Shown: positions 1 to 41,538 of the stretch, piece by piece
Layout of the letters: every line of letters begins with the position of its first letter
Position numbering within the stretch: position 1 is the first letter of the stretch
Assembly (NCBI GenBank): GCA_003009755.1
Contig: PXUB01000020.1
Coordinates: 1-41,538, forward strand
Direction of reading: 5' to 3'
DNA from: Thermoplasmatales archaeon SW_10_69_26
GTDB lineage: Archaea > Thermoplasmatota > SW-10-69-26
Length of the DNA stretch: 41,538 nt
The notes under the pieces: generated by a model
The model's database searches: none
What the model was told of the DNA's origin: nothing
The model's input: only the letters and a program-made list of their open reading frames with translations
Position numbers and translations under genes: made by a program

Positions 1-66
1 GCGGATCCTCGCGAGAGTCCGGATCTTCGATCCGGGCGAACCTTCGTCTCGGCTCCGCGCTTTCAC
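1..66 (-). CDS. Partial small ORF running off the left edge, start shared with the ORF at 13461-13595
   Basis: A GTG at 64-66 (minus strand) opens a frame with no stop before the window edge (22 codons, beginning VKARSRDEG). A TTAAG box at 84-88 lies about 20-25 bases upstream, so a leaderless transcript is plausible. The first codons and the promoter are nearly identical to those of the small ORF at 13461-13595, after which the two sequences diverge. No known family is recognised. It may be a real small gene or part of a repeat that carries a promoter. Confidence 0.3.
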   Translation of the reverse strand, partial: MKARSRDEGSPGSKIRTLARIR

Positions 67-115
67 CGCCTGAGGGCGGCGAGAGCTTAACCCAAGCATA
101 GCCGGCAGTCTAGCC
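41..115 (-). repeat. 75-bp duplicated promoter/start sequence, copy 1
   Basis: Nearly identical to 13570-13645, with a few substitutions and one single-base indel. Read on the minus strand it starts at the last codons and TAG stop of the CorC-type gene, contains a TTAAG promoter-like box, a small hairpin around the ACCGC/GCGGT arms, and a GTG start followed by VKxRSRDEG codons. Sequence on both sides of the shared block differs between the copies. Confidence 0.7.
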
Positions 116-1456
116 GTCGTCGGCGTCCTCGTCCGCGTCGGTGTCCGCCTCGGTGGGGATCTCGGTCGCGATGACCTCGCGCACCTGGCGCTCGGTGCGG
201 TCCATGACGGTGAACCGCCAGCCGCCGATCTCGACGGACTCGCCGCGGGCGGGGACCCGGCCCTCGACCTTGACGATGAGGCCGCCGACCGTGGCCACGT
301 CGGGGTCCTCGCTGGTGAGGCCGATCAAGTGCTCGACGTCGTGCAGGGGAGCATCGCCGCGCAACAGGACCCGATCGCCCGGCAGGCGGACGTAGTCGGC
401 CGGCTCCTCGTCGAAGGTGTCCTCGATCTCGCCGACGAGCTCCTCGAGCAGGTCCTCTGTCGTCACGATGCCCTCCATGCCGCCGTGCTCGTCGGCGACG
501 ATCGCCATCTTCTGGTTGGCGTCGAGCAGGCTCACCAGCGCTTGGTCGAGCGTCGCCGTCTCCGGGACGACGACGGGGGGGTGAGCCAGCGATCGGAGGA
601 GATCGGGGTCCTCGTCCTCGGCCAGGAAGGCGATGTCCTTGAGGTGGACGACGCCGACGACGTCGTCGATGTCGCCGTCGACGACCGGGAAGCGGGCATG
701 CCCGCTGGCCCGGGCACGGTCGAGGTTCTCGGGCAGCGGGTCCCCGAGGTCGAGGGCGACGACCTGGGTGCGGTGAGTCATGATCTGTCGAACGGTGAGG
801 CGTCGCAGGAAGAACACGTTGGAGAGGACGTCCCGTGCCAGGGAGGAGGACATCTGGCTCTCACCGAGACGTGTGACGATGTGCTCGATCTCCGCCTCGC
901 TGTGCAGCGACGTCGTGGCCGCTTCGGGATCGACGCCCAGTGCCCGCAACAGCAGCAGGGCCGATCCGTTGAACAGCTTCATCGCCGGCCACGACAGGTA
1001 GTAGAAGACCTGCATCGGGCGGGCGACGTGCCGTGTCGTGCCGACCGTGTGCCGGATGGCCAGGCTCTTGGGTGCCAGCTCGCCGACGACGACGTGCAGG
1101 AACGTGATGATGCTGAACGCGATCACGAATGCGGTCGAGTGCAGCACCGTCGGGTTCGTGATGCCGCCGGCGGCCAGCACGGGCTCGATCAGGCTGGCGA
1201 TCGCCGGTTCGCCGACCCATCCCAGGCCCAGGCTGGCCGCGGTGATGCCGAGCTGCGTGACGCCGAGATAGGCGTCGAGGTTGTCGAGGATCGACTGGGC
1301 CACGTTCGCCCGAGGGTCGCCCCGACGATGGAGGGCCTCCACCTGGGTGGGACGGATCTTGACGATCGCGAACTCGGCCGCGACGAAGAACCCGTTGAGG
1401 AAGACCAGGAAGGCGGCCAGAGCCAGGTAGAGGGCGTCGATGCCGCTCAGGACCAC
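110..1456 (-). CDS. CNNM/CorC-HlyC family membrane protein with CBS domains
   Basis: 448 residues. The N-terminal DUF21/CNNM membrane domain has hydrophobic segments near residues 7-30, 64-97, 106-128 and 150-175, with the conserved acidic GELAPK motif in the third. A CBS pair follows (about 220-345), beginning LTVRQIM and including DEHGGMEGIVTTEDLLEELVG, then a C-terminal CorC_HlyC domain (about 360-430) and an acidic tail. The family is linked to Mg2+/Co2+ export or homeostasis; older 'hemolysin' labels are not evidence of haemolysis. The start is GTG at 1456, the only one that keeps the first membrane helix intact. It is monocistronic, and its stop codon lies inside the 75-bp duplicated sequence. 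Family assignment is firm; the transported ion is inference. Confidence 0.93.
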   Translation of the reverse strand: MVLSGIDALYLALAAFLVFLNGFFVAAEFAIVKIRPTQVEALHRRGDPRANVAQSILDNLDAYLGVTQLGITAASLGLGWVGEPAIASLIEPVLAAGGITNPTVLHSTAFVIAFSIITFLHVVVGELAPKSLAIRHTVGTTRHVARPMQVFYYLSWPAMKLFNGSALLLLRALGVDPEAATTSLHSEAEIEHIVTRLGESQMSSSLARDVLSNVFFLRRLTVRQIMTHRTQVVALDLGDPLPENLDRARASGHARFPVVDGDIDDVVGVVHLKDIAFLAEDEDPDLLRSLAHPPVVVPETATLDQALVSLLDANQKMAIVADEHGGMEGIVTTEDLLEELVGEIEDTFDEEPADYVRLPGDRVLLRGDAPLHDVEHLIGLTSEDPDVATVGGLIVKVEGRVPARGESVEIGGWRFTVMDRTERQVREVIATEIPTEADTDADEDADDG

Positions 1457-1523
1457 GCGCCCATGTCAGGTCAGAACCCTGTGAAGTGCCTTCCCCTGGT
1501 TACGCGTGATCCGGGCGCGGGCC

Positions 1524-1886
1524 TCACGCATCGGGGTCGTCGGCCTCGTCGATCGCCTCGGCCATGTCGGCCGCGGCGCGGTAGGCCTCGGCGGCTTGAT
1601 CGAGCGCGCTGGCGGCCTCGCGCAGCTCGTCGGCGCCGCGCTCGTCGCCGGCGATCGGGTGGTCGAGGGACATGTCGGCGTTCTTCACGCTCTCGGCCTT
1701 GCGCTGGGCGGTCTCGACGAGCGTGCGCGCCTCGTCGACGCCCTGGGCCCGCACCGCGCCGGCCATCCCGCCGACGAGCGAGTACGCCATGCGGGCGCTG
1801 AGACCGGCCTGCACGATCGCGTCGACGACGGCTCGGTCCTGCTGGGTCTCCTCGATCCCGGAGCTGGGCTGTTCGGGGGAGGGCAT
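1524..1886 (-). CDS. Small Ala/Glu-rich helical protein of unknown function
   Basis: 120 residues, predicted almost entirely helical, with no signal peptide, no cysteine and an acidic C-terminus (ending EADDPDA). I do not recognise a family. The ATG at 1884-1886 is chosen because an AACGCTTATC promoter-like box (1912-1921 on the complement) lies about 29 bases upstream, which fits a leaderless archaeal transcript. A longer reading extending to 2225 would run through a low-complexity purine/pyrimidine tract and lacks protein-like sequence. It lies 67 bp upstream of the CorC-type gene on the same strand, with no evident link. Confidence 0.65.
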   Translation of the reverse strand: MPSPEQPSSGIEETQQDRAVVDAIVQAGLSARMAYSLVGGMAGAVRAQGVDEARTLVETAQRKAESVKNADMSLDHPIAGDERGADELREAASALDQAAEAYRAAADMAEAIDEADDPDA

Positions 1887-2307
1887 CGAGGCGGGCACGC
1901 GGCACGGGGCTGATAAGCGTTCATGCGGCGACGGACAGCGAACGTGCATCCATCGTTGGCAAGGCTCACAGAGGCGCAGAGGAGGCGAGGCAGGGAGGCA
2001 GAGGCAACATGAGGGTGGAGAGCCGACGGACCGACGATCGCGAAGCCGCTCTCGCCCACGGAGACGCCCGGCGCGATGGCGCCGCCCTCGAAGCGGACCG
2101 CGTCGTCGCTCGACGCCGACGACAGGGAGCGTTGAGTGCTCAGCTCTGCGTCGACGTCGAGTCGGACGTTCTCTCGCCTCTTCCCCCTCGGCTTCATCGA
2201 CGGCGGGGTGCGGGTTAAGGATCACAGAACAGGCGGGCCAGGGAGAAGGAAAGGGGAAGACTCCGCAACGGGGATCCGCTGCGGAGCCGGGGGACCGATG
2301 GCACCGG
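1887..2307. other. Intergenic region with no confident gene
   Basis: About 420 bp. It holds the promoter of the small helical gene (1912-1921) and a purine-rich stretch of short direct repeats of the cagagg/gaggc type (about 1960-2005). A minus-strand ATG at 2195-2197 has a TTAA box about 20 bases upstream but runs without a stop into the next gene in the wrong frame, so I do not call it. Confidence 0.5.
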
Positions 2308-3144
2308 TCAGCCGCGCCGCACGCGCAGCGCCCCGACAGCGCCCACGCTACCGAGGGCCGCCATCGCGACCAGCGCCGGGTTCCCGAAGAACGGGATCGC
2401 CGTCACCTCGACGGTGTGACAGTCCTCGGCCTCGCCGGCCCCGTTGGCCGCCGTGACCTCGTAGGTGTACGTGGTCTCGGCCTCCGTCTCGGTGTCCGTG
2501 TAGCTGGTATCGTTGACCTCGGCGACGTGGGTCATCTCGCCATCCGCCTGAGCACGGTAGACGTGGTACGCGCTCGCGTTGGCGGAGGCCTCCCAGTCGA
2601 GGCGGATGTTCTCGTTCTGCTGGGCTTGCGCCTTGAGGTTCTCCGGGCAGGCCGGCGGCTGGTCCTCGGCGGGCTCTTCGTGGTCGTCAGGGCATTCCGC
2701 GTAGTCGAAGGTGTGGGATTCGGTCTCGTGGGCGCGGGTCTCGCCGGCGGTGGACTGGATCCTCCACTGCCCCGAATCGTGCAGCGTGATCGGGCCGACC
2801 TCGAAGTCCCAGCCGCCGGATGCGTTCTCGGTACCGGTCCAGTTCGCGACCTCGTGCGTGTGGGCTGTCGGTCCACCCAGCTGGTGGTGGGCAACGATCG
2901 TCCCGTTCGGGTGGCTCATGTTGTACCCTCGGATCCAGAACTCGCATCCGAGTTGGCCCTGCTCGAAGGCTCCATCGGCCGTCTCGGGCTCGCCATCTCG
3001 GCTATCGTGGAACGTGAGCGTCCCGTGCTCGTCCGTCTCAGTGTGCGCGGCCGCTCCGCCAGCCATGGCTCCGAACGCCATCAGCGCCACGAGGGCGAAA
3101 CCGATGCCCCGACGCAGTTCGTTGTTGATTCGATCGAACATCAT
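2308..3144 (-). CDS. Secreted, C-terminally anchored protein with a fibronectin type III domain
   Basis: 278 residues from ATG at 3142-3144. An N-terminal hydrophobic segment (about 11-33) followed by AAAHTET looks like a signal peptide. The middle part is beta-rich, with several N-x-S/T sites and a few cysteines. Residues about 175-258 form a fibronectin type III-like domain (LDWEASANASAYHVYRAQ is typical). The tail is PFFGN, a hydrophobic helix and RVRRG, resembling a tripartite archaeal sorting or anchor signal. The start has an AGGTGG ribosome-binding site 3-8 bases upstream, and a TTATC box lies at 3179-3186. Adhesive or surface-layer-associated roles are possible but unproven. Confidence 0.8.
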   Translation of the reverse strand: MMFDRINNELRRGIGFALVALMAFGAMAGGAAAHTETDEHGTLTFHDSRDGEPETADGAFEQGQLGCEFWIRGYNMSHPNGTIVAHHQLGGPTAHTHEVANWTGTENASGGWDFEVGPITLHDSGQWRIQSTAGETRAHETESHTFDYAECPDDHEEPAEDQPPACPENLKAQAQQNENIRLDWEASANASAYHVYRAQADGEMTHVAEVNDTSYTDTETEAETTYTYEVTAANGAGEAEDCHTVEVTAIPFFGNPALVAMAALGSVGAVGALRVRRG

Positions 3145-3178
3145 CGCCACCTGCGTCACCCCGTCCCCGGACAGGTGA

Positions 3179-3186
3179 GATAAGGG
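3179..3186 (-). promoter_or_regulatory. TATA-like promoter of the fibronectin-domain gene
   Basis: CCCTTATC on the minus strand about 38 bases before the ATG at 3144. With initiation about 25 bases downstream, this gives a short leader containing the AGGTGG ribosome-binding site. Confidence 0.5.
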
Positions 3187-3419
3187 TGCTGAGGGACAGA
3201 GATGATGCCCCTCAGGTCTGTCCACGACCTCGGGGTAACCCCTGGGCATATCTCGGAGAGGCAGACATCGTCGCGGGCGAACACGTTGGGACGCCCGCGT
3301 GAGGGTGACCTCTCACGAAGTCGTGCTGGCCGGGGTCTGAACCGCTGGGGTGGACGAGTGGGTCGAACCTCTCGACCCTTGGGCGCCCGTGCCAGAACTT
3401 TTGATTCTATGGCGCCGTG

Positions 3420-3683
3420 TACATCCTTTTGTGCGTCCCATCGCCAGTACTGCTCCTCGACCCCCTCGGGCTCCTTGATCCCGGTCTCCACCAGCGGCTT
3501 CGAGACGTTGGCGATCTTCTCCTCGTCCCGAGCGTCGACGGGGGCGAAATCGACCTCGACGTTGATGCCGAGGACGTCGTGGTACAGCTCGGGCGCGAAC
3601 TGGCGCACGCGGCGCTGGTAGGGTTGGATCCTCTCGGCGAGCAGCATCTTGCGCTGGACCTGGCTGGTGGCGCAGTTGCTGTC
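3420..3683 (-). pseudogene. Decayed gene fragment, possibly the C-terminal part of a phage portal-like protein
   Basis: The minus-strand frame reads like protein for about 85 codons (QVQRKMLLAERIQPYQRR, then a helix-rich stretch and KPLVETGIKEPEG). At about 3436 it enters lower-GC sequence with different codon use and runs without a stop into the promoter of the next gene. There is no convincing start upstream. The pattern (long helix around ERIQPYQ, then an acidic beta segment, then 'LVETGI.EPE') recalls C-terminal parts of tailed-virus portal proteins. That comparison is weak pattern memory. A small unknown gene truncated at its 3' end is the alternative. Confidence 0.35.
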
Positions 3684-3723
3684 GTCGGGGTGGTCGGCCG
3701 TGCCTGCGTGACGAACCGCCGCT

Positions 3724-4035
3724 TCAGGCCCGTACGCCCTCCTCCTCGATGATGCTCGGCAGCAGGCCATCCTGGCCCGCCTCGTACTCCTCGGGGGTGT
3801 AGCAGACGACGTCGAGGGGCACAACGCCGAGGGCCTGACGCACGAGGCGGCGGACGAGACGCTGCCGCTGGGGGAACCGCATCTCTTGGAAGTCGGGCGA
3901 GACGACCGCGACGTCCCAGTCGCTGTCCTCGTCGTGCGTCCCGCGGACGCGGGATCCGAACACGATCACGTCCTGGAGGTCGAGCTCCGTCGCTAGTTCC
4001 GCTTGGATCCGTTCGACAGCGTCTTCCGGGTCCAG
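3724..4035 (-). CDS. MNT-type minimal nucleotidyltransferase (antitoxin of the HEPN-MNT pair)
   Basis: 103 residues if translation starts at CTG 4033-4035. The core motif is GSRVRGTHDEDSDWDVAVVS (GS...D-x-D), followed by a third acidic position in VPLDVVCY, as in minimal nucleotidyltransferases that modify HEPN toxins. The first standard start (GTG 3967-3969) would remove the N-terminal helix AVERIQAELATELDLQDV that family members have. The upstream CTG sits 3 bases after a full AGGAGGTGAT ribosome-binding site, so I prefer it. The gene overlaps the end of the HEPN gene by 43 bases, indicating co-translation. Domain assignment is firm; the start codon is inference. Confidence 0.85.
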   Translation of the reverse strand: MDPEDAVERIQAELATELDLQDVIVFGSRVRGTHDEDSDWDVAVVSPDFQEMRFPQRQRLVRRLVRQALGVVPLDVVCYTPEEYEAGQDGLLPSIIEEEGVRA

Positions 4036-4457
4036 GTGATCACCTCCTCGGCGGCGGCGACCAGCGGGTCGACGTCTTCGGCCGTCAGCTCCAAGTCCGT
4101 CGCGTCGGGATATCGGCTTCGGACGTAGTAGGGGGTGACGGTGTCGGCGGCGTCAAGGATCCCCTGGGGGGCCTCCAGCGTCTCGGCGAGCACGAAGCAG
4201 TCGTGGGTCCGGACGAGGTCCTCGCCTCGGTCCACCAGCCCCGCCTTCAACGCCTTCTCGACCGCCTGCTGGAGCAGGAAGGCGGCGTGCTCGAAGCGCC
4301 CCTCGCGGGCGAGCAGCTGCCCGACCTCCAGGTCGTCCTGGGCTTGGTCGAGCCACTCCTCGGCTCCGGTGGAGCTCACGGGCCCGAAGGCGGCCGGACC
4401 GCCCAAGAAGCCTTCGATGGGTCGCGACCGGAACAACGGACTCCCTTCAGCCATCAT
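3993..4457 (-). CDS. HEPN-domain protein (toxin of the HEPN-MNT pair)
   Basis: 154 residues. The HEPN domain spans about 33-145: EEWLDQAQDDLEVGQLL, AAFLLQQAVEKALKA, the RTHDCF region, then TPYYVRSRYPD, which is typical of the COG2250-like HEPN group. Related HEPN proteins are RNases held in check by a partner nucleotidyltransferase. The start is ATG 4455-4457 with GGAGG 5 bases upstream; a second ATG follows immediately. The first 30 residues are not conserved-looking, so the true start could be further in. The order HEPN then MNT with overlapping ends is the usual arrangement of this toxin-antitoxin type. Confidence 0.87.
   Translation of the reverse strand: MMAEGSPLFRSRPIEGFLGGPAAFGPVSSTGAEEWLDQAQDDLEVGQLLAREGRFEHAAFLLQQAVEKALKAGLVDRGEDLVRTHDCFVLAETLEAPQGILDAADTVTPYYVRSRYPDATDLELTAEDVDPLVAAAEEVITWTRKTLSNGSKRN
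4039..4048 (-). promoter_or_regulatory. Full-length Shine-Dalgarno inside the HEPN gene that decides the MNT start
   Basis: AGGAGGTGAT on the minus strand matches the whole 3' end of archaeal 16S rRNA (ATCACCTCCT). It ends 3 bases before an in-frame CTG (4033-4035) of the MNT frame. It lies within HEPN codons for EEVIT. Confidence 0.6.
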
Positions 4458-4537
4458 GTTCCCCTCCGCCGACCGCTCCCTCATCCTCCTCTTCCCCTTC
4501 GGCCTCCTCGAGCCTCCCGTCTTCCCCTTCCTCCCCC

Positions 4538-4574
4538 GCCCTCTGCTGCCCTCTGCTGCCCTCTGCTGCCCTCT
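4538..4574. repeat. 10-bp tandem repeat, about 3.7 units
   Basis: The unit ctctgctgcc is repeated head to tail at 4541-4570 with partial units on both sides. It sits in a pyrimidine-rich 167-bp gap between the ZIP gene end and the HEPN start. No gene is visible in this gap. Confidence 0.8.
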
Positions 4575-4624
4575 ACTTCCCTGCTCCTCTGCGTGTTCGC
4601 TTTGACGACGGAGCCCCCTTCCCC

Positions 4625-5428
4625 TCACCCCAACGCCACGTCGAGCACCATCATGATCGTGAAACCGAGCATGGTGGCGATCGTGACGGTGTCCTCGTAC
4701 CCGTGGCGGTGGGCCTCGGGGACGACCTCCTCGACGACGACGTAGATCATGGCGCCGGCCCCGAACGCGAGCGCGTAGGGCAACAACGGGTCGACGATGG
4801 ACACCAGCAGGGCGCCGGTGACGCCGGCGACGACCTCGACGATGCCGGAGAACTGGCCCAGGCCGAAGCTCTTGGCGCGGGACAGCCCCAGCCGGCGGAA
4901 GGGGACGCTGACGGCCATGCCCTCGGGCATGTTCTGGATGCCGATGCCGATGGCGAGCGCGGTCGCGGCCGCGATCGCTTGCGGGTCCCCGCCGGCGGCG
5001 CCGAAGGCGACCCCGACGGCCAGGCCCTCCGGGATGTTGTGCAGGGTCATCGCCGCCCACAGCAGCGTGGTGCGCTCCCAGGTCGTCTGCAGGCCCTCGG
5101 CCAGCTGGCGAGGTTGGCCCAGGTGCAGGTGCGGGACGACCTTGTCGAGGCCCCAGACGAAGGCACCGCCGAGCAGGAAGCCGATCGCGGGCGGCACCCA
5201 GACGGGCAGCGCGCTGTCGAGGGCGTGCTCGAGGGCGGGCGCCAGCAGCGAGAAGTAGCTGGCGGCGACCATGACGCCGGCGGCGAAGCCCAGCGCTCCG
5301 TCGAGCAGGCGCGGGGAGAACTCGCGCTTGAGGAAGACGGTCGCCGCGCCGGCGGCCGTCAGCGCCCAAGTGAGCGTGGTGCCCATGAGGGCGAGCAGGA
5401 CCGGGTGAGCGTCGGGGAGCCAGGCCAA
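4625..5428 (-). CDS. ZIP-family divalent metal transporter (GufA-like)
   Basis: About 267 residues, with roughly eight hydrophobic helices. The metal-site helix motifs are TLHNIPEGLAVG and IQNMPEGMAVS, the signature of GufA-type ZIP proteins, which import Zn2+ and other divalent metals. A His-containing loop (KVVPHLHLGQP) lies between helices 3 and 4. The start is uncertain: TTG at 5426-5428 keeps the complete first helix (HPVLLALMGTTLTW), ATG at 5384-5386 would cut it, and ATG at 5504-5506 would add an Arg/Pro-rich extension and collide with the divergent gene. I chose the TTG. Confidence 0.88.
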   Translation of the reverse strand: MAWLPDAHPVLLALMGTTLTWALTAAGAATVFLKREFSPRLLDGALGFAAGVMVAASYFSLLAPALEHALDSALPVWVPPAIGFLLGGAFVWGLDKVVPHLHLGQPRQLAEGLQTTWERTTLLWAAMTLHNIPEGLAVGVAFGAAGGDPQAIAAATALAIGIGIQNMPEGMAVSVPFRRLGLSRAKSFGLGQFSGIVEVVAGVTGALLVSIVDPLLPYALAFGAGAMIYVVVEEVVPEAHRHGYEDTVTIATMLGFTIMMVLDVALG

Positions 5429-5531
5429 GCATGCCGGGCAACCCGACCGCCTGGCATGAAGATGTGGGCGGGCCGGCGAGGGTCGCTGGCGGCCCGCAAC
5501 GTTCATGCCTCGAGCGTGGGTCCCCGACGCG

Positions 5532-6215
5532 ATGGACACGGCCAACGATCCCCGGCTGAGGGTCGTCGAGCAGGCGCTGGTGGACGTCGAGGAGCGGATC
5601 CGCCACGGTCACATCAAGGCGCAATACGACCGCGATGGCGCCCAGGCGGCGATCGAGGCGGGGTCCTCGGCGCTGCAGGAGCTGAAATACACCTACGCCG
5701 ACCCCGACCAGCTGGTGTCGATGGAGGCCTTCGACCGGCTGGAGACCAGCGCCGACGAGCTGGAGGCAGCGATGGGCGGGGACAGCTTCCACGAGGAGAT
5801 CGAGGAGGACGCGTTGGCCGTCGCCCGGCTGCGCTGGACGATCGACCAGATCCGGTCGCTGGCCGACCGGCTGTCCCTGGACAGCGACGAGCTGGAGACC
5901 GCCGTCGAGGTCCGCCCGGGCCGCGTGATCAGCGTGCGCGAGCACCCCGACGGCGACATCTGGATGACGCGCGTGGCGGCCGGGCGCTCGCTGCCCGTCG
6001 TGACCAACGATGGATCCGTCGACGACGACGATCAGGTCGGCGTGGCGCTGCTGCCGCCGACGGAGATCCACGGCGCCGTGAGCGAGGGCATGTTCCTCGG
6101 CGACGCCGACGGCGTCCTGACGGGCGTCGAGGAGGGGGCCGAGGGTCGGCCCGACGTGCCCGCGGGGGCCTACGCGGAGACGCGGAACACGCTCGACGGG
6201 TTCCTGCAGGATTAG
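5532..6215 (+). CDS. tRNA-binding OB-fold protein (Arc1p/EMAP II/Trbp111-like) with N-terminal helical domain
   Basis: 227 residues. About 1-125 is acidic and helical. The C-terminal OB fold starts RVISVREHPDGDIWMTRV and ends with GAVSEGMFLGD, the classic pattern of the tRNA-binding domain found in PheRS beta, bacterial MetRS and Trbp111. It is a stand-alone domain here, so it may deliver tRNA to a synthetase or act as a tRNA chaperone; the partner is unknown. The start is ATG 5532; an ATG at 5505 would add nine residues. Its stop codon overlaps that of the convergent gene at 6212-6214. Confidence 0.82.
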   Translation: MDTANDPRLRVVEQALVDVEERIRHGHIKAQYDRDGAQAAIEAGSSALQELKYTYADPDQLVSMEAFDRLETSADELEAAMGGDSFHEEIEEDALAVARLRWTIDQIRSLADRLSLDSDELETAVEVRPGRVISVREHPDGDIWMTRVAAGRSLPVVTNDGSVDDDDQVGVALLPPTEIHGAVSEGMFLGDADGVLTGVEEGAEGRPDVPAGAYAETRNTLDGFLQD

Positions 6216-7246
6216 GAGGCGTCCACGAACCCGGACGCGACCAGGTCCTGGGGTCCGAGGCTGGCGTAGTTGCTCACGAAGAACGTCGTGTCGCCGCTCG
6301 CGCCGGGCACGGCCACGATGGCTTCGTTCGGCGAGGCGCCGGAGACGATACCCACCCCGGTGCCGGTCCGAAGGTGGCCGGGCCACTGGGCGCCCCATTG
6401 ACCGACGAACGTGGCCGGGATCGGCCCGAAGCAGCCCTCGCAGTACCCGTCGGTCGGGTCGACGTGGAGGTTGTAGAACCCGTTCTGGCCGGGCCCGATG
6501 GCGCCGAACACCTGCTCGTCGCCGGTGACGGGGACGGTCACCTCGCCGCAGCCTTGCCCGCAGACCAGCCCGTAGCCGGTGTAGGCGTTGCCGAGCGCGG
6601 TGTGCGTGCCCGCGGCGCGCATGTCGTCGATCCAGTGGGCGAAGCCGGCGTCGGTCACCTCGCCGGAGCCGACGGTGACGTCACCGCTGAGCGTGACGTC
6701 CAGGTTGGCGCTGATGCTGTCGGCGCCGGGCACGGTGATGTACAGGTGGTAGGTGCCGGCGTGGCGGAAGCTCTGGTGCCCCGGATCGTAGGACACGGTG
6801 ACGCCGCTGAAGCTGTCGTGGTCGTGGCCGGTCTCCAGGGCCACGTCGAGGCCGGGCCCGGTGTCGACGCGCAGGTCACCGTTGCCGTCCGGGTCGGCCG
6901 CCACCGCGGCGTCCTCCATCGTCCAGGCAGCCATCTCCGTGAAGCAGGGATCGTCGCCGCCGCCGGGGCAGGCGTTCCCCTGGCTGTCGTGGACGAGGCC
7001 GCCGGTGAGGGAGACGCGTTGGGTCCCGTCGGGGAGGTCGGCTTCGGCGGTGAGCGAGCTGGGCTGTTTGGTGTCGAACTTGCTGGGCGTCGTGATCTCG
7101 AACACGACGGTGTCACCGGGCCCGCCGAGCGTGCGCTCGACCGTGCGCGTGCTGTTGTCGGCGGCCGCTGGCGGACCCAGCGCCGGCACGGTCGCGGTCA
7201 CGAGAGCCAACGCCACAGCGATCGCCGTCCATCGAGAGCCTCGCAC
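6212..7246 (-). CDS. Secreted protein of unknown function, Cys-containing and beta-rich
   Basis: 344 residues. The N-terminus [18 protein letters not shown] with cleavage near AAADN is a clear signal peptide. The mature part is Gly/Asp-rich and beta-predicted, with cysteine pairs in [20 protein letters not shown] and GYCEGCFG that could form disulfides. No C-terminal anchor is seen, so it may be released. The start is GTG 7244-7246 because GGAGG lies 6 bases upstream; a longer GTG at 7268 lacks a ribosome-binding site and would extend the signal peptide with charged residues. No family is recognised. Confidence 0.75.
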
Positions 7247-7372
7247 GGGGAACCTCCGATCGCGAATCACGCCCCGGCGGCATAAGGGTGGCGGGGCGCC
7301 AGCCTCGGGGTTGGTCGGATCGCGGGCACCGAGCCCGGCGACGCCGTCAGCCCGCCCTCGGGCCCCAGCGTT

Positions 7373-7379
7373 CTTATAG
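7373..7379 (+). promoter_or_regulatory. TATA box of tuf
   Basis: CTTATAG about 65 bases before the EF-1alpha ATG. Initiation about 25 bases downstream would leave a leader of roughly 40 bases that carries GGAGGAG (7431-7437) ahead of the start. Here a leadered transcript with a ribosome-binding site is expected. Confidence 0.65.
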
Positions 7380-7443
7380 GGGATGGTCTATCCCAGGATA
7401 CCACCCCGAAACCGGGGACCCAGACACGCTGGAGGAGAACCCC

Positions 7444-8709
7444 ATGGCGGACGACAAACCCCACCTCAACCTCGTATTCATCGGTCACGTTGACCACGGC
7501 AAGTCGACCACGGTCGGTCGATTGATGCTCGAAACCGGCCACATCCCGGAGCACCTCATCGAGAACCTCAAGGAGGAGGCCGAGGAGAAGGGCAAGGGCG
7601 GCTTCGAGTTCGCTTACGTAATGGACAACCTGAAGGAAGAGCGCGAGCGCGGCGTCACCATCGACATCGCCCACAAGGAGTTCGACACCGACGAGTACTA
7701 CTTCACGATCATCGACGCTCCCGGCCACCGGGACTTCGTGAAGAACATGATCACGGGCGCCTCGCAGGCCGACGCGGCCGTGCTCGTCGTCGACGCCAAG
7801 GACGGCGTCATGGCTCAGACCAAGGAGCACCTCTTCCTCGCCCAGACGCTGGGCGTCGAACAGCTCATCGTGGCCATCAACAAGATGGACGCGGTCGACT
7901 ACGACGAGCAGCGCTTCGAGGAGGTCAAAGAGCGCGTCGGCAAGCTCGCCAAGGGTATCGGGTTCGACCCCAGCGGTCTCCCGTTCATCCCCGTCTCCGC
8001 GCTCAACGGCGCCAACGTGGCCGAGGTCCACGACGACATGCAGTGGGCCGACCAGACCCTGCTCGAGGCCCTGAACGACCTGACGGTCCCCGAGAAGCCG
8101 GTCGACAAGCCGCTGCGGATCCCGATCCAGGACGTCTACTCCATCACCGGGATCGGCACGGTCCCCGTCGGGCGCATCGAGACGGGCGTGCTGAAGGTCG
8201 ACGACGCGATCACCTTCCAGCCCTCCGACGTCGACGGCGAGTGCAAGTCGATCGAGATGCACCACGAGGAGGTCCCCGAGGCTGAGCCCGGGGACAACGT
8301 CGGGTTCAACACCCGCGGCATCGGCAAGGACGACATCCGCCGCGGGGACGTCGCCGGTCACCCGGACGACCCGCCGCGCGTGGCCCGCACGTTCAACGCT
8401 CGCGTGATCGTGCTCAACCACCCGAGCGTGATCGCCGAGGGCTACACCCCGGTGTTCCACATCCACACCTCGCAGGTGGCCTGCCAGTTCGAGGAGCTGT
8501 TGACGAAGATGGACGCCAAGACCGGCGAGGTCAAGGAGGAGGACCCCGACTTCCTCAAGACCGGCGACGCTGGCATGGTGAAGATCCGACCCACTCGCGC
8601 GGTCTCGATCGAGACCACCGACGACAACCAGCACATGGCTCGCTTCGCCATCCGCGACATGGGGCAGACCGTCGCGGCGGGCCTGTGCACCGAGATCGAG
8701 GACCGCTGA
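7444..8709 (+). CDS. tuf: Translation elongation factor 1-alpha
   Basis: 421 residues, full length for archaeal EF-1alpha. It is the GTPase that brings aminoacyl-tRNA to the ribosome. G1 is GHVDHGKST (residues 14-22), G3 is DAPGHRD and G4 is NKMD; the effector region has [14 protein letters not shown]. Domains 2 and 3 contain [18 protein letters not shown] and [18 protein letters not shown]. The start is ATG 7444 with GGAGG 8 bases upstream. Unlike many archaea there is no neighbouring fusA or rpsJ; the gene stands alone between its own promoter and a hairpin terminator. It combines residues typical of Thermoplasmata and of Halobacteria. Confidence 0.98.
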
Positions 8710-8722
8710 ACCTCGCTCCCAC

Positions 8723-8768
8723 GGCCCCCTGAGGGGGGCCTGTTTCCCCTTCTTCTCCTCTTCTCCGC
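8723..8768 (+). terminator. Hairpin plus pyrimidine tract after tuf
   Basis: A GGCCCCC/GGGGGCC stem with a short TGAG-region loop (8723-8740) is followed by an almost pure T/C run to 8768, 13 bases after the tuf stop codon. The same layout recurs at 16405-16446. Confidence 0.65.
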
Positions 8769-8849
8769 TCGCCGGCCAGCGGCGCCTGGGTCCGGCCCCG
8801 CGTTCCGCTGCCCTAGGCCCTTTCCGGGTGGTCGGTGTTGCAGGGCTCG

Positions 8850-10442
8850 ATGCCGGAGGATGCGGACCCGTTCGCGTTGCCCGAGCGGTGGGTCCACGCC
8901 GACGCCTCGCCCACCTGGTCCCAGCTCGGCGAGGGCACCGTCGCCTTCGTCCGCTGGCGGTTGGATCGGTGGTCGAGCCTCGAACGCCTGCACGAGCTGG
9001 ACCTGGCCACCCGCGAGATGGATCGGGAAGCCGTCACCGTCGGCCTCCACCTTCCCAAGCGAGGCGCCGATCTCCAACGGGTGCGGACCGTGCTCTTGGC
9101 TCGGGGATCGAGGACGCCGACCGGGCTCGTAGACGAGGCCGAGGGCGGCGGCCCGCCGGGCACCGTGACGTTGGTCGTCGACGGCGAGATCGTCGACACC
9201 TTCGGCCCCGGGACCCCCGTTGAGGCGATCGTCGACCACGTCCAGAGCCTCGACAGGTCGTCGTCGCCCCGTTGGGAGCCGAGAGGGGACGCCCCCGGGC
9301 CCTGGCCGCTGGCCTTCCCCCACGACGTGGACGTTGGCGGATCGCGGGTCGCGGTCGCCGACACCGGGCACCACCGCGTGCTCGTCGCCCGCCCCGGCGG
9401 TGACATCCTCCACCTCGTCGGCGACGGCGTCCCCGACCACCGGGACGGCGAGCTGTCGGCGGCGCGCTTCCACTCGCCCCGCAGCCTCTGCTGGCGAGGC
9501 GAGGAGCTGCTCGTCGCCGACACCGGCAACGACCGGATCCGCTCGGTCGACCCGGTGCACGGCGAGGTGACCACGATCGCCCACGCCCCCGAGGGAAGCC
9601 TGCCGGTCGGTCTCACCGAGCGGCCCACCGGCGAGGTGATCGTCGCCCTGCCGGGCGAGGGCCAGCTGGCCCGCCTCGAAGAGGATGACCTGGCCGTGCT
9701 CGATGAGTGTTCGGCCGTGGTCGAGCACCCTGTGGATCTGGCCCAGCGCGGGGAGCGGCTGCTCGTCGCCGACCTGGCCGGCCCCTCGATCGAGGCGATC
9801 GGTCCCGAGGGGTCAGCCGACACGCTAGCCGAGGGGGGCGAGATCGTCGAACCGCTGGGTGTGTTCGCCGACGACCGTGTGCTCGTCGCCGACGCGGGCC
9901 GGGGCGAGGTGCTCGCGCTCGCGGACCCAGGTGATGGCCCGCTGGGCCCCAGCCAGGGCGTGCAGGCGCCGGCGGCGCTCGACCGCGAGGGCGAGCGGTT
10001 CGTCGTCGCCGACGGCGGCGGCCACCACCTGTGGCGGCGGCTGGCCAGCGGCGAGGCGTCGCCGGCGCGCATCCGTCTCACTGAATCGCCGCTGTCGCTG
10101 GCCGAGCACATCCGCCTGGATCCGGTGGAGATGGCGCCGGGCGGCCGCCTGGAGCTGTCGATCTCCTACATGTTGAGCGGTGGCACCGACCCGGACGAGG
10201 TGCAACCGCCGACGGCTCGGGGTCCGGTCGTCGGGCTGTCCTCCCCCGAGGGACCCGTCAGGGAGGAGGGCCGGATCCGGACGGAGGTCACCGGCCAGGT
10301 GGCGGGCAGCGGCAACCTGCGCATCCGTTGGAGCCTCACCGAAGGCGAGCTCGGTCACGAGGCCGCCTGGGATCTGCCGATCGTGTTGCGGCCTGGCGCC
10401 GGGGATCGGTTGCGGTTGGCGTTGTCGACGAGTCCGCCGTGA
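8850..10442 (+). CDS. NHL-repeat beta-propeller protein with thioredoxin-like N-terminal domain (NHLRC2-like)
   Basis: 530 residues, no signal peptide, so probably cytoplasmic. About 25-130 resembles the thioredoxin-like fold seen at the start of NHLRC2-type proteins, ending in VTLVVDGEIVDTFGP, but has no CxxC. About 150-395 contains NHL repeats (FPHDVDVGGSRVAVADTGHHRVLV, FHSPRSLCWRGEELLVADTG and others with 'VADTG.(H/N)R'). About 410-530 is a beta-rich C-terminal domain. The three-part order matches NHLRC2; function in archaea is unknown. The start is ATG 8850; GTG at 8835 would add five residues. Confidence 0.78.
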   Translation: MPEDADPFALPERWVHADASPTWSQLGEGTVAFVRWRLDRWSSLERLHELDLATREMDREAVTVGLHLPKRGADLQRVRTVLLARGSRTPTGLVDEAEGGGPPGTVTLVVDGEIVDTFGPGTPVEAIVDHVQSLDRSSSPRWEPRGDAPGPWPLAFPHDVDVGGSRVAVADTGHHRVLVARPGGDILHLVGDGVPDHRDGELSAARFHSPRSLCWRGEELLVADTGNDRIRSVDPVHGEVTTIAHAPEGSLPVGLTERPTGEVIVALPGEGQLARLEEDDLAVLDECSAVVEHPVDLAQRGERLLVADLAGPSIEAIGPEGSADTLAEGGEIVEPLGVFADDRVLVADAGRGEVLALADPGDGPLGPSQGVQAPAALDREGERFVVADGGGHHLWRRLASGEASPARIRLTESPLSLAEHIRLDPVEMAPGGRLELSISYMLSGGTDPDEVQPPTARGPVVGLSSPEGPVREEGRIRTEVTGQVAGSGNLRIRWSLTEGELGHEAAWDLPIVLRPGAGDRLRLALSTSPP

Positions 10443-10519
10443 GAGCCCATCGCGTGCCCCGACCTCCCGAGGGACGACGTCCCTCGCGCTCACAATCGGT
10501 CGAGGTGCGGACCCCTCAA

Positions 10520-10526
10520 GCATATG
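10520..10526 (+). promoter_or_regulatory. TATA box of the zinc-ribbon gene
   Basis: GCATATG centred about 28 bases before ATG 10551, the spacing expected for a leaderless transcript. The local AT content contrasts with the GC-rich surroundings. Confidence 0.5.
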
Positions 10527-10550
10527 TAGAGGGCGCCCCTCCGTGACACC

Positions 10551-10754
10551 ATGGGCAACGAAACCGAGGTCACCTGTTCCGATTGCGGCAAGGAGACGAC
10601 CGTCCCCTTCGAACCGACGAAGGGACGACCGGTCTACTGCAAGTCCTGCTACGAGAAGCGCCAGCGCGGCGGCTCCGGCAACAAGCAGCAGAAGTGGGAT
10701 CGTAGCGACTACGCCGGCTACGACCCGGACAAGCACGCCGCTGACGTCTCCTAG
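10551..10754 (+). CDS. Small CxxC...CxxC zinc-ribbon protein
   Basis: 67 residues. Two CxxC knuckles (CSDCGKETTVPFEPTKGRPV, then YCKSCYEKR) are spaced as in the 'CxxC-x17-CxxC' zinc-ribbon family, including the conserved VPF and GRPVYC. The tail is basic then polar and probably disordered. Such proteins are common in archaea and some bacteria and are presumed nucleic-acid or protein binders; no activity is established. A TATA box lies at the leaderless distance and a hairpin follows the stop, so it is its own transcription unit. Confidence 0.88.
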   Translation: MGNETEVTCSDCGKETTVPFEPTKGRPVYCKSCYEKRQRGGSGNKQQKWDRSDYAGYDPDKHAADVS

Positions 10755-10763
10755 GCATCTAAC

Positions 10764-10810
10764 CCACCCCTTGGGGGGCCACCACCCCCGACAGACTTCT
10801 CTCCTTCATC
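10764..10810 (+). terminator. Likely terminator after the zinc-ribbon gene
   Basis: A CCCC/GGGG-type short hairpin (about 10767-10776, with alternative pairing of the G run to a later C run) is followed by a T/C-rich stretch (10796-10810), beginning 10 bases after the stop. Confidence 0.4.
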
Positions 10811-11266
10811 CAGCTCCAGCGGTGACCGACAGCTTCGGCCGATCCACCGCCCGACACCCCTCGCCGTCGTCCAACGCACCGAAGCACCGGTTTACGCGGG
10901 TGTGTTCTGCCACAGCTCCCCCGAGTGCCCCCAAGGCAGCGAGGAGGTACCGATGACGGAGTTCCTCTCTATGGCATGGGGCCCCCAGGGCGCTGTACAC
11001 GGCCTTCACCGACGCGACGGTCGAGGAACAGGACGATGTGAGGGACCCTGACGTGGGAAGCCTCGAGGGCGGGCGGTTGACGGTTCGGCACCTCGACGTG
11101 GCGGGGCCCCGGCCGAGACCGGCGAGGAAGAAAGCTCCGCGCCGCGGGGGCCCTCGCTTCGGGGCCCGTCGACCGTTGATGCTCGAACGATCGTCTCCCG
11201 TCCCCCTTGCGGGCCTCCGGGCCCCACGCCCAACGCTGAAGAAGGAGCCCCTGCTACTGGGGGACA
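10811..11266 (+). other. Upstream region of uvrB with a possible broken gene
   Basis: 456 bp without an intact gene. About 10860-10990 reads protein-like in one plus-strand frame (GVFCHSSPECPQGSEE, then MTEFLSMAWGPQG). A GAGGAGGT (10941-10948) sits properly before ATG 10953, but that frame stops at 11051. The protein-like reading continues in another frame from about 10992 (ALYTAFTDATVEEQDD, then DVGSLEGGRLTVRHLDVAGP), which has no stop before uvrB. A frameshifted or decaying gene is possible. CCAACGCTGAAG at 11230-11241 may be the uvrB promoter. Confidence 0.35.
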
Positions 11267-13291
11267 GTGGGAAGTTTCGACCTCCAGGCTCCCTACGAGC
11301 CAGCCGGCGACCAGCCCGAGGCGATCGACCAGCTGGTCGAAGGCCTCGAGGCGGGCTACGATCGGCAGACGCTGCTCGGCGTCACCGGCTCCGGGAAGAC
11401 GTTCACGATGGCGAACGTGATCGAAGAGGTCGACCGGCCGACGCTGATCCTGTCCCCGAACAAGACGCTGGCCGCCCAGCTGTACGACGAGTTCATGAGC
11501 CTGTTCCCGGCCAACCGGGTCGAGTTCTTCATCAGCTACTACGACTACTACCAGCCCGAGGCCTACGTCCCGCAGTCGGACACCTACATCGACAAGGAGA
11601 CCGGCATCAACGACGCGATCGAGCAGTACCGGCACTCGGCCACGCAAGCGCTCGCGATGCGCGACGACGTGATCGTGGTCGCCAGCGTCTCCTGCATCTA
11701 CGGCCTCGGTGACCCTCACGAGTACCGCGACCAGCACGTGTTCCTCCGCCGCGGCGAGGCCTTCGACCGCGACGAGCTGCTGCGCAAGCTCGTCGACATC
11801 CTCTACGAGCGCAACGACGTCGAGCGCGAGCCCGGCAGCTTCCGAGCCAAGGGCGACACGGTGGAGATCGCCAGCCCCGACGGCGAGACCGTCTGGCGGA
11901 TCGAGTTCTGGGGCGACGAGGTCGACCACCTGTCGCGCATCCACCCGGTCACCGGCAAGGAGCAGCAGGCGCTCGACGAGCTCGTCGTGCCGCCGGCCGA
12001 GCACTTCGTGACGCCGCCGGAGGAGATGGAGTCGATCCTGCACAACATCGAGCACGAGCTCGATCAACGGGTCGCCAAGCTGGAGTCCAAGGACAAGCTC
12101 GTCGAGGCCCAACGCCTGGAGAACCGCACCCGGCAGGATCTGGAGATGATCCGCGAGATCGGGTACTGCAACGGGATCGAGAACTACTCGCGGCACTTCA
12201 CGGGGCGCGAGCCCGGCGAGCCGCCGTTCACGCTGCTCGACCACTTCCCCGACGACTTCCTGCTGTTCGTGGACGAAAGCCACGTCGCCGTGCCGCAGGT
12301 CGGCGGCATGTTCAAAGGCGACCGCTCGCGGAAGGAGACCCTGGTCGAGCACGGGTTCCGGTTGCCGTGCGCGCTCGACAACCGGCCGCTCACGTACGAG
12401 GAGTTCGACGAGACGATCGACCGGGCGGTCTTCGTCTCGGCCACGCCGGGCCCCCACGAGCGCGAGGTCTCCGAGCAGATCGTCGAGCAGATCGTGCGGC
12501 CCACCTACCTCGTCGACCCTCCGATCGACGTTCGGCCGCGCGAGGACCAGGTCGACGACTTGCTCGCCGAGATCCGCGAGAAGACGGAGGCCGGCGAGCG
12601 CGTGCTGGCGACCACGCTGACCAAGCGCATGGCCGAGGAGCTGACGACGTACTTCCGAGACGCCGGGGTCGACGTGCGCTACCTCCACAGCGAGGTCGAC
12701 ACGATGGAGCGCGTCGAGCTGCTGGAGGGCCTGCGACAAGGCGAGTTCGACGTGCTCGTCGGCGTGAACCTGCTCCGCGAGGGGCTGGATCTGCCCGAGG
12801 TGGGCCTCGTGGCGATCCTCGACGCCGACCGCTCGGGCTATCTGCGCTCGGATACGGCGCTCGTGCAGACGATGGGACGGGCGGCCCGCAACGTCCGCGG
12901 CGAGGTCGTCCTCTACGCCGACGAGAGGACGCCGGCCCTGCAGCGCGCCGTCGCCGAGACCAAGCGCCGGCGCCGCATCCAGCAGGCGTACAACGAGGAG
13001 CACGGCCTCGAGCCGCGCAGCGCCGAGTCGGGCCGCGACAGCGGCGTGTTCCCGATGCCGTTCGGCCGCGACGAGGAGATGGAGATGACCAGCGAGCCGG
13101 ACGTCGAGCCGGAGCCGGCCCCGGGCGAGGAGGCCGTGGACCTCGACGAGGAGGAGCGCCGGGAGCTGATCGCCCACCTCACCCGGCGCATGGAGAAGGC
13201 CGCCGGGGATCTGGACTTCGAGAAGGCGGCCGAGCTGCGGGACCGAATCGGGGAGCTGAAGGCGGCCGGCGAGGACAAGGTCGAGGCCTAG
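11267..13291 (+). CDS. uvrB: Excinuclease ABC subunit UvrB
   Basis: 674 residues, full length. UvrB receives the damage from UvrA, verifies it and recruits UvrC. The N-terminus APYEPAGDQPEAI is diagnostic. The Walker A motif is GVTGSGKT (38-45); the DNA-strand-separating beta-hairpin is FFISYYDYYQPEAYVPQSDT; the Walker B motif is FVDESH. Helicase motifs V-VI are in the second half, and the C-terminal UVR domain (about 635-668) binds UvrC. The start is GTG 11267. This is a bacterial-type gene, known to have been acquired by several archaeal lineages. It is not in an operon with uvrA or uvrC but lies within 17 kb of both. Confidence 0.98.
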   Translation: MGSFDLQAPYEPAGDQPEAIDQLVEGLEAGYDRQTLLGVTGSGKTFTMANVIEEVDRPTLILSPNKTLAAQLYDEFMSLFPANRVEFFISYYDYYQPEAYVPQSDTYIDKETGINDAIEQYRHSATQALAMRDDVIVVASVSCIYGLGDPHEYRDQHVFLRRGEAFDRDELLRKLVDILYERNDVEREPGSFRAKGDTVEIASPDGETVWRIEFWGDEVDHLSRIHPVTGKEQQALDELVVPPAEHFVTPPEEMESILHNIEHELDQRVAKLESKDKLVEAQRLENRTRQDLEMIREIGYCNGIENYSRHFTGREPGEPPFTLLDHFPDDFLLFVDESHVAVPQVGGMFKGDRSRKETLVEHGFRLPCALDNRPLTYEEFDETIDRAVFVSATPGPHEREVSEQIVEQIVRPTYLVDPPIDVRPREDQVDDLLAEIREKTEAGERVLATTLTKRMAEELTTYFRDAGVDVRYLHSEVDTMERVELLEGLRQGEFDVLVGVNLLREGLDLPEVGLVAILDADRSGYLRSDTALVQTMGRAARNVRGEVVLYADERTPALQRAVAETKRRRRIQQAYNEEHGLEPRSAESGRDSGVFPMPFGRDEEMEMTSEPDVEPEPAPGEEAVDLDEEERRELIAHLTRRMEKAAGDLDFEKAAELRDRIGELKAAGEDKVEA

Positions 13292-13328
13292 CCTGCCGGA
13301 CTCGATGTGCGCAACATCTCGCGGCGGT

Positions 13329-13485
13329 CTCGGGAGACCGGCCACGGTCTTCCGAGAGTACGGGCGCAAGCCCGTGCGAGGGAGCGAGGCAAGGTCAAAG
13401 AGGCCGACGCAGGAAACCCCCTGCGGGGTTTCGATGCAGGCCGACGATGAGATCGGCCGCTCAGGCCGCCGCCCGAAGGGCCGCC
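13329..13485. ncRNA. Cluster of hairpins downstream of uvrB, candidate structured RNA
   Basis: Four strong hairpins follow one another: 13329-13356 (11-bp stem with one G-U pair), 13360-13375 (ACGGGC stem closed by a GCAA tetraloop), 13413-13432 (perfect 8-bp stem, 4-base loop) and 13439-13458 (6-bp stem). A GCCC-GAA-GGGC element follows at about 13472. Each works on either strand. They could form a small RNA, a terminator/processing region for uvrB, or the 3' region of the small minus-strand ORF at 13461-13595. I could not match it to RNase P or SRP RNA core sequences. Confidence 0.35.
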
Positions 13486-13595
13486 CTCAGCAGGCCGACG
13501 CCGACGGGAACGCCCTCGCCGCTGCCGCAAGCGTTGTCGCCGTCGACATCGAAGTAGCCTCCGGCTACGCCTTCGTCTCGGCTCCGCGGTTTCAC
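13461..13595 (-). CDS. Small leaderless ORF sharing its promoter and first codons with the ORF at 1-66
   Basis: 44 residues from GTG 13593-13595 to TGA 13461. A TTAAG box at 13614-13618 lies about 20-25 bases upstream. The peptide begins VKPRSRDEG and contains DVDGDNACGSGE, which by spacing resembles an EF-hand calcium loop, then a short hydrophobic helix. The shared 75-bp block covers the promoter and first eight or so codons only. No family is recognised; it may be noise within a repeat. Confidence 0.3.
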   Translation of the reverse strand: MKPRSRDEGVAGGYFDVDGDNACGSGEGVPVGVGLLRAALRAAA

Positions 13596-13645
13596 CGCCT
13601 GAGGCCGATCGAGAGCTTAACCCAAGCACAGCCGGCAGTCTAGCC
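13570..13645 (-). repeat. 75-bp duplicated promoter/start sequence, copy 2
   Basis: Partner of 41-115, separated by 13.5 kb and in the same orientation. Both carry the TAG triplet, TTAAG box, hairpin and GTG start in the same positions. The main differences are two short runs in the loop region. Confidence 0.7.
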
Positions 13646-13716
13646 TGCGGCCTCGCCGCGACCCAGGCGTAGGCGTGGACCGCCCCGACACCCAGCCCCG
13701 CAACCGCGGCCCTGAC

Positions 13717-13889
13717 AGCGGGCTGTCTCGTTAAGCAGGGGCCGCGAAGGACACGAAGGATCGCCAAGGCCACGAAGGGCCGGTGACTCGCCGCCGGGCG
13801 GCCTTGTCACAGCAGCTGCTCGCCGTTGTGCCCTGGCGTCCCGTCGCGTACTTGGTGGCCCCCCGCCCGTTTCATATCCTTACAGCGCG
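13717..13889 (+). mobile_element. Palindromic MITE-like element, copy 1
   Basis: About 173 bp, nearly identical to 26641-26806 and 39261-39428. It starts GGGCTGTCTCGTTAAG and ends in the imperfect inverse TATCCTTACAGCGCG. The two arms (each about 65 bases, rich in cgaagg/ccttgg motifs) pair imperfectly, and an inner hairpin (GTGAC...GTCAC around GCCGCC/GGCGGC) sits in the middle. Perfect 8-bp direct repeats GCCCTGAC flank it at 13709-13716 and 13890-13897. There is no coding capacity. It ends 64 bp before the start of the next gene. Confidence 0.85.
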
Positions 13890-13952
13890 GCCCTGACGGT
13901 GCGAAAAAGTTTTCCTATTGTGATTTCCTATCATATCAGAGGAGGCCATGGT

Positions 13953-16385
13953 ATGGCGAGGAGAGCAGTAGCGGTAGTCGCATGCGTATTGTTGATCGCC
14001 TCGGTCCTTCCGACGGCGCTGGGGAGGCACTTCAGCGTCGGGACGCGGGACTCGGTCGGAACCGAAGCGGTCGAGACACCGAACGAGAAGAGCGTCACCG
14101 ACGCCAATCACGCCACGGGCGTGAGCGAGGAATGCTACGAGCCGGATGGCAACCTGACCCAAGACCAAGCCCAACGCTCGCTAGAGACAGACCCGTTCTG
14201 TGGGAAACTGATCTACCAGAGCAACTTCCCCGAGCTGGAGCACTCCAGCTCCCGCGACCAGGACCTGCGGTCCACGTCCGAGCTCACGATCGGGCAGTTC
14301 GACGTCATCGCGACTAGCGTGATCGACGAAGACGAGGAGCCCTGCGCGCCCTTCTGCCGGGACCAGCCGGCTGAGACGGGCAATCTCACCTGGCAAGCCG
14401 TCCACGAGTTCGGATCTGATGCCGGACTGACCGAGGATCCCGATTCGGCGGACGAGCAGAACGAGGGCCCGCGCGACCAGTTCTACGGGGCCTCCATCCA
14501 CATCCCGAAGGCATCCTACGTCCTCCAGCAGAACACCGATGCCTGGCGGATGAACGGCTGGTGGTCGCCGGACGTCACGCACAACTACGTCGCGTACCTG
14601 TACGACAGCGAGGGCAACCCCATCGGTGACGACGACCTCCAGCAAGACGTCCCCAAGCTGCAGGAGAAGAGTGAGCTGTCCGACGCCGCCGAACCGCGCG
14701 TGTGCGGTTGGTCGGAGGACTTCGAGTTCACGTCGCTCAACTTCGAGGGCGCCAACTGCGAGATCCTGTTCGAGTACCGGGAGCCCGGGAACCGAGCTCC
14801 CGAGGACTCGGATTACGATGAGGGGTACAACGATCCGTGCAAGTCGCCGACGTGGGTCTGTGGCGGGTTCTCCGGCGGAGCCTGGTACTCGCAAGCGTAC
14901 TGCCTCAATTGCCAGGCCTCGCAGGTGACCGGCCCCAGCGAAGGCACCTTCCAGTTCATCGAATGGCACTGGCTGGTGGCGCCTGCCCCATCGGACTGCG
15001 GCGGCACCGTCCAACCCGGCGTTGCCTTCGAAACCGATGCCGAGAACCCGTACCTGGCGCACGATCTCGACGTCTGGACGCAGCCGACGGATCTCAAGAG
15101 CAGCGGGACGGCTCGCTCGACCGCGAACGCGGAGGACTTCGCCTGGGACAGCGCGAACGCCGAGGCCGACCGGGCTGTGGAGGGGGTCGTCGACCAGCTC
15201 CCGACCATCCCCAGCGGACCGGACAACCCCGTGAACAACGCGACGGACGTCGAGGTCCCCTCCCAAGTCAGCAAGGCAGACCGCGTGGAGCCGAACGCGG
15301 ACCCCGTCGCTGGGCTCGGCGACACCAGTCAGTCGTTGCCCGAGAGCGGCGGCACGCTCGACCGCAACCTGGAGAACGCTTGCCAGAACCTCAATAGCAA
15401 CGAGGAGCCCGACACGGTCGATCCGTGGGTCGACCTCGTCGACGGCGAGGTCGACTCCCCATCCGAGCAAGGTAGCGACAGCGTCGCGCTATACGCCAAC
15501 GGCGACGAGACGCAGGACAACGAGAACAAGCCCGGACCCAACCTCTTCCGGACCGAGGGCAACGTGGGCTTGTTCACCGACAAGAACGACGACGGCGACT
15601 ACGACACGCTGAGCGGGAACCCGACCGTGCTCAGCACCCGATCGCCAGCCTCGCTCTCGAGCGACAAGTACGACGACAACAACATCAAGACGACCGGGGC
15701 TTACCCGATGCTCTGGGACGTCTGGCTCACGGAGAACGACAACGGTCAGACCGTCGTGGACGAGACCGGCGGCTGCCAGCTGTCCGACACGGTCACGATC
15801 TCCGGAGAGGCCAAGGCCGCTGGCTACGGCCCCAACACGGGTCTCTTCCAGGTGGTCTACCTGAACGAACCGACCACCGTCGTCCGCTCTGACACGGGGG
15901 AGACGCGGTCCTATCCCGGCGGGGACAACATCTACCTGTTCATGAGCCAGAGCGCTCGGCAGCAGTACAACCCGGACGACAGCTCGGCGAACGCCCTCGA
16001 CACGGCGATCGAAGACGCCATCCGTGCACTGCGGCTCGACATGGCCGACGATGCCGAGATCCAGATCCCCGGGGAGGACCTCGGCCTGGACTCCGACTAC
16101 TTCGGGCAATGTAGCGAGGACACGGGTGGCTTCACGCTCGAGTTCTCGTTCACGCACGACTGCAGCCTGGACTGCTCCGGCGACACCATCGTGACCGGCT
16201 ACACGTTCGAGGTCGAGCGACTCGACGGTACCCTGGGCGGTCGCGACGCGAGCTCGATCCCGCTGTTCGAGGTCGACAACCAAGCCTACGACTTCGGTCA
16301 GGGCGCCCAGACCTGGACCGACGTGGACCCGTTCGACAACAACCCCGATCGACAGGACGACGAGGACGACAGCCCACCGACGTGA
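13953..16385 (+). CDS. Large secreted Cys-rich acidic protein of unknown function
   Basis: 810 residues. MARRAVAVVACVLLIASVLP is a signal peptide, probably cleaved near ALG-R. The mature protein is strongly acidic, Asn/Asp/Ser-rich and contains about twenty cysteines, often in pairs (EPCAPFC, QAYCLNCQ, HDCSLDC), suggesting disulfides outside the cell. A Pro/Asn-rich linker region (about 400-480) separates two beta-rich halves. No transmembrane anchor is seen. The start is ATG 13953 with GAGGAGG 7 bases upstream, after an AT-rich stretch (13905-13935) that holds the likely promoter. Its GC content is visibly lower than that of its neighbours. A surface-layer or exported binding protein is possible; I do not recognise a family. 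Confidence 0.8.
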   Translation: MARRAVAVVACVLLIASVLPTALGRHFSVGTRDSVGTEAVETPNEKSVTDANHATGVSEECYEPDGNLTQDQAQRSLETDPFCGKLIYQSNFPELEHSSSRDQDLRSTSELTIGQFDVIATSVIDEDEEPCAPFCRDQPAETGNLTWQAVHEFGSDAGLTEDPDSADEQNEGPRDQFYGASIHIPKASYVLQQNTDAWRMNGWWSPDVTHNYVAYLYDSEGNPIGDDDLQQDVPKLQEKSELSDAAEPRVCGWSEDFEFTSLNFEGANCEILFEYREPGNRAPEDSDYDEGYNDPCKSPTWVCGGFSGGAWYSQAYCLNCQASQVTGPSEGTFQFIEWHWLVAPAPSDCGGTVQPGVAFETDAENPYLAHDLDVWTQPTDLKSSGTARSTANAEDFAWDSANAEADRAVEGVVDQLPTIPSGPDNPVNNATDVEVPSQVSKADRVEPNADPVAGLGDTSQSLPESGGTLDRNLENACQNLNSNEEPDTVDPWVDLVDGEVDSPSEQGSDSVALYANGDETQDNENKPGPNLFRTEGNVGLFTDKNDDGDYDTLSGNPTVLSTRSPASLSSDKYDDNNIKTTGAYPMLWDVWLTENDNGQTVVDETGGCQLSDTVTISGEAKAAGYGPNTGLFQVVYLNEPTTVVRSDTGETRSYPGGDNIYLFMSQSARQQYNPDDSSANALDTAIEDAIRALRLDMADDAEIQIPGEDLGLDSDYFGQCSEDTGGFTLEFSFTHDCSLDCSGDTIVTGYTFEVERLDGTLGGRDASSIPLFEVDNQAYDFGQGAQTWTDVDPFDNNPDRQDDEDDSPPT

Positions 16386-16404
16386 TGGCCGTCCGCGGAT
16401 CGTA

Positions 16405-16446
16405 GGGCCCCACGGGCCCCTCCCCTCTTCTCCGTTCTCTTCTCGA
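16405..16446 (+). terminator. Hairpin plus pyrimidine tract after the large secreted gene
   Basis: A GGGCCC-CAC-GGGCCC stem-loop (16405-16419) followed by a T/C-only run to about 16445, 19 bases after the stop. Same design as the tuf terminator. Confidence 0.6.
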
Positions 16447-16766
16447 CCCCACAGCGGCGGCTGGGGACGGACACCCGCGCGCCTCCGGCTCAGCGCTCGA
16501 AACGGGTTGCCGAGCACGGTGCCGAAGGCGAGCACGGCCCTCCGGGGTCGAGGATGCCGGTCAACGGACCCGGGACGAGGTCGAGCCCGATCGACAGCAA
16601 GGGGCCGGACGGGCGTCGCTTCGAACACCTGGCTGCCGACGGAGCCCAGCCCGATGACGGCAGGCAAGCCGGCGAAAACCGTCGTCGGATCCAAGGCCAC
16701 GGCTGGTCGACGACGAAGCCGCGGAAACCCGCCGCGACCCTGCTCGGGCAGCCGGGGCTTCGGGTC
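16447..16766 (-). other. Intergenic region with a possible frameshifted small gene
   Basis: No intact gene. On the minus strand, 16600-16700 reads MALDPTTVFAGLPAVIGLG and a short continuation, about 16540-16598 reads LLSIGLDLVPGPLTGILDPG in a second frame, and 16500-16540 reads VLAFGTVLGNPFRAL in the first frame again. Joined, they look like one hydrophobic protein with two compensating frameshifts. In GC-rich DNA such readings also arise by chance. Confidence 0.25.
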
Positions 16767-17156
16767 CTAAGCGATCCCGAGGACCTCGCGGGCCTGATCC
16801 GCGTCGTCAACCTGGATCACGATCTCGGGCTCCTTGTTGGAGCCGTTGGCCGTGCCGTACATGTTCTCGATGTTGATCCCCTCCTTGGCCAGCCGCTCGA
16901 GCATGCCGTGGAGGGCACCCGGTTGGTTGGGCAGGCCCAGCGTCAGCACCTCGCCGGTGCGGATCTGGAAGCCGGCCTCCTCGAGGGCCTCCTCGGCCTC
17001 GTGGAGGGGATGAGCACGGATGCGGGCGAACCCGAAGTCGTGCTCGCCTTCGACCATGATCGACTCGATGTTCACGTCCTCGTCGGCCAGGACGGCGGTG
17101 ATCTCCGACAAGGCGCCCGGTTCGTTCTCGATGAAGACGGTGAGCTGTCGGCCCAT
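16767..17156 (-). CDS. Tandem ACT-domain protein
   Basis: 129 residues made of two ACT domains. The first (about 3-65) starts RQLTVFIENEPGALSEI, the second (about 68-129) has LGLPNQPGALHGMLERLAKE. ACT pairs bind amino acids and regulate enzymes or transcription; stand-alone tandem forms are frequent in archaea but their ligands are mostly unknown. The start is ATG 17154-17156; no ribosome-binding site precedes it. Divergent from msrA, about 160 bp apart. Confidence 0.88.
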   Translation of the reverse strand: MGRQLTVFIENEPGALSEITAVLADEDVNIESIMVEGEHDFGFARIRAHPLHEAEEALEEAGFQIRTGEVLTLGLPNQPGALHGMLERLAKEGINIENMYGTANGSNKEPEIVIQVDDADQAREVLGIA

Positions 17157-17283
17157 GGAAAACGCAACATCGAACGGTAGTTGCGCTTTGGCCTTGAACG
17201 CATCGGTGGTGGCCGCGTCTCGACCACCTCGTGCCCGGCGTCGGGACCTTCCCTCGGTCCCTACGTCAGGCCCTCGACCCGGA

Positions 17284-17290
17284 GTATAAG
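17284..17290 (+). promoter_or_regulatory. TATA box of msrA
   Basis: GTATAAG centred about 29 bases before the msrA ATG (17316), so the transcript is probably leaderless. It is one of the clearest promoters in the window. Confidence 0.65.
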
Positions 17291-17315
17291 GACGGGTAGG
17301 CACTCGTCGTCGCCG

Positions 17316-17849
17316 ATGGCGAAAGCTACGCTCGGCGGCGGCTGCTTCTGGTGCATCGAGGCTGCCCTCCAGCGGATCGAGGGCGTCGAGGAGGTCGTGC
17401 CCGGTTACGCCGGCGGCGAATCGGAGGATCCAACCTACCGCGAGGTGTGCGCGGGCGAGACCAGCCACGCCGAGGTCGTGCAGGTCACCTTCGACGGGGA
17501 CGAGCTCGGGTTCCGCGAGCTGCTGCACGTGTTCTTCTCGATCCACAACCCGACGACGAAGGACCGGGAAGGCAACGACGTGGGCTCGCAGTACCGCTCG
17601 ATCGTGCTCACGCACGACGACGATCAGCGATCGATCGTCGAGGACGTCATCGACGAGCTGGAGGAGGCCATCTACGACGACCCGATCGTGACCGAGGTCG
17701 AGCCCATAGAGACCTTCCACGTCGCCGAGGACGAGCACCAAGACTACTACGAGAAGAACCCCAGCCAGGGCTACTGCCGCGTCGTCATCGACCCCAAGAT
17801 CGAGAAGCTGCGCGCCCAGTGGAAGGACAAGATCGTCGAGGGCGCGTGA
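17316..17849 (+). CDS. msrA: Peptide-methionine (S)-S-oxide reductase MsrA
   Basis: 177 residues, full length. It reduces the S-epimer of methionine sulfoxide in proteins and free methionine. The catalytic motif GGGCFWCIE is at residues 7-15; the substrate pocket includes NDVGSQYRS; GYCRVVIDPK near the C-terminus supplies a recycling cysteine. The TATA box at the leaderless distance supports ATG 17316. No msrB is visible nearby. Confidence 0.97.
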   Translation: MAKATLGGGCFWCIEAALQRIEGVEEVVPGYAGGESEDPTYREVCAGETSHAEVVQVTFDGDELGFRELLHVFFSIHNPTTKDREGNDVGSQYRSIVLTHDDDQRSIVEDVIDELEEAIYDDPIVTEVEPIETFHVAEDEHQDYYEKNPSQGYCRVVIDPKIEKLRAQWKDKIVEGA

Positions 17850-17867
17850 GGGCGGACGAAGACGAGG

Positions 17868-18248
17868 TCACAGGCCCTCGACGGCGAGCCCGGGCACCAC
17901 CTCGAAACGCTCGTCGGACGAGAAGAGCACCTCGTCGTAGTGCAGCGCCGTCGTGGCGACTTGCAAGTCGTGCCATCCGAGGGTCCCCCCAGCCCTCATC
18001 AACTCGTGTTGGATGCGGGCGCTCTCGTCAGCCATTTGGCGGGTGAACGGCTCGAAGCCGACCGCTGCCTCCAGCGTCTCCCGAGCCTCATCGCGCTCTC
18101 GTGGTGGGAAACCCGAGAGGTACTCCGTCCAGACCGCCGCGGGAACCCTGACCGGCTCTCGACCGGCTTGGAGATCGAGGTATCTCTCCTCGGCCTTCCC
18201 CTTGCCTTGCTCGAGGGAGACGAGAAAGGTGGTATCGAGAACGGCCAT
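17868..18248 (-). CDS. PIN-domain RNase toxin (VapC-like), module 1
   Basis: 126 residues. PIN-domain acidic residues are visible in AVLDTTFLV (residue 5), VWTEYL (about 42) and GWHDLQVATTAL (about 93), with a late polar/acidic site in SSDERF. VapC toxins cut RNA, often tRNA or rRNA. The gene starts 2 bases after the antitoxin stop codon (18251-18253), so the two are co-transcribed and probably translationally coupled. The product is full length for the family. Confidence 0.88.
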   Translation of the reverse strand: MAVLDTTFLVSLEQGKGKAEERYLDLQAGREPVRVPAAVWTEYLSGFPPRERDEARETLEAAVGFEPFTRQMADESARIQHELMRAGGTLGWHDLQVATTALHYDEVLFSSDERFEVVPGLAVEGL

Positions 18249-18250
18249 CC

Positions 18251-18457
18251 TCAGGCCCCCGGACGATCGAGTCGATCGGCCTCGCGGATGTTCTCGCGGG
18301 CGTCCTCGATCTCCGAGGGTGAGCGCAGATCCTGGAGGTCCCTCAGATCCCCTCCCCCGAGCAGCCTCATGACCGTGTCGCTGTAGCTTTCTCCCGGACG
18401 TTTGGCGTTCGTGAGTCGCCGATACGCATCGTCCGAAAGCTGGACCATCCGAGTCAT
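18251..18457 (-). CDS. DUF217/VapB-type antitoxin, module 1
   Basis: 68 residues. The N-terminus VQLSDDAYRRLTNAKRPGES followed by YSDTVMRLL is the pattern of the archaeal DUF217 (VapB) antitoxins, with the DNA-binding part first and the toxin-binding helix last. ATG 18455-18457 is chosen because a TATA-like AATATAC lies 30 bases upstream; ATG at 18446-18448 or 18467-18469 are alternatives. Confidence 0.85.
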   Translation of the reverse strand: MTRMVQLSDDAYRRLTNAKRPGESYSDTVMRLLGGGDLRDLQDLRSPSEIEDARENIREADRLDRPGA

Positions 18458-18467
18458 TAGAGACAAC

Positions 18468-18484
18468 ATACGTTTACGCCGTAT
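18468..18484 (-). promoter_or_regulatory. Inverted repeat in the module 1 promoter, probable antitoxin operator
   Basis: ATACG-n7-CGTAT, perfect 5-bp arms, between the TATA-like sequence (about 18481-18488) and the antitoxin start, where a bound antitoxin would block transcription. The region is markedly AT-rich. Confidence 0.5.
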
Positions 18485-18603
18485 ATTGGTTTTATGCGTG
18501 GTGTGGAACGGGCGCGGCAGGTCTGCTGCGGTCCGCCGCCTGCCTCGGGCCCCTCTACCTTTCCTGCTCGTCGTTCGTCGCGGCTCCCGGAGGTCTGAGG
18601 GGC

Positions 18604-18981
18604 TCAGCCGTAGGTGATCGTCTCCTGGGCCGGGAAGTGGTGGGCGTTGCCCGTCACGATCGGGAGACCACCGCGGTTCTCGGCCACTCCTCCGATCAGC
18701 ACGTCGCTCCAACCCGGGAAGGTTCCCTCATCGAGCGTGCGCCCAGCGAGGGCGGCGGCCTCGCGGGCGTCCCCGGTTCGCAGCTCGACGACCTCACCGG
18801 CCCCTCGGAGCTGGTCGACGTCGCTTTGCGGATCCGAACAGCCGGCCAGGTACTCGGCGACCACGACCGTCGGGATGACGAGCAGCTCGTGGTCGGCCGC
18901 GAAGCGGTCGGCCAGGTCCCTGGCACCGTCGTTGCCTTTGGCGATGTCGACGAGGAAGGACGTGTCGACGACCACCGCCAT
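18604..18981 (-). CDS. PIN-domain RNase toxin (VapC-like), module 2
   Basis: 125 residues. AVVVDTSFLVDIAKG carries the first catalytic Asp, VVVAEYLAG the Glu, and WSDVLIGGVAENRGGLPIVT the third acidic site followed by NAHHF. The ATG follows the antitoxin TGA with no spacer (TGAATG). Only weakly similar to the module 1 toxin, so not a recent duplication. Confidence 0.88.
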   Translation of the reverse strand: MAVVVDTSFLVDIAKGNDGARDLADRFAADHELLVIPTVVVAEYLAGCSDPQSDVDQLRGAGEVVELRTGDAREAAALAGRTLDEGTFPGWSDVLIGGVAENRGGLPIVTGNAHHFPAQETITYG

Positions 18982-19218
18982 TCAATCGTCTCCCTGACCG
19001 AACAGCTCGTCCAGCTTGGCCCGATCGGAGGCTCGGCCGCGGGCCCGCAGTTCCTCGAGGTCGAAGTCCTCGCTAGGCTCGCTGAGTTCCAACAGCTTGC
19101 GGGGATCGCGTCGCTCGGCGGCGATCCGGATCACGGTGTCGCTGTAGGACTCGTCCTCGCGCTTGAGGGCCGTCAGTAGGCCGTAGGCGTCCTCGCTGAG
19201 GTGAACGGATCGCGCCAT
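18982..19218 (-). CDS. DUF217/VapB-type antitoxin, module 2
   Basis: 78 residues. ARSVHLSEDAYGLLTALKRE and ESYSDTVIRIA match the same family as the module 1 antitoxin; the C-terminal half is an acidic helix that should wrap around the toxin. The start is ATG 19216-19218, just downstream of two perfect inverted repeats. Confidence 0.85.
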   Translation of the reverse strand: MARSVHLSEDAYGLLTALKREDESYSDTVIRIAAERRDPRKLLELSEPSEDFDLEELRARGRASDRAKLDELFGQGDD

Positions 19219-19221
19219 TCT

Positions 19222-19256
19222 ACACACCTGTGGTGTGTGGAACATCTTGAATGTTC
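19222..19256 (-). promoter_or_regulatory. Two perfect palindromes in the module 2 promoter
   Basis: ACACACC-TGT-GGTGTGT (19222-19238) and GAACAT-CTTGA-ATGTTC (19240-19256) lie side by side immediately upstream of the antitoxin ATG. Two different palindromes suggest two binding sites, possibly for different regulators. Confidence 0.6.
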
Positions 19257-19403
19257 TGACGGATCGGGGACGAAACTGCGACTGTTGTTCTCGGCGCGAC
19301 GATCCGTCCTCCATCCCGCCGCCTCGACCGGCCTGTCGAAGAGCACGCCCTCCCGGGAGCCAACGCTCAAGTACGGGGGCCCGCTACCGGCGAGTTGCAC
19401 ATC

Positions 19404-22262
<2,859 letters not shown>

Positions 22263-22322
22263 CCGGTCCGCTGGGTTCGGTGGACGCTCGGCTGCCTCCT
22301 CGCGGGTCCAGGGTTGTCCTCG

Positions 22323-22592
22323 TCAGGGACCGGTGTCGGGGTTGCAGCTTCGGCACACGCTGGCCGAGACCTGACGGGCGACAGCCTCGGGGACCCGGGA
22401 GATCGTCGCCCCGCACGACCGACATCGGAAGGTTCCGCTCACGGTTGCCTCACCGAGGCTCACCGCGTGGTCCCGGTTAACGAGGGCTTGGAGTGCCCCA
22501 GGCCCGCGCCACCCCCAGCGCCCAACCGACCCTCGCCCACGGACGGGCAAACAGACCATTTCCCCTCCGTAGGGGTCCACCTTGACGCTCAT
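22323..22592 (-). CDS. Small zinc-ribbon protein
   Basis: 89 residues. The C-terminal half has CRSCGATISR and VCRSCNPDTG, two CxxC knuckles about 24 residues apart; the N-terminal half is basic with aromatic residues. The ATG overlaps the stop of the upstream membrane-protein gene (ATGA), so the two form an operon. No specific family recognised. Confidence 0.7.
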   Translation of the reverse strand: MSVKVDPYGGEMVCLPVRGRGSVGRWGWRGPGALQALVNRDHAVSLGEATVSGTFRCRSCGATISRVPEAVARQVSASVCRSCNPDTGP

Positions 22593-22801
22593 CCGTCCTG
22601 CCGGCGGGTGCCCATCCCCCAGCCCATGATGACCATGCCGAGGAGGAACAACGTGGCGCCCCCGACGAGGGCGGTGCGATCCTGGCCGCCGGCGGCCAGG
22701 TCCACCCCCTGGAACAGCCACCACATCCCGCCGACGGTCATCAGCCCGCCGGTCCAGAAGACCCAACGCACGCCAGCGCCAGCGCCCGGCCGAGGTTTCA
22801 C
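22589..22801 (-). CDS. Small membrane protein with two helices
   Basis: 70 residues from GTG 22799-22801. Two hydrophobic helices (about 12-31 and 44-62) with a short polar loop, then a basic tail TRRQDG. It is the first gene of a two-gene operon with the zinc-ribbon protein. A perfect inverted repeat CCAAAC-GTGG-GTTTGG (22822-22837) lies in the divergent promoter region towards the ytfJ-like operon. Confidence 0.65.
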   Translation of the reverse strand: MKPRPGAGAGVRWVFWTGGLMTVGGMWWLFQGVDLAAGGQDRTALVGGATLFLLGMVIMGWGMGTRRQDG

Positions 22802-22886
22802 GGTTTCGGCCCCGAAAGGACCCAAACGTGGGTTTGGTGGGGGCCAAGCTTGACGATGCGGCCCCCGTATGCGGGCGCGAGCCGCC

Positions 22887-23270
22887 ATGGACGACGTCAA
22901 CGAGATGTTCGAGGAGAGCTTGGACGAGCTGGCCGACGTGCTGGCCGCCGACAACGTGGTCGGCAAGCCGGTGGAGACCGAGTTCGGCGTGATCGTCCCC
23001 CTCCTGAGCGCGGGCTTCGGGTTCGGCGCCGGGGGTGCCAACGGCGACGGGAACAGCAAGGGCACCGGGGCCGGGGCCGGCGGTGGCATCAAGCCGGTCT
23101 CCGTCGTGGTGGTCGGACCCGAGGGCGTCCGCATCGAGCGCCTGGACGACAACCTCTGGGGTCGCCTGGGCGACACCGCCGCCCGCCTCATCGAACAGCA
23201 GCAGCGCCAGGCCGGTGGCTTCTCGATGCCCGGCGAAGGCGGGGGCTCCCCGGTCGAGGGCGCGGACTGA
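22887..23270 (+). CDS. YtfJ/GerW-family protein
   Basis: 127 residues. The central pattern VVGKPVETEFGVIVPLLSAG, then FGFGAGG with a Gly-rich loop, then GGGIKPVSVVVVGPEGVRI is the Spore_YtfJ (GerW) family signature. In Bacillus this protein affects spore germination, but the family is widespread in non-sporulating bacteria and archaea, where its role is unknown. The start at ATG 22887 gives the usual short helical N-terminus; ATG 22869 adds six residues. It is the first gene of a three-gene operon with a DUF2953 protein. Confidence 0.88.
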   Translation: MDDVNEMFEESLDELADVLAADNVVGKPVETEFGVIVPLLSAGFGFGAGGANGDGNSKGTGAGAGGGIKPVSVVVVGPEGVRIERLDDNLWGRLGDTAARLIEQQQRQAGGFSMPGEGGGSPVEGAD

Positions 23271-23273
23271 GCC

Positions 23274-24065
23274 GTGTCCGCCTGGCTCTGGCTGGCGGGC
23301 CTGGCCCTGTTGCTCGTCCTCCTGGCGGCGCTGGCCCTGTCCTCCCCGATCGAGGTGGAAGCCTACGCCGCCTACCCCGCCCAGCCGCCCGTGCAGGTCG
23401 ACGTCCGATGGCTCTACGGCGTCGTCAATCTCGAGGGCCTGGGCCCCTCCGCCGAGGAGGAGCCCGAGGCCCACCCCGAGCCGGAGCCCAAGCCGCCGGC
23501 CGAGTCTGCCCAGCCGGCCCCCGAACGGCAGGCCCCTCCCGAGCCCGAGCCGGGGCCGGCACCGGAGGCCGAGACACGGCCGGAAGCCGAGGAACGCGGC
23601 CCCGAGCCGGGGCCCGAGGACGAGGACGAAAGCCGCCTCGAGAGCGCGCTCGACCAGGGCGTCGAGTACCTGGAGACGCGCAAGGACGTCGAATCGAAGG
23701 TCCAACGCGCCCTGGCCGTCCTCCGCACCGAAGACCTGCCGCTGGCTGTGACACGCATGCTGCGGGACCTCGTGCACGCCGTGCACGTCGAACGGATCGG
23801 CGTCCAGGCCGGGTTCGGGTTCGGCTCGCCGGCCCAGACCGGCAAGGTCTTCGGCCAGCTCACGGCGGCGTTCGCGTGGACGCACGCGACCGACAAGATC
23901 CACGTGGACCTGCAACCGGATTTCCACGCGGTCGGCTTCGAGGCCGGCGCCGACGCCCACGTTCACGCTCGCACGTGGAAACTGCTCCGCCCCCTGATCG
24001 TGTTCGCGCTGGCTCCGCCCGTCTGGCAAGCGATCCGGAACGCGCGAGGCGGCAGCGATGGATGA
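23274..24065 (+). CDS. DUF2953 (YtfI-like) membrane-anchored protein
   Basis: 263 residues. One N-terminal helix (about 4-23), a short beta segment (VDVRWLYGVVNLEG), a long Pro/Glu linker (about 58-125), then the conserved core: ALDQGVEYLETRK, VERIGVQAGFGFGSPAQTGK, LQPDFHAVGFEAGADAHVHAR and a final hydrophobic segment (LIVFALAP). This matches DUF2953, whose Bacillus member YtfI is encoded next to YtfJ. GTG 23274 lies 3 bases after the previous stop. The Pro/Glu linker is longer than usual. Confidence 0.82.
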   Translation: MSAWLWLAGLALLLVLLAALALSSPIEVEAYAAYPAQPPVQVDVRWLYGVVNLEGLGPSAEEEPEAHPEPEPKPPAESAQPAPERQAPPEPEPGPAPEAETRPEAEERGPEPGPEDEDESRLESALDQGVEYLETRKDVESKVQRALAVLRTEDLPLAVTRMLRDLVHAVHVERIGVQAGFGFGSPAQTGKVFGQLTAAFAWTHATDKIHVDLQPDFHAVGFEAGADAHVHARTWKLLRPLIVFALAPPVWQAIRNARGGSDG

Positions 24066-24297
24066 GGGCGATCTCGAGCTGGGCGACCCGATCGTCGCCG
24101 GCGACACCGTGCTTCGTCCGATCACCCGCCGCCGCACCCTGGCTCACACGGGGGACGAGGGCGGGGGTCTGGTGGCTCGGTTGGCGCCCGTGGGGATCCT
24201 CGTCGAGCGAGACGGCTCGATGCGGGCCCTCGATCTCGACGGGGACGTGTTGCCGGAGGGCGTCCTCGACGATCTGAGGGATCGCGAGAGCGGCTGA
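24058..24297 (+). CDS. Small YtfJ/GerW-related protein
   Basis: 79 residues. LGDPIVAGDTVLRPITRRRT, then GGGLVARLAPVGILVERDGS keeps the order of the YtfJ fold (a 'G.P..AG....P' start, a GGG turn and a 'PVGILV' strand) but lacks the long Gly-rich loop. It overlaps the DUF2953 gene by 8 bases, so it is the third gene of the operon. Relationship to YtfJ is inferred from pattern only. Confidence 0.65.
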   Translation: MDEGDLELGDPIVAGDTVLRPITRRRTLAHTGDEGGGLVARLAPVGILVERDGSMRALDLDGDVLPEGVLDDLRDRESG

Positions 24298-24298
24298 G

Positions 24299-24619
24299 TC
24301 ACTCGCGGGCGCGGACGTGCTCGGGGTCGAGCTGGGTCCCCTCGGCCCACAGCGAGCGCTCATGGAGATCCAGGCGCAGCTCACGCAGCGTCAAGGCCAA
24401 GATCATCCGGTCCGGGCGCACGCTGCGGACGTCGTCGGCGGACAGCCAGGCCCGCCTCAGATCGGTGTCGAGCAGGGACCGGGCTTCGTCCTCGAACTCG
24501 ATCTCGATCCCGAGACCACCGGTGGCGGGATCGGGGTGGAACCCGTCGCACTCGCCTAGCATGTGTCCGTGGCTGTCCAAGACGCGACGGGGTTGTTCGA
24601 TGGAGGGGGCCTTGTACAT
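24299..24619 (-). CDS. Small PRC-barrel-like protein
   Basis: 106 residues. RRVLDSHGHMLGECDGFHPD, then LGIEIEFEDEARSLL and WLSADDVRSVRPDRMILALT suggest a PRC-barrel type beta fold, as in small archaeal proteins linked to RNA processing or division. Evidence is by pattern only. ATG 24617-24619 is chosen because of GGTGG 5 bases upstream and a TATA box at 24650-24658. It is convergent with the ytfJ operon, one base between the ends. Confidence 0.6.
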   Translation of the reverse strand: MYKAPSIEQPRRVLDSHGHMLGECDGFHPDPATGGLGIEIEFEDEARSLLDTDLRRAWLSADDVRSVRPDRMILALTLRELRLDLHERSLWAEGTQLDPEHVRARE

Positions 24620-24649
24620 CGACGCCACCGACCCCACTTGGGCAGCCAC

Positions 24650-24658
24650 AGTATAAAG
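24650..24658 (-). promoter_or_regulatory. TATA box of the PRC-barrel-like gene
   Basis: CTTTATACT about 35 bases before the ATG at 24619; a short leader carrying GGTGG would result. Confidence 0.55.
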
Positions 24659-24774
24659 TCACACGGGCCATCGGCTGTCCTGGAACCCTCCAAGGTGAGG
24701 GTCCCCCCGCCCGGGACTGGTCGTCGGTCCTTCTCCCGGGGGTTCCTCGGTACTTCGACCTCCACCTGTGGGGA

Positions 24775-25074
24775 TCACACGATGCCGGAGCTGGGGGTCG
24801 ATCGATCGCCCGCGAGCTCGACCTCGATCTCCAGCTCGGGCTCGTCGCCGCCCTCGAACTCGATCTCCAGCTCGACCGGTTCGCGGTAGGTGAACGGGAT
24901 CCGCCAGCCCTCGCCGGTGAGCTCGATCTCCCGACCGGCTTGCAGCTGTTCGCCGAGCTCGACCAGGAACGCGCCGACGCTGTCGGCGTCGACGTCCAGC
25001 TCCTCTTCGAAGGAGCCGTCGACGATCGTCTCGGCTGCGGGCCCGGGCTCGCCGATGGGCGGGGCTTCGACCAT
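24775..25074 (-). CDS. Amphi-Trp domain-like small acidic protein
   Basis: 99 residues, very acidic. The pattern DADSVGAFLVELGEQLQAGR, then IELTGEGWRIPFTYREPVEL and a final Glu-rich strand follows the amphi-Trp domain, a small fold common in haloarchaea and some bacteria, of unknown role. The final Trp of the canonical motif is not evident. The start is ATG 25072-25074. Confidence 0.7.
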   Translation of the reverse strand: MVEAPPIGEPGPAAETIVDGSFEEELDVDADSVGAFLVELGEQLQAGREIELTGEGWRIPFTYREPVELEIEFEGGDEPELEIEVELAGDRSTPSSGIV

Positions 25075-25185
25075 GGCCGGCTTCAGGGACCCTGGACGGG
25101 AAAGCCCCGTTGAAGGCGGGCATGTGAGGGACCCAGGCGTCCCTACCCCGAACGCCCAAGACCCCCTTTCCGTCTACCGGGAACC

Positions 25186-25935
25186 ATGGAGATCCTCGGG
25201 GCGAGCCAGCAGGCGGCCGAGCGCTGCCAGGCGTTGGACTTCGACGAGCCGGTCACCTGCACGTACAACCCGCTCGACTACGCCTGGGAGGGCTACCGCG
25301 CCTACCTCGAGCGCTTCGCGGACGAGCCCAAGGACGTGCTCATGGTCGGCATGAACCCCGGCCCGTGGGGGATGGGGCAGACCGGTGTCCCGTTCGGCGA
25401 CGTCGACCGCGTGCGCGAGGGCATGGGCATCGCCGACATCGAGGTCGACACGCCCGAGACCTACCTCGAGGACGAGCGACCCGTGCACGGGTTCGACTGC
25501 CCGCGCAACGAGCGCTCGGGGACGCGACTGTACGAGGGCCTGGCCGACCGCTTCGGCACGCTCGAGGACGCCTACGAGCACCTGTTCGTCGCCAACTACT
25601 GCCCGCTGTTGTTCTTCGACGACGAGGCCTCGAACATCACGCCGCCTCGGCTGCGGAAGGCCGACCGCGAGGCCCTGTTCGCCATCTGCGACGAACGCCT
25701 GTCGCGCTTGATCGACCACCTGGACCCGGACGCGCTCGTCGGCGTCGGCCGCTTCGCCGAGCGCCGGATCGAGGCCGTGCTCGCGGACCGCGGCGAGGAC
25801 CGGCAGGTCGAGTACCTGTTGCACCCGAGCCCGGCCAACCCGATGGCGAACAAGGACGGCGGCGAATACTGGCAGGCTCAGCTCGCCGAGACGCTGGAGG
25901 CGTGCGGGCTGGAAACCGAGGCGGTCGAGGCCTAG
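25186..25935 (+). CDS. SMUG1-type uracil-DNA glycosylase
   Basis: 249 residues. YNPLDYAWEGYRAYLERF, then VLMVGMNPGPWGMGQTGVPF (motif 1, about 52-71) and the C-terminal LLHPSPANPMAN (motif 2) are characteristic of single-strand-selective monofunctional uracil glycosylases. These remove uracil and some oxidised pyrimidines in base excision repair. NYCPLLFFDD in the middle supplies pocket residues. Length and motif order agree with SMUG1. The start is ATG 25186. It lies between uvrA and uvrC, giving a repair-rich neighbourhood. Confidence 0.92.
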   Translation: MEILGASQQAAERCQALDFDEPVTCTYNPLDYAWEGYRAYLERFADEPKDVLMVGMNPGPWGMGQTGVPFGDVDRVREGMGIADIEVDTPETYLEDERPVHGFDCPRNERSGTRLYEGLADRFGTLEDAYEHLFVANYCPLLFFDDEASNITPPRLRKADREALFAICDERLSRLIDHLDPDALVGVGRFAERRIEAVLADRGEDRQVEYLLHPSPANPMANKDGGEYWQAQLAETLEACGLETEAVEA

Positions 25936-25966
25936 ATCGGCGGGAGAGGGTCCGAGAGCCATAGAA

Positions 25967-25980
25967 CTATATATCTATAG
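25967..25980 (+). promoter_or_regulatory. AT-rich palindromic promoter of toxin module 3
   Basis: CTATA-TATC-TATAG, perfect 5-bp arms, ends 17 bases before the antitoxin ATG 25997. It contains TATA sequences in both orientations, so promoter and operator probably coincide. Confidence 0.5.
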
Positions 25981-25996
25981 ATTCATCGATCACGCG

Positions 25997-26200
25997 ATGG
26001 CAGCCACCACCGTGTCCGTCTCAGAGGAAACGCGACGCGAGCTGATGGGGCTCAAGCACGAGAGGGGCAAGGGCAGCGTGGACGAGCTGCTCCAGGATCT
26101 CCTCGTCGAGTACCGCAAGATGAGGTTCCACGAGGCCGCCGGTCTCTTCCGCGAGCGACTCTCCGAGAGCGACCTCGACGTCGAGGACCTGATCGAGTGA
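25997..26200 (+). CDS. VapB-like antitoxin, module 3
   Basis: 67 residues. MAATTVSVSEETRRELMGLK is a typical ribbon-helix-helix N-terminus, and the C-terminal half is a long charged helix. Unlike modules 1 and 2 it is not of the DUF217 type. Its TGA overlaps the GTG of the toxin gene. Confidence 0.8.
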   Translation: MAATTVSVSEETRRELMGLKHERGKGSVDELLQDLLVEYRKMRFHEAAGLFRERLSESDLDVEDLIE

Positions 26201-26613
26201 CCGAACTCGTCGTCGACACGAACGTCCTCTTCTCGGCTCTCTACGATCCCGAGTCCCCGCCCGGTCGAATCGTGGAGTTCGCCCTCGAGGGCACGGTCGA
26301 GCTCTACGCCCCCGAGACGGTCCGAGCCGAGCTCCGAGACGTGCTGGTGCGGAAGCTCGACTATACGAAGGACGAGTGGAGCGAGACGAAGCAAGCACTG
26401 CCGGTCGAGTGGATCGACGAGCCCGTCTACGAGGGCGAGATCGAGGAGGCGCGCTCGGCGATCGCCGACGAGGACGACGCACCCGTAGTCGCCGCGAGCC
26501 TCGTGACGGGCGCTCCCGTCGTCAGCGGCGACGGCGACTTCCACCCGCTCGAGGAGGCCGCCGTCGAGACGTACCGACCGCGAGCCAGCGTCGACGAGAT
26601 CGACGGCGGATAG
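26197..26613 (+). CDS. PIN-domain toxin, module 3
   Basis: 138 residues from GTG 26197-26199. ELVVDTNVLFSALYDPES begins the PIN domain; further acidic sites are in VRAELRDVL, ADEDDAPVVAASL and SGDGDFHPL. The pattern 'DTNVLFSAL...SGD.DF' is that of the putative toxin-PIN family (COG1569-like). Overlap with the antitoxin (GTGA) implies coupling. Palindromic element copy 2 begins 27 bp after its stop. Confidence 0.85.
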   Translation: MTELVVDTNVLFSALYDPESPPGRIVEFALEGTVELYAPETVRAELRDVLVRKLDYTKDEWSETKQALPVEWIDEPVYEGEIEEARSAIADEDDAPVVAASLVTGAPVVSGDGDFHPLEEAAVETYRPRASVDEIDGG

Positions 26614-26640
26614 CCGCCCTCCTCCGCCGCTCTCCCGCCC

Positions 26641-26806
26641 ACGGGCTGTCTCGTTAAGCAGGGGCCGCGAAGGACACGAAGGATCGCCACGGCCACGAAC
26701 CTGTGACTCGCCGCCGGGCGGCTTTGGCACGGCAGCTGCTCTCCTTTGTGCCCTGGCGTCCCGTCGCGTACTTGGTGGTCCCCCCGTTTGTTATCCTTAC
26801 AGCACG
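26641..26806 (+). mobile_element. Palindromic MITE-like element, copy 2
   Basis: About 166 bp, same orientation as the other copies. The flanking direct repeat TCCCGCCC is at 26633-26640 and 26807-26814; the match extends two further bases. It starts ACGGGCTGTC and ends TTACAGCACG. Its right end is 52 bp before the uvrC start, so its TTATCC motif (26791-26796) could serve as or replace the uvrC promoter. Confidence 0.85.
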
Positions 26807-26858
26807 TCCCGCCCACCCCGCAACCTTCTTGATGCCCAGGCCGGGATAGCTGTCCCAC

Positions 26859-28637
26859 GTGGTGTCGGATGAGCTGGTCGAGCGGGCTCGCGAGCTGCCG
26901 ACCGAGCCCGGCGTCTACCGGTTCGTGGACGCGGACGGCCAGGCCCTGTACATCGGGAAGGCCGCCGACCTGCGCGACCGGGTGACCAGCTACTTCACGG
27001 CGGGCACGCACGGGCACGGCCCCCGCATCGACCGGATGCTTGCGGAGGCCGAAGGGATCGAGACCGTGCTCGTCGACAGCGAGCAGGAGGCCTACCTGCT
27101 CGAGTCCAACCTGATCAAGGAGAAGAAGCCGCGCTACAACGTCCGCCTCACCGACGACAAGCGCTACCCGTGGATCCTGGTCTCCGACGAGGAGCACCCC
27201 CGGATCGACATCACGCGGGACAAGGCCGAGGAGGGCGACTACTACGGGCCGTTCCCCGACGTCGGGTCGGCGCGCGAGCTCGTGAACCTGCTGCGCGAAG
27301 CCTTCGGCGTCCGCGATTGCCCGCGCGAGCTGCCCGAGGGCTGCATCAAGCACGACATCGGCCTGTGCAAGGCGCCCTGCATGCTGGACATCGAGGAGAC
27401 CTACGCCGAGGCGGTCGAGCGCGTCCAGCACGTGTTGAAGGGCAACCCCCAGCCGGCGATCGCCGTGCTCGAGGAGCGCATGCACCAGGCCAGCGAGGAG
27501 CGGCGCTTCGAGCAGGCGGCCCGGCTGCGGGACGAGATCGAGGACATCCAGCGGTTGCTCGACGAGCAGGCGATCTTCGCCAGCGACCGCGAGGACCGGG
27601 ATGCCATCGCGATCGAGGGCACGCCCGAGCACGGGGTTGCGGTCGTGTTGCCGCGCCGCAGCGGGCGCGTGATCGACGCCCAGGACTTCCGCCTGCCAGG
27701 GTTCGAGGAGGCCGACCGCGCCGAGCTGTTGGCCGAGTTCCTGGCCCGCTACTACGAGGATCGGCCCTCGATCCCGCACCGGATCCTCGTGCCCGAGATG
27801 CCGACCGGTCACGAGGAGCTGGCCCAGGCCTTGGGCGCCCAGGCGGGGCGCAAGGTTCGCTTTCGGGTCCCCCAGCGCGGCAAGGGCAAGCGGATGCTGG
27901 ACCTGGCCGAGAAGAACGCCGGCTTCCAGCTCAAGCAGCTGCAGACCGAGCGCGGGCCCGACCCCGGCGTCGTCGACCTCAAACAGCGCCTGGCGCTGGC
28001 GGAGATGCCGCGCCGCATCGAGTGCGTGGACGTCAGCCACCACGGCGGCGAGGGCGTCGTGGCCGGCCTGGTCACCTTCGAGGACGGTCACGCCGACAAG
28101 TCCGGGTACCGGCGCTTCGATCTCTCGATCGAGAGCAACGACGACGTGGCCGGCATCCGGGAGGTCACCCGCCGCCGGTTGCGCCGGTTGACCGAGGAGG
28201 GCAAGGGCCTGCCGGACCTGTTCCTCGTCGACGGCGGCCGCGCCCAGGCCGACGCGGCGCGCGAGGCCGCCCGCGAGCTGGGGCTCGAGCTGGCGATCCT
28301 GGGCCTGGCCAAGGAGGAGGAAGCCGTGCACCGGCCGGGCTGGCGCGATCCCATCGATCTGCCCAACGAGGCGGCCGGGCTCAAGCTGTTGATGCGGGCA
28401 CGCGACGAGGCCCACCGCTTCGCGAACCAGTACAGCTCGACGAAGCGGACGAACACGCTCACGGACAGCGTGCTGGACGACGTGCCAGGGGTGGGCCCGG
28501 AGCTGCGGCGTCGGCTGCTGCGGGAGATGGGCAGCGTGGACGGGATCCGCGAGGCCACGGCCGAGGAGCTGACCGCCATCGACGGGGTCGGCCCCAAGCG
28601 GGCCCGGCGCATCAAGGCCACCCTGGGCGAGGGCTGA
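26859..28637 (+). CDS. uvrC: Excinuclease ABC subunit UvrC
   Basis: 592 residues, full length. It makes both incisions around a lesion after UvrB binding. The N-terminal GIY-YIG nuclease has PGVYRFVDADGQALYIGKA (about 17-36); a Cys cluster (IGLCKAPCML) follows; the UVR domain (about 200-232) contacts UvrB. The C-terminal RNase H-like nuclease begins IECVDVSHHGGEGVVAGLV and includes FLVDGGRAQ. Two helix-hairpin-helix motifs end the protein (DVPGVGPELRRRLL, IDGVGPKRARRI). The start is GTG 26859 or the adjacent GTG 26862. It sits directly downstream of MITE-like copy 2. Confidence 0.98.
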   Translation: MVSDELVERARELPTEPGVYRFVDADGQALYIGKAADLRDRVTSYFTAGTHGHGPRIDRMLAEAEGIETVLVDSEQEAYLLESNLIKEKKPRYNVRLTDDKRYPWILVSDEEHPRIDITRDKAEEGDYYGPFPDVGSARELVNLLREAFGVRDCPRELPEGCIKHDIGLCKAPCMLDIEETYAEAVERVQHVLKGNPQPAIAVLEERMHQASEERRFEQAARLRDEIEDIQRLLDEQAIFASDREDRDAIAIEGTPEHGVAVVLPRRSGRVIDAQDFRLPGFEEADRAELLAEFLARYYEDRPSIPHRILVPEMPTGHEELAQALGAQAGRKVRFRVPQRGKGKRMLDLAEKNAGFQLKQLQTERGPDPGVVDLKQRLALAEMPRRIECVDVSHHGGEGVVAGLVTFEDGHADKSGYRRFDLSIESNDDVAGIREVTRRRLRRLTEEGKGLPDLFLVDGGRAQADAAREAARELGLELAILGLAKEEEAVHRPGWRDPIDLPNEAAGLKLLMRARDEAHRFANQYSSTKRTNTLTDSVLDDVPGVGPELRRRLLREMGSVDGIREATAEELTAIDGVGPKRARRIKATLGEG

Positions 28638-28670
28638 GGGGCCAGCCCGGCCAAGGCCGAAACGCCTAGC

Positions 28671-28678
28671 CTTAAAGG
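28671..28678 (+). promoter_or_regulatory. TATA-like box of the histidine kinase gene
   Basis: CTTAAAGG about 27 bases before GTG 28702, preceded by AACGC; leaderless spacing. Confidence 0.5.
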
Positions 28679-28701
28679 TCACCTCTCGGCGGACTGGACC
28701 T

Positions 28702-29769
28702 GTGGCTACCGCCACCGGGCCCCCGGATCGCGGCGAGGGCAGCGGTGGCTCTCCCGCGAGCACCCTCTCGTCGGCGAGGCAGCGTCTGCGGGGCCGGTGC
28801 CTGACGCTCGTGTTCGTCGCGTTGGCGGGCTTCGGCTTGACCTACGTCTACCTCCGCGTGGTCGGCGCCGGCTCGAGGGCACAGGTCCTGGGGGCCCTCG
28901 GCGGGCTGTTCATCGTCTTGACGATCGTCGGGATCGGTCTCCTGGGCCCGGTGCTGCGCCAACAGCAGGACCGGGAGTCCGTCTACGAGTTCCCTGGCTC
29001 CTCGACCGGCGGGGGGCAGCTCGACGTCACGCGGACCTGGACGCCGGCGGACGAGGAGCTGCGGGAGTTCACGTTCCTCGTAGCGCACGATCTGCGGGAG
29101 CCGGCGCGGACGGCGGCCACGCACGCCCGCCTGGCGCAGCGGGAAGCCGGCGAGGAGCTGTCCGACCAGGCCAACGACGACATCGAGACGGCGGTCTGGG
29201 CGGCCAAGCGGGTCGACACCCTCCTCGACGACCTGCTCACCTACGTCAGCCTCGAGGATCCAAGCCCCGAGCCGATGGAGGTCGAGGACGTCGTGCACGA
29301 CGTCATCGCCCGGTTGGGCGCCCGGATCGAGCGGTTCGAGGCCGAGATCGAGGTCGCCGGATCGACGACCGTGCACGGTGACCCCGACCAGATCGGCCGT
29401 CTGCTGGCGGAGCTGATCGACAACGCGATGAAGTTCGTCCCGCCGGGACAACGGCCCCGCATCGAGATCACCGGCGAGGCCACCGAGCAGGGCGCCCGCA
29501 TCGAGGTGGCTGACAACGGGATCGGGATGGACCCCGATCACGTCGACCGGGCCTTCGCGATCTTCCAGCGGTTGCACGCTCCCCACGAGTTCCAGGGGAC
29601 GGGCACGGGGTTGGCGATCTGCCGGCGCATCACCGAGCTGCACGGGGGCTCGATCGACGTGGAGAGCCCTCCCGGCGACGGCACCCTGTTCCGCATCCAC
29701 CTGCCTGCCCAGGCCAGGGCCGCCGAGGCCGAGGCCTTGGACGCGTCCCGCGATGGCTCTTCGCCGTGA
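28702..29769 (+). CDS. Membrane sensor histidine kinase
   Basis: 355 residues. Two adjacent hydrophobic helices (about 33-53 and 60-82), with almost no extracellular loop. The DHp domain has FLVAHDLREPART with the phosphorylatable His near 131. The ATPase domain carries the N box (ELIDNAMKFV), the G1 box (VADNGIGMDPD), a short F-box region (FQRLHAPHEF) and the G2 box (GTGTGLAICRRI). No response regulator is adjacent, so it is an orphan kinase. The lack of a sensor domain suggests it senses membrane state or a partner protein. Confidence 0.92.
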   Translation: MATATGPPDRGEGSGGSPASTLSSARQRLRGRCLTLVFVALAGFGLTYVYLRVVGAGSRAQVLGALGGLFIVLTIVGIGLLGPVLRQQQDRESVYEFPGSSTGGGQLDVTRTWTPADEELREFTFLVAHDLREPARTAATHARLAQREAGEELSDQANDDIETAVWAAKRVDTLLDDLLTYVSLEDPSPEPMEVEDVVHDVIARLGARIERFEAEIEVAGSTTVHGDPDQIGRLLAELIDNAMKFVPPGQRPRIEITGEATEQGARIEVADNGIGMDPDHVDRAFAIFQRLHAPHEFQGTGTGLAICRRITELHGGSIDVESPPGDGTLFRIHLPAQARAAEAEALDASRDGSSP

Positions 29770-31524
29770 TCACGTGCTCCAGGGGACCTGGCCGCGCTCG
29801 GGCGCCGGCTCGAACCCGGGATCGTCGAGATCCGTGAACGACAGCTGGGCCGGGTCCTCGCCGCCGAGCTGCACCTCGTAGGTGGGGCTGAACGGCGACG
29901 GGTGGATCCAGTCGGGCGCCTCGGGTCGCAGCTCGAGCCTCAGGCGGTGGTCCTCGGGCACGAAGCTGTTCATCGGGAAGAACTGCATCTCGACGGACAC
30001 GAACTGGTCCTGCGGGACGGGGGTGCGGGCGTCGCGCGTCTGCCGGTGGGCCAGGTTGAGGATGGCGTGGCCCAGCCACTTGGGCCCGTCCTCGGCGTCC
30101 TCGTCGTAGAGGTCGGCGACGAGGTGGCCGTCGGGCTGGTCGATGGCGACGTCGAGCGAGAGCGTAGGTCGGCCCGTGACCAGCGTGTCCTCCGCGAGCG
30201 GGTCCGAGGTGAATCGCAAGGACTCGGGGCCGCGGGCTTGCTCGGCGTCGGTGGGCGCTTCGGTGGCCGCGTTCGAGGGGTCCTTGGCCATGCGGCGGAC
30301 CTCGCTGGGCGGCGCCTCGTCCATCAGGCGGCCGTCGCCGGCGAGGAACAGCTGGCGGGGCTCGCGGTCCTCGGGCGGCCACGTGTCCGCGCGGTACCAG
30401 TGGCCGGCGTCGTCCTGCACGAGCACGGGTTCGCGCTCGGTGACGCCGTTGTCGACGCCCTTGAGCCATCGGTCGAACCAGGCCACCATCGTCATGTTCC
30501 AGTCGTGGCGCGACCAGTCCTCGTTGTAGGTGTTGGCGAAGGGGATGTTGTGCTCCCACTGCCCGATCCAGGTCTTCGAGTTCGCGGGCAGATCGTCGAC
30601 GAGGGGGACGCCGTTGTCGGGGTCGACGTTCCAGTCCTGGAAGCCGTGGACGAGGAACACCGGCACGTCGACCTGGTCGAGCTGGGCCTCGTACTCGCGC
30701 TCGTCCCAGAACTCGTCGTGCGTGCCGACGGCCATCGTCTCGTAGCCCTTCTCGATGCGATCGGCGGCGCCCGGGCAGAAGGCGTCCAGGGGCGGGAGCA
30801 GGTGCTGGGGGCCCTCGGCGTTCCCTGGCACGAGGGTCCAGTCGACGAGCGCCGTGTAGTATGTCGGGAACGCGGGCCCGTGCGTGTACGAGGCCCCGTC
30901 GACGTGGTCGTAGCGGTACATGTCCGAGATGCCCTGCATCGGGACCACGGTCTTCAGCCCGGGCGGGTCGGTGATCGCGGCTTGCCAGGGCGTGGTGCCC
31001 GGGTAGGAGATCCCGATCATGCTGACGTTGCCGTTCGACCAATCCGCCTCGTGGTAGTGCTTCACGATGTCGTGGGCGTCCTGGATCTCGTCCTCGCCGC
31101 CGAGCTGGAAGCAGCCCTCCGAGTAGCCGGTACCGCGCACGCTGGCGTGCACGACGGTGTAACCGCGCTCGACGAGCACCTGGGTCCAGTAGGAGCCGTG
31201 CTGGGCCTGCGGTTCGGCGTCGAGGTTGCCGAAGTAGGGCGACAGCTGGATGACGACGGGCGTCTCGCCGGAGGCGTTGGGATGGTACTCGGCGGTGTGG
31301 ATCTGCGTCCCGTCGTGGGTGGGGAGGAACGTCTCGACCATGCGATCGAGCTCGTGCACCGGCTGGCTGAGCTCGCCGGGCTCGACCGGGCCGGTGAACG
31401 CCCCGGCGGGATCGGTCGCCTCGACCGAGGCCTCGTCCAGCTCCCCGTCGGAGCTGGGCACCCCGATGCAGCCGCTCGTGACCATCGCCAGCGCCAGCAG
31501 GACCGCGAGACCGCGTTCGAGCAC
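29770..31524 (-). CDS. Lipoprotein CocE/NonD-type hydrolase (PepX S15 family)
   Basis: 584 residues from GTG 31522-31524. LALAMVTSGC at residues 10-19 is a lipobox, so the enzyme is probably anchored outside the membrane. The alpha/beta-hydrolase core carries a GISYPG nucleophile elbow (about 170), Asp in FQDWNVD (about 295) and His in QWEHNIPF (about 322). The C-terminal beta domain (about 370-584; FTSDPLAEDTLVTGRPTLSL) is the PepX_C/CocE jelly roll. The family cleaves X-Pro dipeptides, acyl esters or amides; the substrate here is unknown. A shared TATA box lies about 29 bases upstream. Confidence 0.88.
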   Translation of the reverse strand: MLERGLAVLLALAMVTSGCIGVPSSDGELDEASVEATDPAGAFTGPVEPGELSQPVHELDRMVETFLPTHDGTQIHTAEYHPNASGETPVVIQLSPYFGNLDAEPQAQHGSYWTQVLVERGYTVVHASVRGTGYSEGCFQLGGEDEIQDAHDIVKHYHEADWSNGNVSMIGISYPGTTPWQAAITDPPGLKTVVPMQGISDMYRYDHVDGASYTHGPAFPTYYTALVDWTLVPGNAEGPQHLLPPLDAFCPGAADRIEKGYETMAVGTHDEFWDEREYEAQLDQVDVPVFLVHGFQDWNVDPDNGVPLVDDLPANSKTWIGQWEHNIPFANTYNEDWSRHDWNMTMVAWFDRWLKGVDNGVTEREPVLVQDDAGHWYRADTWPPEDREPRQLFLAGDGRLMDEAPPSEVRRMAKDPSNAATEAPTDAEQARGPESLRFTSDPLAEDTLVTGRPTLSLDVAIDQPDGHLVADLYDEDAEDGPKWLGHAILNLAHRQTRDARTPVPQDQFVSVEMQFFPMNSFVPEDHRLRLELRPEAPDWIHPSPFSPTYEVQLGGEDPAQLSFTDLDDPGFEPAPERGQVPWST

Positions 31525-31547
31525 CGCGAGGCAAGGCCTCGCACGGG

Positions 31548-31558
31548 GCCATAAATCT
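31548..31558. promoter_or_regulatory. Shared divergent TATA element
   Basis: GCCATAAATCT reads ATAAAT on the plus strand and ATTTAT on the minus strand. It lies about 29 bases before GTG 31524 (minus) and about 33 bases before ATG 31586 (plus), the leaderless distance for both genes. No second AT-rich box exists between them. Confidence 0.6.
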
Positions 31559-31585
31559 TCTTGCGGACGAGGCGTTCGGTGGACG

Positions 31586-32053
31586 ATGAGCGACGACGCC
31601 CAGCACTGGCTCGTGAAGGAGAGCCCGTCCAGCTTCTCGATCGAGGACTTCGCGGAGAAGGGCTCGACGCCCTGGTACGGGGTGCGCAACTACGAGGCGC
31701 GCAACAACATGCAGGCGATGGAGGAAGGCGACCTCGTCCTGTACTACCACTCGAGCGCGAGCCCGCCGGGCGTCGTCGGTCTGGCCCGCGTCGCAGAGGC
31801 GGCCTACCCCGACCCGACGCAGTTCGACGAGGACAGCCCCTACTACGACGAGGACGCCACCGAGGACGACCCGACGTGGTACCGCGTGGACCTGGCCTAC
31901 GAGGCGACCTTCGACCGCAAGGTGCCTCTCAAGGAGATCAAGGCCGAGGACCAGCTGCAGGACATGACGCTGGTCAACCGCTCGCGGCTGTCCGTGCAGC
32001 CCGTCGAGGCCGACGAGTACGAGCTCGTGCGCGAGATGGCGAACGCGGATTGA
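31586..32053 (+). CDS. EVE-domain protein
   Basis: 155 residues. HWLVKESPSSFSIEDFAEKG followed by WYGVRNYEARNNMQAMEEGD and VLYYHSS is the EVE domain, a PUA-like fold that binds modified bases. DPTWYRVDLAYEATFDRKV and NRSRLSVQPVEADEY complete it. In bacteria EVE proteins recognise modified cytosines, often in defence or RNA contexts. Stand-alone archaeal versions have no assigned role. No restriction gene is visible nearby. Confidence 0.93.
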   Translation: MSDDAQHWLVKESPSSFSIEDFAEKGSTPWYGVRNYEARNNMQAMEEGDLVLYYHSSASPPGVVGLARVAEAAYPDPTQFDEDSPYYDEDATEDDPTWYRVDLAYEATFDRKVPLKEIKAEDQLQDMTLVNRSRLSVQPVEADEYELVREMANAD

Positions 32054-32248
32054 CGACCGGTTGCGCACTACCGAACGCGACGCCCAGCCCGGCGAGCCGC
32101 GATGTCGGCGGCGACCGCGACGACGATCGTCGCCAGCGGTGGAGGCGTGACGCGGAGGATGATGCACCCAGCCCCGAAGTATTTGTAGCGGGGGTGGGGG
32201 AGGTGGAGGAAGCGACCGAGCCCACGCTCGGCGCGAGAGGAAACCACC

Positions 32249-33022
32249 ATGGGCCCAGGGACCCCGAGCGGACGAACGAAGCAACACGAGGAGCCGGGCG
32301 TCGAGTCGACGAAGGCCGCGCTGACCGGCGACCTCGAGGTCGACCTCGAGCCCGACGACGTGTGGACGCTCGGCCAGCTCATCGAGGCCGACGTGGCCAG
32401 CTTCCCCCCAGGGATCGCGCAGGAGATCGTGACCGGCTACCGGATCCTGCAGGGAGCCGGCTACCAGCCGGCCGGCGACACCGAGGTCCAGCTGCAGGGC
32501 GCCGGCGACGCGACCGGCCTGCCGTTGCCGGAGGGGGCCCTCGACGAGGACGAGGGTAGCATCTTCTCCCGCCAGATCGTGGTCACCGAGCTGACCGAGA
32601 CCGAGCCGGCCGAGGAGGAGGCAGAGACCGAGCCCGCCGCGCCCACGCGTCAGGAGGCTGCCGGTGCCGGGGGCCAGCCGGCGGCTGGGGCCGCCCCCGT
32701 GGCCGGGGAGCAGGCCGAGCGCCTGGCCGACGCCGTCGAGCAGCTGGCCGAGGGACTCGAGCGCTCGGCCGCCGACCTCACGCAGGACACCCAGGCCGCC
32801 ACCGACACCCAGGTGGTCCCAGCCACGGACACGCGGCTGGCGAGGGTGACCGTGGACTGGGCGTTGATCGGGCTGGGGCTGACCGTCTCGACGATGTTCG
32901 TCATCGCGGCCGGGTTCCTGGCCGATCCCGTGTTCGCCATCCTCGGCCTGGCGCTGCTCGGGTTCGCCGCCTTCCAGTCCTACCCCTACCTCGCCGACAC
33001 CGACCGAGGTGATCGCCCGTGA
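32249..33022 (+). CDS. Acidic protein with C-terminal membrane anchor, unknown function
   Basis: 257 residues. An acidic N-terminal domain (about 25-110; DDVWTLGQLIEADVASFPPG), a Glu/Ala/Pro linker with a possible coiled coil (about 150-185), then two hydrophobic helices (about 205-248). I do not recognise it. It overlaps the next gene (GTGA), so the two form an operon. The start ATG 32249 has GAGG about 8 bases upstream; an AGTATTTG promoter-like box is at 32178-32185. Confidence 0.7.
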   Translation: MGPGTPSGRTKQHEEPGVESTKAALTGDLEVDLEPDDVWTLGQLIEADVASFPPGIAQEIVTGYRILQGAGYQPAGDTEVQLQGAGDATGLPLPEGALDEDEGSIFSRQIVVTELTETEPAEEEAETEPAAPTRQEAAGAGGQPAAGAAPVAGEQAERLADAVEQLAEGLERSAADLTQDTQAATDTQVVPATDTRLARVTVDWALIGLGLTVSTMFVIAAGFLADPVFAILGLALLGFAAFQSYPYLADTDRGDRP

Positions 33023-33270
33023 CGCGCGAGAGCCCAGCCCCCGAGCCGGTGGCCGGCACGGAGATGCCCCTGCGCCACGCCGGCACGTTCTTCGTGTTCT
33101 GCGTGGCCGGCGCGGTGATCGTCGCGTTGGTCACCGGTGATCCCTCGCTGCTGTGGGCCTACGTCGGCGCGTTCACGCTGACCGTGGCGATCGGGGTCGG
33201 GCTGGCGTTGCGCGCCGACCAACACAACCGATCGCTGGCCGCCCGCCGCTCACAGCCGCCGCTGCCGTAG
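33019..33270 (+). CDS. Small two-helix membrane protein
   Basis: 83 residues from GTG 33019. Hydrophobic helices at about 22-40 and 46-66 and a basic tail. Starts inside the stop of the preceding gene, so probably its partner in the membrane. No family recognised. Confidence 0.65.
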   Translation: MTRESPAPEPVAGTEMPLRHAGTFFVFCVAGAVIVALVTGDPSLLWAYVGAFTLTVAIGVGLALRADQHNRSLAARRSQPPLP

Positions 33271-33356
33271 GCGATCAATCGAGGCGCGTCGTGGTGGGTG
33301 ACCCCACGTTGCCATCAAGCAAGGACTTATGTAGCAGCCGCGAGCGTCTTCGGAGC

Positions 33357-33647
33357 GTGAGCGAGGCGGCGCTCGAGTCCCCTGGTCTGACGCCGAGCCC
33401 TCCGGAGGGGCTGCCCCCTTCGTCACAGGAGGTCTTCGAGCTGCTGGCGCTGGAAGGCCCCATGACGCACCGGGAGCTCGTCGAGCACACCGAGATGCCC
33501 GCCCGCACGGTCCGGTACGCCGTGCGGCGCCTGAAGGAGGCCGACTGTCTGGGGGAGCGCGTCAACCTCAAGGACTGCCGCCAGCGGTTCTTCTTCGTGA
33601 AACGCGAGGCGTCGGCCGAGGGCGGCTCGGCGCGGGCCGCGATCTGA
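33357..33647 (+). CDS. Winged helix-turn-helix transcriptional regulator
   Basis: 96 residues. SSQEVFELLALEGPMTHREL, then VEHTEMPARTVRYAVRRLKE is a helix-turn-helix with recognition helix, and CRQRFFFV forms the wing; MarR/TrmB-like small archaeal regulators look like this. GTG 33357 is chosen because ACTTATG (33325-33331) lies about 29 bases upstream, giving a leaderless mRNA; a longer reading would start upstream of that promoter. It converges on the SufS-like gene (3 bases apart). Target unknown. Confidence 0.82.
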   Translation: MSEAALESPGLTPSPPEGLPPSSQEVFELLALEGPMTHRELVEHTEMPARTVRYAVRRLKEADCLGERVNLKDCRQRFFFVKREASAEGGSARAAI

Positions 33648-33650
33648 GCC

Positions 33651-34859
33651 TCAGCCGGCGACGGCGGTGCGGATCTCCGCGAGCGTGTCGAGGATCGTCT
33701 CGACCTCGTGCATCGTGTTGTAGGCGTACAGCGAGGCCCGGCACGAGCCGCCGAGGCCGCGAGCGTTGAACCAGCTGTCGAGGCAGTGCAGGCCGGCGCG
33801 CACGCAGACGTCGGCCTCGTCCTCGAGCACGACGGCCAAATCGTGGATGTCCAACCCGTCCATCGCGAAGGACACGATGCCGTTGCCCTTGGCCTCCGGC
33901 GCGCCGTACACATCGCAGCCCAGCGCCTCGATGCCCTCCTGCAGACGCCGGGACAGCTTCTCCTCGTGGTCGCTGACCGCGGCCCGGTCCATCTCCTCGA
34001 GGTAGGTCAGCGCGGCGTGGGTGGCTTGGATGCCGGCGAAGTCCTGCAGCCCGGCCTCGAAGCGGCCCGGTGCATCCAGCAGCTCGTGGTCGGTCAACGT
34101 CGTCGATTCGATCGTGGCGCCGCCGGCGACGAGCGGGTCCATCTCGTCGAGGATCTCGGCCCGGCCCCACAGGACGCCGACGCCGGTGGGCCCCATCGCC
34201 TTGTGGACGCTGAACGCGAACAGATCGACGCCCAGCTCGGCGACGTCGACGGGGACGTGGGGGGCCGACTGGGCGCCGTCGGCGAGCACGAGCGCGTCGT
34301 GGTCGTGGGCGATCTCGGCGACGGCCTGCATCGGGGTGATGTAGCCGTCGAGGTTGCTCATGTGCACGAGGCTGACCAGGGAGACGTCGCCCTCCTCCAT
34401 GCGGGCCTTGTACGCCTCGAGGTCGAAGGCCCCCTGCTCGGTCGAGCCCACGGCCTCGTGGTGGACGCCCCCCTCGGCCAGTCGTTGGGCCGGGACCAGC
34501 CCGCTGTTGTGCTCGCGGTCGCTGGTGAGCACCGTGGAACCGGTGGGCAGGTCCAGGCCCTTCGCGGCGAGGTTCATCGCCTCCGTCGTGTTCCGGGTGA
34601 ACACGCACTCGTCGGCGCTGTCGGCGCCGAGGAAGGAGGCCACGGTCGCTCGCGAGCGCTGCACCGCCTCGTCGACCTCGCCGGCCAGGCGGTAGGTCGA
34701 GCGGCCGGCGCACACCGGCGTCTGCTCGTAGTAGCGGTTCAGCTCCTCGATCACCGGGTCGGGCTTGAGCGTCATGCAGGCGTTGTCGACGTAGATCGGC
34801 GGCTCGTCGTCCTGCAGCAGCGGGATGTCCTCGCGGACGTCGTGGGGATCGAAGCTCAC
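33651..34859 (-). CDS. SufS/CsdA-type cysteine desulfurase-like aminotransferase class V
   Basis: 402 residues. PLP-dependent class V fold: IYVDNACMTLKPDPVIEE, TRNTTEAMN, SDREHNSG, VLADGAQSAPH and the PLP-binding Lys in FSVHKAMGPTGVGVLWG. A Cys sits in VRAGLHCLDSWF at the place of the SufS persulfide-forming Cys, supporting sulfur transfer from cysteine for Fe-S or other sulfur compounds. The start is GTG 34857-34859 with GGAGG 8 bases upstream. No sufBCD neighbours are visible. A selenocysteine lyase or kynureninase-like activity is less likely. Confidence 0.87.
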   Translation of the reverse strand: MSFDPHDVREDIPLLQDDEPPIYVDNACMTLKPDPVIEELNRYYEQTPVCAGRSTYRLAGEVDEAVQRSRATVASFLGADSADECVFTRNTTEAMNLAAKGLDLPTGSTVLTSDREHNSGLVPAQRLAEGGVHHEAVGSTEQGAFDLEAYKARMEEGDVSLVSLVHMSNLDGYITPMQAVAEIAHDHDALVLADGAQSAPHVPVDVAELGVDLFAFSVHKAMGPTGVGVLWGRAEILDEMDPLVAGGATIESTTLTDHELLDAPGRFEAGLQDFAGIQATHAALTYLEEMDRAAVSDHEEKLSRRLQEGIEALGCDVYGAPEAKGNGIVSFAMDGLDIHDLAVVLEDEADVCVRAGLHCLDSWFNARGLGGSCRASLYAYNTMHEVETILDTLAEIRTAVAG

Positions 34860-34937
34860 CGTGGGTCCCTCCAGGCCCCAAGGGGCCAGAGCACACGCCG
34901 GTTAGCGCCGCGGGGCCTTCAACCTGCTGGCGGGGCC

Positions 34938-35225
34938 TCAGCTCTCGGCCAGCGCAGCGAGGATGGCGCGGGCCGCCTCCTCGGCCTCGCCCTGGTCGTC
35001 GGTCTTGGCCAGCAGGCGGCCGGATTCGAACACGGAGACCTCGCAGGGGCCGGGATCGACGACGAGCAGCACGCCCGCGTCGGTCACGATCTCCACGCCG
35101 GCGTCCGCCAGCCGCTGGCTCTCGGTGGAGAGATCGAGCTCGCGGGCGTCCTCCGGGGTGACCTCGTAGCCGCCCTTGCCCGAGCACAGTTCGACCGTGT
35201 GACCGGCCAGCGGGTCGGGGCCCAT
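34938..35225 (-). CDS. Small conserved-looking protein upstream of the SufS-like gene
   Basis: 95 residues. CSGKGGYEVTPEDARELDLS, then VEIVTDAGVLLVVDPGPCEV and SVFESGRLLAKTDDQGEAEE with a closing helix. The 'VFESGRLL.K..D..EAEEAARAIL' ending resembles short beta-beta-alpha segments in ThiF/HesA C-termini and TBP-like folds, but I assign no function. 78 bp separate it from the SufS-like gene on the same strand, so co-transcription is possible. The start is ATG 35223-35225. Confidence 0.65.
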   Translation of the reverse strand: MGPDPLAGHTVELCSGKGGYEVTPEDARELDLSTESQRLADAGVEIVTDAGVLLVVDPGPCEVSVFESGRLLAKTDDQGEAEEAARAILAALAES

Positions 35226-35673
35226 CGAAGTCGTCTGAGGAGGCCATGGGCCTTCAAGCTACGGGGAGGCCTCGACCCGCGGAGCGCGGGCTACTCCTCG
35301 AGCTCTCTCACTCGCGCCGGACGAAAGCGCGGATCCCTCGGCCTGCGATAACAGCGATCGTCTGGGGGGCTACGACGGACACTGCTGCCCCCCTTTTTGA
35401 TGAAAATTTCCTGGCCAACCGCTTGACGCGGATACCACGGAACCCGGAAATTTATCGAAGGAACGGGTTGCCCGGCGAGCGGGCCCCGACACGGGAGCGC
35501 TGGGGCTCGTAACCGGGGCTGTCGGCAGCGGCGGGCTCGCGCACGGCCTCGTCGAGATCGTTCACGCCGGGCATGGGTGGACTCCCCGTCCTCCCCCACC
35601 CCCTCAAGAACGGATATGGTACAGCCGTTCACCAGGAGTGGCGAACAGGCCACCTCAACGCTGAAGTACGCCC
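35226..35673. other. 448-bp intergenic region with an AT-rich island and a structured segment
   Basis: An unusually AT-rich stretch (about 35390-35460, with ttttttgatgaaaattt and aaatttatcg) is followed by a GC-rich segment whose ends pair perfectly over 9 bases (35469-35477 with 35565-35573). An inner stem (35486-35491 with 35520-35525) lies between them. AATTTATC (35449-35456) could be a plus-strand promoter about 25 bases ahead of the folded part. It is not a recognisable tRNA. The region ends with TCAACGCTGAAGTAC (35655-35669), the probable promoter of the following gene. Confidence 0.4.
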
Positions 35674-38082
35674 GTGGGTCTCCCTGGCGCGGGTGGCACA
35701 CTGAGGCGAGCCGTCACCGTCCTCCTGGCGCTCACGCTCGTGACCGTCCCGCAGGCGCTTGCCGGCACGTCCGGCGGCCAGGACGGTCCCGCCATCGACT
35801 GGTCCCCCGGGCCGGTCGTCCTCGCGAACGACGAGATCCGGTTCACGACCTCCGCCGACGCCGACGAGCTCGTGTGGCGGTTCCCGGACGGATCGCAGGC
35901 GACCGGGGCGAGCACGACGCACGCCTTCGACGAGCCGGGCGAGGCGACGGTCGAGCTCACGGCCGTGCGCGATGGCGAGCGGTCCACCACGAGGGCGACG
36001 GTGCCCGTGCAGGGCTCCTACCGCCAGGATCAGATCGTCAAGGAACAGGTCTTCGTCGAGACCTCGGGCCGGATGGACCTCGAGGCCGAGCACGCGGGCG
36101 AACAGCACGCGTCGACGAGCGACGCGGCCCCCGAGGACACCCCATTGGCGAACGACGACATCCTGATCGACGCCACGATCTACCACCCCGACCCGGACGT
36201 GGCCGAGGGCCCGTTCCCGGCGATGATGGCCACGCACGGCTGGGGTGGCCACAAGTCCCAGTACGAGGGCTACGGCGGCTCGTTCGCCGAGGAGGGCGTG
36301 GGCGCCTACGCGCAGGAGGGCTACGTCGGCGTCGTGTACAACACGCGCGGCACCGCGAACTCGACCGGCTACCAGCGGGCCTACGACCCCCAGCAGGAGA
36401 TGCAGGACGCCCGCGATGTCCTGACGTGGCTGGCCGACAACGACGCCCACGACGGCGACGTGTACTCCGGCCACGGGATGCGGTCGAACACGACCGTGGA
36501 CTTCGAGGTCGAGCTGGACGGTCCCGGCGACCCGCACGCGGGCATGTTCGGCCAGTCCAACGGCGGCATCACGACGCTGCTGCTCGCCGGCCAGGACGAC
36601 CGCCTGGACGCGGCCGCGCCCGGCGGTGTCTACCACAACCTCACGTTCTCGATGCTGCCCAACGGCGTGCCGAAGTCGGTGCTGATCGCCGGCATCGCCG
36701 CCGGCGCCGCTGCGAACGTCGGGGTCGAGCAGCTCCAGCGCGGCCACACCGAGGCGTTCGCGACGAACCCGGGTCTGTGGGGCACCGTCGACACCGAGAT
36801 CCCCAGTTGGATGGTGCAGGGCTTCACGGGCGCCGAGACCGACGTCCGCCAGGACTTCCGCGACCGGTCACCGATGACGTACAACGACGCCATCGACGTC
36901 CCCACGTTCCTCTCCCACGGCTGGATGGACCAGTTCTTCGAGCCGCCGAACCCGCTGCACAACTACCAGCAGATCGCCGAGAACCCCTACTTCTCGCAGT
37001 TGGAGGAGCCCGAGCGCGAGCGGCAGCTCAAGCTCGTGATGCAGCCGATGGGGCACGACTTCTACGAGCACAAGGTCCAGGACATGCGCGTGCCGTGGTT
37101 CGACCACTTCCTCAAGGGCCACGACCTCGACGACACCTACCACGGCGTCGTCGACCGCTACAACGGCGACAACCCCGAGGACGTGATCGACGAGCCCGCG
37201 GCCACGTACAGCCACGTCGTCGACCAGCCGCCGATCCTCTTCCACGAGGACCACCCCGACGACGAGCGCTGCGTCTCGATGGGCGTCCCCCAGGGCTGCA
37301 GCCACCCCGGCACCGAGTACGCCTGGTACGAGGAGGCCAGCCTCGAGGGCTGGATCGCCGACAGCCCCGACCACTGGCAGGACCCCTACACGGGCTTCCA
37401 CTACCGCGCCTACGACGACGCGATCTGGACACAGGACAGCCCCGAGCGGTTCCACCTGCGCGCCGACAACGGCCTCTCGCGGGAGGCCCCCAGCCAGTCG
37501 CTGCTCGCGCAACCCGACCGCGGCGACGTGATCGCCAACGTGCCCGGGCCCGGCTGGACGACGTGGAACCCGGCCAGCGACTTCCAGGGCACGCCCTGGG
37601 AGCAGCTCGACCACGCCCCCGCCGCCACCGTCAGCTACGAGAGCCCACCGCTGGCGGAGGATCTGACCGCGATCGGGCACGGCGAGGCCAACCTCGACGT
37701 CGTCGTCAGCGCCAACGGGCCGCTGGACTCCGGCACGGGCGACGTCCACTTCGTGGTGAAGGTCTGGGACGAGACCCCCGAGGGCGAGCGCGAGCTCGTG
37801 ACGCGCGGCTACCAGGCGATCGGGCTGGAAGACCGGATCGAGGATCCCAGCGCCGAGATCGCGCGCGAGGTCACGGTGCCGCTGTACTCGATGGATCGCG
37901 TGATCCCGGAGAACCACCGCCTCGTCGTCCAGGTCACGCACTCCGACATGACCTACGTCGCCCCCTCGCTCGTGCCGCACACGACGCTGATCCAGCACAC
38001 GCCCGAGAACCCCTCCTGGGTGGACCTGCCCACGCGGACCGACGCCGAGCTGGCGGAGGCCGCCTCGCCCGTCGCCGGGTGA
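35674..38082 (+). CDS. Secreted CocE/NonD-type hydrolase with N-terminal PKD-like domain
   Basis: 802 residues from GTG 35674. A CTG at 35701 would give a tidier signal peptide (RRAVTVLLALTLVTVPQALA) and better promoter spacing. A PKD-like beta domain (about 45-115; LVWRFPDGSQATGASTTHAF) precedes the alpha/beta-hydrolase core: MMATHGWGGHKSQYEGYGG, nucleophile elbow FGQSNGGI (about 294), Asp in SHGWMDQFF (about 415) and His in PMGHDFY (about 459). A CocE/PepX_C beta domain ends the protein. It is larger than the hydrolase at 29770-31524 and has no lipobox, so it is probably released. Substrate unknown: peptides or esters. Confidence 0.88.
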   Translation: MGLPGAGGTLRRAVTVLLALTLVTVPQALAGTSGGQDGPAIDWSPGPVVLANDEIRFTTSADADELVWRFPDGSQATGASTTHAFDEPGEATVELTAVRDGERSTTRATVPVQGSYRQDQIVKEQVFVETSGRMDLEAEHAGEQHASTSDAAPEDTPLANDDILIDATIYHPDPDVAEGPFPAMMATHGWGGHKSQYEGYGGSFAEEGVGAYAQEGYVGVVYNTRGTANSTGYQRAYDPQQEMQDARDVLTWLADNDAHDGDVYSGHGMRSNTTVDFEVELDGPGDPHAGMFGQSNGGITTLLLAGQDDRLDAAAPGGVYHNLTFSMLPNGVPKSVLIAGIAAGAAANVGVEQLQRGHTEAFATNPGLWGTVDTEIPSWMVQGFTGAETDVRQDFRDRSPMTYNDAIDVPTFLSHGWMDQFFEPPNPLHNYQQIAENPYFSQLEEPERERQLKLVMQPMGHDFYEHKVQDMRVPWFDHFLKGHDLDDTYHGVVDRYNGDNPEDVIDEPAATYSHVVDQPPILFHEDHPDDERCVSMGVPQGCSHPGTEYAWYEEASLEGWIADSPDHWQDPYTGFHYRAYDDAIWTQDSPERFHLRADNGLSREAPSQSLLAQPDRGDVIANVPGPGWTTWNPASDFQGTPWEQLDHAPAATVSYESPPLAEDLTAIGHGEANLDVVVSANGPLDSGTGDVHFVVKVWDETPEGERELVTRGYQAIGLEDRIEDPSAEIAREVTVPLYSMDRVIPENHRLVVQVTHSDMTYVAPSLVPHTTLIQHTPENPSWVDLPTRTDAELAEAASPVAG

Positions 38083-38121
38083 CCCCAAGCCTCAGGCGCG
38101 TGGGTGGCCTACCCCGATGCG

Positions 38122-39258
38122 ATGCGCCGCCCGCTCGCGTTCCTGCTTCTCCTCGTCGTCGTGGCCGGCTGCACCCAGGCTCCGCCGCCGACCGACGGGG
38201 ATCTGCCTCGCGTGGACGAGGCCGACCCGGACGAGATCGCCATCCTCGCTGGGGACCGCGACACGATCTGGGAGCTGGCCTTCGCGCCGGACGGGCGGGT
38301 GTTCTTCACCGAGCGCGGCGGCACGATCGGCGTGATCGCGAACGGCGAGGCGGAGACCTGGCGCGAGATGCCCCAGACCGTCGAGCGCGGCGAGTCGGGC
38401 CTGATGGGGCTGGCCTTGCATCCCGACTTCGAGGACGAGCCGTGGCTGTACGTCTGCCAGACGTACCGAGACGGAGACGACGCCTTGCGCAACCGCGTCG
38501 CCCGCGTCCCGGCCGACGACCGCGAGGCCGTCCCCGAGCCCGTCGTGCGCGGCATCGACGCCAGCCAGATCCACGACGGCTGCCGGCTCGGGTTCGGGCC
38601 CGAGGGGCTGTTGTACGTCACGATGGGCGACGCCGCCGACGCCTCGCGCGCCCAGGACGAGGGCAGCCGCAACGGCAAGGTGCTGGCCTACACCGCCGAG
38701 GGCGAGCCAGCCGGCGCCGGCGAGGAGGGCTGGCATCCGGCCGTGTTCACGATGGGCCACCGGAACCCGCAGGGCCTGGTCTTCCACCCCGACACGGGCA
38801 CGCCCTACGCGAGCGAGCACGGGCCCGAGAACCACGACGAGGTCAACCGGCTCCGCGAGGGCGCCAACCACGGCTGGCCCGAGGTCCGCGGCATGGACGA
38901 GGGCGGGGGCGCCTACGAGCCGGCGGTCTGGACCACGGGGCCCGACGCCGACGAGAACGTCGCCCCGGCCGGGGCCGCCTTCGTCGACCAGCCCAACAGC
39001 TCGCTGCACGGGGCCCTGCTCGTGGCGACGTTGAAACAGGCCCAGCTGCAGGTCCTCGAGATCGACGAGGCGGACGGCGAGGCCGAGGTGGTCGACGAGC
39101 ACGTGCTCTTCGACGAGCGCTTCGGTCGGCTGCGCGCCGCCGTCTGGGAAGACGATGCGCTGTACGTGTCGACGAGCAACCACGACGGGCGCGGCACGCC
39201 TGGGCCGACCGACGATCGGATCTTGCGCATCCCGTTGCCCGCGATCGAGGACGGGTAG
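38122..39258 (+). CDS. PQQ-type sugar (glucose/sorbosone) dehydrogenase-like lipoprotein
   Basis: 378 residues. PLAFLLLLVVVAGCTQ has a lipobox Cys at residue 17. The six-bladed GSDH propeller follows: LAFAPDGRVFFTERGGTIGV, GLMGLALHPDFEDEPWLYV, GCRLGFGPEGLLYVTMGDAA, GHRNPQGLVFHPDTG, ASEHGPENHDEVNRL and NHGWPEV. These match Asd/Yli-type aldose or sorbosone dehydrogenases that use PQQ outside the cell. ATG 38122 is preferred over GTG 38104. It starts 39 bp after the hydrolase, so the two may be one transcript for extracellular degradation. Its stop codon lies in the target repeat of MITE-like copy 3. Confidence 0.9.
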   Translation: MRRPLAFLLLLVVVAGCTQAPPPTDGDLPRVDEADPDEIAILAGDRDTIWELAFAPDGRVFFTERGGTIGVIANGEAETWREMPQTVERGESGLMGLALHPDFEDEPWLYVCQTYRDGDDALRNRVARVPADDREAVPEPVVRGIDASQIHDGCRLGFGPEGLLYVTMGDAADASRAQDEGSRNGKVLAYTAEGEPAGAGEEGWHPAVFTMGHRNPQGLVFHPDTGTPYASEHGPENHDEVNRLREGANHGWPEVRGMDEGGGAYEPAVWTTGPDADENVAPAGAAFVDQPNSSLHGALLVATLKQAQLQVLEIDEADGEAEVVDEHVLFDERFGRLRAAVWEDDALYVSTSNHDGRGTPGPTDDRILRIPLPAIEDG

Positions 39259-39260
39259 CC

Positions 39261-39428
39261 CGGGCTGTCTGGTTAAGCAGGGGCCGCGAGGGACACGAAG
39301 GATCGCCAAGGCCACGAAGGGCCTGTGACTCGCCGCCGGGCGGCTCTGTCACGGCAGCTGCTCCCCTTTGCACCCTGGCGTCCCCTCGCGTCCTTGGTGG
39401 TCCCCCCGTTTCTTATCCCTGCAGCGCG
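39261..39428 (+). mobile_element. Palindromic MITE-like element, copy 3
   Basis: 168 bp, starting CGGGCTGTCTGGTTAAG and ending TATCCCTGCAGCGCG. Flanking repeats GGGTAGCC are at 39253-39260 and 39429-39436. The left repeat includes the TAG stop of the sugar dehydrogenase gene, so insertion took place at the stop codon and the duplication preserved it. The right end is 47 bp from the thioesterase start. Confidence 0.85.
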
Positions 39429-39475
39429 GGGTAGCCGGCAGGCAAGCCTTTCCGGGCGACCGGGCTAGGCCATCC

Positions 39476-39901
39476 ATGTTCACGAAGACCCAGAAGGTCT
39501 ACTTCGGCCACATCGACAAGGCCGGCATCGTCTACCACCCCCACTTCATCGACTACTTCAACCAGGCCTACGAGGACTTCCTCGAGGAGCTGGGCTTCGA
39601 CGAGAAGAACTTCCGGTCCGACCACGGGGTGCGGGTGCCGGTCGTGAACGTCGACGTGGACTTCGAGGAGCCGATGGGCAGCGGCGACCGGCTCGAGATC
39701 CACGTGACCGTCCGCAAGCTGGGTCGCTCCTCGATGGTGTTCCACTTCGACACGACCGACGCCCGCGAGGACCACACCGTCGTCGAGGGCGAGGTGACGC
39801 GGGTCACGGTCGACGACAGCTTCCAGCCGACCCCGATCCCCGAGGCGATCCGGCAGGCGCTGGAGCCCCACCTCGAGGACGACGACGAGACTGCCGCCTA
39901 G
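39476..39901 (+). CDS. Hotdog-fold acyl-CoA thioesterase (YbgC/4HBT family)
   Basis: 141 residues. The motif KVYFGHIDKAGIVYHPHFID followed by YFNQAYEDFLEELG is the 4-hydroxybenzoyl-CoA thioesterase signature; the Asp of HIDKAG is the catalytic residue. VDVDFEEPMGSGDRLEI and a short acidic tail complete the fold. It hydrolyses acyl- or aryl-CoA esters; the substrate is not predictable. ATG 39476 follows MITE-like copy 3, so part of its promoter may come from the element. Confidence 0.93.
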   Translation: MFTKTQKVYFGHIDKAGIVYHPHFIDYFNQAYEDFLEELGFDEKNFRSDHGVRVPVVNVDVDFEEPMGSGDRLEIHVTVRKLGRSSMVFHFDTTDAREDHTVVEGEVTRVTVDDSFQPTPIPEAIRQALEPHLEDDDETAA

Positions 39902-39952
39902 GTCGTCGCGGGGTTGAAGGCCTGCCGCGAGCCTGCCGAACCACCCCCGAGC

Positions 39953-40870
39953 ATGCCAGAGGCCACCTCGCGCCGCGAGGACCGAGCCCCGTCGGGCGAG
40001 GGATCGTCCCGGGAGCCCGGGACCGAGCGCAGCCCGATCCTCGTCCCGCTTCTCACCTACGTCACGCTCCGGTTCTACCTCTACTACTGGGTGTGGACGG
40101 CGAGCGAGGAGGTCGAGCGCTTCGACCCGTACACGCGGTCCCCGCACGCGCCGGCCCGCTGGGGCGTACCCTTGGCGATCGCTGGCCTCGCGGTCGTCGG
40201 CACCAGCCTCGCCGTGGTGGTGCTGAGCGACGTGCTCGTGCCGGTCGAGCAGATCCTGCAGGGCCAGCTCGGGCTCTCGCTGGCGCTCGTGGGGATGGCG
40301 ATCTTCCTCGGTGGGGTCGCCTACCTGGCGGGATCGGTCCTGCTGTGGGTGGCCTACTGGCGGATCTGGCGGAGCCTGGAGACGCACGAGCGCAACCTCG
40401 GGTACGAGCCGGTCACGCCCGGCGCGATGCTGGCCGTGTGGGTCGGTGCGATGTTCGTCGTGGGCCTGATCCCGTTGGTCGGGTGGGCCATCCAGCTGGC
40501 AGCTCGCTCCTACGTCCTCTACCGCACGCAACGCGGCCTCAACCGTGTGTGGACCGGCGCCGGGGGCGGTTACGAGGCTACGCCGCCCACGACGCCTTTG
40601 ACGCCGATGACGCCGATCGAGCCGGGCTCGGATCCGCGCACGCCGACGCCGCGCTCGCCCGATCGGCCGCCGCTGCGAGCCGGCGAGACCGGCGTGGCCC
40701 CGCCCTCGGCCGTGGGCACCGACGACGGCCACGGCAGACCGCGCGAGGACCGGGTGCCGTTCACGTGCCAGGCGTGCGGCAACCACGAACGGATCCCGGC
40801 GCGTCGGCCGCTAAGGGTGAACTGTCCCAGCTGCGGGGAGAGCGAGGTGCTGCGGGAGACGGAGGGATAG
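39953..40870 (+). CDS. Multi-pass membrane protein with C-terminal zinc ribbon (DUF4234-like)
   Basis: 305 residues. A first helix with TYVTLRFYLYYWVWTASEEV resembles the 'YYW.W....EE' start of DUF4234-type proteins; about four more helices follow (70-95, 105-140, 160-190). A Pro/Thr-rich linker (PTTPLTPMTPIEPG) leads to a zinc ribbon (TCQACGNHERIPARR...CPSCGE). ATG 39953 is preferred; TTG at 39914 would add 13 residues. Function unknown; the soluble zinc ribbon may bind a cytoplasmic partner. Confidence 0.75.
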   Translation: MPEATSRREDRAPSGEGSSREPGTERSPILVPLLTYVTLRFYLYYWVWTASEEVERFDPYTRSPHAPARWGVPLAIAGLAVVGTSLAVVVLSDVLVPVEQILQGQLGLSLALVGMAIFLGGVAYLAGSVLLWVAYWRIWRSLETHERNLGYEPVTPGAMLAVWVGAMFVVGLIPLVGWAIQLAARSYVLYRTQRGLNRVWTGAGGGYEATPPTTPLTPMTPIEPGSDPRTPTPRSPDRPPLRAGETGVAPPSAVGTDDGHGRPREDRVPFTCQACGNHERIPARRPLRVNCPSCGESEVLRETEG

Positions 40871-40878
40871 GGGACGAT

Positions 40879-40908
40879 CAAGGCACGAGGGAACGCGAAG
40901 GAACCACG
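40879..40908 (+). repeat. Short cgaagg-type repeat resembling one arm of the palindromic element
   Basis: caaggcacgagggaacgcga followed by aggaaccacgaagg uses the same short motifs as the left arm of the three MITE-like copies. It lacks terminal repeats, a second arm and flanking duplications. It is either a remnant or an independent simple repeat. Confidence 0.4.
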
Positions 40909-41043
40909 AAGGCCCCAGAGACGGCGGACGGGAACAAGCGGGGGTCCCGATGGGACGGGGAGTTCCCTCATCGCTCCCGGATAGGAGCGAAGGATGCCTC
41001 GTCCGCCGGCTCGTCCACGACGGATGCCGAGAGCCCGGGCCCG

Positions 41044-41421
41044 CTGCCCGAGGCGGTCGAGGAGACGGCGAGCGACTGCCTCGAGGCCGCCTTCCGGGTT
41101 CAAAGCGACCTGGGATCTGGACTTCTGGAGAAGGTGTACCGGGACGCGCTAGCCGTCGAGCTCCGGCATCGCGGCCTCGACGTGGGGACCGAGGTGACCG
41201 TTCCGGTCTCGTATCGCGACCAAGCTCTCGGCGTCGGCCTTCGCCTCGACATTCTGGTCGCGGACTGCGTGGTCATCGAAGTGGAAAGCGTGGATGCTTT
41301 CGCGTCCGCTCACACGGCTCAGACCCTCACGTATCTGGAGGCCACGGGGAAGCGTCTTGGCTTTCTGCTGGGTGCTGAACGCGGCCTTTCAATCGGGCTT
41401 CGTGCGGCCAACGGGCCGTGA
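41044..41421 (+). CDS. GxxExxY family protein, start codon unusual
   Basis: About 125 residues. SGLLEKVYRDALAVELRHRG contains the family hallmark GLLEKVY, and LRLDILVADCVVIEVESVDA followed by HTAQTLTYLEATGKRLGFLL is the nuclease-like core ('D..V....viE.K' pattern) seen in this family. There is no ATG, GTG or TTG in frame between 40871 and 41044. The CTG at 41044 fits the usual N-terminal length; otherwise the 5' end is frameshifted or lost. The core is PD-(D/E)xK-like by appearance, but the Lys position is Ser here (EVES). Function of the family is unknown. Confidence 0.75.
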   Translation: MPEAVEETASDCLEAAFRVQSDLGSGLLEKVYRDALAVELRHRGLDVGTEVTVPVSYRDQALGVGLRLDILVADCVVIEVESVDAFASAHTAQTLTYLEATGKRLGFLLGAERGLSIGLRAANGP

Positions 41422-41438
41422 CCCGTCCATCTACCCCA

Positions 41439-41538
41439 TCAAGCCAACCGGGAGAGACGGGTTGACCGAGAACGAAGAGGGCGCTCGGTGCCGCCGATCA
41501 CCAGCTCGACCGTCCGGTCACGGACGACAAGGGCCCTT
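41439..41538 (-). CDS. Possible 3' end of a gene running off the right edge
   Basis: On the minus strand one frame is open from the window edge to TGA 41439-41441. It reads ALVVRDRTVELVIGGTERPL and then a basic tail (about 32 residues). The beta-strand-like first part looks like protein, but the stretch is too short to identify or to be certain. Confidence 0.3.
   Translation of the reverse strand, partial: RALVVRDRTVELVIGGTERPLRSRSTRLSRLA

What the first reader, a model, noticed from the sequence alone, without database searches (positions are those of the whole stretch)
13709..39436. A three-copy palindromic MITE-like element with perfect 8-bp target duplications
Three near-identical non-coding units of about 165-173 bp (13717-13889, 26641-26806, 39261-39428) each sit between perfect but different 8-bp direct repeats: GCCCTGAC, TCCCGCCC and GGGTAGCC. 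The ends are imperfect inverted repeats (CGGGCTGT...TTAAG against CTTATCC...ACAGCGCG). The arms pair imperfectly along their length around an inner GTGAC/GTCAC hairpin, so the unit folds into a long cruciform. Different duplications at each copy show real insertions, not segmental duplication. No transposase is in the window. An 8-bp duplication is compatible with several DDE-transposase families, so the driver is unknown. I know of no described archaeal MITE with this sequence.
Basis: seen in the sequence. Interest (0 to 1): 0.88.

Follow-up and report, generated by a model that had tools for sequence, protein, structure and literature searches.

The report
Archaeal mini-transposon moved by IS6-type transposase
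About 47 near-identical, gene-less jumping elements of about 168 bases are scattered through the genome of a Thermoplasmata-related archaeon; most made their own short duplication where they landed, and their ends match those of an IS6-type transposon in the same genome, which most likely moves them.

Summary
In detail: three near-identical palindromic units with different flanking duplications. I located 47 copies in the window's own genome (2.8 Mb archaeal draft; nearest EF-1A is a Thermoplasmata MAG) and none in 60 relatives. Of 35 two-ended single copies, 28 carry their own duplication in one common frame (20 perfect, 8 with one mismatch); three more do in a slightly shifted frame, including window copies 1 and 3. 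The duplication is usually 9 bp, not 8: left/right flank identity is far above chance at exactly nine positions. Two further copies carry each other's duplications, a sign of recombination between copies (or a misassembly).

A whole-genome search for the left end gave 45 hits: MITE copies plus exactly three others, each at an end of an ~800-bp IS encoding an archaeal IS6-type DDE transposase. These ends also resemble haloarchaeal ISHme1. The genome's IS1595 elements have different ends. Best reading: a MITE moved in trans by this IS6-like transposase; its interior does not resemble the IS. Mobilisation itself is untested. ISfinder's IS6 family already lists two MITEs (MITEBth2, MITEHarch3), so this is a new member of a known kind.

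The parts
13709..13716 (.). Copy 1, left target duplication GCCCTGAC (9-bp reading GGCCCTGAC, 13708-13716)
13717..13889 (+). MITE copy 1, just upstream of the gene starting near 13949
13719..13736 (+). Copy 1 left terminal repeat CGGGCTGTCTCGTTAAGC
13869..13889 (+). Copy 1 right terminal repeat GTTTCATATCCTTACAGCGCG
13890..13897 (.). Copy 1, right target duplication GCCCTGAC
26633..26641 (.). Copy 2, left target duplication TCCCGCCCA (9 bp)
26642..26806 (+). MITE copy 2, between a PIN-domain gene (ends 26613) and uvrC
26807..26815 (.). Copy 2, right target duplication TCCCGCCCA
39253..39260 (.). Copy 3, left target duplication GGGTAGCC; contains the TAG stop of the glucose/sorbosone dehydrogenase gene 38104-39258
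39261..39428 (+). MITE copy 3
39429..39436 (.). Copy 3, right target duplication GGGTAGCC

Best explanation
The units are copies of one family of non-autonomous DNA transposon (a MITE) of about 168 bp. A DDE transposase of the archaeal IS6 type, encoded by an ~800-bp IS elsewhere in the same genome (the C38 copy has both ends and an open frame; the C36 copy is open but lacks its left end), recognises the CGGGCTGTCTSGTTAAGC ... CTTATCCTTACAGCGCG ends and inserts the element at GC-rich sites through a 9-bp (sometimes 8-bp) staggered cut, which is repaired into the flanking direct repeats. Shown: copy number, ends, duplications, and co-occurrence of the IS with matching ends. Inferred: that this transposase does the moving. 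The internal palindrome is a property of the ancestral element and shows no sign of being maintained after insertion.
For: 47 copies in the own genome, about 96% identical to consensus and 93% to each other. Of 35 two-ended monomers, 20 have perfect 9-bp duplications in frame and 8 have one mismatch; flank identity is 28-33 of 35 at positions 1-9 and at chance level on both sides. The left end occurs 45 times genome-wide within 3 mismatches, with 0 in the reversed-pattern control; the only three that are not MITE copies or MITE stubs (C36, C38, C41) are all ends of the same IS. Its protein hits NCBIfam IS6 (E 1e-23), keeps the DDE residues and carries the archaeal IS6 signatures E--F---K-R and W---F (PMC6807381). 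Haloarchaeal ISHme1 has ends GGCACTGTCTAGTTA. Archaeal IS6 elements mostly duplicate 8 or 9 bp (Table 5 of PMC6807381). Among 41 genomes searched, close copies of the transposase (71-100% identical pieces) occur only in the one genome that has the MITE.
Against: The IS6 model score (84 bits) is below NCBI's cut-off (125), and Pfam's IS240 domain does not ring. None of the five IS copies has a target duplication of its own, and only C38 has both ends and an open frame. Similarity between MITE and IS is limited to about 20 bp at the left end and about 13 of 15 at the right; the interior is unrelated. IS26 makes cointegrates (PMC6807381, PMC7986276), whereas nearly all copies here look like simple insertions.
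Confidence: 0.8

Rival explanations
1. The MITE is driven by an IS1595-family transposase; this family also makes 8-9 bp duplications and is another intact-looking IS group in the genome.
For: Several IS1595-type transposase genes lie in the genome. Their ISs have 8-bp (CTCGCGAG, CTCCCGTA) or 9-bp (TTCGACGTT) duplications.
Against: Their ends are GGTGCTGAACGGGACCTCTCAATA or AGTGCTTCTCGGGGTGTCTCAGTA, without the CTGTCTxGTTAAGC core. No MITE-end match within 3 mismatches lies at an IS1595.
Confidence: 0.06
2. The driver is another transposase that was lost, is in the unassembled ~5%, or lies on an element not binned with this draft; the IS6-like ends resemble the MITE only because both descend from an older relative.
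For: The draft is 95% complete in 49 contigs; the IS copies are few, lack duplications and are mostly damaged; similarity is limited to the ends.
Against: The IS in hand has the best matching ends in 2.8 Mb, and one copy keeps both ends, an open frame and the DDE residues.
Confidence: 0.12
3. A structured RNA or regulatory repeat kept for its hairpin, not a transposon.
For: Strong whole-length hairpin.
Against: Clear target duplications; no excess of compensatory changes, with paired and unpaired positions varying alike (4.4% against 3.8%; 4 both-side changes against 131 broken pair cells); no Rfam hit.
Confidence: 0.02

Closest known systems
MITEHarch3 and MITEBth2, the two MITEs listed in ISfinder's IS6 family (PMC6807381; 227 and 336 bp per PMC7986276)
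   Same: Non-autonomous elements with IS6-type ends and no gene; MITEHarch3 is archaeal by its name.
   Different: Those are longer. Their sequences are not held here, so no direct comparison was made. This one is about 168 bp, palindromic along its whole length, with 47 copies in one genome.
Archaeal IS6-family insertion sequences (ISHme1, ISH29)
   Same: End core CTGTCTAGTTA (ISHme1), 8- or 9-bp duplications, transposase signatures shared with the IS found here.
   Different: They encode a transposase; the MITE does not, and its interior is unrelated to the IS of its own genome.
IS1595-family insertion sequences of the same genome
   Same: 8- or 9-bp duplications.
   Different: Different terminal repeats.

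Membership tests
MITE | Short, no transposase gene | tested here: met
   Consensus 168 bp, no gene
MITE | Terminal inverted repeats | tested here: met
   CSGGCTGTCTSGTTAAG against CGCGCTGTAAGGATAAG; imperfect
MITE | Multiple dispersed copies with separate target duplications | tested here: met
   47 copies; 31 of 35 two-ended monomers with matching duplications, counting shifted frames
MITE | Autonomous partner with matching ends | tested here: met
   IS6-type IS at C38, C41, C36; match limited to the ends
MITE | Empty sites in close relatives | not testable with these tools
   No other genome of the genus held; nearest has UvrC at 66%
IS6 (archaeal branch), for the proposed driver | Family model score above the curated cut-off | tested here: not met
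   NF033587 E 1e-23 but 84 of 125 bits; PF13610 silent. Hence called IS6-type or IS6-like, not filed as a full member
IS6 (archaeal branch), for the proposed driver | DDE transposase with E--F---K-R and C-terminal W---F signature | tested here: met
   VETWFGLLKER and W---F in both open copies; D109 and E212 invariant in the 7-sequence alignment (signature from PMC6807381)
IS6 (archaeal branch), for the proposed driver | IS length about 700-890 bp with one transposase gene | tested here: met
   About 800 bp, single ORF
IS6 (archaeal branch), for the proposed driver | 8- or 9-bp duplication at the IS itself | tested here: not met
   None of the IS copies shows one; only C38 and C41 keep both ends
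IS1595 as driver | Matching terminal repeats | tested here: not met

The most novel reading that the evidence does not exclude
The IS6-type transposase makes simple, cleanly duplicated insertions of a ~168-bp element (copy-out/paste-in or cut-and-paste) instead of the cointegrates described for IS26. About 31 of 35 copies sit between matched duplications, although 168 bp is a short homology for a host to resolve cointegrates by recombination.
Probability: 0.25. Interest if true: 0.45.

Novelty: new member of a known kind. Interest (0 to 1): 0.3.

Why it matters
It names a likely driver for an otherwise orphan MITE in an uncultured archaeal lineage and adds a high-copy example to a poorly populated group (two MITEs listed for IS6 in ISfinder). 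Because dozens of copies keep clean duplications, the family offers a natural record of what an archaeal IS6-type transposase does: duplication length, target preference, and simple insertion against cointegrate.

Tried and rejected
IS1595 as driver: the genome has several, but their ends differ. Pfam IS240 search of the own genome: no match, so the driver was found through its ends instead. Matches in relatives G006 and G011 are short chance matches without a MITE around them. Plasmid and viral collections: no MITE. Selected RNA structure: no compensatory signal, no Rfam hit. A larger unit around the right-only copies: no upstream duplication or second end found. Replicative sister origin of the pair with swapped duplications: the two copies are not each other's closest relatives (ranks 17 and 3 of 35), so crossing-over between resident copies is preferred, or a misjoin in the draft. 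Empty sites in relatives: nearest held genome too distant. A crude ORF-based look at insertion contexts put about two thirds of copies between genes, but the ORF caller is unreliable at this GC content and nothing is built on it.

Full report
OBSERVATION. Copies 2 and 3 are 90% and 89% identical to copy 1. The consensus folds into one long interrupted hairpin. No Rfam family matches.

HOST. The window is one 41.5-kb contig (C20) of a 2.8-Mb draft in 49 contigs. Its EF-1A is closest, at 80%, to a Thermoplasmata archaeon MAG (CSSed11_322R1); the next hits are haloarchaea at up to 68%. That the host is a Thermoplasmata relative is inferred from this one marker.

FAMILY. The first search returned 41 matches; adding searches for each end brought the total to 47 copies, of which 35 are two-ended monomers. 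Mean identity is 96% to consensus and 93% between pairs, as expected for many copies from a narrow source. One copy (C25:13410) is an internally deleted 143-bp form that still has a perfect 9-bp duplication. No copy was found in 60 relatives, including the one held genome of the same family, in plasmids or, by exact pattern, in viral contigs.

DUPLICATIONS. With all copies set in the frame [9 bp]-2 nt-GGCTGT ... ACAGC-3 nt-[9 bp], left and right flanks agree in 28-33 of 35 copies at each of nine positions and only at shuffled levels immediately outside. Twenty copies are perfect and eight have one mismatch; in shuffled pairs at most one mismatch occurs in about 0.3%. Window copies 1 and 3 and C29:18734 have matching duplications in a slightly shifted frame. 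Copies C29:70403 and C38:104297 carry each other's duplications (GCCCACCGG and CCTCCCGGC, both 9 of 9), the mark of reciprocal recombination between two copies, of a replicative rearrangement, or of an assembly misjoin. C16:9232 and C29:53517 have none. A partial dimer at C6:21089-21387 lies as one unit inside a single 9-bp duplication (GGGTTCCCC); nested insertion followed by recombination between the direct repeats would give this.

DRIVER. The left end (19 nt, up to 3 mismatches) occurs 45 times in the genome, with none in the reversed control. All are MITE copies or truncated MITE ends except C36, C38 and C41, and each of these is an end of an ~800-bp IS. Left ends: CGGGCTGTCTAGTTAAGCGCGG (C41) and CGGACTGTCTAGTTAAGCGGGG (C38), against MITE CGGGCTGTCTSGTTAAGCAGGGG. 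Right ends: CGCTTAACCTGACAGC (C36) against MITE TTATCCTTACAGC. The encoded protein is best matched by NCBIfam's IS6 model (E 1e-23, below its cut-off), aligns with haloarchaeal IS6 transposases including ISH29 and ISHme1, and keeps the catalytic residues and the E--F---K-R and W---F signatures that PMC6807381 gives for archaeal IS6 elements. ISHme1's own ends, GGCACTGTCTAGTTAGGC and GGCACTGTCTAGTTAACC, share the CTGTCTAGTTA core. The C38 copy has both ends and an open frame; C36 lacks its left end; C41 is frameshifted; two pieces at C37 are truncated. None has its own duplication. In the genomes searched, close homologues of this transposase occur only in the genome that holds the MITE; others are at most 40% identical.

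MECHANISM. Most likely the IS6-like transposase acts in trans on the MITE ends and inserts by a 9-bp stagger into GC-rich sites (duplications 82% GC against 69% for the window). The ends and duplications are shown; mobilisation in trans is inferred. The MITE interior is unrelated to the IS, so it is not a plain internal deletion of this IS. The hairpin is not conserved by selection after insertion.

COMPARISON. PMC6807381 and PMC7986276 record 8-bp duplications as typical for the IS6 family and two MITEs (MITEBth2, MITEHarch3) in ISfinder. Whether archaeal elements belong in IS6 at all is disputed in PMC6807381, so 'IS6-type' here means the archaeal branch as currently listed. No paper in the library pairs Thermoplasmata with miniature inverted-repeat elements, which is an absence from an open-access library, not proof of priority.

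WHAT IS NOT EXPLAINED. Four right-only copies (C8:18806, C19:31769, C35:21773, C23:40440) begin at or next to the same internal point, GGGGCC|GCGAAGG, and a left-only copy (C42:10146) ends there. C35's copy is 100% identical to the consensus over its length, so this breakage looks recent, but no duplication or second end was found.

VERDICT. A genuine, previously undescribed (as far as could be checked), genome-restricted MITE family with a likely driver identified: a new member of a known kind.

Noticed in passing
window 13289-13642 and 1-112; L041:17082-17182; L045:1028-1340: A second, unrelated dispersed repeat family with inverted ends TAG[AC]CTGCCGG ... CCGGCAG[TG]CTA and a modular, mosaic interior; 43 matching places in the own genome, none in 12 relatives; several contigs begin in it. 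A stem (GTAGCC-TCC-GGCTAC against ATGCCC-TCC-GGGCAT) changes on both sides. The window copy starts at the uvrB stop codon and ends 75 bp before MITE copy 1.
   Followed up: partly
G000 C8:18806, C19:31769, C35:21773, C23:40440, C42:10146 (L213, L060, L059, L214, L211): Recurrent break of the MITE at the inner edge of its left end (GGGGCC|GCGAAGG): four right-only copies begin there and one left-only copy ends there.
   Followed up: partly
G000 C29:70403-70573 and C38:104297-104463: Two MITE copies with exchanged 9-bp duplications, suggesting a rearrangement between copies or an assembly misjoin.
   Followed up: yes
G000 C6:21089-21387 (L028): A partial MITE dimer, first copy lacking its right end and abutting a full second copy, inside a single 9-bp duplication.
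   Followed up: partly
L061:1037-2064, L062:1039-2064, L064:1145-2188: IS1595-type insertion sequences with clear terminal repeats and 8- or 9-bp duplications in the same genome.
   Followed up: yes
window 25615-25691 (-): ARAGORN calls a tRNA with a four-base anticodon (tccg) inside the uracil-DNA glycosylase ORF; probably spurious.
   Followed up: no
window 11267-13291, 19395-22262, 26859-28637: uvrB, uvrA and uvrC, bacterial-type excision repair genes, lie within about 17.4 kb in this archaeon.
   Followed up: no
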